Below are positions 1-64,000 of a DNA stretch of 64,000 nt, piece by piece. The DNA is taken from NCBI GenBank assembly GCA_015183035.1, contig JACZZP010000005.1, positions 1,984,001 through 2,048,000 on the forward strand. The letters are read 5' to 3'. Position numbers and translations under genes: made by a program. The notes beneath the pieces were generated by a model that was not told where the DNA came from, made no database searches, and saw only the letters and a program-made list of their open reading frames with translations. Source of the DNA: Meloidogyne chitwoodi. Lineage: Eukaryota > Nematoda > Chromadorea > Rhabditida > Meloidogynidae. Each line of letters starts with the position of its first letter. Positions within the stretch are counted from its first letter, which is position 1.

Positions 1-165
1 TAATCTTCCTTAACTATCATAAAAATATAATAAAACTTTTCCAAGAATAAATATATTAAAATTTAAAAGGTTTCATTTTTGGTTAAAAAATTGTAAGTTT
101 AATTGTCAGTTCAGACAATTATACCTAATTTATTTTTATTATTTTTCAGAATTTAAAAAAAAATT

Positions 166-3100
166 ATGTATAAAAAAATTACAAATTTAAATTCAAAAGA
201 TATTATATTACATAAAATACCTAAATATCGTGTCCAATTTCGTCATTGTATTTGCTTATTTTGTATAGCAGCAATTTTAATAGTTTTTGTTTATTGTTTA
301 AATCCTTCAAATCAACTAGTTAAAATTTATTTAAAACCAATTTCAACAACAATAGAACAACAAAATAAATTATTAAAAATTGAAACAAAAAAGACTATAA
401 TTAATAAAACAAAATTTAATCAATCAATGTTTGATAAAATAAATAAAAGAATATGGGAATCATTTAAAAATGAACAAAAACAAAATTGGGTAATTAATTA
501 AAATATTTTAAAATTAGGTACTTGTAAAACATTCTTTTTTTAATTTTAATTTTGCTCTAAATACTCGTACTTCATATCAGCCTTATTTTTCCCTCAACTT
601 GAAAGTAAATTTTGATACGACCTTTAAACTTTTTTTCAATACTTAAATATTTTATATAATGACTATCCCTTTTAAAGTTCTTTTAGTTATGTCCGAATAA
701 TTTAATATGTTTTCCCAAAAATGATATATTTTTCTAAATATTCTCTTTTATTTTAAGGTTATTTTGGGGTTATTAAAAATTAAAAAAGTATTATTTTTGT
801 GAATTATTTATTCCCAAAAATATTAAAAAATATATATTTAATCTTCCTATATTTGTTCAACTTTTTAATTTTAATTATTTATTTACTTAATATATTTATT
901 TAGACAAATTTGGAATGTAATCGTTTTGTTACTGGTGATGAAAATTATATAAAAGAAAATGCAAAAAATAAATTAAAATATTATGATCCAAATGATGAAC
1001 AATTATTATTAATGGATTGTAATTCAATTAAATTAAGAAATTATTTTATAGAAAAACCAATTTCTGATATTGAAAAAAAATTTCCTTTGGCATATGCACG
1101 AAACGTTTATACGGTAATAATTTTAATAAATAATTAATTAAATTATTTAAAAAAAAGGATTATCGTTTTTTGGAAGCAGAATTAGCTACAAATTATCATC
1201 CACAAAATTGGTATTGTTTTGCTATTGATTCAAAAGCAAATGAATTATTTCATAAAAGAATTAATGCTTTAGCTAGTTGTTTTAAAAATGTTATTATTCC
1301 AAAAAAGGAATTCTCCGTAGATAGTGCCGGTTTGTTTTTTTTAAATTAATTAGAATTATTACTTTGAGAAGAAAATGAGTGAAACATAATATAAATATGA
1401 CAAAAATAAATTTTAAAAAATCTGTTGAATTTATAAATAGAGATCTAGGGCAGGTCTGTTAGTTAGTAACTATTTGGCTAAAAAACGAAAATAAAATAAA
1501 CTAAAAAATTTAAAAAATAAAATAATGTCTGTCTCGATTTAAGGTCATAATATGGGTTCTGCATTTATGTCTTGCTTTAATGAATTAACTAAAAAAGAAA
1601 AACATTGGGAATATGTTTTTACATTACAAAATCATGATACTCAAATAAAAACAAACGAAGAAGCTGTTCAAATATTTAAATGGTTAAATGGTGCTAACAG
1701 TATAGAATTTGAATTTAGGCATGTTGGTCCTCAACAAATGATAAAAGAAATGCATCAACAATATAATTGGACATTTACTAGTCTTAATTTATTTAAAAAT
1801 GGTTAGATAATTAATTTTTTAAATATATAAGAGTGCTTAGTGTACTAACCAATTAATTGTTTCTCGAAGTTCATCGTTCTAAATTAATAATATTTTTTTT
1901 TAATTTACCAATTGTATGAATTAATATTAAATTTTGAGGATATATTATACTTTTTATTAATAATATCAAATAAAAATTAAAATTTTCGAATCCTCTTAAA
2001 AACACATATAGTTTGAACTGAAATAATATTAAACATTATTGACTAAACAATTTGTTTATACATATAATGACGGAAACAACAACTTTTTCAGAAATTAAAA
2101 CCAGAAAAACATTTTCCGGATCTGTTTAAATTTTTATTGACTAAATATCTGACCTGGAATTAATCTCCAGAAATAATAATAAAATCAGAATTTAGGTCAG
2201 AAACTTTCTGAAAACTTTAATAGGATTTAGGGCATATTGCTATCAAATAAATTACCTAAAAATTTAATTTTTAAATATTTAATTAATTAAAATATAAAAA
2301 ACAGAAAAAATGAACAATCGTTTTGATGAAAAAGGAAATCCTCTTCAACTTAAATTAACAAAAGGTCTTGTTGAAACAGCATTATCACGCCCATTTACTG
2401 ATTTTATTGTCAAAGAACTTGATTTAACTAAAATGTTGGCTCAATTAGATTCTAGGTAATTTTTTTTATTTAATTAAAATTGATTTTTTTAAAGAAATTA
2501 TGGAGCTGATGAACTATTTTTTCAAACTATTGGATCTTCTGATCATTTAAATGCACCTAATGGATTTACACATAAATGTGTGGAACAAAAAATAGATGTT
2601 CCCTATATTATTAGGTTTTAAAAATAATTTTTAAAATTTTAAAATTAAATAAAAAAGTAATTAACTTTAAAATAATTAGTTGAGACTTTTTTTAAAAAAA
2701 TTTCCTTTTATTTTCTCATAATTCCTTTTTTATATTTTTTTATTTCAAATAAATTTAAATTAATAATATTTAAAATTTATTATTAAAAATAAAATTAATA
2801 AATATATTTATTTATTTTTGAAGATATTCTGTTTGGGATTATGGTGCAGGACGTTGGGAAAATGTTGGAAAATGTTATAGTGGTCATACTCGACATTCTA
2901 TTTGTATAATTGGAATTGAAGATTTAGTAAATTAATTTAAAATTAAAAATAAATATTTATTTATTTATTAAAAGGCACAAACAGTTACCAAAGTAAAACA
3001 TTTATTTGTTAATAAAATGATGCCTTCAATTGATTTTGGTGCAATTTATTGTTGGCATGAAGAAATGAGGAAAAGAACTTTATTAGATAGTGGATTGCAT

Positions 3101-3305
3101 AGATTAAATCCTAATTTATACCAAAATTGGCCACAGGTTTATTTTAATAATCATTTATTTTTTTTTAATTTTGCATTATCCCCTTTATTTTTAAAAAATT
3201 AATTTACTTAATTTTTAGACTCGTTTCCATCAAGAATGGCTTCGAACTAATGGTAATGTTGACTTACAAAAATTCAATTGTTCCCAACCAATTATTCCTA
3301 ATTAA
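166..3305 (+). CDS. Core-2/I-branching glycosyltransferase (GT14), complete, 9 exons
   Basis: Golgi type II membrane glycosyltransferase of the nematode Core-2/I-branching (GT14) family, expected to transfer GlcNAc or xylose onto glycans. Exons are 166-489, 904-1113, 1158-1329, 1544-1801, 2305-2455, 2495-2614, 2824-2926, 2975-3136 and 3219-3305. Phases close throughout and give 528 residues, a usual length for the family. A short cytoplasmic tail is followed by one membrane segment near residues 26-45 and a lumenal catalytic domain. Diagnostic segments are WYCFAIDSKA, the SAGHNMGSAF block across the third splice junction, LQNHDTQIKTNEE, GGANSIEF-like LNGANSIEFEF, then ALSRPFTDF and LFVNKMMPSIDFGAI. 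The exon from 1544 could look as if it stops at 1806, but a GT at 1802 joins it in phase to the exon at 2305 and restores the family sequence. Family assignment is strong; acceptor specificity is unknown. Confidence 0.9.
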
Positions 3306-3888
3306 AAATGTAAATTAAATTTTTTTATTTTGACCTATTTCCTTTTGACAATTTTTCAAAAAAGAGAGAAATATATTTATTTTTCAAAAAATATTTTTAT
3401 TAAATTTAATTTTTAAATATTTTTCTCTTTATTACATAGCATAATATATTTTTTAAATTATTTCCTTAATTTCCGGTGTTATTTCTCTTCTCTTTCCTAT
3501 TTAGCTTACCTCACATAGACTTTTAATTTATATAATGCTTTAATTTATTTCTATTGGTATTTTTATTATTATTATTTTTTATTGTATATTTTTTATAATT
3601 TTTATATAAAAAGATACTTTTGTTATTTGTTGCTTTAAACACTTAAAATTCCCTTGCATTTTATCGTTCGAAATTTTGAAAATAATTTAAAAATATTAAA
3701 AAAGGTCTACTTAATAAGAATATAAATAATGTACAATAATATGCAATATTAAAGGGAAAAAAGAATTTAATTAAAATATTACAAAAATAAATCTATAAAA
3801 TTTTTTTAAATAAATTCTCATTTGACAAATTATTTATTTTCTATTATTTAATTTATTTCCTTCCACTACAACTACCATTGTTGTTGTT
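3306..3888. other. Intergenic, convergent 3' ends
   Basis: AT-rich spacer between the convergent ends of the glycosyltransferase and the Srg/Srv-type pseudogene. It contains A/T homopolymers only. I see no coding signal or repeat in it. Confidence 0.6.
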
Positions 3889-5115
3889 TTAAGTAACAGA
3901 TTGTTTAGGTATAACAATAATTGTATTATTATTATTTATTTTTGGAAAACAATAAATAAATTTAATTAGTTTATTAACATTTAATCTTATATTTTCACAA
4001 GCCCAAAAAAGTAAAAATGATGGTATAGTAATAGTGCAAATATCGTTGATCCATGAACATTGATTGTAAAGAGCTAAAAAATAGTTTCTGCTAAATCTTC
4101 ACTTAATCCAAAGTTTGTGAGTTGGAAAGCCGTTAAGTAGAGAATTATCTATTTAAAAAATATATATTCAATTTAAATAATATTATATTAAAGAATAAAT
4201 TAATAGAATATATTACCAAAGAAATTGAGTATAAAAGTTGTCCAAAAAATGTCAAAATAGAGTAAATAGTTAGACGTTTTTCCATTTTTTGTTTACTTTC
4301 TGGTTGTGCATTGTTGTTAATTTTAATCCGTTTATAGACATAAAGACATCCAAAATTAATGCAAAAACAAAAAATTGTGAAAAAAACAGAAAACCAGCAA
4401 GCAATAAATAAAGTATTGGTATCCTTTAAAAGTTATAAGTAAATGTCATAAATTAATTAAACTTACATTTGGGTTATACAAAGAAAATGTTGTATTGTTA
4501 TTATGAACAAGGACATATATTTCAAAAATAAAACATTACTTGTTAAAATTAATGGAATTAAAAATATAAAAATAATTATCTGATACCAAAACTTTTTCCA
4601 AATCTTAAAAAATATTTAATTTAAATATATTTTAATTTATTTTTATTACTTTTTCATAATTTAATGGCCATATAAGTGAAGTTAATCTATTTAAAAGAAG
4701 AGTAGCTGTTAATAAATATTCAACATAGTAAAAATGTACATAAATAAAGTAAAAAATTTTTAAAAATATTTTAGGTAATATTAAATAAAAAGAAAGAAAT
4801 AATCCAACTCTTCCAAAACGTGAATAAATAAACTGACCAATTAATTCTAACATACTCTTTTTAATTAATTTAAAAAATTAAAAATAAATTAAACAAAAAA
4901 AAAATTACTGAAATTGTTCTAGCAGCAAATATTTTAAAAAAAGAAGAATTAAAAAAAGTTTTTCTAAATTTAAAAATAATTCCTAATTCAATTAAATAAA
5001 GAATAAAAGAAGGAATTAAAATTATTAAATCAAATATAATTGAGGGAAGTATATATTCTGATAAAAAATTAAAAATGTCATATATCCATGTTGTTGTATT
5101 ATTATTATTATTCAT
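3889..5115 (-). pseudogene. Srg/Srv-superfamily chemoreceptor with two 1-bp frameshifts
   Basis: Seven-transmembrane serpentine chemoreceptor closely paralogous to the genes at 10372-13060 and 22715-24348. Exons on the minus strand are 5115-4909, 4856-4650, 4603-4467, 4423-4217 and 4148-3889. Family landmarks are IPSFILYLIELGIIF, SSFFKIFAARTIS, LLNRLTSLIWPLNYEK and RLTIYSILTFFGQLLYS. The reading frame breaks twice against the intact paralogues: in exon 3 at a T5 run (about 4525-4530) and in exon 5 at a T6 run (about 4075-4080). In each place one missing T would explain the shift, and the paralogous sequence continues in the next frame up to a stop at 3891-3889. It is either a young pseudogene or an intact gene with homopolymer errors in the assembly. 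Start ATG is at 5115. Confidence 0.8.
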
Positions 5116-6176
5116 TTAATTAATTAATTAATTATTTAATTTTATTTTTAAGAAATTTCAATAATAATAAATAAATTGTTAATATTTTTTCTCAATTATT
5201 ATTTATTATTAAAAAGTTTTTTTCTCATAAAAAGTTACTTAGAATTTTAATTTTAAAAAAAGTCACATAAGTTCATTAAATATATTTAAATGTATTAAAA
5301 ATTGCTCTGAAGTTTAAAAAAAAAATTTTTTAATAGAGAGAACTTTTTTAATTAAAATTGTGAGAATTTAAAAAAATTAAAATATAAAATAAAAATTGTA
5401 CTTTTTATTGACATATATGTACATTATATTGTAAATTAATTTAAAAGATATTTAAAATATTATAAAACAATTAAATTATTCAATTATTATTAAAGCATTA
5501 TCTTATAAAATCATTTAAAAAGAAGTGGAATATTAAAAAATAAACTCTAAAATTATAATATAGAGAATTAACTGATCGAGCATTAGTTCAATTTGTAAAA
5601 ATAAAATGTTATTCTAACTCTTTCAATTAATAAAAAGAATTGGCTCTACCATAGGACATGCGTCCCCCATCAAAGTATATGCGTCCCAGCAATAAAAATT
5701 AGGCAAATTCACACATTTCATTTGAGTCCAGGGCTTTCATAGGCGAACCTTATCAAAATTTTAGTTGGAAGATTTGTATATTAGGTCTTTCTATTTCTAT
5801 TAAAGCACACAGCACTCTATCAGAACCTTATCAAACTCCTCTTCCTTTATTAGAGCCCTTTCTCTCTATTAGAACCCACTCTCTCTAATACAGACTCAAA
5901 TATTGTTTTTGGGACGAATATACTTTGAAGGGATGTGTTGGGGGTGGCGATATAGTATAAAAGGCGAAGCTTTTTACTAGTCTGGGGATTCGTAGTATTC
6001 GTAGTATTCTGTTAAATTAATAGAATTAATTTTATTTTAAATTTTCTGTTTATAAATTATAAAAGAAATTTTTAATTAAAAAATTTTTTTTTAATAATAA
6101 AAATTATTTTTAGACAAATTTTATATTTATTAATTTACAAAAAAGGCAAAAATTTTTTTAAAAATTTTAATAATAA
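5116..6176. other. Intergenic between two minus-strand receptor genes
   Basis: Contains the upstream region of the frameshifted receptor and the 3' flank of the Sre-like gene. Mostly A/T-rich, with a more GC-rich patch at 5640-5990 described separately. No gene seen. Confidence 0.6.
5656..5939. repeat. Imperfect inverted-repeat element
   Basis: Left arm 5656-5688 and right arm 5911-5939 are imperfect inverted copies sharing CAAAGTATAT followed by GCGTCCC or TCGTCCC. The interior holds several copies of a TATTAGAGCCC/TATTAGAACCC motif. GC content is higher than the surroundings. No clear target-site duplication was found, so it could be a decayed TIR element. Confidence 0.4.
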
Positions 6177-8426
6177 TTAATTTCCTGCCCATGCATTTTT
6201 TAACATATTAAAATGATTGTCTGAATTATCTTTAAATTTAACAGTTTTAACCGAACAACTTTTTTGATTATTATCTTCAATTTGTTGTTTTGACTCAATT
6301 TGTTCTATTCTATTATTATTTGTACATTTAAATAATATAAAAATTTTTGAAAAAATTTGAAGAAAACGTTTTTTCAATTGTGGATGATGTCTAAAAAATA
6401 AAAAAAAATTTTTATTAAATTAGTTAGCTTTTAAAAAATTTAATTAATATTTTGCCTTTTAAATGCTAATTTTGTAAAATAAAATATAATAAATGAAAAA
6501 TTTCTGAGCTAAAGATCTTATATGATTTTTTAAATAAAAAATATATAAACTAAAACTTAATCTCATGCATTATTTTTAATTTTTACAAAAAAAAAATAGC
6601 TTAAAAAACAAAATCATTCAATTATCAGTCAAAAGGGTAAGTGGAGAGATTTTTATTCAAATTTTATTTAAAAAATTCTTACGTTATTACTGTAATTTCA
6701 ATAATAAAATCAACACTAGAAGATATTATAGTTCCTATTATTATTAATATTGACAAATGTTGAGTACTAAATAATCCAAAAAATATTAAAATACCAAAGA
6801 ATAACATTACACAACCATTGAAGAAATGACAAAAAAATACTGGAATTAATTGTTTACTTGTACGAATATTTTCAGAAAGCTAAAATTTAAAAGAGATAAA
6901 TAATTAAATTTAAAATATTAAAAAAAATTTAAATTATAACTAAAAGTTCTTTAAAAATTCATTATTTTATTTATCTCAACAAAAAATTTCCGATTTTGTA
7001 AATTTTAAAAATAATTAAATCAAACAAGTTAGGAGAACAGTGAAAAGTTTTAATTGTGATTAGGTAATAGGTATAATATTTAATTTTGTTTTAGGAAGGG
7101 AAACTTATTTTTTAATTTTTTTGATTGTTACGCTAAATAAATATTTTTCTCATTTTTTAATTTTTAAATATCAGAAATACTTCTCTAAATTCTTTAAATA
7201 TTTTTAATTAATCCTCCAATTTTTGTTCTAAAGAATTTTTGTAAAAATTTAAATTACCTGATATTTTTCACTTAAAGAATAATTATTTCCTTGAGGTAAA
7301 TGTTGTTCATATTTATTTTTATTATAAATACCAATAACAAGAATTATCTTTAAAAATTAAAAAATTATTAAAAAATAAATAAAATAAAATACCAAAAATT
7401 CTAATAAATTAAGTATTGTCATTATAAATACTGTTAGAATATTTCCAAAGGAAAAAGAATTTGGAGTCATTGTTGTTAAATTATTTAAAATTGCTATTAT
7501 CAACTTTAAAAAAATTAAAAAATAATTTAATTTAAAAATAATGACATACTACTATTAAAATCCATCCAACAGAAAAATGTATTTTTTTATAATTTTCATA
7601 ATATTTGTAAAAAAATGTTCCCAAAAGTCTTTCAATTAATAAAATATGTCCAGTCATATTGCGAATAAGTACAAAGAAAAATATAAATTTCTGAAAATTT
7701 AATATTTTAAAAAATTTGATTAAATTACATAAACAAATAAATATATTTAATTAAATATATTTACTCAAATAAATAAATAAAATAGGTGTTACTAATGAAT
7801 ATTAGTGGTTTTTTGCGGACAAAAATTGCGGAGACTTTTTTATTTACAGAACTATTTTTCTTTACAATTTTCTTTTTATTATATATAAAATTACATAAAA
7901 ATAAGGCCTTCAAAATTTTGTTTGAAAAGAAAAATCTAGTTACTTTTCAATAATATTAGGTTTAAATTCAAAAATTGAAAATATAAATTAAACAAATAAA
8001 TTTTAAAATTTATTTGTTTAATTTTCTAATGGTGACCCCAAAGTTTCCTTTATAAGTAAAATCATAATACCAAAAATAATTAATTAAAATATAAATAAAT
8101 ATTTTAATTTATACCTGAACAATAATAGAACCACTAAAATAAATATCACAACAAATAAATTTTTCTATAATTGAAATAATACAAAAAATTTCATATCCAA
8201 TAATTGAACAACTTTGAATAATTAATATAATTGACATATTTTGATGTAAAACTTTTGTAGTTAAAAGAATAAAAATATTAAAATTTGATATAATTATTAC
8301 AGAAGGATGTATTAATATTAATTCAAATAAAATAAATAAATAAGGAATTATTAAATTATTATTTGAATTATTAATTAATTGAGAAGAATTATTATTTAAT
8401 AATAATGAAATATTATTATTTTCCAT
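6177..8426 (-). CDS. Sre-like serpentine chemoreceptor (Sra superfamily)
   Basis: Seven-transmembrane nematode chemoreceptor, intact, 354 residues. Exons are 8426-8115, 7690-7550, 7503-7393, 7347-7258, 6879-6683 and 6390-6177; all phases close. The N-terminus is Asn/Ser-rich and extracellular, with several N-x-S/T sites. RNMTGHILLIERLLGTFF precedes the YYENYKK loop. LSEKYQLSENIR, spanning the junction of exons 4 and 5, is typical of the Sra superfamily (Sre, Srab, Srb). The C-terminal tail is hydrophilic. Sre is the best guess within the superfamily, with Srab as the alternative. It probably acts in sensory cilia, by family knowledge. It faces the Srg/Srv-type gene at 10372 across a 1.9-kb divergent spacer. 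Confidence 0.8.
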
Positions 8427-10371
8427 TACTATTTTTTATTTAAAAACTAAAAATTAAATTATTAATTCTATTAAAACACTTTTAATATTTTTGAAGGATT
8501 TTTAAATAAAATTAATATATTAAAATAAAAAATACTTTTTTTTTTGTTAAATGATTAAATACTTATCCCCGAAAAATATAAAAATTGTTTTAAATTAATG
8601 ACCAGAGATATCCAATTTTAGATTCTTTTTGTAGTTTTTGATCTTAAATATTTTTAAGTTACTAAACTTAAGTATTTATTTAAAATAATTATTTTTTTGT
8701 GTACAAGAATAATTTTTATAATTTTTTATAAGAATAACATTTTCTTATTTTATTAGAATTATGTTATGTAAATGAGTAAATTCAATGGGATTAAGTAAAA
8801 TAAAATTAAATAAAAATAATTAAAGATTAAATTAATAAAAGTAAAAAATAAATATTTCAAAAATTATTTTTTTTTAATATTTAAATAAAAAAGATTAAAA
8901 AAAGATTAACATTTTCATTATAATAAAAGAAATAATTAATTGCGTGATTATTAAATTTTATTTTAGAATTTATTTGTATTTATTTGGCTTAAAATAAATT
9001 TTATTATTTAAAATTAATTTTCTTAAAAAATAAAAATAATTAAAATAATTTTATTGTTTTAATCTAAATTAAAATTATATTTTTAAATAATTAATAAATT
9101 TAATTTAAAATTGTATTATTAACATTAAAAAATATATTTTCTACGAAAAAAAAAATTTTATAGATTATTTTTTTTTAATTTCTAAAAATATTAATTAATT
9201 AATTATATCAGACATAAATATGAATAATAAGAAAAAAATTTTTTTGAAAAATTTAAAGAAACAAAGATTATAATTTTATATTTTTTAATCTCAATGAATG
9301 TTTTAATGGATTTTTAAAAATATTTTTATGACTTGATTGGTTTTTTAAATATTATAAAATTGTGAATTTATATTATTATGATGCTTTTTGTTAGATATTA
9401 ACATTTTAGCAGTGCTTGGAAAAAATAAAAAATTTGTATAATATATAATTTTCTAAAAATAGTTAATTTAATTTACAAGTTTAAAGGTTTATATACTTTA
9501 CAATAGTATTTTTAGGCTGTTTATATTTTTGTAAGTCAAAATTATCTTGACTAAAAAATATTAATTTTCCATTAATGTAAACTTCTTGAATAAAATGTTC
9601 AATCACGATTTTTAAAAAATAATAAAAAATTTTCTAAGAAAAAGTGAAGAAAGAAAATAAATTAAGGGAGGATATGAAAAAGGAAAATAATTATCAAAAA
9701 ATTTAACATTCAAAAATAATAAAAATGAGTATTTAATGAATGATTAAAGCGGAAAAATTATGTAAAGTAGTTAAACGAGACAGAGTCTTTTGGGAATAAC
9801 CAAGACCGAGATTTTTTGATAATTTTTAAGTAAACAAGTTTTTTTTAATTGTTTATCATATTTTGTTTTATAATTTAATAATTCATAATTATATTTATTT
9901 ATTAATCAATTTTTGTATTCTTACTCAATATTATTTAAATAATAAATAATAATTATAATAAATACACACAATGACATTTATTTTTTTAATAAAATTTAAA
10001 AACAAAGTTATTTAATTAATTTTTATTATTATTTTCACCTGCTTTTATTTAATTATAGGTAGTATATTTATTTATTATTTTAGTTATATTTATTTATTAT
10101 TGTTTTATAAATTAAAAAAGTGCAAAAAGTTGAACTTAATTTAATAAAATAATAATTGTAATTTGTTTGTTTAAAACAAAAAATTAGTTTATTTAATAAA
10201 ATAATATTTTAAAATATTATCTAAACAGACATTTTTTTAAATTTATTTATTTTTTTTTTAAATAGAATTAAAAAATAATTTTAAAATTATTATGTGATTT
10301 TAAAATAATTTTTTAAGTTTATATTAATTTTAATTAATTAAAATTAAATAAAATTAATTTTAGATTATAAA
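8427..10371. other. Divergent intergenic region between two receptor genes
   Basis: About 1.9 kb of very AT-rich DNA between the starts of the Sre-like gene (-) and the Srg/Srv-type gene (+). It should hold both promoters. The only structured sequence I can point to is the hairpin motif at 9524-9554. No ORF of note. Confidence 0.6.
9524..9554 (-). other. Hairpin + CAAAAATA motif, copy 1
   Basis: Read on the minus strand: stem AGTCAA/TTGACT, then TACAAAAATA. Intergenic. Confidence 0.6.
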
Positions 10372-13060
10372 ATGAGCTTTTTCTTATCTGCCCCAATTGT
10401 GTTTTTAGCAAATACAGTTTATTTACCATTTATTATTTCTGTAATTATTGGCATACCTTCAGCTTTTTTATATTTGTTTGAATTTGTAATTATTATTAAA
10501 AATTATAAAGAATATAATTCTAGTTTTTTTAAATTATTTATTGCCCGAGCTATTTTAGTAAGTTTATTTTTTTAATTATTGTGGTTAACATTCTCTCTAT
10601 TTTCTGTGATACTTTTGACCTTAATCATATTTATTTTTTTGTTTAAAATAAATTAAAAAATTAATTTTAGAATTTGGTTAATTTTTTTATCTCTTTTGGC
10701 CAACGTTTTGGTAAAATTGGTTTATTTACAAATATTTACCTTCAATTACCTCAATGCGTTCTGAATATTATTTTCTTTTTTGGTTATTATTGTATACATG
10801 GAGAAAATATTGCTACAGTTATATTATTACTTAATAGATTTTCTTCAATTTTATGGCCATTTTCTTATGAAAAAGTATTTATATTTTAGGGTTTAATGGA
10901 TTAGGATCTCATCTAAAAATTAGAATAGAGTGTTGGGAGATAATTTAAATCTCAAATGGAATCGAGATCCAAAAAACCTGTGATTGTGATTAATTACCGG
11001 GAATTAGAAAAAACCAGTGATCGCAATTCAGTAAAGTCGTGACTTTGTCCCAATCCTTCATTTTATTAAATATTAAAATGTTTAATTATTTTTAAGATAT
11101 GGAAGTTAATTTTACCAATAAACATTTTGCTTATTTTTATACTTCCTCTAAGCATTACAATTCAAATATCAATGATTGACCTTTATCCTCGTTTACAGGC
11201 TGATAATCAAACAATTACAATTGCTTCTCATCATATCTCATCTGGGGATTTTGATTGTGCACAACATGCTGCATATTCCTGTGTTATTTTTATGTTTATT
11301 TGTTTGTTAATAAATTTAGCTACTTTAATTACTTATAAAACAAAAACTAAAAATACTTTAATATCCTCTAATGGAAATCAACAAAAAATTGAAAAAAGAC
11401 TTACAATTTATGCTATTTGGACTTTTATTGGACAATTTTGTATTTCTACTTCTACGGTAAAAATAAAGAAATTTATAATTATTTTTAAAGAATTTTAACT
11501 GATACTACCCTTTAAAAACATTTTTAGTAAATCTAAGGGATTTGGACAAGAACTGGAAAAAAAATTAAATTAAATTTTTAATTGATTGATTTTAAGTTAA
11601 AAAATAAAATATGTTAAAAATTTAAATTCTAAATTTAAGACGCTTATATACATCTCAACATACTTTTGCTTTAACACAAATTTGCTCTCATATGATGAAT
11701 GCCAAAACTTTTTTCTAGTAATTTTTAAAATTATTTTATTTTCTAAAATTCAGCAAACTTAATTAAGTATCTCTTTGGAGAAATTGAAAAATTAATTAAT
11801 TTGTTGTAATTATTTAAGAAAATTTAATTATAAATTTTCAAAAATAAATATATTGGTATTTAACCAAACACTCGATAACTTTTTAAAACTTATATTAGAC
11901 AAATTTTTTTATTTATATTTAAAAAATTATATTTGCACATTCATCTCTACATATATTAAATCTTAAAAAATAATTAAATAAAAAATAAAATAAGTTCTGA
12001 AAAAACTAAAAATTTATGTTTAAAAAGTTTCGAAAAATTTTTTAGATCTATAATGCTAAATAAAAATCTGTTTTCTAAAAGTTTTTTTCTTCTTTATATT
12101 TTCGATTTAAATGTTTTAAAATTCTAGTTATAATATTTAAAAAGTTATACATCTGCTTAAAATTAAATAATTAAATTATATTCATATTATATTTTCGAGT
12201 GTAATATTTTTTCATCTCTTGTGGTTTTACTTTCTACCTATTTACAAATTAAAGCTATTTTTTTGATAATTTGCCTGAAAAATATTCAAGCTTCCAAAAA
12301 TATAGAAGACAGTTTACTCCCCATTAGAGCCCTGAATTTTGATTTATGCGAAGTTTAACTTATTTATATATTCTTTTGAAACAATTATTTCATAATAAAT
12401 AAAAATGTTTGTAAATTTTACAAGTTTATTTATTACGATGTTAATTTTTTGAATTTTGTATTATTAATTATTTTGGCAATTTTAATAATCTGATTTTGCT
12501 ATAAATAATGTTTACTTTATTTAGTCAAAATTTTGACTTCCAAAAATAAAAGGCTTTGTCGAAAAGGAGACTTCAAAAATATTTATATATTTAACTAATA
12601 AATTAAATTATTTTTACAATATTTAATATTATTTAATTAAATTTTACTTTTATTTTAAATTATTTATTTATTTTTACTCTTATAAATTAAAAATCAAGGA
12701 TTTTTTGCAATTTTTATCTTTTTGATCTTCAGAGATTAACTAATAGATAATTAGTACAAAAAATAGAAAAAGTTAAATAAACACTTTAAAACAAAAATAC
12801 CTAAAAATAATTAATATTTTACCTTTAATATTTAAAAATATAATTAATTAATTAATTTTATTTTTTAATTTTAAAAGTCTGTCTTCAACCAATACTTTCT
12901 TGTCTCTGATATAAGTACAATTGTTTTACCCTCTTGGCTTTTGCTTTGGGCTAATGAACAGACAAGAAAACATTTAATTCAAAAAATTAAAGAAGTAAAG
13001 AAAATATTTACTAAAAATGGAAATAATATAATACATAATATTAGTATTATGTATGGCTAA
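10372..13060 (+). CDS. Srg/Srv-superfamily serpentine chemoreceptor, intact
   Basis: Seven-transmembrane chemoreceptor of 336 residues. Exons are 10372-10557, 10671-10874, 11097-11456, 11640-11717 and 12878-13060; phases close and it ends with TAA. Landmarks shared with its paralogues are IPSAFLYLFEFVIII, SSFFKLFIARAIL, LLNRFSSILWPFSYEK, RLTIYAIWTFIGQF and the last-helix region DISTIVLPSWLLLWANE. The third exon fuses what are two exons in the paralogues, so one intron was lost here or gained in the others. The last intron is long (1160 bp) and contains two copies of the hairpin motif. Srg and Srv are both in the Srg superfamily and I cannot separate them by eye. Expression in chemosensory neurons is family inference. 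Confidence 0.82.
12271..12302 (+). other. Hairpin + CAAAAATA motif, copy 2
   Basis: Stem GCCTGAA/TTCAAGC with one mismatch, then TTCCAAAAATA. In the last intron of the receptor gene. Confidence 0.55.
12520..12548 (+). other. Hairpin + CAAAAATA motif, copy 3
   Basis: Perfect palindromic stem AGTCAAAA/TTTTGACT, then TCCAAAAATA. Same intron as copy 2. Confidence 0.65.
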
Positions 13061-13331
13061 AATATTATATTTTAATTAAAATTTTGTAACAAAATATTTT
13101 CTTATTTATTGTCGTGTTTGTTTTATCTCTAGCTACTATAAATAAAAAAAATAAAACTTTATTTTATTAAATTTAAATATTGTAAGAAAATTAAAATTTG
13201 TGGAATAAATATTTAAATAATTTAATTTTCCACAATTTAAAATTTTTAACAAAGATTTAGAAGAAAAACCAGTAAAAGAAAAAGAATATACCTATTATTA
13301 TTATGTGTTATTTAATAAATATTAATTTAAT

Positions 13332-16300
13332 TTATTCAGAATCTTCTTCACTTGAATTAGCAAAATTAGAACGAATTCCTTCTATTTTTCTTTTAATCAA
13401 CAAATCTTTTTCTTTATCATTTTTTTCTAATTTATCTTTTTCTTTTAATTCTTCAAGTTCTTTATTTTTATTATTATTAGATGTTTCTCCAATATTCTAA
13501 AATAAATATTAAATTAAATTAATTAATTATTATTAAATTTTATTCTTTTAAAAAATACCGAAAAAAAATAAAATAAAAATTGTAACAAAGTAAAACGTTA
13601 AAAAATGGTTAAAGATTTCTGATCGAAGTAATAATGTTCCATTTTAAATTGAATAAAATTTAATATAAATTTATTACCTTGTTTAATGAATTAATTTTAA
13701 ATGAAGATGGAATTGGAGGTGGTGGTCGATTATCTTTTTTAAAAAATTAAATTTATTTAATATTTTTTTTTATTAAATTACTTTTTGATTTAAGCGGAGG
13801 GGGTGGTGGTGGTGGTGGTGAAGGATGTGGTGTTAAATTAGATTTTAGAGAGCTTCCATGCTTCGAAGGTGGCAGTGGCGGTGCTGGTGGTGGTGTTATT
13901 GTTTGTTGTAATTTTTTATTAATTAAATTATTTTGTTGAAAAGGTGGTGGTGGTGGCGGTGGTGGTGAAAATTTTGAAATATTTGAATTTTGTGTTAATT
14001 TTATATTTCCAATTCTATTTGTTTTAATATTTTGATTTTGTTCAGAAATTACTGCTAATTGTTTTATAAATTCTTTTTCTTCTTCAATATTTAATTCAGT
14101 AATAGTTTCTTCTATATTATTATAATTTAATGTTTCTTCTATCGCTTTAAGAATTTCTTTATTTAATTCATCACTTTTCTAAATTTGTAAATAAAAAATT
14201 AATAAAAATAGCAAAAAAAATTATTAGTTGAAATTAAAGCATATTTAATTATTTTTAGTGAATTATTATTATTAAAAATGAGGATTTGAATTAAATATAT
14301 TTATAATTAATATTTATAATTAAATACAGGTATATCTATAACTTAGTTTTCAACCCAAAAACTATTATATAAACTTTAGCCAACTTAATGTTAGCTTCCA
14401 AAAATACAACGGGGCAATGGAACAAACAATGTAGTATTAATTAATTATATCATTTAATTATTTAAATATTTGGAATAATTACTATTATTTTCTTTATTAA
14501 AAAATTTATCCTCAAAAATATTATTAAATAAAATAAAATAAAATTACTTTTTTATTTTCCATTTTTTTGTTTGAATTTAAAAGTTTTTCAAAACTTTCTT
14601 CTAATGCCTTAAATCCATCGATACGATTTTGACATCTTTTATCAATATCACTTTCGTCTAAATAAAAACCTAACCATTTAAACATTTCTGACTCTTTTTC
14701 TATTTTTTCAAGTTGTTTTTTAATTAAATTTATTTCATTAATAAGACTAGCTGCTTCTGAATATTTAACAAAATATTTATCCATTTCATCTATTTTTTCT
14801 TTATTCTTTTTATAATCAAAGTATCTTAAATAAATAATTATTTTTTTTAATTTTTAATTATTTTTTAATTAAATTATTACATCCCACATTCTTATAAAAA
14901 TATTGAAACTTATTTTAAAATAAAATTAATTATATTTTGTCTGTCACCAGAAAATTATAAGCTATTTGTAACACAGAAATAATAAAAGGAAAATTCTACA
15001 TCTCCTGTATTTTTTTGGTTTAGCTTAAAAAACCGATAAGTTTATTTTTGTTAAACTTCTACTCATAATAATGGCTAAATAAATTTAAAAGGAAAGATAT
15101 ATTCATTATAATTAAATTTTTTAGCTTTTTTTATGGTTTATCTCATATAATTTTATCAGTTAATCTAAATTATTTTTATTTTCCTAATTTTATTAATTAT
15201 TTAATAAATTAATATTAATTAAAATTTAAAAAAAGCTTACAAATTTTTATTTTTATTAAATTTATTTTTTAAATTATTTAATTGTTCTGTTAAAATATTT
15301 TCATTTTTACCCAAATTTGAATTTTTTATTTTTAACAATTTTATTATTAAATAGGATATATCATCTATATCTTTTAATTTTATTTCATCATTTTGAAATT
15401 TTCTTTTTAAATAATCTGGTAAATAATTTAAATCTAAACTTTTTAATTGTTTATCTGATGCCTTCTGTAAATTAGACAATTTTAGTAAAATTATAATTTT
15501 TTGAATTTTTAAATAATTTTTATAAAATAATTGACAAAATTATCATCATCAAAAATGTCATTTTAATTTATTAGAATTATTATAATATTTTAAAAATATT
15601 AACAATCATTACTCAATTAATTATTATTCTTTTATTTATTGGAACCTTTCGTCCGCCTAATCTTGTCTCTCATTAATTAAATTATTAATTAAATTATTAA
15701 TTAAATTATTAATTAAATTATTAATTTAAAGTATTTTTTGGTTAGATGAAAATAAAATTTAACTACCTAATTTTTAAATTAATTTTAAGCTAAACTAGAG
15801 ACCAAATGACTATAATATTTTATGATAATTTTGTTAATTAAACAAAAATATTTATTAAAAACATTTTTTAATTTTTTAACTAACCCAATTTAAAAGATTA
15901 ATTAAATGTAAAACAGTGCTAATTATTTGTTTAATAAATTCTTTTTCATTTTCATCAAAAGTTGGTATATTCAATGATGATTTTAAGTAAATAATTTCTT
16001 TATTTGCTTCAATTACCTTTGAAAAAAATATTTTTTTAAATATTTTTTTTTAATTAAAAAACCTTTTTTTCATAAACAAATTTTTTTGATAAAATATCTC
16101 TAAAATATTTATTTTTATTAATTAACCAAATATATTGATCTTCCAAAGAATATTCTTTTATTTGTTCTTCTGTCTTTTTTGAATATTCATTAAACTAAAA
16201 ATAATTATTTTATTTTTTTTTTTAATTTTAAAAAATAACTGGAATAACAACATCTTTTATTTTTTTTAAATCTGTATAATTTTCAAATAAAAGTTCAATT

Positions 16301-19300
16301 TTTTCAATATCCATTTCCTTCTCAATTTCTGACCAATTTGAATCTTCAACATTTTTGAAAAATTCTTTGAGTTCGTCAAATTTAATATTTTCTGTTTTCT
16401 TTTTGTTAAAGGCTCTAAATTTAAAAATTATAGAAAATTTAAAATTTTTTATAAATTTATTTTAGTCTTAGAAAAAGCTAAGACTTACAAAAATACAAAG
16501 CAAATTTATATTTAAGATACCAGTTAATATTTAATTAATGTCTAAATCTTTTTATTAAATGTACAATTTAATATTTTTTAAATTAAATTATTTGTTCAAG
16601 TTCATTAGAATTAAATTTAAAAAAATTTTTCTAAATAAATAAAATAACTTTTTTTTAATAGAAAAAAAATAAAAAAGCACTTCTACAATATTACTTACAA
16701 AAATTTAGCCAAAACAATATTTGGCTTGCAAAAATATTAAACAAAAAAATTTCCTAACATAAGCATAGAATGTAATATAAATTTATATAAAATATTTTTT
16801 GAAAAATTATATATAATGTAACTAAAGTTAAGTAAAGTTTAATATTTAATGGGGGCTTTATGCTATTTATTGATCAGAAAACCTATTTTCCATATTCTGA
16901 TTCGTATTGTGTCAGTAGAGTCTGAATGGATAAAGCCTGATTTTTCAGGACTATTCTCCTATTCGAAATAATTGGAAATTAAAAAATCAGAACACATTTA
17001 GATATATTTAATTTTTTGCTATTTTTGTCAAAAACACCTTCATCACTCTAAATATTAAAAAATTAAAATTTAGTACTTAACTGTTTCAGCACTGTACTTA
17101 AAATGAATTTAATCGGATTAAAAGATATCAGCATTTTTTGATTGTTTTTTAAATTATTTTCTTTTTTTAATAATTCTTTTTTATTTTTTATTTTAGCTTC
17201 AAATGATTTAAAAAGCTTTAAAAAAATATTTTAATTTATAAAAATAAAATAAAAAAACATACAAAAGGTACAATTGTAAACATATTTGCTTCTTTAATTG
17301 CTAATGCTGGTGAAAATTCATAATCTGACCAAATATTATTTAAATAATGTTTTTGTGCTTAAATAAATAAATAAATAAATATATTTAATTTAAATAAATA
17401 CAATTTAAATGTCTAAATGGAAAAGCAGTAAATGCACTAGTTTTTGTTTGAGTAAATAATTCTTTTAATAATTCATTAAATTGTTTATTCTTTTTTATAT
17501 TTTCTGAATTTATATTTGGCAATAATTCTTCATTATTTTGGCTTTCCTTAAATTTTTTTTTATTTAATTTTTATTTTTAAATATTTAATTAAAAATGAAT
17601 TGTTTACTTCAAATTATTTTAATTACTCTATAAATTTTCTAAATTTTTTTTAAATTCATCTGAGGAAGGAGGACTATATTTATATTTGGCACATATTTTA
17701 GAGAATTTAAAATTAGGATTAATCGAAATATATAAAAAATCCGATTTATTATGATTTTTAGAATTAGTTGAAACTTAATAAATCAGTAATTTATTTAAAT
17801 TAAATTTATTTTGATTAAAAAACAAAAAAAAACTTCTTGTTGAATTGTGTTTAAATCCTTAACATGTTCAATCACTTTATTATTTTGAGAAGAAGAACTG
17901 CCCTCTTCTTTTATTGTGTTTTTATCTAGTACATCATTTTGAATATCTAAAATATTAATTTATATATTTTAATAAAATATATATAAATTAATTTTAAAAT
18001 ATTAAAAATATCAAGAATACACCTGAAGGCATTTCTTCAAATTTAATATTATTTTCATCTTTTTCAATATTATTTATTCCAACATTTAATTTTATTGTTT
18101 TTTCTTCTTCAATTTTATTTGCCAAATTTAAACCACAATTTAATAATTTTTTAGATTTATTTTTAAATTTTTGTAAAATTTTAAATTTATTATTTTTATT
18201 AATAGAATTTTGTCTTTCATTTTGATTATTATTATTACCTCTTTTTATTCTTCCAATTCTAATTAATTTTTTAGGTCTAATTCGAACTGCTGTTAAAAAA
18301 ATTTAAAAAATTAATAATTTTTTTAATTTCCAAAATTTTAGTGAATTATTTTAAAATTTAAAAATAATGTCTTTTCAGTGTTAGACAAAAAATAAAAAAA
18401 AACGAAATATAATTACCTTTTCTTAATTTTTTTAATTTTTTACAATTAAATTCATTATTTTTTTTATTATTATCAGAATTAACTAAAACATTTTTAATTT
18501 TATTTTTTTTCTTTTTTATTATTCCATTTATTTTATTTATTCCTAAATGATTATTTAGTTTACTTTTTTCTTTTTTATTTTTTTTATTAAATTTTTTTTC
18601 TTTATTTTCTTTAAAAGAAGTAATTTCTGATTCATTTATTTGATCATCTTTTTTTCCTTTAATATTTTTTTCTTTATTTAAAAATTCTTTTTCTGTTGAT
18701 TTTTCAAAATAATTATTATTTTGTTTTTTATTTTGTTCAAAATTTGATTTTTTTAAAGAAAATTCATTAATTTCTTCTTTTTCTTTTAATAAAGGAATTT
18801 CTTCACTATTAAATTTAATTAATTGTTTTTTATTTATTAAAGAACCAGTACTTTTATTTCTTTTTAATTCTTTAAGTTCTTTAATGTTTTCAATATTTTT
18901 AGAATTTATTTCATCTTCGTCTAAATTTTAATTTAAAAAATAATAATATTTTTTAATTTAATTAAAAGTATTTTTATAAATTTTTTAAATTTAATTAATA
19001 AATGGTCACAAGACAAAATTAAAAATAAGTTCACTAATAAATTAGCGAATTAATTTTTATATAAATTTTCTTTTTATTTTTTTATCAATTATCTGAATAG
19101 AGACTTTTTTTAATTTTATTTTTTTCTTAAAATTTTTAATTTTTTTTATTATTATTAAAAAAATTTTTTTAAATAAATTATTGTTAAATAAATAAATAAA
19201 ATAAAATTTCTCCCAACTTATTTCTTCTTCAGAATTAGCAGAATAATATTCATTATTATTTTCAGAATTAGTTTCACTATTATTATCAGAATTAGCAGAA

Positions 19301-20763
19301 TAATATTCATTATTATTTTCAGAATTAGTTTCACTATTATTATCAGAATTAGCAGAATAATAATATTCACTACTTAAATTATCAGAATTATTTTCTTCTT
19401 CAGAACTACTAAAATCATTAAATATTTCTTTCTTTTCTTCTGAAATTAAATTTTCTTTTATTATTTTTTCTGATTTTGGTAATTCTTTTTGCATTTTATT
19501 TAATATTGTTTTTGATTCTTCTTTTTGTTTTTGTTTTTTATTTTTATTAATTTCTTCTTCTTCTTCTTCTTTTTCAAATTCTAAAATTAATTCTAGACCA
19601 TTACTACTCGATTGATTTGTAAAATTTGAATTATTATTTTTATTTTTTAATCTTTTTAGAGCATTTTGTTTTGATAGTTCCTTTAAAAAATATTTTTTAA
19701 AATATTAATATTATTTAAATGAGATAGCTAATTATTGCTAAGTAATTATTAGTAAGGATTGCACAGACAAGAAAAAGTTTCAAAATTCAAATTTTCGAAA
19801 ATTTGCTAAAAATAAATTATTTTATTCCCAATTTTGTGAAACCAGAGAATTAATTCATATATTTTTTAATAAATATTTTTTTAAATTTTAACTAGGAATA
19901 TGCCTAAATATATGACAATATTTAAATCTTTTTATAATAATAAATATTAAAAATTATTTAATAAAATTATAAGTTAACTTTAAATTTTTCAATTTCATCC
20001 TTTTCATCTTCTTCTTTAAATCTTTCAATTAATGATTTTGAATTTTTCTTTAATTTTGATAAATTTGTTTCAAAATTTAAATAATTATCTTCCCCATTTT
20101 CTCCAATTTTATAAGATTTAAATTTTTTAGAAGCACTACGATGTGCACTTGAATAAGAACCTAAAATTGGATTATAATCATTATTAGAAGGATATATTTT
20201 AATATTTGTAGTTATTAATCTATTCCAATTATTATTATTATTTTTATTATTATTATTTATTATTGTATTAATTGAAGTGATTTTGTTTGGTTGCTGTTCC
20301 AATATAGCTGCAGCAAAAGGCAATCTATTAAATTTAAAATTAAAAAAAAAATTTTATTTAAAAATGGATAATATTTTTCTGTTTTACACCTGAGTCCGCA
20401 AATTTTTTATAAATTAAAAGAAATAAAAACTGTTGATTTTAAGCTTCTAATATAAATTAAATTTGTTTCGACCATGCCAGCAACATGGAAAAAAACCGAA
20501 AAATCCATTATTAATATTTTTAGTTAAACTTTAATATTTATATTATTTTTTTGTTAATCCAACCTTTTTGAAGTATTTTCTGGTTGAAATTGTTTATTTG
20601 CAACATGTTTATTAGGTAATTTTACTGAAGCATCAAAATTAGATTGATTTTTTGGGAAAATATTTTTAGTTATTTGTTTAATGTTATTATATGTTTTCTT
20701 TAAAATAGCATCAGCATCTAAAATTAAAATTAATTTGGGAATGTTTATCGGGTGATTAATCAA
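13332..20763 (-). CDS. Large charged protein with possible divergent FH2-like region and C-terminal polyproline
   Basis: One 1274-residue model. Exons: 20763-20564, 20324-19979, 19680-19218, 18920-18417, 18289-18023, 17946-17834, 17546-17402, 17357-17263, 17215-17082, 16414-16240, 16194-16063, 16016-15885, 15464-15241, 14824-14548, 14178-13782, 13733-13678, 13496-13332. Phases agree at every junction. Residues about 1-630 are low-complexity and very rich in K, E, N and S, including a tandem repeat around YYSANSDNNSETNSE. Residues about 631-1060 are helical and coiled-coil. Segments such as LFTQTKTS and EDQYIWLINKNKYFRDILSKK followed by VLHLINLLNW recall the helices of a formin FH2 domain, weakly. 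Three polyproline runs follow, and the protein ends in an acidic SSEEDSE tail. A role in actin assembly is only a guess. The start ATG is the first in frame; an acceptor-like TTTTAG at 20718 leaves room for an upstream exon. Confidence 0.6.
13680..13980 (-). other. Polyproline-coding segment
   Basis: GGTGGTGG-type runs on the plus strand encode, on the minus strand, proline runs of eight or more residues (SPPPPPPPPF, SPPPPPPPPLKSK) and a shorter RPPPPIP. Such runs bind profilin or SH3 and WW domains in FH1 and WASP-type proteins. Here they come after the helical region, not before it. Confidence 0.75.
14375..14405 (+). other. Hairpin + CAAAAATA motif, copy 4
   Basis: Stem AGCCAAC/GTTAGCT (one mismatch), then TCCAAAAATA. 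In an intron of the large minus-strand gene. Confidence 0.6.
15674..15726. repeat. Short tandem repeat
   Basis: About four copies of a 13-bp unit resembling ATTAATTAAATTA, within an intron of the large minus-strand gene. Confidence 0.7.
16461..16494 (+). other. Hairpin + CAAAAATA motif, copy 5
   Basis: Perfect 8-bp stem AGTCTTAG/CTAAGACT, then TACAAAAATA. Intronic. Confidence 0.7.
16704..16736 (+). other. Hairpin + CAAAAATA motif, copy 6
   Basis: Perfect 7-bp stem AGCCAAA/TTTGGCT, then TGCAAAAATA. Same intron as copy 5. Confidence 0.7.
17628..17773 (-). other. Possible alternative 3'-terminal exon
   Basis: An open segment encoding STNSKNHNKSDF through SSDEFKKNLENL ends in TAG at 17630-17628. 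It joins in phase to the exon starting at 17946 if that exon uses a second donor ending it at 17824 instead of 17834. That would give a short 682-residue isoform carrying only the charged half. Skipping it joins 17834 to 17546 in phase and gives the long form. Both are splice-phase inferences. Confidence 0.4.
19234..19365 (-). repeat. In-frame 57-bp tandem repeat
   Basis: Two tandem copies plus a partial copy of a 19-residue unit beginning YYSANSDNNSETNSE, inside the charged N-terminal half of the large gene. The reading frame is kept. Confidence 0.85.
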
Positions 20764-22714
20764 CGGAAATTCTATTTATTATTTTCTTGACTTTTTTGTT
20801 TTTACTCCCCGATTTTCTAATTCTGAGACGATATTGGAATTTAAAAAAAATAAGATATCTCAGCCTGGAATTTAGATCGATATTCTCATATTCCAATACC
20901 ACTGAACTAAATTTTAGAATTAAAAAAAAGAAAAATCTGTTCCTTTCTATGTATTAATTAATAAACAAAAAGCATTAATTAATTAACACTAACCTTGATT
21001 GTTTATTAAAATAATTAAAAGTACAAATAGCCTAATAAGCATTAGGCAAAATAATTTAGAGAATTTTAATAATAAATTATTTTTGTTTAACTAATTTTTT
21101 AAATTTCTAAAAGAATTTAATAAATTTATAAATAATATTTTCGCCTAAAACGCTTAAAAGCTAAAAGAATAAATTTTTAAAAATTTTAGGGTAAAATAAG
21201 GAAATTTCTCTTAAAATTTAGATTTTTTTCTCTACGAACATTTAATTTTAGTCAAGAAACAATTAATTAATTAATTTAAAGGTTTTATTTTTATATTTTT
21301 TGGGAGAAATTTTTAATTAAATTATAAGCAAAAAATGCCATTTTACTTTATTAATCTATGTCTAATATAATATATTTAATTTCTCTTTTTTTCTTTTTTA
21401 TTTAATCTCTAATAAATTTTATATCTTTTCTTGCCCAATTAAAAATGAAGGAATACGTGTTAATCAATGTTAATTAATTAATTATTGTCTCGCGACAAAT
21501 TTCAAAATATGGTCATTGAGAAATAATAAAAATAGTCAAACATTTTGGTTTATTTTAAAAATAATTATAATTTAATTTAATAAAGACACTAATTATTATT
21601 ATTATTCGGACAAAAGAATCAACGCCCATTGGCCTTATTTGTTAGATCTACTATAGTAAATTATGTTTAGCAAAAATATTTTTTTTTAATTTCTCTCCGA
21701 ATTAGAAATTCCAAATATATATTTTTAAGTCAGGTAAGCTAAAAAATAAAATAGCTAAAGCAGAGCTTAGCTTCCAAAAATAATAAGATGGCAATTCAAA
21801 CTTAGCATACAATAGGCAAAAATAAAATTATTGATTAATAGGGAAAAAATAGATTTTACATATTAAACAAAATTTTAAAATTTATTTTTTAAAAATTATT
21901 TATTTGGGATAGTGATAATTAAAAAAACACAAAAATAGAAGGATAAACTTTTTATTTTAACCTTCATTTTCTAAAAGTGTTGATCAAATTTTTTTCCAGA
22001 AAGCCTAGGCAAATAATCCTCATAAGTAATTTTCCTTAAAAATAAAAAATAATTTTATCTAATTTTTTAGAAAAATAAAAAATTTAATTCACACCCTTGT
22101 ACAGCAACAGCAATTCTAAAAATTAAATACTATATATCTGATTTTATATCAAAAATAAGAAAAAGTACAAGGTACGAAGTACAAAGAAAATAAAAATAAA
22201 TTAATATTCAGATGTTTTAGATATATTAATTAATTATTAAAAAATTAAAAGTGTAAATGACTTAGTCAAGTTTTTATTTATTTTTTTAATAATTTTAATA
22301 ATATTCACACACAAACACAATTATAATAAAAGTTAAAAGAAAATTAAATATTAAAATAAAACAGGTGGAAAAATTAATTATATTTCAAATTGAAATATAA
22401 AATAACTGAAATTAATTTGATATAAAATTAATAAAATTTATTATTTAATTTTATTATAATTTATTTATTTAAATAAAATTTTTTTAATTATATTAAATTC
22501 AAAAAAAACTCTTTTTAATTAAATATTATGAATGAAAAATATTTATTTATTTATTATTTTTGAAAATTTTAATTAAGTTGACCACTTTAAGAAAAACAGA
22601 TTTTTAATTATCCACAAAAGATATACCTAGCATATTTGAGATTTAAATTTGTAAACTTTTATTATTAAATATAACTAATATTTATTCATAAAACTTTTAA
22701 AATAATTAATAAAA
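20764..22714. other. Divergent intergenic region
   Basis: About 1.95 kb between the start of the large minus-strand gene and the plus-strand receptor at 22715. Very AT-rich with no convincing ORF. It holds hairpin motif copy 7; otherwise I see nothing. Confidence 0.6.
21751..21782 (+). other. Hairpin + CAAAAATA motif, copy 7
   Basis: Stem AGCTAAAGC/GCTTAGCT with one bulge, then TCCAAAAATA. Intergenic. Confidence 0.6.
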
Positions 22715-24348
22715 ATGAACAAAACATGGATATATAATTTTTTCAATATATTATCTCAAGCTGTTATTTCTACTAATATTATTTCTTTTTTAATTGTTAT
22801 TCCTTCATCTATTCTTTACATAACAGAATTAGCTGTGATTTTTCGATTTAAAAAAATTTGTTACAAATCTTCATTTTTTAAATTATTTGCTGCTAGAACT
22901 ATTTCGGTAAATATAAATTTCCCATACCTTTAATTGCAACGGAAATTGAAATTTCTCGGAACAAGAAAACTTGGGAATTATCGGTCCTTTATCCGAGTAT
23001 CTCCAAAAAAGTTGAGAAAAATGGTTCTGCTTCTGTTCTTAACTCTAATTAAATATAATTAGCTTTCTTAGACTCAAATGGGGATGAAGCCAAAAATATC
23101 ACAAAATTAAATTTAAAAAATTTTTTAATATTAAAGAGCATTATTGGATTAATTGGTCATTTTTTATATTTACGTTTTGGAAGAATTGGTCTTTTTATTT
23201 CTTTTTATTTAAAATTACCAAAAATTTGTTTGACAATTTTTTATTTTATTGCTGTTCATTTCTTTTATGTAGAGAGTATAGCGACAGCTATGCTTTTATT
23301 AAACAGACTTACAGCACTTTTGTGGCCTCCTAAATATGAAATTGTAAAAATATATTTATTTAAAATTTAAATTAAATTAATAAAGATTTGGAAAAAATTA
23401 TGGTATTGGCCAATTATTTTTGTTTTTCTTTTTCCATTATTTTTATCTGGGCATATGTTGTTTTTAGATGTTGTTGTATGGGTACATGATGATAACACTA
23501 CTTTTACATTATTCACACAAATGAGACCTGAGGTAAATTTTTTTAAAATAAATATAAATAAATATATTCCGCTTCAAAGTTATCCTTTCTATTTATTTAA
23601 CTTAAATTTTATGGAATCTTTTAGAATTTTGTTAAACAAATACCTAAATTATATACATTAAATAATCGTGAAATTATTTTAAATTTTTCAAAACAGTTTA
23701 TAATTTTAAATTAAAGTCCGCTTCCAACCCTTATCATTAATATTCATTTAAATTTATTAAAGTCAAATAAAAATCTTTAATTAAAAAAAACTTCTTCAGG
23801 ATCTTAATGATCCTCTAATAACTGCAGTCTTTTCCATATTCTTCACTGTCCTTTGTCTTTTTATTAATCTTGCATGTCTTTTTGTTTATAAAAAAACAAA
23901 AATTGTAAATTCACAACATGTAGATAGCAAACAAAAAATGGAAACAAAATTAACTATTTATTCAATTTTAACTTTTATTGGGCAACTTTTATTTTCTATT
24001 TATATGGTAATTTATTTTTTAATTATTTAAAACAATTAATTTAAATTTAAGATAATTCTCTATCTTTCGGCTTTTCAACTTCATAATTTTGGTATTGATG
24101 ATGAAGATTTTGGTGAAGTTATATTTTTAACTGTTTTTAATCAATTTGCTTGGATTAATGATTTATGTACTATTGCTATTCCTTCATTTTTACTTCTTTG
24201 GGCATCTGAAAAGATGAATTTACATATTTATTCAATTATTCGAAGAATTTGTTGTTTGCCTAAAATTAATGATAATAATATTATTATGGTATTACCTAAA
24301 ACATTTACTACTTCAAGTACAACAATACAACAAACACAAAACAAATAA
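22715..24348 (+). CDS. Srg/Srv-superfamily serpentine chemoreceptor, intact
   Basis: Seven-transmembrane receptor of 349 residues, the closest intact relative of the frameshifted copy at 3889-5115. Exons are 22715-22906, 23137-23343, 23386-23532, 23800-24006 and 24052-24348, all in phase, ending in TAA. It shares IPSSILYITELAVIF, SSFFKLFAARTIS, LLNRLTALLWPPKYE, WVHDDNTTFTLF and LTIYSILTFIGQLLFS with its paralogues. The C-terminal tail is Thr/Gln-rich. The intact frame here defines where the 3.9-5.1 kb copy is broken. Subfamily choice between Srg and Srv is uncertain. Confidence 0.85.
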
Positions 24349-24611
24349 AATTGTTTTTAAGAAAATATAACAATTTTATATTTAATAAATTAGTGTTTTT
24401 GATTAGTCTTGGATTTTTCCTACAATTTTTAATGTATAAAATGACCCCAAAACATGAATAAAATTATATATGTTATATGAAACGTTTAATTACATTTGAA
24501 AAGGAATAAATTTACAATAATTGTATATAGCTTGATCCAAAAAATAAAATAAATTTTTCTTGAATAACTAACAAACACATAAAATATTCTGTTGTAAAAA
24601 GTAAAAGCTAA

Positions 24612-24641
24612 ATTAGCTAGCAATGCTAGCTTACAAAAATA
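24612..24641 (+). other. Hairpin + CAAAAATA motif, copy 8
   Basis: Perfect stem AGCTAGC/GCTAGCT with loop AAT, then TACAAAAATA. Intergenic. Confidence 0.7.
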
Positions 24642-25811
24642 TGACTCTTAATACGAAACAATATCTTCAAAAAAGAGAAAAATTAAATAATATATAAATT
24701 TATTATTTCAAAAATTAAATATTAAGCAACTCAATTAATAATTTAATTTGATCTGTATTTATTACATTTGCCATAAAACCAATGTCCTTTATTTAGGTGT
24801 GTATACCAGGGTTCCCAGTTTAAATAATTAAAATACACAATTTGAAACATAAAAAACATATTAAGGAAAATTCACATTTTCGGCATTAATTTCAAATTTT
24901 TAAAAATTTCAAAAAACAACAAAAATACACATTTATAAAAAAATGCATCAAAAACCTAAAAAAAATAAACAAAACACGTATAAAATGCAAATTTGGGAAC
25001 TCTGATGTAAATTAAAGAATTCTACAAAAAACTAAACAAATGCTATATAAAAAATTAAATTTTAAGCTTACCAAATTGGCAAAGCGATCCAAAAATTAAA
25101 ACTAAAAACAAATACATATATATGCTATACAGCAAAGACTAATTGGAAAACCAAACTACTAAATGAATAATAAATTAATAAAGACGAGAAGTAAAAAAAT
25201 ATTTTTTCTAAAAATTTTAAAAAGAAATGACTAAACATTAAATATATTTATTTATTTATTTATTACCTATTTAATTATTTCTCTAAAACTCATTTTTTGG
25301 GAAACGCTCATATATACCTATTTAAGGACAATTTGTTGCAAAGATAGTGTTAAGAGATTTTGATAAATTAATGAGTATTTAATAATTAGCTACCGAATTT
25401 CTATGTGCTTCTAAATAGAGAACTATGTACCTAAAATATATGAAAAATGGGGCAAATATAAGGAAAAATATTTGAAAATTTTGACAAAAATCCTTTATTA
25501 AATTTAGTTTACACCCAGAAACAACTGACTTTTGTCATTTTAGAAAAGAAAATGAATTAAAATATAAAGATTCTGTTGAGTTTTTCACGGATGGATCCAC
25601 TAAAAAATTCGAAAAATTGCAAAAAAATGCGAATTATATATGGAAAATATTTGAATATGTGCCAAAATATTTTTAAATATCTGAGAATAAGATTCGTGCA
25701 TAACTCAAACATGGATTTCAGTAAAAATACGTGAAAACGTAAAAATCCGGGCCCTAATTATTACAACCTCATAAATATTCACATATGTGCTGTAAAAAGT
25801 AAAAAAGTAAA

Positions 25812-25841
25812 ATTAGCTAGCATTGCTAGCTTACAAAAATA
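25812..25841 (+). other. Hairpin + CAAAAATA motif, copy 9
   Basis: Perfect stem AGCTAGC/GCTAGCT with loop ATT, then TACAAAAATA. Nearly identical to copy 8, 1.2 kb away. Confidence 0.7.
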
Positions 25842-26128
25842 TACAAAGGACACACCAGTAGGATTTTCAGCAGTAAAATAATATGTATATAAAATAATAT
25901 TTCAAAATTTAACTATTTATTAAACAACACAGCTAATAATAATTTTATATTTTCCACAAAATAATTAAATTTTAATATGTTTTTTTGGGTTTTCTTATAT
26001 AATTTGTAAATATTTTTAAGAAAATAATTAAATATTATTATACAATTTGAATTTAATAAAAAAAAAATTTGTTTATTTTACAAAAAATAATTTTAAACAA
26101 TTTTAATTTATTTTAATTTATTTTCTTT

Positions 26129-28343
26129 TTAATTCTTCACTGATGCTCTTACAGACTTGCTTTTTACAAAAAGTGGAGAAGATGAAGAAGGTTTTATTTT
26201 ATTATTATTTATATTATTCATTTTTGCTGGTGATATTGAATTAATTTTTATGCTAGTAATATTATTTGGAATACAAAATTGTGCTAATCCGGGAATAAAT
26301 ACAAAAGTTTTGCAAAATGCTAATCTATAGTCTTTACTAAAATATTTAAATTAATTTAATTAAATTAATTTAAATAAATAAATTACCTAAAAATAAAAAG
26401 TATAGGTGCATTTAATGCCATAGCAATGTAAGGTAAAAATGAAGAAATAAATGCAAGATAAGCAATTTGAACAGGTCCAACCCAGTTATCTAATGCTGGT
26501 AATATAAATGCTTGTAAAGCATTATAAGAAAGCCATCCCGTAGTTATTGTTAATGCAGTTAGTGTTAATGATTTTATTATTCTTTTTGTCCAATCAAGTG
26601 ATGCTAAAATTATTTATTGTTTTTTTTTTAATTTAATAAAAATATTTTAGTAACTATAATTGGATTAAATGATTATGAAAGTTCCCAAAAACACTGGAAT
26701 TTTTTATTTTTACTTAAACCCAACATTGCGCGGTCGACTAGTGGCATACCTCACCGTTTGTAAGTAATTGGTAGTTATCTCCACATTTAAATGTATTAAT
26801 TTGAAGTCAACTAAGGTATAATTAGACCAAATAATGGACTTTTATTTAATAATATATTTACCTATTTATTTAAATAAAACTAACCATTACTTTTATGTAA
26901 AGTACGTAAGAATATCCAAATTGCAATATAAAAAATTAAAACAATTAAAAGAATTACAACATTTATGTGAAAGAGAACATTCTCAACCCATCCTTGATAA
27001 CAATCATCAGAAGAAATACATACTTCTTTTCTAAAATTTTTAAATTTTAAAGAAATTTTTTAAATTATTTTTTTTTAACCACAAAATATAATTAAAAAAA
27101 TAATAAAATTTTTCATAAAAAATAAAAAAATTAATTTTTAAAAATTCTAACAATTCTGGCATTGTTATAGCACTATATAATGTTGCAGCAATAAATAATG
27201 TTGAATGAATGAAGCAAAATGAAAAAAGAAAAATTCGATATTTTAAAGTTTCTCCGTTCTTGAGATGCCTTTTTAAATTTAAAAATTAATTAAAAAATAA
27301 AAAAATATTACCAAGACATAAAAGCAGTGCTTAAAAGTCTATCCAAAGCAATCACACATAATGAAGAAATTACAAAATTACGACAAAATATTGGAAATAA
27401 CTTTTTAAATTAATTAATTAAATTAATTTTTATTATTTACTTGTAAAGCTAAACAAATACGAATATTTACAAATTGAATTCCAATTAATTGCATTATAAA
27501 TCCAATAGTTGGAGAAAATTCATATAATGCTGTAGTTAATGAATTTGTTCCAATTAATATATGACACGTTCCTTGGAATGTTTTTCTTCAAAATAAATTA
27601 TTTATAGAACAAATAAAAATATATTTTAAGGTTATCTTTATCAAAGGAATGTTAATTTAGTGGATGTCAGACCGAAACTTCAGGACAACTCTTCTAAACT
27701 CAAACTTTTTGTCCAAAACTTGAATATAGCTTTAATACCATGCTACGAAATTATTAAATAAATTATTGTAACAGTTGACCCTTTGAAAATGCAAATAAAC
27801 CAATTATTCTGTAAACATTTGTGGGTGTCTGGAAGTTTCACTCTACCGTAGAGGATATATTGTTAGAGTGTTTCCCAATTTTCATTAAACGGGGGATCAT
27901 CGAGAGATGCATTTATTTAAGTTGTAATTAGGTAAATTCCAAACTAATGACCCGTTGGAGGTCAGGGACTTTTCCAAAAATATTATTGAGGTTAAGAAGG
28001 GCTCGAGGCCTGTAACAATAATAATAAAATATTTTTAATTTACCTATTAACAGCAAAAACCCAAAAAAGTAAAAGATTAGTAATAAATCCAATAATAGCA
28101 ATAAACCAACGTATACCAACAAATATTACAAATAATGTTGGAATACCAGTCTTCCAAAATGTTAAGTAAAACTAAAAATTAAATATTTTTTTTAATTTTT
28201 TAAATAATCAAAATTAATTTTATAAAAGACTAATTTTTAAAATATAAATTAAAAAATATTATTATTATTACATTATTTGTTGTAACATTGTAGTTCATAT
28301 TTGGGTCAAAAGGAGGAAATTCAATACCTTTTACTAGATCCAT
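26129..28343 (-). CDS. Srsx-type serpentine chemoreceptor
   Basis: Rhodopsin-like nematode chemoreceptor, 371 residues, intact. Exons are 28343-28272, 28171-28044, 27585-27441, 27400-27312, 27268-27152, 27030-26891, 26603-26387 and 26336-26129; every junction is in phase. Helix 1 is FIAIIGFITNLLLFWVFAVN with the GN-like TN. GTCHILIG starts the second loop. VISSLCVIALDRLLS is the DRY-like end of helix 3 and matches the Srsx pattern. A disulphide-prone loop follows (EVCISSDDCYQGW). The C-terminal tail is Ser/Lys-rich. Eight small exons and an N-terminal NVTTNN glycosylation site are visible. It stands next to the Srg/Srv-type cluster but is not closely related to it. Confidence 0.85.
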
Positions 28344-29534
28344 TTTAGTTTTATTAAATTTAAAATAATTATTTAATTAATTCTAAATTAAATAAAAATT
28401 AATTTTAAAAATAAATTAATTAAATTAAAAGGAAAATAAAAATTAATTTTAAAAATAAATTAATTAAATTAAAAGGAAAATAAAAATTAATTTTTTTCAA
28501 AAAGGTGAACACTCTAAAAGAATTTTATAATTTTTCTATTTTTATTTTCCAAGAAAAAATAAATATAAATAAATAAATAAATATTATAAAAAAACAAATT
28601 AAACACCATTTTTTATAAAATTTTATTTTTTATTTAAAAAATAAAAAATAAATTAATTTTCTCAAAAATACAAATTTTATAATAAGAAAAATAAAAAAAA
28701 AACTGCACAAATTTAAAATAAAATTAATTTTTTTTTTAAATTACCTAACTTTTCACAAATTATTTTTTACTGTAAAAAAATATATTTTTTAATTTTTTTT
28801 AAATTATTTAAAAAAATAATTCTTTTAATTATTTTCTACGACGTAAATTGTACTAGAAATGATTTGTGGGAATTTATTTCAAAAATAAAAATAAAAAAAT
28901 TTTTTTTTATTTTTATATTCATATTTATTATATTTTTGTTAAATAATATTATTTAAAAAAATTAAAAAAATAAATATTTTTGTTTTTTTTTAATGGAAAT
29001 AAATTTTTAAAATAATATTTAAATAAAAATTATAAATGAATTAATTTAAAATTAAAAATAAATATTTAAATTAATTTTATTAATTAAAAAAGCTTTAATT
29101 TATAATAAAAATAGTATTTTTAAATAAAAAAAACTGAAAAGAATTTTAAATTATTAAGTTTGACAGAAACATTTTTTTATTGACAATTTAATGCCAAAAA
29201 AATATTAACTATTTTTGTAATGTTTCTAAATGCCAAAAAAATTATTTCTTTGCAAAAAACAGGTGTGCTCCTAGTAAATATTATTTTATTTTTAGCTAAA
29301 TTATATAACGATAATTTATTGATAATTTATTTATTTATTTAATTATTTATTTAAAATAATTTAACTTAAAATAGAGGGTTAGGTTTTTTTAAGATAATTT
29401 TTTTTTATTTGTGTTGAGAATATTTTATTTTGGATAATAAAAATAAATTATTTAAATTTAAAAATTAATTTATTGTTTAATTTCTTTATATTTAAATAAT
29501 TCAATCATAATCATCTAAGGAAACATAACTAAAG
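28344..29534. other. Intergenic; tandem A/T repeat upstream of the Srsx gene
   Basis: At about 28395-28495, two tandem copies of a roughly 50-bp unit containing TTAATTAAATTAAAAGGAAA lie just upstream of the Srsx start. The remainder is A/T-rich without genes. Confidence 0.6.
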
Positions 29535-29606
29535 GCTCCGTTAGTATAGTGGTTAGTACTTCGCGTTTTGGCCGCGATGACGCAGGTTCGATTCCTGCAA
29601 TGGGGC
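29535..29606 (+). tRNA. tRNA-like gene, anticodon loop TTTTGGC (TTG, Gln by position)
   Basis: A cloverleaf can be drawn: D arm GTA-TAGTGGTTAG-TAC, anticodon stem TCGCG/CGCGA with loop TTTTGGC (positions 34-36 TTG), and T arm GCAGG-TTCGATT-CCTGC. A and B boxes are intact. The acceptor stem is odd. The 7-bp pairing CTCCGTT/AATGGGG is the best, but it leaves only one base before the D arm. GCTCCGT/ATGGGGC also pairs, but needs an extra A after the T arm. It may be a real but unusual tRNA or a recent pseudogene. Confidence 0.55.
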
Positions 29607-30953
29607 ATTTCTTTTATTTTATTTCAATAAAATAAAAAAAATAATTAAAAATATTTTTGTTTAATTTAAAAAAGCTATTTAGACATATAGTACATATATT
29701 TAAGTTTTCGCCCAATTAGCTACACCCCTCAACATTCCTAAAAATAAAAATAAAAGATTAAATATTAAATATTTTTAAGAGTGTTTTTATGCCATTAAAC
29801 ATGCTTATACAATTTTTATTAGCTTATAAGAGCATGCAAAAGTAAATTAAAAAAAATAATATATTTTTAGAATTTAAATAAATAAAACAAAATAAATAAA
29901 TAAAATAAATTATTTTTTAAATATATTTAAAGCATTTTTATTTAATTAAGCTTTGACTCAAGCTCTCAAAGAGTTCAAAAATTAATTTAAGGCTAAATTA
30001 AAATAAACTTTTTTAATTTTAATTATATGTAATTAAACATAAAAATATTTTTCTAATAAATTTTGGAAATTATTTTTTAAATAAATAATTAATTAATTAA
30101 ATATTTATTAATTAATTCATAATAGCTAAGAGAAAACATTTTTTCTTAGATTTTTAATCATTCAAAAATTAAAAAAAAAAATAAATTTAAAATAATTTTT
30201 TAAGTAAAGTAAATAATTTATTAAAATATTGGAATTGTTTTAAAATAAAATTAAAAAATAAAAAATATTAAGGTAACATTTGTAATAAAAAATTTAATTT
30301 AATTATTATATGCATAAATAAATAAATATAAATTATTTTTTAAATTTAATTATATAGTTAGCTATTTTTGAAGCAAGAATATAAATAAATAATTATATAT
30401 TAAATAACTAAAGCACATAATATTTAATTTTATTTTTTTAATAAAAGTAAAAAAAAATAATAAAATAAATTATTTAAAATTGTTAATTTATTTTTAAATT
30501 TTTTTTTTAATTTTCCAAATTTAGAAAATTAATTTAATTGTTTGTTTACACTTTTTAATATTTTTGTTATTTTTAATTAAAATTATTTTTAAATAATTTT
30601 AATATTTTTTAAAAAGTATTTTAGACAAAAATTAATAAAATTTATTTCCCAAAAAAAAATTAAATTATTCATTATTTTAATTTTGGCAGCTGTTCAAAAT
30701 AAATATTAAATATTTATTTTAAAAAAGCTTAAATAAATTCACATTTGCCAATAATTTTAAAAATATTTAATTTAAATTTTTAATTTAAATTAAAAATAAA
30801 AATAAGATAAAAATTTTATTTTTAATTTTTATATTTAAACAAAAAGTAAATTTTAAACCAAAAAAAATTTTTTTATTCCTCTTTTTTTATTTATATTAAA
30901 TTAATAAATATTTTTTAAATTTAATTTAAAATTTAATAAAGTGTTTATTTAAT
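29607..30953. other. Intergenic
   Basis: Very AT-rich spacer between the tRNA-like gene and the ShKT gene. Nothing recognisable. Confidence 0.6.
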
Positions 30954-33462
30954 ATGTTTAATATAATTATTATTTTAATTAATTATTTATTATTTTTATT
31001 TATTATTTTTATTCCTGAATTAATAGAAATGACAGGAACTTGGCGTAAGATTTATATTATTAAAATAGTTAAATTAATAAATAAAAAAAAGAAAAATAAT
31101 CTTTAAGTAATGGCAGAGGTGTTTATAATTTTAAAAAAATTAAAATAATTTTTTTATTTAAAATTATAAATTTAATAAAATGTTCGGTACTTGGACCCCT
31201 ATTGCCCCCACATCCTTTTTCAATGCCGCTCCTTTTTTTTCTGCGTCGAAAAAATTCTTTAGACTGCCGTGATTGATATTGCCCCAAGAAAACTTTGATG
31301 TTAAGAAGAGTTATAACAGATTGATGTTTGCTGGAAAAACGCCAACTTGGATCTATTAGGAGTGTTTTATCACTTCTTCATTTTTGGGCCCATGGCTGGT
31401 TGGTCTTGGCACAAAAATGGATCTATTCATTGAAATTTACTCTAATGTATGATTTCCATTGATCAACAAAATACCATTCGATAAAATACCTAACACCTAT
31501 TAAAAAGTAAATTTCAATGAATAGATCCATTTTTGTGCCATAATTAACTGGCCATGTTTCCAAAAATGGATAAGTAATATAACACTCCTAATTGAGATTG
31601 AAACGTAGATATAAAATCAAATTCAACACGCCTTTACACATTAAAGTTTTCTTGGGGCAATATCAATCACGGCAGTCTAAAGAATTTTTTCGACGCAGAA
31701 AAAAAAAGAGCGGCATTGAAAAAGGATGTGGGGGCAATAGGGGTCCAAGTACCAAATGTTCAATTATATATTTTTTTTAATTCAGCAAAAACTGAAATAA
31801 AATTAAAATTTATCTGTTTAAATTAAAATATAATATTCTAGACTAACACCTTTAAATTAAAAAAAGAATAATTATCCTTCCATTTATTCTTATAAAAAAA
31901 AAACTTTTTTATAAGAATAAATTTAAATATTTAAAAGGAAGAAAAATCTTTGCAAATTAATTTAAATTAATTAATTAATAATTTATTTTTGATAAAATTT
32001 TGAAATAAAAAAGAATTAATCTTTAAGCTTGTATTAATGGTTTTTGTGCTGATCCAATTCAGGTAATTAATTAATTTTAATAAAATTATTTAAAGTCAAC
32101 TTGTGACAAATCTAAAACTTTTGACTGTCCACCCCCATCGTGTAAAACAAAAAAAGAATGTCAAGGATTAGAATGTAAAAATGGAATTTGTGTTGATGAA
32201 TATCCTCAAAAAAGTAAATTTTATAATTTAAAAAAATATTAGGGAAATATAAATTAGAAATATTCTCGTGAAATATCTCAAGCTGAATTTGAGGGGTTAC
32301 GAACGTCTCGTACTTTTTTTTAATTTCTTAGTTATTTTATTCTTAAATTCGTTTAATTTGATATTATTATATTTTTTATTAATCTTATTTATTTTTTTTG
32401 ATTGTTATTTTGACCATTTGTAACCTCCGAAAATCGAGAAATATTTTTTATTCGAAAAAACTTATTAAAAATATTAAAATCAGAAGAAATATTTTCATAT
32501 AGTAAAATAATTTCAGAAACCACCGGCTCTGCTTGTGATAAACATTCTGATTGTTTTCCTTTAAATTTATGTATTAATGACAAATGTGAACAAACTTTGC
32601 GGATTGGAACATTTTGTTTTAAATAAATTAAATTAAAAAAATATTAATTAATTAATTTTAAGCAATATGTGCTAAAGATGAAGATTGTCGTCAAGGAGGA
32701 ATAAATAATGAAGTTTGTTTAAAATATAAAACAAGTGATCAACGTATAGGTGTTTGTTTACTGCCAACTACTGATCCTAATATTATTGTTACTCCAATAC
32801 CTCAATTAATGACAACAACACATCCTTTAGGTATTTTTTAAATTAAAATTAAATAAAAATAAAATAAATTAAATTTATTTAAATAACTTTTTGGTCAAAT
32901 TATGAAATAATTTAAAAATTGTTGAATTAATATAATAATTTATTTAATAAAATGTGCAGAAAAAATTTGAGACTTTATACCTATTAATTTTTAAATTGAT
33001 TAATTTTTAATTAATTAATAAAAATAAAATTTAATTTAAATTAAAAATTAATTTTAAGGCGGTTTTGATAGAGGAAGAAATTGTGAAATAAATAAAGCTT
33101 TATGTGGAAATAATGTTAGTTTATTTTTTTATTTATTTTAATATTAAAGAATTATTTTTTTATAATTTTTCTTAAATTTTAAATTTTTTTTATTAAATAA
33201 AGAATTTATTTATTTATTTTTAAAAAAGATGTATCAACGATTAATGAAAGATAATTGTCCTGAAACTTGTAGAAATTCTGGTTATAATCTTTTATGTATA
33301 GATAATCATCCAAAGTAAAATATTTAATTTTTTAAATTTTTTAAATTTAATTTTATTTTAAAAAGTTGTGTCTATTGGGTAGCTAATGGATATTGCAATA
33401 GTTCTTTTTATCCAGAACAAACAAAACGTGATGTTTGTGGACAAAGTTGTCATTTATGTTAA
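30954..33462 (+). CDS. Secreted cysteine-rich protein with C-terminal ShKT domains
   Basis: Eight exons (30954-31044, 32028-32062, 32096-32213, 32517-32615, 32663-32830, 33059-33114, 33229-33314, 33366-33462) give 249 residues with all phases closed. Residues 1-20 are a strongly hydrophobic signal peptide. The middle has repeated Cys modules resembling EB/WAP-type nematode domains (CINGFCADP; CQGLECKNGICVDE; CDKHSDCF then CINDKCE; CAKDEDC). A Thr/Pro-rich linker precedes two ShKT-like Cys modules, the second being NCVYWVANGYC through CGQSCHLC at the very end. Nematode ShKT proteins are usually secreted enzymes or cuticle-surface proteins; here no enzyme domain is present. Intron 1 (983 bp) carries an intact TIR element. 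Function is unknown. Confidence 0.8.
31186..31753. mobile_element. TIR element with GGTACTTG termini, 8-bp TSD
   Basis: 568-bp fold-back element. Termini are GGTACTTGGACCCCTATTGC and its inverse, with arms pairing over more than 100 bp. It is flanked by AAATGTTC at 31178-31185 and 31754-31761. A second inner inverted repeat around GGATCTATTCATTGAAATTT lies at about 31409-31446 and 31503-31543. It sits in intron 1 of the ShKT gene. It shares its GGTACTTG end with the element at 46628. Confidence 0.88.
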
Positions 33463-33803
33463 ATTATATTATTTAATTTTAAATTTTATTAATTTTAAAT
33501 TATTTATTATATTGATTTTATATTTTTAAAAATAAATATTTTATTTATTTTTTTTATATGTATGTTCCTAAAAAAATTAAAAATTTTTAAGAAACAGCTG
33601 TTAGGTTTAAAATTATCTAAGAACTAAAATTGATAGAACGTTTTAATGCTCTCATTATTTTATTAAATTGTTTTAACCTTTTTTTAATTAAAATAGTTAA
33701 TTAAATTAATTAAATTTATTTATATTGAATTAATTTAATTAATTAATACTTTAAATTATTAATTTAACAATAAATATGTTTTTTTAAGTAAAATTTAAAA
33801 AAA
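33463..33803. other. Intergenic
   Basis: Short AT-rich spacer between two plus-strand genes; it includes the 3' end of the ShKT gene and the promoter of the next gene. Nothing else seen. Confidence 0.6.
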
Positions 33804-36729
33804 ATGTACGGAAATTATGGCTATGGAGCCTATGGCCAATTGCTAGATTATCGTCCACTATTTGCTCGTAATTGGCATTCTCCACATTATAAATATAGTC
33901 AAATACTTAGTGGAACTTATCATTTACCTCATAGTCGATTTCCTCCACATGATGTTTACAAAACGCCTTGGTTAGTTTCTTTGCTATAATATTTCATTTT
34001 ATTTTTATTTTTTTAAATTAATAAATAATAGAATAGTTAAAATTATTGGTAATTTGATGAAATATGACCCTCAACAGCGCTTATTTTCTTAGAGAAAAAA
34101 TCAAATAATTTTAATTTTATTTGAAAAAATGTGTTCGATTCATTGAATTAAACATACCAATTATCTTGAAATAAAATAATTTTGTTTTTTTGTTGTATAT
34201 TTACCAGGGATGGGCAACTTTCGTATTTCGTATTATTTCGTGTTTTTAGATCAATTTTATTTCGTATTTTGTCTTTCGTATTTTTGGACGAAATACGAAA
34301 TTTTTGAAATTATAAAATTTTTAAAATTTTGAAACAAAAAAAATTTTTGGAGTAGTTTTGTATTTCGTAATTTCTTTACTTTCGTATTATTTCGTGTTTT
34401 TGAGCCTTTTTTATTTCGTATTTCGTCTTTCGTATTTTATTTTCCTATTTTGCCCATCTCTGATATTTACAAACAGTGATCGGCAAGTTCCAGTTCCAGT
34501 TCCGGAACTGGAACTGCGGAACTGGTTGATTCCTGGAACCGGTTTGGAACTGGAACCGTGGAACTGGTTGATCCCTGGAACTGGTTTGGAACCGGTTCCG
34601 GAACCGGTTCCTAAGGTCTCTCTATTCACTCTCCTAATTTATTTTTGTAAGCGAGAAAAGAAGAAAGAAAACGTTTATAAATAATTTATTTGCCTTTTTT
34701 CATTGTGAATCTATGGTTGTGTGGTTAAAGCGTTAGTTTATTTTGTCTGATGTCTTGGGTTCGAATCCTTTGTAATGAGAAAGCCACTTGGAGTACATTA
34801 GTTGCTGTTAGAGTTACATTTCTTTATTTTAAAAATTTTTGAAACAAAATTGTCTTAAATTTTCGCCTATGGCTATAAAAAAGTGTAATTTTTGGCAACA
34901 GAGATTTAAAAAATTTTAAAATTTTTTGCCTGCGGCGCTGAAATTGGTGAATTGTTGCAACTAATGTCCAATACATTTTCAAAATTTTCGCATGCATCGC
35001 TAAAAAACCCAAATTTTGAAAATTTAACTACCCGACGTTGCGCGCAACCCGAAAAAACATGTTTTAAATACTTTTCTCTGCAGAAAAATCTTATTTATTT
35101 TAAGACTTCATATAAAAAATATCCCCTCCAAAACTTCTTTTGTTTTGACAATTTTAGGAAAAAATGGATATACCAGCGTACGGATATAGAATTTTTAGAA
35201 GATATGGATATAAGCCACATGGATATATCCGTATACGGATACTGAAATTCTTATAAGTGTACCACTGGTTTATACATTATATTTACTCTTAATTCTGACG
35301 GAAAAATGGAAAATTCATAATTAATAAAAAAAATTTCGGTTTTGGAACTGGAACTGGTTTGGAACCGGTTCCGGAACCGGAACTGGAACTGCAAAAATTA
35401 AAAAACCGGTTCCGGAACCGGAACTGGAACTGCAAAAATTAAAAAACCGGTTCCGGAACCGGAACTGGAACTGCAAAAATTAAAAAACCGGTTCCGGAAC
35501 CGGAACTGGAACTGCAAAAATTAAAAAACCGGTTCCGGAACCGGAACTGGAACTGCAAAAATTAAAAAACCAGTTCCGGAACTGGAACCGGTTCCAGTGG
35601 AAATTTTGGAACTTGCCGATCACTGTTTACAAAGAGTACAAATAGCTTATAACTAGAGATCGGATTTTTAGGTGACAAAAACCTTAAAATAGGTACCTAA
35701 ATAGGTTGGAAAAAAGACCAAAATAGGTTACAAAAACTTCAAAATAGATTGAAAAAATTTTTTAATCTATTCATTATTTTGGCGATTTTTACAAAAATTA
35801 TAGGCAAAAATAACAAAAAATAACGAATTCGATAAAAAAGGTCAAAAACGCATTATAGTAGCAAATTTATCGTAAAAAATGATATTTTGTCAATTTTTAT
35901 TAGTGACATTTTGTCCTTTTTTATTAGTGACATTTTGTCACTTTTTTATTAGTGACATTTTGTCCTTTTTTATTAGTGACATTTTGTCACTTTTTTTATT
36001 AGTGACATTTTGTCACTTTTTTATTAGTGATATTTTTAAGTAATTACTTGGGTTTTAATTGAATTTTTGCATTTTATTTTAAAATTTTCTTAAATTTTGT
36101 CAAAATATATACGAAAATTTTAAAATTTTATAAATTTTGACGAAAATATACAAAAAAGGTGACAAAAAGCCAAAATAGGTTGTTACCTATTTTAGGTTAC
36201 AAAACGCCAAAATAGGTTTTGGGACATGCCAATAGGTCACGTCTAAACACATAATTTTTCAAAAATAACTGCAGATTTGAGCTTGATTCATCAAGACTGA
36301 TTTGTGAAAAAAATAGGTTATAACCTAAAAATCCGATCTCTACTTATAACAATATTTATTATAAAATACAATTAAGATGAAGTTGGGAAAATGGGAAATA
36401 ATGAAGGGTGAACTTTATTTAGTACCGAATTTCTAGAAAATATCGACTCTCTCTAAAATAACGACACTCTACCTCCATTAGAGTCTCAAAATTTAATTGA
36501 AATTAATAAAAGAAAACTGTCCTAAATCTAACTAAAATATTTTTTCAGGTAAGGAAAATAGGCAAATGAGGGTGTTATTTCATTAAAATACAAGTTAATT
36601 TAAATAGCTAAAACTCTAAAAATAACATTTCAGGAAAAGAATTTTAAACTTATTGTTAATAAATATTTAAGGCTTGCTCACATTTATCCAACACATTTTA
36701 CACCAGGAGAGCCAGAATGGTGGCATTAA
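33804..36729 (+). CDS. Small Tyr/His/Pro-rich protein split by a 2.7-kb intron
   Basis: Two exons, 33804-33970 and 36672-36729, join in phase to give 74 residues, from MYGNYGYGAYGQ to a GEPEWWH end. The composition is rich in Y, H, P and W. There is no signal peptide or membrane segment, and I do not recognise a family. Without splicing the first exon would run a few codons to a stop at 33989. The spliced C-terminus HIYPTHFTPGEPEWWH keeps the same composition, which supports the join. The intron holds three complete TIR elements (34205, 34474, 35654). Additional exons cannot be excluded. Confidence 0.55.
34205..34462. mobile_element. hAT-like MITE, CAGGGATGGGCAA termini
   Basis: 258-bp element with ends CAGGGATGGGCAA and TTGCCCATCTCTG, flanked by ATATTTAC at 34197-34204 and 34463-34470 (8-bp TSD). 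Interior is degenerate repeats of TTTCGTATTTCG. The TIR and TSD length fit the hAT superfamily. Confidence 0.88.
34474..35625. mobile_element. hAT-like MITE with GGAACTGG arms and inserted core
   Basis: Ends are CAGTGATCGGCAAGTTCCA and its inverse, flanked by TTTACAAA at 34466-34473 and 35626-35633 (8-bp TSD). Arms are built from GGAACTGGAACCGGTTCC-type palindromic repeats. The right arm has five tandem roughly 45-bp units at about 35360-35580. The middle (about 34690-35260) is the tRNA-headed core also found at 53.2 and 63.7 kb. Its left TSD overlaps the right TSD of the preceding element, so it inserted into that flank. Confidence 0.88.
34690..35260 (+). mobile_element. tRNA-headed SINE-like core, copy 1
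   Basis: A tRNA-like head at about 34710-34780 has A-box-like TGGTTGTGTGG and B-box GGTTCGAATCC. The body that follows contains degenerate units around TTTGCCTGCGGCGCT and TTTTTGGCAACAGAG, and ends near AAATACTTTTCTCTGCAG. Related bodies occur on the minus strand at 53240-53740 and on the plus strand at 63670-64000. Exact ends are unclear. Confidence 0.65.
35654..36342. mobile_element. hAT-like MITE, TAGAGATCGG termini, with minisatellite
   Basis: 689-bp element. Ends are TAGAGATCGGATTTTTAGGT and its inverse, flanked by CTTATAAC at 35646-35653 and 36343-36350 (8-bp TSD). It contains about six copies of a GACATTTTGTCACTTTTTTA-type unit. A second, longer copy lies inverted at 44921-45854. Confidence 0.9.
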
Positions 36730-37093
36730 AAAATAAAATATTTAGATATTAAAAAGATAATTCTGAATTCTCAGAAGTTTTATGATAAATTATAGGATAA
36801 AATTTATTTTTTAAAAATAATATATTCTTATTTTAAACTAAACTTTCTAGAGAATATTCTTTATAATCAAAAATATAATTTAAAAAACAACTTATTTCTG
36901 ATTTTTAAACTTTTATACAAATTTCTTTAAAAAATTTTAGTTTTTTCTTAAAAATCGAAAAATTTTAGTAAATATAATTTAAAGGATAGACTTTCGAATT
37001 AACATAACTGCGATATAACTTTTTTTTAAATAAAATAGGGAAATTTGTTAAAATTTTTAAAATATGTACTTCTTTAAAGCAAAATAACTTTTC
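36730..37093. other. Convergent intergenic spacer
   Basis: AT-rich spacer between convergent gene ends; nothing recognisable. Confidence 0.6.
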
Positions 37094-37526
37094 TTATATT
37101 AGACTAATCTTTACCAACAAATTATTCATTTCTTCTTGATTTTGTTTAGGCTTACGATTAAAAATATTTTTATCAGTTTTGTTATGGTCTATTTCTTCTT
37201 TAGGACTATTATTATCACTTTTATTTACTTGATTATTTTTATTTCCTTCTTTATGGATTTTTTGATGAGTTCCAATTGTTGCTCCTAAAACAGCTGCACT
37301 TAATACAACTTTAGCTAAATTTGGAGGATTACGTTTTGTACGAAGATTAAAATCATTTCCCTCGTTTAAGTTTACTTTGATTCCTTTAATAAAATAATTA
37401 TTCAATAAAAATAAGTAAAAAAATCTTTATTTAATTCTAACCATTCTTTTCAGCATCAACTAGCATCATCTTTATAATTTGAATGAAAAATACAAATAAA
37501 AATATTTTAGTTAATTTTGATAACAT
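37094..37526 (-). CDS. Small secreted basic protein, unknown
   Basis: Two exons, 37526-37442 and 37383-37094, join in phase to encode 124 residues. Residues 1-25 form a signal peptide (MLSKLTKIFLFVFFIQIIKM, then VDA). The mature part is Lys/Asn-rich, with a possible dibasic cleavage site (RTKRNPP) and a short hydrophobic stretch VVLSAAVLGATIG. No cysteine lies in the mature chain and I recognise no domain. The C-terminal half is low complexity. A secreted or effector-like role is possible but unsupported beyond the signal peptide. Confidence 0.6.
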
Positions 37527-38088
37527 AATTTAAAAAATATCAACTAAAATTAATAAATTAAAGTTTTGGTGAAATTAGAAATAATTAAAAGAGCCTAAAT
37601 ATGTTAATAAACATCATTTTACCCCAAATCTATTGTCAAATAATTTTTTAATAAAATTAAACAATTAATTGCTAGAATAAAATTTTTTGAAAGAATAAAT
37701 TTAATTAAATGAAGAGGTAAATTAAACAACCTGTTAATAAATATTTAAAATAAATAAACAAAGAATAAATTGAATTTTGGCAGGCATTCATCCCCAGGTC
37801 CCTTCCCCTTCCCAACTACCACCTCTTCCCATTAATTCCATTTTAACTCTCCTTTCTCTTACCATCCCACTATTCTTTCTCTTTTCTTTATCCACGACTT
37901 CCTAGCAAAAATTGGCAAAATCAATTTTTTGTTTCTCGAAAAAATTAATTTTGGGAGTAAATAAATTAAAAAAAACCGGAAGCCTTTACTTTTAACCTAC
38001 GAAGTAAAAAATTAAATTAAAATTAAAATAAATGTTTAAACAAAATTAAAAAATATTAACAAATAATAAAAATACATAATTTTTAAAT
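37527..38088. other. Intergenic between two minus-strand genes
   Basis: Mostly AT-rich, with a C/T-rich patch at about 37790-37910 (CCCTTCCCCTTCCC and similar). No gene seen. Confidence 0.6.
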
Positions 38089-41000
38089 TTATAATTTTAT
38101 ATATTTTTTAATTAAATTATTCCAAACGAATAAATTATTTTCTTCATCCTTTGATTTATTTAAAAATAATTCTTCTTTGCTTTGCATTTCAGCTTTTTTA
38201 AGTTTATAAGTTCCTGTCTTTTCTAAATTTGAACAAATTTTTAAAAATTTTGGGATTGCATATTTTGGTAAATTTTCTGTGCATTTTTTCCCAATTTGTT
38301 CAATTACTTGCTAAAAAATATAAATTTTAAATTAATTAAAATTTTAAATTAATTTTTAACACATTTTTATTAAAATATTGATTTAATACAATTAAACATA
38401 TTCCATATTTTCCTTCTTTTCCATTAACTTCAATTCCATAAACTGCTAATTCTTCTATTCCATTAATATCTTGTAATATATTTTCTACCTCAATTGTACT
38501 TACATTTTCACCACAACAACGAAAAGTATCTCCTAATCTATCCTTTAAATTATTTTTTTAAATTATTATTTTAAAATTAAAAATAAATATTAAATCGTTA
38601 TTTTTAGGAATAAAAATTGTGATAAGTGGATTCAGAATTTTAGTATCGAATAAATAAAAAATAAAGATTAGTCCCAAATTCGTCTGAAAAGATTGTTAAT
38701 AAAACAAATAAATTATAAAATAAAATCTCTTTTTATTTTATAATTTACCTATTTTTTATCATAATTTTATATTAAAATTTTTGAAACATATATAATTAAT
38801 TAAATTATTAATATATTAAAATAAGAGATTAAAATGTTGTTTACGCGCTCTAGTGCTGTGGCCATTTTTTATTTATTTTTGCAAGTTGAACTAAGTTTCA
38901 ACTAATATTTATTTATTTTTTAAGGTCAATCTTCTTACCCACCACTCTTATCTTACCTTTTTTCATATATTTCTCTTTTAAATTTATTTAATTAAAATAA
39001 TTCTAAAAATTAAGAATAATATTCTCCCATTAGATCCTTACCAAATTTAATAATAATAAATAAATATATTTTTACCTTAAAATATAAATATCCAAAATTA
39101 TCCCAAAATATTAGATCTCCACTAGCAAATGCTTCATCACCAATAATTTCTACATTTTTTATAATTTTCTTTTCTGTTTCATTTTTGTCTAAATAACCCT
39201 CAAATCGACGGGTAGGATTTTCTTTTCTAATCATTCCAACAATTTCTCCAATCTCTCCAGGTTTACATAATTTACAAAGACCATTTGGCCATCTTAAATA
39301 TTTACGAGTAATTGGATCAACCTTTAAATAATTTTAATTTAGTTATAATAATTATTTTTTTTAATTTTTAAACTTTTTAAAATACAGAAATTGCAATTAT
39401 TAAAATTATTTTTTTAATTACTATGAATAAAAATTTTAGTTTTTAATATTTTGGTAGTAAAATATTAGTTAAAGTTATAAATGAACTGAAAAATTAATTA
39501 AATATTAAATGGAGAAACAGGGAACAGTTATTTGACGTTAAATTAATCAAAATTATTAAATTTTCTCTGAAAAGTGACAGGCAAAACTTAAGTTTGTCAG
39601 CACTAGGCTAACATCCAAAAATACTATTATTTATCTATAATATTTAGAAAATTAAGACGTTGCTAATATGTATTGCTTTTAATAAAATTTAAATAAAATA
39701 AATTATATAAAGTAGCTTTTAATTAATTTAATTTTTAATATGTTAGTAAAATATAGGTTTATTCTCTAATATTTTTTAAAATATATTTAGTCTAATACAT
39801 TTAAAAAAATAAAAAAAGAATTTATTCCAATAGAAGGTTTGACAAATTCTGAATGAAAAGGATGGAAAACCCGAAAGTCTAGGCTCAGTTCATAATATCC
39901 AAAAATTTCCATTAAACACCAACTCTACCCGACAATTAAATTAAAAATAACAGAAATAAACTCCAATTAAGAAAAGAAAAGCTGATCAATGAAAAATGGA
40001 GGTAACGAGGTACATAAAAGGCAAAAAATAACAAAACAAAAATATTTTTAATTTTCTAAAAATCATTTAAAAAATTTTTACCTTAACAATTCTAATTGAA
40101 GTTGTTTTCTTAAAATAAGTATAAACAGGTAAAAAACCAATAGCCCCAATATAATTATTAATATTTACACAAGTTGCATTTCCTTCAGTTGCTCCTAAAA
40201 TAAATATAATTTTGAAAAGTTAAGAAAATATTTTTTTTTCAAAAATTATTTTGCTTTTTGTTTTAAATATATGTATAATATTAAATTTAATATTAATTTT
40301 TTTATTTTAATTCGAAAAATAAATATTTAAATATCGTTTCTTATCTATGAGGTTTTCGCGTATTTTTGGAAGTCAAAAAGTGATTTTGACTAATTATTTT
40401 TTTAGATATTCTTAGTAAAACAAGGCAAAAATTGGGTAAATTAACAGCTTCGTAAAACTCAATTAATCGCTAAATTAATTAAAAAAGTTAAAACAAGAGT
40501 ATAATGGGTTAATAAACTAAAATTTATTAAAATTTTTGTCGAATGGAGGACAATAATCCTCCAAAAAGAAGCTTTATCTTACTAGAGGGCTCTAATTCAG
40601 GAGAGGGCTTTATTTAATTAAATATGATATTTAAAATTTTCTTTTTAAAAATACCATATAATTCAGCTATTTGTCCAATACCAAATTTTTTTGCAAAATT
40701 TTTCCAAATTGTTGGACGCAATCCAAGTCCACAAAACATTCTAAGTTTATGTTCCTTTTTATAATTATTTTCTTGTGAAAAAAGATAACGACAAATTTCT
40801 CCAATATAAATAGCAACTGTACAGTTAAATTTACTACAATCTTCCCAAAAATGTGTAGCAGAAAATTTTTGACGAATTACAATTGTACAACCTTTAAAAA
40901 TAAATTAATTTATTTTTATTGAGAAAACTTTTAAAAAATTAATATTTTTTAAATTTAAATGGGGAAATATTATGAATTCTCTAAATAATCGAAAAATATT

Positions 41001-43920
41001 TTTTGATTTTTTGTAAAAAAGAATTAATTATTTTTAAAAGAAAAAAAAAAAGATAAAAAAGAAGCAGCAGCCTCGGTAATCACCTTAAAAGACCAAAAGA
41101 AAAGAGAAAGAAAACCTACTCTGCGCTCTCTGCCTTTGTCTCTTACAAATTATAACACCTTACTTTGGTTTTTTAGGCATAACTTTTTTTTAAATTTAAT
41201 TAAAAATATGATCTAAAGTCTAAAAAATAAAACATAAAATTAGCTTTATTTTAACAGTTTTTTAGCCATATAAAAAGATAGGCTTGCAAAAATAATCATG
41301 TGAAAGTAAATTGTTTTTCGAATTTTTATTTTCTACTAAAATTTAAGTAAATAAATAAATTTATATTATTCTAAATTATTAAAATTTTATATAACATATA
41401 TAATTAATTTAATTATTTACAACAAAAGAGAAAATAAAAATTTGTGTTTTGAATCTTCCTTTTTTTTGAATCCTTATTTTTGCAAGTTGGACTCTAGACT
41501 CCAACTAATATTCCTAGCTTAATTTATGTTCAAACTTCATTCATGACAATTTTTAGATTGAAAAAGTTTGCCATTTAAGCCTCACATTTTTATCTTCCCC
41601 AAATTTATCAATTCTAGTTTGAAAATTAAATTTTATAAAATTTGGCCACTTTTTAAAAATTTATAGCAAAAACCATTAATAGGCTATCTACCCATTTTTT
41701 CTTAAATTTTTTTGGGCATCGCTTTTATGCAGACTTTATCATAAGTAATTAAACTATAATTTTTATAATTAGTTTTTATTTAATTTTTGTCTGTGTCTTC
41801 TTGCCGATACGGCACCTCCAAAGAATCACTCTTCTTTCTCTACACTGTTAAACCTTTTGCAAAGAATATAATCTAATAATAATATTTAATAACTAACCAT
41901 TAACAATCATTTGTCCAACACCTGCAATTCCAGCCATTCCATGATACATAGGTAAAGATATATAAATTACATCATTTGGCACAATACCAAAAATTACAGG
42001 TCCAGCAATGCCCATAAAGTAATATCGATAATGACGAATAATTACAGCTTTAGGTTGTCCAGTTGTTCCACTTGTATATAAATAAGCAAGAATATCTTAA
42101 AAACATATATATTTAAATTATTTTTGTAAGATAACAGACTTAAATTGTATTTTTTTTAAATGATTATTAGAGCATGGGAAATTATCAAGGATTCAGATGA
42201 ATTTTAAACTTAACGCTAGAGATGTTAGTAAAATAAATTTTTTTTTAGCCAAAGACACTGCTTGGCTTACAAAAATATAAATCGCCATCAAAGGTTCGAA
42301 AGTTCATATTTTAGGGAGCAGGCCAGTTTACCGCAAGGCCGGTTTACCGCAGGGCTATAACTTATTTTATATTTACCAAAAATTTTCGACCCAAACATGG
42401 TTCGACTCAGCTCGACGAGCTGAGTCGAATGACACTAAGATCTCTATTATATGACAATTATAAACAGAGTTATACCCTTGCGGTAAACCGGCCTTGCGGT
42501 AAACTGGGGTGTACCCCATATTTTAAATTCTAGTTATATTTATGGGTTTAATTAATTAAAATATTTAATATTATTTAAATACATTATCTTTTAATTATTT
42601 TATTTATTTACTTTTAAATCCAATTATTTGTTTTGTTTTATTAGGTGTTGTTTTGTTGTTTAATTTATTAATATTTAATAAAATAATATTATTATTATTT
42701 TCTTCAAAATTATTAATTTCATTTTGGCTGTCAGAAATTATGAATATTTTAATTTTTGAATTTAATAGTCCATCATTCATTAATTTTATCAATTCTTAAA
42801 CTTAATTAATTAGTTTAACCTTAAATTATTGGCCAAAGTAGCTTATATTTTTAAACTTATCAGCCTTCATTCTGGTATTTTTAAATGGAAATACTAAATT
42901 CCCTTTATATATTTATCAAAATTAAATAAATTAATAATTAAATAAATTAATAATTTATATTATTACCTTTAACAAATATTTTTGATGTAATAATTGCTTT
43001 ACAATTAACAATATTAATAGAATGTAGTAATGAATGTCCAATTAATTGTGTATTAATCCAACTTGTTTTAATACCAATTTTACTCAATCCTAGCCAAACA
43101 GCCACAAATTCAATACAATTTTCTAATAAAATTCCAATTGTTTTTGACACATTTTCTTCATTATTTTTATTTATTTCCAACTTTAAAAATATTAAATTTA
43201 ATATTTAATATTTTGGATAATTCTTCAAAAAATATTATTTGTCAAAAAGTGGAAAAATTGATTTAATTACAAATAATTTTAATTGCTAATGTGGAGGAGC
43301 AAATAATTTAAAAAATTAATTTTTTAACCTTTTCATTAAAATAATTTCCAAATTTATTAGATAAATTATTTAATTCTTCAAAAGAAATGCTTTTTCCATT
43401 TTCAGATTCTATAATACAAGTCTTTTCTTTAAATTTATTTACTGTATTTTCAAAAATATTTCCAATAGATAAATCTTTTTTCCATTGCTTTTCCATCTCA
43501 TTTTGTAATTTTTTTAGTCGAAAATATCCTCTAAAAATAATTTTAGAAATTATTAAAATTAAAATAATTATTTTTATTGATCCCTTTCTTAATGTCCTTT
43601 TTTTGAATTTTTTTTTGTGGACTCAAACAGTAAAAAATAAATTAATGTTACCCATTCCAATAATTCCCATACATTAAATTAATTATTTAAAAAATTTAAC
43701 TTTAAAATTACCTTAAATCTCTGCTTAAAGTTTTCAAACATGATTTCATAAATTTAGAAGAAAATAAAAAAAGAAAAAATAAAAAAGTTAAAATAATTAA
43801 TAATTTTTGTGTAAAAAATAAAAATATAATTAATCCAATAAATAAATTAATAATTATATTTTTTATTTCAATAGTGTTGATTATTTCGTTAAAAATACCT
43901 TTAGCAAAATAAAAATCCAT
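38089..43920 (-). CDS. FATP/ACSVL-type very-long-chain acyl-CoA synthetase
   Basis: ATP-dependent acyl-CoA synthetase of the fatty-acid-transport-protein (SLC27/ACSVL) family, activating long or very long fatty acids at a membrane. Exons: 43920-43712, 43530-43329, 43180-42967, 42794-42612, 42095-41898, 40891-40655, 40194-40082, 39321-39076, 38542-38363, 38310-38089. All are in phase, giving 667 residues. N-terminal membrane segments (about 20-60) precede the AMP-binding domain. The P-loop is YTSGTTGQPKA, the family signature ELYGATEGN spans a splice junction, and the second signature reads DTFRCCGENVS. The usual Trp-Lys pair of RWKGENVS is Cys-Cys here, although the frame is open throughout. 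Introns host several hairpin motifs, one TIR element and an inverted copy of the repeat found downstream of SPRY genes. Confidence 0.92.
38874..38905 (-). other. Hairpin + CAAAAATA motif, copy 10
   Basis: Minus strand: perfect stem AGTTGAA/TTCAACT, then TGCAAAAATA. Intron of the acyl-CoA synthetase gene. Confidence 0.7.
39593..39623 (+). other. Hairpin + CAAAAATA motif, copy 11
   Basis: Stem TGTCAGC/GCTAACA with one mismatch, then TCCAAAAATA. Intron of the acyl-CoA synthetase gene. Confidence 0.5.
40361..40394 (-). other. Hairpin + CAAAAATA motif, copy 12
   Basis: Minus strand: stem AGTCAAAA/TTTTGACT, then TCCAAAAATA. Intron of the acyl-CoA synthetase gene. Confidence 0.7.
41085..41250 (-). 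repeat. Copy of the SPRY-downstream repeat (in an intron)
   Basis: Read on the minus strand it matches, in order, AAATAAAGCTAATTTTAT-like, TTTAAAAAAAAGTTATG-like and GGCAGAGAGCGCAGAG segments also seen downstream of SPRY genes (49890-50035, 55441-55535, 57815-57975) and in another intron at 59285-59455. Confidence 0.65.
41261..41293 (+). other. Hairpin + CAAAAATA motif, copy 13
   Basis: Weaker stem AGCC/GGCT with partial extension, then TGCAAAAATA. Intron of the acyl-CoA synthetase gene. Confidence 0.5.
41475..41508 (-). other. Hairpin + CAAAAATA motif, copy 14
   Basis: Minus strand: perfect stem AGTTGGA/TCCAACT, then TGCAAAAATA. Same intron as copy 13. Confidence 0.7.
42244..42277 (+). other. 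Hairpin + CAAAAATA motif, copy 15
   Basis: Stem AGCCAAAG/CTTGGCT with one bulge, then TACAAAAATA. Intron of the acyl-CoA synthetase gene. Confidence 0.65.
42314..42517. mobile_element. Short TIR element, AGTTTACCGCAAGGCC arms
   Basis: 204-bp element whose arms share CAGTTTACCGCAAGGCCGG in inverted orientation. It is flanked by ATATTTTA at 42306-42313 and 42518-42525 (8 bp). The terminal 15 bp of the arms are imperfect. A central palindrome GACTCAGCTCGACGAGCTG recurs in other TIR elements of the window. It lies in an intron of the acyl-CoA synthetase gene. Confidence 0.78.
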
Positions 43921-44920
43921 TTTTTTTATTTTTAGGGAAAATTTAATTTTTAAAAATTTAAAAAATTAATTTAAATCATTTTTGATTTTATTTGTTACTT
44001 TTTTTGGTTATTTTCTTATCATTTTATTTGTAAAAAGGAAAATCACCTTATATTTTAAATTAAAAATTTGACAAAAAATATTTTAATAAAATAAAATATC
44101 AGAGCCAGAATTTATTTTTTTATTTTAAATTTCAGCATCACTTTTATACTATAACATAACCCTAACATCTACTTCCTTTTCTTAAGTTGGTAATAAAGAT
44201 TTCAACTTTTACTAGACTTTTAATATTTTCTAAAATACTCGGTGAACTTATTAAAATAATAAAAACTCTCTGCAGCTAAAAAATTAAATACAAAGGGCCA
44301 AACATTAAAATACAAACAAGCAAAGGGGAAAATATTTTTTAATTTTAAATTTAATTAAATGAAAAATAAATTGGAAAAAATAAATTAAATAAATAACACA
44401 CATTAAAGTTTCATAAAGAATACCTTTTTGAAGAAAAAATGAATTTTTAAAATTTAGTGGATCATTTATTTTTATTTTTTTTCCATCTAACTACTTACAA
44501 ACTTCTGAATCAAAAATTCGGGCAAAAAAATATTTATTTAAAAAAATTTTCAAAATTATTTTTTCAAAGTGAAAATGAAATAAAAATTAAAATAAAAAAG
44601 AAAATTATTAGCCTGATATCAGGCCCCAAAAATAAAAGAAGCAGCTAAACGAACGAAGATGCATTTTCACTTCTTTGTCTAATAAATAAAGTTAATTAAA
44701 ACAAAATATTTAATATTAATTAGAATTAATTTTTAAAGCAGAAATGAGAGAAAATAAATTAAAAAATCTTAAATCAAAGTATTCGTTAAAAACCAATTAT
44801 TTTAAAACACTTTATCTGATTTTAAGTAAATATCTTTTAAATTTTCGAAAAAATAATAAAATCCTTTTTCAGCTAAACCAAATAAAATTTAAAAAATTAA
44901 GAAAAATTAAATATCATTAC
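43921..44920. other. Intergenic
   Basis: About 1 kb of AT-rich DNA upstream of the acyl-CoA synthetase start, followed by a TIR element. No supported gene. Confidence 0.6.
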
Positions 44921-45854
44921 TAGAGATCGGATTTTTAGGTTATAACCTATTTTTTTTACAAATCAGTCTTGACGAATCAAGCTCAAATCTGCAGTTATTT
45001 TTGAAAAATTATGTGTTTAGACGTGACCTATTGGCATGTCCCAAAACCTATTTTGGCGTTTTGTAACCTAAAATAGGTGACAACCTATTTTGGCTTTTTG
45101 TCACCTTTTTTGTATATTTTCGTCAAAATTTATAAAATTTTAAAATTTTCGTATATATTTTGACAAAATTTAAGAAAATTTTAAAATAAAATGCAAAAAT
45201 TCAATTAAAACCCGAATAATTACTTAAAAATATCACTAATAAAAAAGTGACAAAATATCACTAATAAAAAAGTGACAAAATGTCACTAATAAAAAAGTGA
45301 CAAAATGTCACTAATAAAAAAGTGACAAAATGTCACTAATAAAAAAGTGACAAAATGTCACATAAAAAAGTGACAAAATGTCACTAATAAAAAAGTGACA
45401 AAATGTCACTAATAAAAAAGTGACAAAATGTCACTAATAAAAAAGTGACAAAATGTCACTAATAAAAAAGTGACAAAATGTCACATAAAAAAGTGACAAA
45501 ATGTCACTAATAAAAAAGTGACAAAATGTCACTAATAAAAAAGTGACAAAATGTCACATAAAAAAGTGACAAAATGTCACTAATAAAAAAGTGACAAAAT
45601 GTCACATGAAAAATGACAAAATATCATTTTTTACGATAAATTTGCTACTATAATTAGTTTTTGACCTTTTTTTTATCGAATTCGTTATTTTTTGTTATTT
45701 TTGCCTATAATTTTTGTAAAAATCGCCAAAATAATGAATAGAATAAAAAATTTTTTTAACCTATTTTGAAGTTTTTGTAACCTATTTTGGTCTTTTTTCC
45801 AACCTATTTAGGTACCTATTTTAAGGTTTTTGTCACCTAAAAATCCGATCTCTA
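44921..45854. mobile_element. hAT-like MITE, TAGAGATCGG termini, expanded minisatellite
   Basis: 934-bp second copy of the 35654 element, inverted relative to it, flanked by ATCATTAC at 44913-44920 and 45855-45862 (8-bp TSD). The interior minisatellite is expanded to roughly 15-16 units at about 45230-45610. It ends 28 bp before the 3' end of the bHLH gene. Confidence 0.92.
45230..45610. repeat. 25-bp minisatellite inside the MITE
   Basis: Tandem units of AAAGTGACAAAATGTCACTA with the spacer TAAAA. Some units are shortened by three bases (TGTCACATAAAA). Each unit is itself a small palindrome (GTGACAAAATGTCAC). Confidence 0.9.
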
Positions 45855-45882
45855 ATCATTACACAAATAAAGCTTAGTTCTA

Positions 45883-47681
45883 TTAAAAGTTAAAATATTC
45901 CATTTGTTCAACTTTCTCTTCTAGTTTTTCAACATTAAAGCTATTTGCACTAGTCGATGCTTAAATTTAAAAAATTGGTATTTTTATTAAATAAATATTT
46001 ATTAATTTTTAAATTAATTTTATATTTTTTTTAAATAATTTTAATTTACTTAATTTTACCTCTGTCCAAATTTGGAGTTGAAGAGCTTATATTCATTTTA
46101 TTAAATTTAACAAGCAATTGATTTTCTTTTTGAAGTTGGATACATTTTTGTTGTAAATGTTCCACTAAAATAATTATATTTTCAAGAACATCCGCTTTTT
46201 CTAATTTACTACAATTTTAAAAAATTATATTTATAATATTTTATGAAATATTTTCTACCTTTGTCTTAATTCTGAATGCACAACTATTTCTTTAAGTTTT
46301 TCATAACAATTATTTATTCGTTTTCTTCGTTTTTTCTCCATCAAAGGCCTTTTTAACTAAATTAGTTATAATTTTAAAATTTTTTGTAAAATATTTAATT
46401 TAATAAATATGGGGTGATCTTAAAGCAAAGTTGTGTCAATATGAACTTAGAACTTTACTTAAGTTTGAACTTATAAACACTTGAGTCTTAGCCTTAGACA
46501 ATTGTCTTTAGTTTCTGGACGCGTCAGAATTTTTTAAGATTTAAGTTTCCATCAGAACTTATTTTTATAAAAAATGTTTGATTGAATCCTTAATTAATAA
46601 TCATATTAATAACTTAAAAAATTTGTAGGTACTTGTGTGTTATCCCCACAACTTGCGGACAAGTTTTTCCGGACAAATATTAATTTGTTCCCTCTTCTTC
46701 CATTTGCCATCGGCACCCAATCAATAGATTAAATTTTGTTTAATGTATAATATACATGAAAACTAAGAATAAAGTCATTATTATTTTCTATTTGATTTTA
46801 GCATCCTATTTAATTTATAATGAAAATTTGGGATTTGCCAACAAATGAAAAAGATGCCATCGAATTCTTACAAGATCATGGTCTTCTACACAAAACGAGA
46901 GTTTGTCGCAATGGGGATGAAATGAAACTTCATTACTATCAACGTCCATTTGGCAATGTAGCAGATGAAGGAGACGTTTTTGAAGAAATTATGCTTGCTT
47001 GGGGGAAATATTGGCCATTAGATTGATTTTTTCTTTTATATATTTTCTATTTAAAAAATAAATTTGTCCGCAAAAACTTGTCCGCAAGTTGTGGGGATAA
47101 CACACAAGTACCAATTTGTATAATATTTAATTTAATAAATATGTGTGATTTTAAACTTAGAAATTTCGGTTTTAATAGAACTTCAGCAAACTAAAATTTA
47201 ATATTTTTGGAAGCCAATTTTTTTGGCTATTATAACCTCTCATTTCCAAAACCAGTTCTAGTTTTAATATAGATTATATTTTAATTCTAAATTCATTTAT
47301 TTGTTTATATACTCGTTTAACGATCAACTACTATCAAAAATTCAACAAAGATGCGGATTATAATTCAAATTTTAATGTGCATTAAGTTTTTTATTGACAC
47401 CCCATTTTTGGCACTTATGATAATTGGGTGTGTGGCACAACGGAAAAGAACCTTTTTATCAAACCGAAAAATATAAAATTTTAAAAATATTTTGAAATTT
47501 TTTGTCAAAAATTTACCAAAGTAGACGTTACAGTAGTTTCAGGCCTAATTTGTGAATCAGTACGATTTGATAGAACATCCTGAAATAATTTATTATTTTT
47601 GAATTAATATATTTTTTAAATAATTAATTTATCAAATTTTACCTCTTTATTCCAATTAGAATTTAAAGAGCTTTCAGTCAT
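45883..47681 (-). CDS. Hairy/E(spl)-type bHLH protein with SPRY-family-like first exons
   Basis: Sequence-specific transcription factor of the HES class. Exons are 47681-47643, 47579-47517, 46356-46259, 46208-46060 and 45959-45883, in phase, giving 141 residues. The bHLH (about residues 35-86) starts LKRPLMEKKRRKRINN, with the proline in the basic region that defines Hairy/E(spl) proteins. Helix 2 is SKLEKADVLENIIILVEHLQ, extended by a short Leu/Gln coiled coil. No Orange domain or C-terminal WRPW is visible, so it may act without Groucho. Exons 1-2 (MTESSLNSNWNKE, then DVLSNRTDSQIRPE) closely resemble the first two exons of the SPRY genes nearby. The 1.16-kb intron 2 contains a TIR element and one hairpin motif. 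Either the gene is a true chimera or the 5' exons are an orphan SPRY fragment. Confidence 0.72.
46628..47112. mobile_element. TIR element with GGTACTTG termini and short Merlin-like ORF
   Basis: 485-bp element; ends GGTACTTGTGTGTTATCCCC and its inverse, about 40 bp of pairing, flanked by AATTTGTA at 46620-46627 and 47113-47120 (8-bp TSD). It encloses a 68-codon ORF (46820-47026, +) beginning MKIWDLPTNEKDAIEFLQDH, with a C-x-NG-x-EMKL stretch. That resembles the zinc-ribbon start of ISXO2/Merlin-type transposases. The catalytic part is absent, so the element is non-autonomous. It lies in intron 2 of the bHLH gene. Confidence 0.82.
47202..47232 (-). other. Hairpin + CAAAAATA motif, copy 16
   Basis: Minus strand: stem AGCCAA/TTGGCT, then TCCAAAAATA. 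Intron 2 of the bHLH gene. Confidence 0.65.
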
Positions 47682-48205
47682 TTAATCAAATTTATTGAAA
47701 ATTTATTTTAAATTTTTAATTTAAAATATTAAAAATTAATTTATAAAATGAAAAAAAATAAATTTAATAAATTTATTTTATTTTGTCTTTGTATAAAACA
47801 AAAATATGATTGAATGTTTTATTTTTCAAATGACCTATTTTTAGAGATATATTAAACTTGCTTTAAGCTTAATTGAAGTACATTTATCTATGATAAATAA
47901 AAAACAAAAATAAAAGAAATTTTAAAAATTTATTTTTAACAGAGCAATTTTCCCATAATCAAAAAAGCAATTACCTTTATTCATTTAAACATTTTTTAGT
48001 TCAATTAAGCTTCAAGCAACTTGAATATTAATAAAAAATATTATAGTCATTTGACAAATGAACATTCCTCATAAAGATTATTTTTTTGCTGACAAAATAA
48101 AGTAAATTTGTTATAATTATTTTTTGTTAATTTTTTATAAATTTTTAATATATTAAATTCTACTCTTAAAATTTTTTCAGCCGTTTTATTATTAAATTTT
48201 ATAAA
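47682..48205. promoter_or_regulatory. Head-to-head promoter region, bHLH (-) and SPRY (+)
   Basis: 524-bp AT-rich spacer between two divergent genes whose first exons are related (MTESS and MTENSS). A TTTTTTCAG just upstream of the SPRY ATG (about 48172-48180) could be a trans-splice acceptor. No specific factor sites can be named. Confidence 0.5.
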
Positions 48206-49851
48206 ATGACTGAAAACTCTTCAAATTATAGTAATTTGGATATAGAGGTAAAATTTAACAAATAAAATTAATTTAATAAATAATATTAATTTAGAATTCT
48301 TTCAAAAAATTTACTGACAGTCTTATTAGCCTTTTGGATCAAAATGTTGAAATTTTGTTAATTATTTCCGCAGTATGTTTTTTAATTAGTGCAGCAATTA
48401 TTTGGATATTACTGAAAGTTCGATGGCTTATTTTATGGGTAACTTTTTTTATTATAGCTAATTAAAAGATTTTAAAGAGCTAACTATGAGTACAAGTTTT
48501 ATTTATTCATTTGTGGAATAACTTGATTTATTTAAGACTCAGTCACTTATAAACATGGGGAGAAGTATTAAAGAACTCATAATATAAATGCTCATAATTT
48601 AGTTAAAAAACAAATAATATATGTTTTATAAATTTGTAAAAAAATACTAAAATAAAAATAAATTAATTTAAAAAATTAATTTTTACCAATTTTATAATAT
48701 AAATTTAGAATAATGAAGAGTTTATTACACTTAAAAATAGAAATGATGAGTTAACTTTTGAAGTGAAACAATTAAAAGAGGGAAAAAGAGTGGTAAGTTT
48801 ATTTTATTAGATTTATTAGTCCAAAATTAAAGTTGAATTATTTTAGTGTTTTGAAGTTGTTCCAAACAAATGGAAATTTATTAAATCAAAACGACAATGT
48901 TGTGAAAATAATTGTGTAAACACTGATAGGCCAAATTGTTTTTGTATTAATGGGAATGGATTTATTCGAATTAAAAATAATACAAATATTGAATATATTA
49001 ATTGTAGAAATGAAAATGGTTAGTTTTTATTAATTTTTGAAAATAATTTGGCTTTAAAAACCAAATATAATTGGTTATAAGATATTACCATATTTTGTTG
49101 TTCCATTTTTCATCAATTTCCCTGGATTTTTCTTTATTGATAAATACAAAATCATGGAAATTTTTGGAAAGATATTCCCCGTAATTTTCTAAGAATGTCC
49201 AACTTAAATTTAAACACTTTAATTTTAGACAATTTAATCAAATTAATTTAGAAATTAATAAAATAGCTATTATAAAAACGGAGAATATTTTCAATAGGCC
49301 AAAACAAAATTCTGAATTATCAAAATGCTGTTTAAATTGTACATCAATATTTACATTATTTTATTATGAAGTTAAATTTCAATTTGAAAACCTTATAGAG
49401 ATTGGAATAGGTTTTAAAAAAGATGAAGATACAATTATTAGTTTATGGCCGATAGAAAAAATCTGTTATTATTTTAAAAATAAAACACATTATATTTATC
49501 TTCCTTCATTTTCAATTAAAAATGAAGATATAATTGGTTGTGGATTAGTTTATCCACCCCCAAAAATTAATAATAAATTACCTTATGTTTTTTTTACTCA
49601 AAATGGAAAACAAATTGGCAAGTAAAATATTTAAATTAATTTTAATTAATTTATTAAATTAATTTAAAGGTAAAGCTATATTAATGAAGGAGAATTATGA
49701 ATATTATCAACCATATATTGGTCTAAAATGTTGTTCCGCTGAAACTAATTTTGGTGATGATGTCAAGTCCAAACCTTTTATTTATAATATTTCCAAGCAT
49801 TATGTTGCTGAAGAATTTTATAAAGATGAAGAATTTTATTTGTTAAATTAA
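48206..49851 (+). CDS. SPRY-domain protein with a transmembrane segment
   Basis: Exons are 48206-48247, 48295-48438, 48709-48792, 48847-49018, 49252-49617 and 49670-49851; 329 residues. Exon 2 adds a membrane helix (ILLIISAVCFLISAAIIW, about residues 34-56) not present in the two paralogues. A short coiled coil (LKNRNDELTFEVKQLKEGKR) and a Cys-rich segment (QCCENNCVNTDRPNC) follow. The SPRY core near residues 190-310 includes FTLFYYEVKFQF, DIIGCGLVYPPP and YVFFTQNGKQIGK. SPRY domains bind protein partners, and plant-parasitic nematodes have expanded SPRY families; this copy has no signal peptide. The exon ending at 49617 needs a GC donor (G|GCAAGT) to stay in phase with the next exon. A paralogue has GT at the same place. 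Confidence 0.85.
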
Positions 49852-50721
49852 AATAAGTAACTTTTTTTGATATTGAAGTTAAGTAATTGATATATTTTAA
49901 TTTTTAAAACATTTATTTTTAAAGTTAAGTTCATTTTTTAAATAAATTAAAAAAAAATTTATGTTTAAAAAATTAAATGTTGGTAAGATAATTATGTTAG
50001 ATAAAGGACAGAGCGCAGTGTAAGTTATCTTCCTTCTCTTAGCTTTTATAGCTTCTCTTTTGAATATTTTTAAATATTTTTTAATAATTTAGGATTTTGA
50101 TTAATATTCAAAGTATTTTTTAAAAAATATAAAATATTCTAATAATATAAATTTAAAAAGCTTTTCTAAGACAAAGATTCATAAAGCAAAATAAAATTAA
50201 GAAAAATCAAAATAAAGCAATATGTAGATGGTTACTCGTATCGATGTTAATTAATTTTTGTAAGACAAGCAAAAATGAATAAAATAAATTTAAAAAAAGA
50301 CGGATTTCATTCTTTGATATTTTAAAAATATGTAGATCTATTAATACTAGCTAAATGACATTAAAAAAAATAAAAAATTTATCTATATTTAATTTTTTCA
50401 AAGAAATAATTACCAAAAAATTTATTAATTTTTTAAAGAGAAAATTTACTTTAAAAAATTATTTTTTCTAAAAATTTCATGAATAAAATAAATCCTTTAA
50501 AATAATCTAAAATATTTTTTTTCAATCCTTTTCTCAATTTAGAATGCCAGAGATATAAATATGTGAATTAGGAGGATCTAATTTATAAGAATTTTACTTT
50601 TCTGATTATAGTTTAGTAAATTTTTGCCAAAATTTGATTAATTTATTAAATTAATAAATAATTAACAAATATAATAAAATTAATATCAAAGCATTTACTT
50701 CATTTTTTAACGTTTTTATTT
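49852..50721. other. Convergent intergenic region between two SPRY genes
   Basis: Contains the SPRY-downstream repeat at 49890-50035. Otherwise AT-rich without genes. Confidence 0.6.
49890..50035 (+). repeat. SPRY-downstream repeat, copy 1
   Basis: Segment after the SPRY stop with ATTTATGTTTAAAAAATTAA and GGACAGAGCGCAGTGTAAGT, matching in order segments at 55441, 57815 and the inverted intronic copies at 41085 and 59285. Confidence 0.65.
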
Positions 50722-52722
50722 TTATTCCATTTCTTCATCCTTATAAAATTCTTCAATTACATAATGTTTAGAAATATTATAAAGAAAAGGTTTGTCAGTT
50801 AAATCATCGCCAAAATTAGTCTCAACTGAACAAGATTTTAGAACAAGATATGGTTTATAATATTCAACATTTTCTTTCAATAATATAGCTTTACCTTTAA
50901 AATTAATTAATTTAAATAATTAAATAAATCAATTAAAATATTTTACTTACCAATTTGTTTTCCATTTTGAGTGAAAAAAACATAAGGTAATTTATTATTA
51001 ATTTTTGGAGGTGGATAAACTAATCCACAACCAATTATATCCTTATTTTTAATTGAACATGGAGGATAAATTCTCTTAGAACCATCTTTGCTATCAATGT
51101 AATATATATAAGTATATATTTCATATTTAATTAATGCGAATAAGGCTATAGTAATGTCTTCGCTCTTAAGACCTATTTCTATCCATGCATCTTTTTGAAA
51201 TTGAAATTTAACTTCATAATAGAATAATGTAAATGTTGAACAATTCAAACAACATTGAGTCAACGCAGAATTTTCATTTGGTTTATTAAATAAATTCTCT
51301 GTTGTTATAATTGTGGATCATTAATTCCTAAATTATTTTTAAAAAATCATGTACATAATTAATATAAAAATAAATCTATGTAGTAACAATCACAAATAAA
51401 GATAGTCACTATTTAAAAAAACGGCAATCCCAACGAATCTGGGTCCCTACGAAAAAAAAATTCAACAAATCTGAAAACATGTGTCTAGGAGTAATTTGGG
51501 ACACTGATCACGAATCTGAACTCAGATTTTGTCTAACACTTGATTTTATCTATGATTTTTAATCAAGTACTTGATCTTTTTTGGAAAACTAAAAAAAGAC
51601 ATATTATTCGATTCGTCTCGTCGAGCCGGATCGATTGGTACCACTCACGTTTTATAAAATTGACTATGAACCGAGTTACATGCGATTGAAACTCGTAAAA
51701 CAGTGGAGGCGCACGCTCAATTTAGGTGATTACCGCAACTGCTCGACACGTTTTTTTCTAACGAACTTTCAATCAATCATAACTTTGCAAAAAGTTGTCT
51801 AATTGAGACGATTTTGGTCTCATTCGACTAAGCTCGAAGAGCTCTTTCGAATGACATACAATTTGTCCATATTTGAAAGTGTTGGTATTCTAGAATAAGT
51901 TTTCCTCACTCTCCCTGATTGTCGAAAATCATAGATAAAATCAAGTGTTAGACAAAATCTGAGTTCAGATTCGTGATCAGCGTCCAAAATTACCCCTAGT
52001 CACATGTTTTCAGATATGTTGAATTTTTTTTTCGTAGGGACCCATATTCGTTGGGATTGCCAAAAAAACTTTCTTAAAACTAACTATTTTCATTTCTACA
52101 TTTAATATATCTAATAGTTGTGTCATTTTTAATTGTAATAAATCCATTTCCACTAATACAATAAACATTTGGCCTATCAGTGTTTACACATTTATTTTTA
52201 CAGCATGGATAATCTAAATCAATAAATTTCCATTTGTTTGAAACATTTGTAAAACACTGAAAAAAATTAAATAAGTTTAGACAAGTGGGGAACAGTGCTT
52301 ATTGTACGATGCAAAAAATATGATTAATAAACAATTCTTATTATCCAGAAAAATCTAAAAAAATAAAAACTAACCAATCTTTTACCATCCTTTAATTGTT
52401 TTACTTCAAAGGATAATTCATCTATTTTTTTGTTTAATGCAATAAAATCTTGATTAGTCTAAAATAAAAAAATTTGTAAAATATAGTTTTAATATGCTAA
52501 ACTAATACAAAATTTAGAAAATAATTTTAATATTTTAATAGAACTCACCAATAATGAAATGGAAGAAGTTTCTGTTTTCTCATTCAAAAGGCTAATCTGT
52601 GAGTCAAGAACACTCTTAATATATTTTATTAATTTTTATTTAAATTAATTTTATATTTTTTAAAATAATTTTAATTTGTCAACCTCTTTGTCCAATTTAG
52701 AATTTGGAGAGTTTTCAGTCAT
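50722..52722 (-). CDS. SPRY-domain protein, no membrane segment
   Basis: Exons are 52722-52684, 52614-52549, 52458-52375, 52256-52085, 51298-50951 and 50894-50722, in phase, 293 residues. It starts MTENSPNSKLDKE. Exon 2 (SVLDSQISLLNEKTETSSIS) replaces the membrane exon of the 48206 gene. Coiled-coil (LNKKIDELSFEVKQLKDGKR), Cys-rich (PCCKNKCVNTDRP) and SPRY (QCCLNCSTFTLFYYEVK; DIIGCGLVYPPP; YVFFTQNGKQI) parts follow in the same order. It is probably cytoplasmic or nuclear. Intron 4 (785 bp) holds a complete TIR element. It is in inverted orientation to the gene at 48206, with shared 3' flanks. Confidence 0.83.
51423..52061. mobile_element. TIR element, GGCAATCCCAACGAATC termini
   Basis: 639-bp element with arms starting GGCAATCCCAACGAATC and pairing for about 60 bp. 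It is flanked by AAAAAAAC at 51415-51422 and 52062-52069 (8 bp, low complexity). The interior shares GATTTTGTCTAACACTTGA-like sequence with the element at 55835, so the two are related. Intron 4 of a SPRY gene. Confidence 0.82.
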
Positions 52723-52865
52723 TTTATTAAAATTTTTTTATTAAAAAATTCAGAAAATATAAAATTATTTAAAACAAAAAATATTAAGTGTATAAAGTTG
52801 ACTGAAAAAAAATTAAAAAAGGCAACAATCTACTAAATTATTTTTTGTAAAATATTATCAAGTAC

Positions 52866-53046
52866 GGGCCCACCCCTGCATATCGAAACTCTGAATATCT
52901 AATTAGCCAATTGGTCCAAATGCCAATTCGGTCAACTCTTTACAACTAGTTGGTCTCGTGCAAACTTGGACCTATTGGGAGTGTTTTATTAATTGACCGA
53001 ATTGGTAGTTTGACCATTTGGCCAATAGATATTCAGGGTTGATCCC
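52866..53046. mobile_element. Short TIR element with 9-bp TSD
   Basis: 181-bp element, ends GGGCCCACCCCTG and CAGGGTTGATCCC, imperfect arms sharing CTGAATATCTA and CCAATTCGGTCAA. It is flanked by ATCAAGTAC at 52857-52865 and 53047-53055. A 9-bp duplication suggests a Mutator-like (MULE) family. A middle segment resembles TCTATTAGGAGTGTTTTAT of the 31186 element. Confidence 0.75.
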
Positions 53047-53065
53047 ATCAAGTACATATATATAT

Positions 53066-54178
53066 TAGAGGTCGGAAAAATCGCATTTCCGGGATCCCGA
53101 TTCGGGATTTTTTTTTTCAACCGTGACCGGGAGGGATTTTCTGGGATAAATCCCGAAAAATCCCGAATCCCAAAAAATCCCAAAAATTTTTAAGCGGGAT
53201 CCCGGTCGGGATTTGGGATTTTTTTTATTAAAAATTTTTTATGTACACGGGTTGCTCCGAGTTAACTCAAGTGTCGGGTCGGGTATATTTACATAAATTT
53301 TGGGTAGTTTTAGTGCTTAAGGCATTTTACATTATTACACTTTAATTGCCAAAAATTCCATTTTTGCGCCGCAGGCGAAATTTTTTGAAAAATATAGCAC
53401 TTCAGCTGCTAAAAAATTTACATTTTTAGCACCTAAGACAAAAATTTTTTAAACTTGATAAACCTCTTAAAAAATCCCTATTTAGCGCCTCAGGCGAAAA
53501 ATTTTTAAAAATTATTCCATCTTAGTTGCCAAAAATTCATCTTTTTAGCACCACAGGCGAAAATTTAGGACTTTTAATTTATTTAAAAAATTGCAAAACG
53601 AACGAAAAACAAAGTCCAACGGTAACTAATGTACACAAGTTCTTTATTCATCAATAGGAATCGAACCCATTTCTTATCTAACTAGACTACACCACTAACC
53701 ACTCAACCAAAAGCGCACTTACACAGGGTAAATTAAAATAAGAATAAATTTTTCTTTTATTAATTTTTCTCTTCTCCATGCAAAAGGGTCAAAGAAGTAA
53801 AGAGAAAGAGCCTGCAGAAATCCAGGCGCAAAAGTGCCTTTGTAGTTTTTTGTCTCTCCTATGTAAGCACACTGTCTAATTAATAATTTCTTCTCTTACT
53901 TTCTCCATTGCATTTTTTCATTCTCCCTTAAAAAGCATTTAGCCAAATTAAATTTAAACGAAAATGGCCGAAGTTTAGGAAAAATCCCAAATTTTACTCC
54001 GGCGTGGGAGGGATTTTCGGGAGGGATTTTTTTTGCCAACCGTGACCGGGAGGGATTTTCTGGGATTAATCCCGAAAAATCCCGAATCCCAAAAAATCCC
54101 AAAAATAAAAAAAAACCGGGATTCTGGGACCGGGATCCCGAAAAATCCCGACTGGGATCCCTCCCGTTCCGACCTCTA
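53066..54178. mobile_element. hAT-like MITE with GGGATCCCG arms and inserted core
   Basis: 1113-bp element; ends TAGAGGTCGGA and TCCGACCTCTA, flanked by ATATATAT at 53058-53065 and 54179-54186. Arms are runs of AATCCCGAAAAATCCC-type palindromic repeats. The middle (about 53240-53740) is the tRNA-headed core in minus orientation. The TSD is low complexity, but the TIR pairing is clear. Confidence 0.82.
53240..53740 (-). mobile_element. tRNA-headed SINE-like core, copy 2
   Basis: On the minus strand the tRNA-like head has A-box TGGTTGAGTGG (53709-53699) and B-box GGTTCGATTCC (53667-53657). The body has degenerate units around TTTCGCCTGNGGCGCTAAAAA (four or more) alternating with TTTTTGGCAACTAAG. 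Head, GTACATTAGTT and body are in the same order as at 34690-35260. Confidence 0.7.
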
Positions 54179-54190
54179 ATATATATATAG

Positions 54191-54822
54191 AGCGGCTCTA
54201 TAACTTTTCGTCAATGGACTTTCCGTCAACGGACCATTCGTCAATACCTTTCGTCAACGGACTTTTCGATAACAGACTTTTCGTTAACGGACTTTTCGTC
54301 AATGAATAAAATTTTGAAAAAAAGAGAAAAATACTAATTAAAAACGATAAAGGTCGTTTCAGAGTCGGCTGTTTCAGAGTGGCTGGTTGTTTTTGCCATA
54401 ATTTTTTTACTTCTAAACCGATCTGAACAGTTCTTTTATTAATCAAAATCTCTAGATAAGCGGATTATTTTTACTAATTAGATAAATCCATTCAGATATC
54501 ATCCCAGTAAAAGACAGCATGATAAAGTGGAAGATAGCGATTGTCGTGTTTTTCGAGCGTTTTTTTAGAACCAACTGATGTGATCTGTCCATTAGTGTAA
54601 AGAATCCACTTTTAGAGATCTTTCGATTGACTTCAAAACTTTTTGAAATGGTTTAAAATAAAACTTTATCGTTTTTAATTAGTATTTTTCTCTTTTTTTC
54701 AAAATTTTATTCATTGACGAAAAGTCCGTTGACGAAAAGTCTGTTATCGAAAAGTCCGTTGACGAATGGTATTGACGAATGGTCCGTTGACGGAAAGTCC
54801 ATTGACGAAAAGTCGCGCTGCC
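54191..54822. mobile_element. Long fold-back element, TTTTCGTCAATGGAC arms
   Basis: Arms of roughly 180 bp are near-perfect inverted copies made of CTTTTCGTCAATGGAC, CGTCAACGGACTTTTCG and similar units. The inner parts also pair (AATACTAATTAAAAACGATA). The extreme ends differ and I could not fix a duplication, though ATATAG occurs on both sides. Boundaries are approximate. Confidence 0.75.
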
Positions 54823-55175
54823 ATATAGGGCAAATAATATTAAATATATTTAAATATTTATTTATCAAATGACCTAGAAAGGTATTATTTAGAGCATTAA
54901 ATTTGCTTTAGGCTTATAATTGACTGAAAAACTAAAAGAAACTAAATTATATTTTTATGTGAATTTTGCCTATCCCATACAATAATAATATTACTTTAAT
55001 TATCAAAGTTGCACCCTCGTATATTATTGGAAGAATATTCAGATTTTATTAGTTATTCAAATGCGTTTTTACGGTATCGATAAATACCTTTTAAAATTTT
55101 TAGTATTACCGGGGTATTCGTATTTTATATTGGTAAGTTAAATATTTTAATTAATTTTATTAAATTAATTTAAAG
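54823..55175. other. Spacer before the truncated SPRY copy
   Basis: AT-rich. Its end (about 55136-55175) keeps the donor-acceptor intron that normally precedes the last SPRY exon, but the upstream SPRY exon is replaced by unrelated sequence. Confidence 0.55.
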
Positions 55176-55360
55176 GTAAAGCTTTATTATTAAAAGAAAA
55201 TGTTGAATATTATAAACCATATCTTGTTCTACAACGCTGTTCTGTTGGAACTAATTTTGGAGATAATTTAACTTCTAATCCATTTATTTATAATATTTCC
55301 AAGCATTATTTAACTGAAGAATTTTATAAAGATGAAGAATTCTCTGATTTAGAAAGCTAA
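55176..55360 (+). pseudogene. Truncated SPRY gene, last exon only
   Basis: The last SPRY exon is intact (GKALLLKENVEYYKPYLVL to FYKDEEFSDLES, stop at 55358-55360) and is preceded by the usual acceptor and short intron. None of the other five exons is present upstream. It lies immediately downstream of the 52.9-54.8 kb block of TIR elements, which may mark the breakpoint. Confidence 0.8.
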
Positions 55361-55440
55361 AGAATGAAATAATGTTTTGAAAATCAATTTAAATAATCGA
55401 TACATTTATAATGAATATTTTTAAATTAATTTTTGGATAA

Positions 55441-55535
55441 ACTTTAATTTTTAAAATAAAGCTACCTAATTTTATTATTTATTTTTCAGACTAATTTATA
55501 TTTTTATATTAATTTAAAAAAAAATGTTTAGAAAA
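55441..55535 (+). repeat. SPRY-downstream repeat, copy 2
   Basis: AAAATAAAGCTACCTAATTT, then an A-rich tract to AAAAATGTTTAGAAAATC, in the same order as the other copies. The GAGAGCGCAG part is missing. Confidence 0.55.
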
Positions 55536-55602
55536 TCATATTTAGTGAATAATTAGCAGTGCTTGGAAAGTTCCATTTTCTAGTAAATTTAAATTTTATA
55601 AA

Positions 55603-57747
55603 ATGACTGAAAGCTCTTCAACTCCAGATTTAGACAATGAGGTAAAATTTGATAATTTAATTATTTTAAAAAATATAAAATTAATTTAAAAAAATATTTA
55701 TAAATTATTCAGTATGTTCTAATACGAAATAGCCTACTAAATAGCTTTGCTGAGAGGTCTGAGACAGTGTCATTGCTGGTAATATTATTCTACAATGTTA
55801 AAAAGATTTTAAAATAAATATTAAAAAAATTTTTGGCATTCCTTACGAATCCGGGTCCCGAAATTTTTTATTTATTTTTCCGTGAAACTTGGTATTCGGG
55901 GGTTATCGAGGGCGCTGATCACGAATCTGATATCAGATTTTGTCTAAAACTTGATTTTATCTATGATTTTTCATCAAGTACTTGATTTTTTGTCATTACA
56001 TAATCGATGTCGGTCAAATTATATATCATTCGATTCCTCTCGAAAATCTGAGTCTAATGGTACCATTCCCATGATGCAGAAATGCTGATGAACCAAGATA
56101 CAGATCCTTGAAAATTGAAAAAACGATAATGGTAGCAATCTGATTTTTGGAGTTGAAAATTCAAATATACATATGATATCTCATTCGAAAGCGTTTATCG
56201 ACCTGAGTTGAATAACACCAAAATCATCACGTTTGGTCAATTTTACACAAAGTTATGACCAATCAAGAAAAATAAAAAGACGCGAAAAATCAAGTACTTG
56301 ATGAAAAATCATAGATAAAATCAAGTTTTAGACAAAATCTGATATCAGATTTATGATCAGCGCCCTCGATAACCCCCGGATACCAAGTTTCACGTAAAAA
56401 TAAGAAAAATAAATTTCGGGACCCGGATTCGTAAGGAATGCCAAATTTTTATTAGCTTGTGGATAAAAATATTAAATTCAGCTTAATTTATTAATTTTAT
56501 TATTTTAGACTAACCAAGATTTTATTGCATTAAACAAAAAAAATGATGAGTTAACCAGAAAATTAGATGAATTAACATTTGAAATGAAACAAATAAAAGA
56601 CGGAAAAAGATTGGTTAGTTTATTTTTTATTAAATACTATTTTCTTGATAATTTAGAATATTGTTTATTAGTTATGTTTATTAAAGTATTACATATTATA
56701 TATGCAATAACTTTATTAAACTATTTAAACTTTCCTCATCTAATCTCTGATACTTTAATATTGCTAGTATCTTTTTAGTTAAAATGGGATAACTTATATC
56801 CTGTTGCATAAATATTAATAATTAGATTTATTTTTCAGTCTTTTGTACATGTTCCAAACAAATGGAAATTGGGCGACTCGGAATGGTCGCAATGTTGTGA
56901 TAATAAATGTGTAAATACTGATAGGCCAGATGGTTATTGTATTAAAGGGAATGGATTTATTCAAATTAAAAGTGATACAAATATTAAATATATTATTTGT
57001 AGAAATGAGATTGGTTTGTTTTTTAATTTGTGATTATTTTATTTAAATTATTATTATTTTTCTTATTATATTAATTGGTTTGAAATTCCTTTATTATTTT
57101 TAAATAATTTAGCAACTAATAAAGCAACAAGAATACTAGCTGAGAATTCCTTTAATAAACCAAACGAAAATTCTACATTGTCTCAATGTTGTTTGCATTG
57201 TACAACATTTACATTATTTTATTATGAAGTTAAAATTCAACTTCAAAAAGTTGGATTGATAGCTCTAATTCTTAGAGGTGATAACTTTTCTGTAGCTTTA
57301 TGGCCTGATAAACGTATTTGTTATTGCTTTCAAAATGAAGAACATAATATTAAACTTGATTCATTTTCAATTAATAATAATGATATAATTGGTTGTGGAT
57401 TAGTTTATCCACCTCCAAATATTAATAATAAATTACCTTATGTTTTTTTTACACAAAATGGACAACAAATTGGTAAGAAATATTTTAATTAATTTTATTA
57501 TTTAAAAATTAATTAATTTAAAGGTAAGGCTATATTAATGGAAGAAAATTACGAATTTTTTGAAGCATGTATTATTCAAAAACTTTGTTCAATTGAAACT
57601 AATTTTGGTGATGATTTAACTTCTAAACCTTTTCTTTATGACATTTCTAATCATTATGTAGCTGAAGAATTTTATCAAAAAAAGGATTACATATCCGAAG
57701 AAGATTATATATATGATCTGAAATTTCTGATAAAGAATAAAAAGTAA
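55603..57747 (+). CDS. SPRY-domain protein, no membrane segment
   Basis: Exons are 55603-55641, 55713-55778, 56509-56613, 56839-57013, 57113-57472 and 57524-57747, in phase, 322 residues. It starts MTESSSTPDLDNE. Exon 3 has an extra heptad-like insertion (ELTRKLDELTFEMKQIKDGK) compared with its paralogues. The Cys-rich part (QCCDNKCVNTDRPDGYC) and SPRY core (CCLHCTTFTLFYYEVK, DIIGCGLVYPPP, YVFFTQNGQQIGK) are intact. The C-terminal tail is longer and charged. Intron 2 holds a TIR element related to the one in intron 4 of the SPRY gene at 50722, at a different position, so the insertions were independent. Confidence 0.84.
55835..56442. mobile_element. TIR element, GGCATTCCTTACGAATCC termini
   Basis: 608-bp element; arms GGCATTCCTTACGAATCCGG and inverse, flanked by AAATTTTT at 55827-55834 and 56443-56450 (8 bp). 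The sub-terminal region GATCACGAATCTGATATCAG and the following CTTGATTTTATCTATGATTT match the element at 51423. Intron 2 of a SPRY gene. Confidence 0.82.
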
Positions 57748-58201
57748 TTACTTTGATATTGAAGTTAAATAATTGATACACTTTCATTTTTTAAATTAAT
57801 TTTTTAATAAACTTTAATTTTTAAAATAAAGCTAATTTTATTATTCATTTTTTAAGATTAAGTTCATATTTTTAAATAAAGTTTAAAAAAAGTTATGTTT
57901 AAAAAAACAAATACTATATAGAGGTATTTGTTTATCAAAGTGGCAGAGAGCGCAGTATCTCTTAGCATTACACAGCTTCTCTTATTTATATCTTTTTGAA
58001 TTTTGAGAAAATATTCCAAGTATTTTTTTTTTTAATATTAAAATGTTAAGAATAATGAAAAAATAATTAACACATTTTGAGCAGTTGAATTTATGTACTA
58101 AAATAAATTAAAAATGATAAAAAATATATAAAATATTTAAAATAATAATAATACAATAAAACTATGTATAAATATAAAAATAAATAAATTAATTAATTGT
58201 T
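57748..58201. other. Convergent intergenic spacer with SPRY-downstream repeat
   Basis: Holds repeat copy 3 (57815-57975); otherwise AT-rich. Confidence 0.6.
57815..57975 (+). repeat. SPRY-downstream repeat, copy 3
   Basis: TAAAATAAAGCTAATTTTAT, then AGTTTAAAAAAAGTTATG, then GGCAGAGAGCGCAGTATCTC: the clearest copy of the repeat. Confidence 0.7.
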
Positions 58202-61200
58202 CTAATTATTATCTTTTTGTTTATTTTTTAATTCTGATATAGTTTCATTTTTTCTCCAATAATTAGTTATTAAATCAAACTTTTTGGTTTCTTCACTCTT
58301 TCCGGGTAAAATATATTTATTTTTAATTTTATTAGAAAATTCTTCAAAATTATTAATTGAAGATGTAAATATAAATTCAGGTAATCTTTTTATATTTTCA
58401 TTTAATTTTATTCCGACCAGCCATATTGTACAAAGATAAAAATTTTGTAGACTTTAAAAAAGAATAATATTATTTTTAATTTTTTTTGAATTTATTACTT
58501 TTAATTATTTTAAATTAAGTAAAACATTTTACTAGCTATTATTTTATAATACATATATTACTGACAAACAATTTCTCTTAAAAAAAACTTACAATTTACT
58601 AATATTTACATTTTCTTTATCAAAAATTATTGAAGGACACTTCTCAGAATTCCAAACTCTTCCAGGTTTTGCATGGCAATATTTAATTTCAGAAATGGCT
58701 TCTATAGAAAATAAAAGTTGCAATCTAATTCTTGTTTCTACAAAATTGTTAAAATATTCAAAAATTTCATTATTTTTTTTATATGGATTTAAATTAATTG
58801 AAATAATTGCAATAAAATGATTATACTTTAAAATTAAAATATTAATTTAAAAAAATCAAAATAAAAATAATTTTAAAAATTACTTTTTCTTCGAAAGGGC
58901 CTCCATCTAGCCAATTTACCCATGTATTTTTTATTTTAATTTTATCCTGATTTTTTAATTTATTTTTTCTAATTAATTGCTTTAATACATTCTGAACATT
59001 GTTTAAATAATTTAACGCTAAATATTAAATATTTAAATTAATTGTAAAAATAATATTTTAATTAATTTTTAATTAATTTTTGAATATTTATTTAATTTTC
59101 GAATTTTCAATGAAAAATGAGCTTACGCCCCCCTATGGTTTTTTAATATTTCAGGTGCTTATATCTTTCCTCATATACATTTTAGCAAAATGAGAGTTAT
59201 ACCATTCGATTCAGCTCGAAAAGACGAATTAAATGATATATTCATTTAGCGGTTTTGGATCAGAACAATAGTAGAATAAATTTCTAAAGGAAGCTGTGAA
59301 ATGCAGAGAAAGACAACTTACTCTGTGCTCTCTCCAACATAACTACCCTACATTTGGTTATTTTATCATAACTTTTTTTAAATTTATATAAAAATATGAA
59401 TTAATGTTTAAAAAATAAATTATAAAATTAGCTTTATTTAAAAATAAAGTTTGTAAAATATGATCGTGAAAATGAATTTCTAAATTTTATTATATGTATT
59501 TTTTAAAGGAAAAATAATTTTTATTTTATTAAAATATACCCAATTTCATTTCTAAAAGTAAAATTTGCGAAGTTGAAAAATTAATATTAAATCCAGAATT
59601 TTGTGTTGGAATGCCTGGAGCAATTATTGGCCATTGCAATTTTGCATGATTTTCCATCCTTTTTGTATCCTCACTATAAATATTAAAATAAAGGCCAAAT
59701 AATTTTTGACGTCTATTAAAATCATAATTAATGTTCCAATTTAAATTAGTTTTTAAATCAATAAATTGTTGTTGGTATTTTTGTTGATTTAATAAATATA
59801 TATTTAATTGTTGTTTTTCTTGAGGTATTTGTGGAACTTTTTGAGTAGATTCTTCTTCTCCTTCTAATAATACTGGATTCGGCCATTTCCTCAAATAAAT
59901 AATTTTTAAATTTATTTATTTAAACATCGTTAAATATGTATTAAAAAAATTCCCTAAGTGAAAACAGATAAAAGGTCAGGTAGTGGTAATAAAAGTTTTA
60001 AAACATAAATTCTCTAACCATTCTGTAAAAATTATAAAAAATTGTTCTAAAAGATAAACAATAGAAGAATTATTCTTATTATTTAACAAAATTATTTTGG
60101 AAGCCATTACTGCCAAATTTGTACCGTTAAAAAAACCAAATTGACCACTATAGATAAAATGTTCTTAAATAAATAATATAAAATTAAAAAATAAATTTAA
60201 TTAAAAAGCTTACTTTTGGCCCATATTTTTAAAATAAGTAAAAAATTTACAAAAATTTTAAATTTTTCTTCCATTAATTTAACAATATAAAGATTGCAAC
60301 GATAACCTTTAATTTTAAAATATTTATAAATAATTTTATTATTTTTTAATAAATGTAATTTTAATAAACCTGAAAGTGGCAATAATGCAAAATTAATATC
60401 TTCAATTTTTTTTAATTTTAAATTAAAAATTATTTGATTAATTAATTCATCAGTTTTTTCCAAATTTAAAAATTCACGGGATAAAACAAATGGAATTTGA
60501 ACAAAAAGTAAATCAATTTCATAACCAAAACATTTAAACTTTAATAAAGGTACACGACCACCAACTTGATATAATGATTCAACACCGGTGGTCTATAATA
60601 ATAAAAATTAAATTATATTTATTCTGGTTTTATGACAAAATCATCAGAATCAGGAAAACAATTTAAATAGGAATACCAATAAACATAAATATATTGGTAA
60701 TATTTAAAATAATTATAAAAACCTGTTTTAATAAACAAAATAAAGTGTAATCATAATTTTCACAATTTGTATTTTCAGTAAAAACAAATTTATTAAAATC
60801 AATTTCATCATTTTGCATATAATTAGGTAATAAAATAATAATGTCAATATCTGAGCCAGTGATAAAAGTGTTAAATAAATAAGAGCCAGAAATTAATACA
60901 ACAGATGGAGAATACTGAAAAAAGTATTCCGCTATATACCTATTTTTTGCATTAAATGTTAATATAAATTTTAAGTTCTGATTAATTTTCCGTTTATTTG
61001 TATTTTCCGGAAAGGTTTAATTCTGAAATTTTAAAATTCTGATTATTTTTCAGTTTATTTGTATTTTCCGGAAAGGTTTAATTCTGAAATTTTAATTTTT
61101 CTTTCTATTCTAATAATATTAAAATAATATCTATATTAATTTTTACCCATTGATAAATTAATGCTTTAATTAAGTTAATTATTTCATCGATTGAATAAAT

Positions 61201-62924
61201 TAAATTAACATTTGAAGGCATTATTTGCCATGCTGCTTCCATCTAAAAAATTATTGAACACTTGATTTTAAAATATTTAAAAATATTTTTTAATAAAATA
61301 CCTATTTAAAAAATAAAATTAATAAAAATACCAACCAACTGATTCTCTCCTCCTTTTTCAAATTTTTCTCTTAATTTTATATTTTTTAAATATTTTTTTA
61401 ATTTTAATTTAAATAATCTACAATCTAAATTATTTAATTTTTTATTTTTAATATTTTCCCATTTTTCTTTTAATTTATTAAAATCTTCAATTTCTTTTAA
61501 AGTATTTTTTAATAAAAATATACTCTCAATTTTTTGTATAAATTTACTTATTTCATTCAAATTGCAATAAATTTGCTATAATTAAAAATTAAATTAAAAT
61601 AATATTTTATTAAAAAAATCCACGAGGATTTTAACAAATATTTTGGAAAAAAATTTCGCAAATTTTATCTTTTTAAAAATGCATATATATCAATTTAAAA
61701 TAATTTAATAAATTAAAGATATAATAATTACCTTATTTTTATTCTTCATAGGTTTTTTGATAATATTATTTATTTTGTATTTATTTTTATTTTTATTTAA
61801 ATCTTTATCTTAAATAAATTTTAAAATAAATAAATTTAAATGAAATAAATATAATTTACCCTTATTTTGTTTAAATTTATTTTTATTATAAATAATTTTA
61901 TCTAAAGATTCTGATAAAATATTTATTGATATATTCTTCTCTTTTTCTTCTTCTTCTTTTTTACTACTAAATAATCCAAGTTGTTCATCATCAATATCTG
62001 GTAAAGAATTATTATTATTATTTTCTTCATTTTGATTAATTATTTTATTTTCTTTAATACCAATTAATTGTTGTTCTTCTTTCTTTTTAATATCTTTTGA
62101 TTTTATTTGTTTTGATTTATTTTTTCGTTGTTTCCTTATTTTTTTATTTTTTACTTTTTTATTAGATAAATTATTCTCTTTTTTTACTTCATTCATTATT
62201 GTTTTTCCTTCATTATTTACTTCATTCTTCTCTTCCTTCCTTTCTTCATTATTCCCTTCATTTGACTCTTTTATTTTCTCTTCACTTTTCCTTTCATTCT
62301 TCACATTATTTTCTTCATTATCTTTTTCTTTCTTAATTTCATTATCTTCTCTTTTATTGTTCTTCATAGTAGTATTCACATTATTTACTTCATTCTTCTC
62401 TTCTATCTTTACTTCGTCTTCCTCTTTAATCTCTTCATCTTTCTCTTCATTATCTTCCTCTTTCCTTTTCTCTTTCTTTTCTTCATAGACATCCTTCTCT
62501 TTGTTCTTCTCTGTATGTTTCTCTTCATTCTTCTCTTTACTCTTCTCTTCATTTCTCGCTTCTTTCTTCTCTTCATTCTTTTCCTCCTTTTCGTTCTTCC
62601 CTTTATTATTTTCTTGATATATTTCTTTGATATTATTCTTCTCTTTTTCTTCTTTTCTATCAATTATGTTTTCTTCTAATTTTAATTCAGAAAGTTTTTT
62701 AGTAATATCTTCAATTTCTTTATTTTTTTTATTTTTCTTTTCTTTAGTATTTTTATTTTTTATTTCATTATTTTTATTAATATTATCTTCTTTTTTTTGT
62801 TCAACTCTTAAATCATTTGGTTTAATTTTAATTTCTAAATTTATAAAAATATTTTTTAAATCATCTTCATTTAAATCAAAAGCTGAAGCAAATTTATCAA
62901 TTTCTATTTTATGAGAGAGAAGAC
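58202..62924 (-). CDS. Poly(A)-polymerase-like nucleotidyltransferase with long KE-rich N-terminus (5' end uncertain)
   Basis: Nuclear poly(A) polymerase family, adding adenosines to RNA 3' ends. Exons: 62924-61860, 61808-61732, 61575-61336, 61242-61147, 60914-60723, 60592-60214, 60163-60019, 59889-59540, 59017-58884, 58825-58593, 58451-58202, all in phase, about 1050 residues from the first exon seen. The first exon (about 354 residues) is almost entirely K, E and N, an unusual addition. The catalytic domain has GSYLFNTFITGSDIDI with the two catalytic aspartates; a third is likely in YEIDLLF. IKGYRCN, KIWAK and EWKWPNPVLL follow in canonical order. APGIPTQNSGFN replaces the usual TPAYP...NST signature, and the RNA-binding domain ends the protein. 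The first exon begins in phase 1, so an upstream start exon is missing. Confidence 0.78.
59160..59250. repeat. Remnant sharing the TIR-element central palindrome
   Basis: Contains ACCATTCGATTCAGCTCGA, the same motif as the middle of the elements at 42314, 51423 and 55835, without recognisable ends. In an intron of the poly(A)-polymerase-like gene. Confidence 0.5.
59285..59455 (-). repeat. Copy of the SPRY-downstream repeat (in an intron)
   Basis: Minus-strand match to the repeat: AAATAAAGCTAATTTTATAA, then TTTAAAAAAAGTTATG, then GGAGAGAGCACAGAGTAAGT. Lies in the intron 59539-59018 of the poly(A)-polymerase-like gene. Confidence 0.65.
60976..61096. repeat. Tandem duplication of about 60 bp in an intron
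   Basis: Two adjacent near-identical copies of a unit containing TTATTTGTATTTTCCGGAAA and GGTTTAATTCTGAAATTTTA. Intronic. Confidence 0.85.
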
Positions 62925-63401
62925 CTGATTTAAAAAAAATATTAAAATTCTTTCTGTTTTATAGCTAAAAATTCAGTAAAAATTAGAAAAGCTTTTAAAT
63001 TGTTGTTTTTGAGTTTTGAAATTTGACTAAAATATTTTCTGATTATTTATTTTAATTATTTAATAAAATAATTTTTGGGATTATTCAGCCAGAATTAAAT
63101 TTTTTGTCCAAAAAGATAGTAAAATATAAAATAGAACAAAAAAGGGTTATATTTAATTTCAACTATCCTCCACAGATTGGAGCTTTATTTTAGAAAATAC
63201 CTTTATCATAAACAGAAATTAAGCTATATTTTTTAATATTAAATATACTAAAAAACTAAATATAATTATTTCTACTAGTAGGACTTACAATTAGTGTACT
63301 GTACCTTTTTATTAGGTTGTAATATTTTTGGAGGTCAAGCTTTGCTTTGATTAAATGACTTAAAGGGAATAAAATTTGATAACCTAAAATTGGTTTCTTA
63401 G
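62925..63401. other. Upstream of the poly(A)-polymerase-like gene
   Basis: Should contain the missing first exon and promoter of the minus-strand gene, but no convincing ATG exon in the required phase could be picked. Hairpin motif copy 17 is here. Confidence 0.5.
63323..63354 (-). other. Hairpin + CAAAAATA motif, copy 17
   Basis: Minus strand: stem TCAAAGC/GCTTGA with one bulge, then CTCCAAAAATA. Upstream of the poly(A)-polymerase-like gene. Confidence 0.55.
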
Positions 63402-63511
63402 CAGGGTTGGTCGAAATTTCGATTTCGAGATTTCGAAGTTTTTCTTCGAATTATTTCGATTTCGCAAAATTAAAAAAGTTCGATTTCGAACTTTTTCTAT
63501 TTCGACCCAAC
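63402..63511. mobile_element. Short TIR element, CAGGGTTGGTCGAAA termini, right end cut
   Basis: Left end CAGGGTTGGTCGAAATTTCG, right end TTTCGACCCAACC without the final CTG. The next element starts exactly there, so the end was probably interrupted by its insertion. Interior is TTTCGATTTCG-type repeats. Confidence 0.65.
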
Positions 63512-64000
63512 CAGAGGTGTGCGAAAATTTTTCGTTTCGTTTCGTATTTTCGAAATTTTCGTAGATTTTTGACGTTTTCGTTCGTTGTTTCGTCAAAAAT
63601 CATTTTCGTTTCGTTTTCGTTTCGTTTTTTACTATTTTTCTACGAAAATAACGAAAATTTTTAAAGCAAAATTAGGTCTGAAATTTTCGTCTACGGTACT
63701 AAAAAAGTGTAATTTTTGGTAACAGAGATTTAAAAATTTTAAAATTTTTTGCCTGCGGCGCTGAGCATGGTGAATTTTTGGCAACTATAGTTCAATAACT
63801 TTCCAAAATGTTCGCCTGCGGCGCTAAATAAGGTATTTATAAACATGTACTCATCCTGAAACTTTTGATTAACCTGGAACAACCGTGTTTAAATACTTTT
63901 CTCTGCAAAGAAAATTAATCTTTCTATATTTTAAGACTTCTCATATATGTATATATAAATAATATGCTCTCCAAAACCTATTTTGAGAAAAACGGAATAT
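63512..64000. mobile_element. hAT-like element, CAGAGGTGTGCGAAAA end, runs off the window
   Basis: Left end CAGAGGTGTGCGAAAATTTT is followed by a TTTCGTTTCG-repeat arm. From about 63670 it carries the GCCTGCGGCGCT core also found at 34.7 and 53.2 kb, here without a tRNA-like head. The right end is outside the window. Confidence 0.65.

What the first reader, a model, noticed from the sequence alone, without database searches (positions are those of the whole stretch)
9524..63354. Dispersed 30-bp motif: variable-stem hairpin followed by constant TVCAAAAATA
Seventeen copies (listed as features) share one layout. A W-T-A-G usually opens a 6-8 bp stem whose sequence differs between copies but whose arms still pair. 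CT closes the stem, and T, then A, C or G, then CAAAAATA follows. Stems include AGTCAAAA/TTTTGACT, AGTCTTAG/CTAAGACT, AGCCAAA/TTTGGCT, AGTTGAA/TTCAACT and AGCTAGC/GCTAGCT. They occur on both strands, only in introns or intergenic DNA, and the bases beyond the motif are not conserved. Six sit in introns of one gene (38.1-43.9 kb). A stem conserved by pairing rather than sequence suggests selection on structure, such as an RNA element, a protein-binding cruciform or a replication signal. I know of no named nematode element with this form. Alternatively it could be the end of a very old, mostly eroded repeat family.
Basis: seen in the sequence. Interest (0 to 1): 0.82.

Follow-up and report, generated by a model that had tools for sequence, protein, structure and literature searches.

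The report
Clustered Sm-RNA genes with unique guides
The repeated hairpin motif looks like the 3' end of hundreds of tiny RNA genes packed into two regions of a nematode genome, each with a shared promoter-like element and the landmarks of spliceosomal-type RNAs but its own fast-changing stretch of about 23-34 letters, as if the worm kept a large library of guide RNAs.

Summary
The motif is real, but it was read from the wrong strand and is only half of a larger unit. On the opposite strand each copy reads: promoter-like element (~26 nt), AT-rich linker, unique spacer (~23-34 nt), TATTTTTG (the Sm-site code AUUUUUG), 3' hairpin. There G.U pairs far outnumber A.C mismatches (17 to 3 and 34 to 1 in two partly overlapping sets), so an RNA of that strand is under selection. 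The upstream element starts 82-96 nt before the Sm site in 66 of 81 units; a motif trained on 46 units elsewhere finds it at 16 of 214 held-out TATTTTTG sites against 1 of 2,146 control sites. Genome-wide, strict patterns give 324 copies; 280 of the 303 listed lie within 1.75 Mb on two contigs. In a three-way segmental duplicate the flanks are 81-89% identical, one spacer only 22-52%. The spacer is unstructured; the two tested occur once in the genome. Tests for membership in U snRNA, SL RNA, SmY and piRNA loci were not met. Best reading: a large, chromosome-clustered repertoire of Sm-class RNAs with hypervariable, guide-like 5' ends. Transcription and targets were not testable here.

The parts
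9434..9552 (+). Unit 1: promoter-like element 9434-9459, spacer 9494-9523, Sm site 9524-9533, hairpin 9534-9552
   Evidence: element score 16.9 at 90 nt, 6-bp stem
12278..12332 (-). Unit 2, probably decayed: Sm site 12293-12302, stem broken
   Evidence: element score only 4.0, outer stem 2 bp
12523..12636 (-). Unit 3: element 12611-12636, spacer 12549-12578, Sm 12539-12548, hairpin 12523-12538
   Evidence: score 13.7 at 88 nt, 6-bp stem
14378..14492 (-). Unit 4: element 14467-14492, spacer 14407-14436, Sm 14397-14406, hairpin 14378-14396
   Evidence: score 11.1 at 86 nt, 7-bp stem counting G.U; spacer unique in the genome at up to 3 mismatches over 22 nt
16464..16581 (-). Unit 5: element 16556-16581, spacer 16496-16525, Sm 16486-16495, hairpin 16464-16485
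   Evidence: score 9.6 at 86 nt, 8-bp stem
16707..16821 (-). Unit 6: element 16796-16821, spacer 16737-16766, Sm 16727-16736, hairpin 16707-16726
   Evidence: score 15.0 at 85 nt, 7-bp stem
21753..21870 (-). Unit 7: spacer 21783-21812, Sm 21773-21782, hairpin 21753-21772; promoter-like element weak
   Evidence: score 3.9, 7-bp stem counting G.U
24615..24729 (-). Unit 8 (best example): element 24704-24729, spacer 24642-24671, Sm 24632-24641, hairpin 24615-24631
   Evidence: score 22.5 at 88 nt, 7-bp stem
25815..25923 (-). Unit 9: element 25898-25923, spacer 25842-25871, Sm 25832-25841, hairpin 25815-25831
   Evidence: score 13.1 at 82 nt, 7-bp stem
38781..38903 (+). Unit 10: element 38781-38806, spacer 38844-38873, Sm 38874-38883, hairpin 38884-38903
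   Evidence: score 10.3 at 93 nt, 7-bp stem; spacer unique in the genome
40271..40391 (+). Unit 11: element 40271-40296, spacer 40331-40360, Sm 40361-40370, hairpin 40371-40391
   Evidence: score 9.4 at 90 nt, 8-bp stem
41264..41373 (-). Unit 12 (left half of a divergent pair): spacer 41295-41324, Sm 41285-41294, hairpin 41264-41284
   Evidence: PWM score 6.8, but the region between the two units is shared with two paralogs; spacer differs between them
41389..41506 (+). Unit 13 (right half of the divergent pair): spacer 41445-41474, Sm 41475-41484, hairpin 41485-41506
   Evidence: PWM score 2.7; hairpin 19-22 of 22 and Sm 10 of 10 identical to paralogs in L027 and L030
42247..42379 (-). Unit 14: spacer 42278-42307, Sm 42268-42277, hairpin 42247-42267; promoter-like element weak
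   Evidence: score 6.3 at 102 nt, 7-bp stem counting G.U
47116..47228 (+). Unit 15: element 47116-47141, spacer 47172-47201, Sm 47202-47211, hairpin 47212-47228
   Evidence: score 13.8 at 86 nt, 6-bp stem
63229..63352 (+). Unit 16: element 63229-63254, spacer 63293-63322, Sm 63323-63332, hairpin 63333-63352 with outer G.U
   Evidence: score 12.4 at 94 nt, 7-bp stem counting G.U

Best explanation
A ~26-nt promoter-like element (about TTRCTTAATATTAAATATTTSAAAA) starts 82-96 nt before the Sm site. After an AT-rich linker, transcription is inferred to begin ~23-34 nt before UAUUUUUG. The RNA (~55-65 nt) would be: unique unstructured 5' segment, Sm site UAUUUUUG, 3'-terminal stem-loop AG[YY..RR]CU. 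Shown: architecture, RNA strand, chromosomal clustering, spacer hypervariability. Inferred: Pol II transcription (the T5 of the Sm site would stop Pol III) and assembly into an Sm-core RNP, from the known code of Sm site plus 3' stem-loop (recalled). Inferred and less certain: the variable 5' segment acts by base pairing, either directly as the guide of an Sm RNP or as the source of a small RNA. The repertoire would diversify by duplication followed by rapid spacer change, as germline defence repertoires do. My estimates: Sm-class RNA genes 0.85; sequence-specific guide role 0.5.
For: (1) 12 stem-plus-tail sites vs 0 in 200 shuffles. (2) Strand: on the Sm strand G.U vs A.C is 17 vs 3 in 70 distinct hairpins of 76 element-selected units; 18 vs 1 at pairs 3-4 and 16 vs 0 at pairs 5-6 in 84 distinct copies from the 100 listed of 405 (the sets partly overlap). 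(3) Upstream element found by EM at 82-96 nt in 66 of 81; 45 of 52 strong PWM hits have ATTTTTG at the right distance. Clean hold-out: EM on 46 units of L029-L032 alone puts 42 at 82-96 nt, and on window+L009-L028 scores >=8 at 19 of 214, >=10 at 16 and >=12 at 11 TATTTTTG sites, against 1, 1 and 0 of 2,146 sites of eight control cores. Outside the training DNA, 6 of 14 Sm sites in L047-L059 score >=8 at 85-95 nt. (4) In units chosen without the hairpin, the outer 4 bp pair in 68 of 76 element-positive vs 104 of 218 element-negative. (5) Spacer GC 0.34, linker 0.10, n=61; folding z 0.02 vs -2.29 for the hairpin, n=73. (6) Hypervariability: flanks 191/214 vs spacer 5/23, p 9e-12; spacer below both flanks in 9 of 9 groups; L062-L064 have identical hairpins and different spacers. 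(7) Clustering: 280 of 303 listed strict copies on C25 and C26.
Against: No transcript evidence was available. The element does not match the promoters of two U2 genes (0.4, -1.4), two SL1 genes (-0.3, -6.9) or the SmY gene (3.1), so SNAPc control is unproven. Five of 16 window units score below 8, and with the hold-out motif 8 of 14 sites in L047-L059 and 2 of 3 in L062-L064 stay below 8. Only 2 spacers were searched genome-wide and neither found a target, so a guide role rests on variability alone. No related genome was available to show conservation. Excess spacer divergence is strongest in one three-way duplicate; over all groups the flanks exceed the between-group level only slightly (0.66-0.67 vs 0.60-0.61), and in the 96%-identical duplicate L023/L028 the spacer is unchanged.
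Confidence: 0.72

Rival explanations
1. Sm-class RNAs whose 5' segment has no sequence function: a decoy or Sm-protein buffer in which element, Sm site and hairpin matter and the spacer is filler.
For: Spacers show no shared motif, no structure and no near-identical target for the 2 tested.
Against: Filler should diverge like neutral flanks, but the spacer is below its flanks in 9 of 9 groups and far below in the three-way duplicate. GC is raised over the spacer relative to the linker.
Confidence: 0.15
2. Hyperdiverse spliced-leader RNAs or SmY-like RNAs: the spacer is a leader exon or a degenerate first stem-loop.
For: Same Sm-site plus 3' hairpin layout as SL1 RNA (L060, L061) and SmY (L065).
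Against: No donor enrichment in 72 spacers: GTAAG 0.00 vs 0.03 shuffled, GTRAG 0.03 vs 0.05. Spacer unstructured. No Rfam match at the units in 12 loci at E<=5. The one SmY above cut-off lies on C5.
Confidence: 0.06
3. DNA-level element (cruciform, replication origin, meiotic pairing-centre-like or centromeric box), dispersed in one chromosomal region like the C. elegans pairing-centre motifs (recalled).
For: Region-specific clustering on two contigs, both strands, introns.
Against: Strand-specific G.U bias, fixed-distance element and spacer have no DNA-level explanation. Tandem Repeats Finder showed no array of units in the four sources scanned, though diverged local duplications exist.
Confidence: 0.04
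4. Eroded ends of a transposon or SINE derived from an snRNA-type gene.
For: Neighbouring copies share stems, and local duplicates exist.
Against: A dead family would not keep compensatory pairs and element spacing while losing only an internal block of ~23-34 nt.
Confidence: 0.04

Closest known systems
Nematode type I piRNA (21U-RNA) loci, Ruby-motif dependent
   Same: Many independent tiny loci with a shared upstream motif and then a unique short sequence; in C. elegans two ~3-Mb clusters (PMC6436959 section 10); motif thought to derive from the snRNA promoter (section 9).
   Different: An Sm site and covarying 3' hairpin follow the unique segment; the motif is not CTGTTTCA (recalled); PRG-1/2 was not found in M. 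incognita or M. hapla (PMC5934874 passages).
SmY RNAs
   Same: Nematode-specific small Sm-class RNAs with a stem-loop 3' of the Sm site.
   Different: SmY has a conserved first stem-loop and twelve genes in C. elegans (PMC11229312 passages); here the 5' part is unstructured and unique per copy, with hundreds of copies.
Spliced leader (SL1) RNA
   Same: Sm site followed by a 3' stem-loop.
   Different: SL1 carries a fixed 22-nt leader and donor; the two promoters scored do not match.
U1 and U2 snRNAs
   Same: Sm site AUUUUUG in U2; an AT-rich conserved block upstream at a similar distance (seen by eye).
   Different: Long conserved bodies; the two U2 promoters scored do not match the PWM (U1 seen but not scored).
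Herpesvirus saimiri HSUR RNAs (recalled, no call)
   Same: Sm-class RNAs that base-pair with other RNAs.
   Different: A handful of viral genes, no repertoire.

Membership tests
Sm-class RNA genes (general) | Sm site of the AUUUUUG type at a fixed place | tested here: met
   45 of 52 element hits (PWM >=14) have ATTTTTG at +78..110; 56 of 295 TATTTTTG sites against 2 of 2,394 other T-rich cores carry the element >=12 (PWM trained on many of these; clean hold-out). In the strict copies TATTTTTG is there by construction of the search.
Sm-class RNA genes (general) | Stem-loop directly 3' of the Sm site | tested here: met
   outer 4 bp paired in 68 of 76; folding z -2.29, n=73; covariation with G.U on the RNA strand
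Sm-class RNA genes (general) | Binding of Sm proteins, transcription | not testable with these tools
   no RNA or protein data held
Nematode snRNA-type (SNAPc/PSE) promoter | Element shared with U snRNA/SL promoters of the same genome | tested here: not met
   U2 0.4 and -1.4 (2 of 10 U2 hits scored), SL1 -0.3 and -6.9 (2 of 25 hits), SmY 3.1; U1 not scored
SmY (RF01844) | Covariance-model match | tested here: not met
   no SmY match at E<=5 in 12 loci, of which L029 and L030 hold 27 units; the genome's only match over cut-off is at C5
SmY (RF01844) | Conserved first stem-loop 5' of the Sm site | tested here: not met
   spacer folding z 0.02, n=73
Spliced leader RNA | Conserved leader exon and splice donor | tested here: not met
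   no SL1 start and no GTAAG in 72 spacers; other donor patterns at or below shuffled level
piRNA (21U) loci | Fixed upstream motif and unique short sequence, clustered | tested here: met
piRNA (21U) loci | Ruby core CTGTTTCA (recalled) | tested here: not met
   EM consensus TTactTAATATttAATATTTtAAAaA; some copies have TATTTCA
piRNA (21U) loci | Piwi/PRG-1 partner | not tested
   not searched in this genome; not found in M. incognita and M. hapla per PMC5934874 passages
Meloidogyne centromeric satellite box | Tandem satellite array carrying the box | tested here: not met
   Tandem Repeats Finder shows no array of units in the window, L029, L030, L031 (6 window rows not shown); box letters were not seen, so no direct alignment

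The most novel reading that the evidence does not exclude
A root-knot-type nematode from a lineage reported to have lost piRNAs carries a substitute: a chromosomal library of roughly 500-600 Sm-RNP guide RNAs, each with its own ~23-34-nt 5' guide, diversified faster than neutral DNA after duplication. This would be an animal RNA-guided repertoire built on the spliceosomal Sm core rather than on Piwi.
Probability: 0.4. Interest if true: 0.95.

Novelty: categorically new. Interest (0 to 1): 0.88.

Why it matters
Sm-class RNAs are known as small sets of conserved genes; a clustered repertoire of hundreds with hypervariable 5' ends is not among the families I tested, and I saw none in the listings of my paper searches or the passages cited. 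If the spacers guide anything, this is a new RNA-guided system in animals and a concrete candidate for what replaces piRNAs in clade IV nematodes. It makes predictions that existing small-RNA and capped-RNA reads could check. It would also show how a megabase piRNA-like cluster can arise from an snRNA-type gene.

Tried and rejected
Rejected with evidence: cruciform or DNA element, decayed repeat, SL RNA, SmY, tandem satellite. An early thought that the pairs are strictly Watson-Crick, and so a DNA palindrome, came from counting on the wrong strand; one search corrects it. YR-initiator enrichment relative to the element was looked for and is weak. Longest exact repeats of 72 spacers inside the 297 kb are only slightly above shuffled ones (mean 12.4 vs 11.9); the 27-mer is the L023/L028 duplicate and two 17-mers are A/T-rich; these were not followed. 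A whole-genome target search for all spacers could not be run. (all-against-all BLAST) timed out and was repeated with lighter settings. Rows dropped before counts: two of nine L031 copies (coordinate slip), 6 of 76 units (duplicates, an A after the Sm core, or no stem by a strand-symmetric score), and of the 100 listed copies the identical ones, two overlapping shorter matches and, by oversight, one fully paired copy (C25:368432); window candidate 3789 as chance. An earlier hold-out aligned its training units with a motif from all data; one search repeats it cleanly and replaces it.
Full report
WHERE IT IS. The window is bases 1,984,001-2,048,000 of contig C26 (2,652,232 bp) in a genome of 47,477,280 bp and 30 contigs. 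SL1 leader matches (25 with up to 1 mismatch), U1 and U2 matches (9 and 10) and one SmY match over cut-off fit a nematode; size and contig count suggest Meloidogyne chitwoodi, which is inference only.

THE OBSERVATION. The stem-plus-tail layout is real: 12 sites with a stem of 6 bp or more in the window against none in 200 dinucleotide shuffles. Genome-wide, four cognate stem patterns with the tail give 91, 121, 96 and 16 copies against 1, 0, 0 and 2 for the reversed patterns, 324 in all. The pooled pattern AGYY..RRCT gives 405 against 9. In 84 distinct copies from the 100 places that one search lists, both inner pairs are Watson-Crick in 66, against a mean of 28 and a maximum of 43 in 1,000 shuffles.

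WHICH STRAND. Twelve and 15 cells are neither. The two sets partly overlap. A DNA palindrome would give equal numbers. On that strand the constant tail reads UAUUUUUG, which contains AUUUUUG, the Sm-site code (recalled), directly followed by a stem-loop: the 3' end of an Sm-class RNA.

THE REST OF THE UNIT. Aligning 78 copies shows GC raised over ~25-30 nt next to the Sm site, then ~70 nt of very low GC. EM on the region beyond finds a 26-nt element starting 82-96 nt before the Sm site in 66 of the 81 units with enough upstream sequence (82 found). In 297 kb, 63 local maxima score 13 or more, and 52 ATTTTTG sites fall 80-99 nt after them. The clean control is: EM on 46 units of L029-L032 alone gives nearly the same consensus and puts 42 of them at 82-96 nt; on the held-out window and L009-L028 it scores 8 or more at 19 of 214 TATTTTTG sites, 10 or more at 16 and 12 or more at 11, against 1, 1 and 0 of 2,146 sites of eight other cores. 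With the same motif 6 of 14 Sm sites fetched elsewhere (L047-L059, on C1, C5, C7, C10, C12, C16) score 8 or more at 85-95 nt (24.8, 18.3, 17.4, 8.8, 8.6, 8.6); one has 7.2 and the other seven do not carry it (3.4 or less). L062-L064 score 4.7, 6.7 and 8.1. Selected by the element alone, 68 of 76 units have the four outer pairs, against 104 of 218 without the element.

THE SPACER. The ~23-34 nt before the Sm site are GC-richer than the linker (0.34 against 0.10, n=61), T-rich and unstructured (mean z 0.02, n=73). Within nine groups of related units the spacer is 0.58 identical, the same as between groups (0.56) and as shuffled spacers (0.57), while element (0.84 vs 0.67), linker (0.71 vs 0.60) and hairpin (0.83 vs 0.62) are clearly shared; the outer flanks are only slightly so (0.66 vs 0.61, 0.67 vs 0.60), but above the spacer in 9 of 9 groups. 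The strongest case is a head-to-head pair of units present three times (window 41.0-41.7 kb, L027, L030): neutral flanks are 191/214, 174/214 and 177/214 identical; spacer 1 is 5/23, 6/23 and 12/23; spacer 2 is 17/27, 14/31 and 18/31; Fisher p from 9e-12 to 3e-3. L062-L064 share an identical 38-nt 3' part and have different spacers. Against this, in a 96%-identical duplicate (L023/L028) the spacers are the same, so change is not instant. Two window spacers searched genome-wide with up to 3 mismatches over 22 nt found only themselves.

WHERE THE COPIES ARE. Of 303 listed strict copies (of 324; the 21 unlisted follow C26:2,484,722 in contig order), 169 are on C26 (1.70-2.59 Mb), 111 on C25 (0.13-0.98 Mb), 6 each on C16 and C17 (the same sequences also listed on C25), 6 on C12 and 5 elsewhere (my tally). 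Thus 92% lie in 1.75 Mb, 3.7% of the genome. The one on C10 has neither element nor a good stem and is probably chance. The pooled pattern recovers 55 of 76 element-positive units, so the total is probably above 500. In L029-L032 neighbouring units are 174 to 2,658 bp apart, often 180-600, with diverged local duplications.

WHAT IT IS. The layout - promoter-like element, unique 5' segment, Sm site, 3' stem-loop - is that of an Sm-class RNA gene; the organisation - a repertoire of unique short sequences in megabase clusters - is that of nematode piRNA loci (PMC6436959 sections 8-10). For each named family tested, at least one defining feature was not met: the U2, SL1 and SmY promoters scored do not match, Rfam gave no match at the units in 12 loci at E<=5 and only a tRNA in the window at gathering threshold, donor sites are not enriched, and the piRNA core motif is absent from the consensus. 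PRG-1/2 was not found in M. incognita and M. hapla (PMC5934874 passages); this genome was not searched for it. I therefore commit to Sm-class RNAs whose hypervariable 5' segment works by base pairing; the first part is well supported, the second is inference from variability.

NOVELTY RATING. I rate it categorically new because it shares the parts list of Sm-class RNAs and the organisation of piRNA loci but fails a tested defining feature of each named family; a stricter reader could call it a new variant of Sm-class RNA until transcripts are shown.

LIMITS. No reads, no sister genome and only ~300 kb of this genome, much of it from the clusters, could be read at length. Five of 16 window units have a weak element. 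Papers: PMC6436959 - passages and sections 8-10; PMC11229312, PMC5934874, PMC3694981 - passages; all others - search listings only.

Noticed in passing
L052 and L055 (C12:2547070-2547280; C7:1874760-1874970): Two Sm-hairpin sites with a different upstream region (TTTTACTTC..., TTTCTTTATG...) that by eye resembles SL1 and U2 genes: possibly another Sm-class RNA family.
   Followed up: partly
C16, C17 and C25:619-651 kb: C16 and C17 list the same patterns at the same or nearly the same positions, and the same sequences recur on C25: recent duplication or redundant assembly.
   Followed up: no
window 35695-36156 and 45107-45813: Similar minisatellite blocks (TGACATTTTGTCACTTTTTTATTAG and its reverse complement) with matching A/T blocks in opposite orientation ~10 kb apart, like an inverted repeat or a pair of elements.
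   Followed up: no
L029:7101-7311: Long inverted repeat scoring on a plant miRNA model on both strands below its cut-off; probably a MITE.
   Followed up: no
window 42320-42355, L030:1869-1904, L031:585-620: Related 16-bp repeats (AGGCCAGTTTACCGCA-like, both orientations) recur near units.
   Followed up: no
window 38336-43204, minus strand: Intron-rich gene whose exons match AMP-binding enzymes (3 of 5 exon ORFs above cut-off, 1 below); five units lie between its exon ORFs, on both strands.
   Followed up: partly
C25:405100-405121: An SL1 RNA gene lies inside the C25 cluster.
   Followed up: partly
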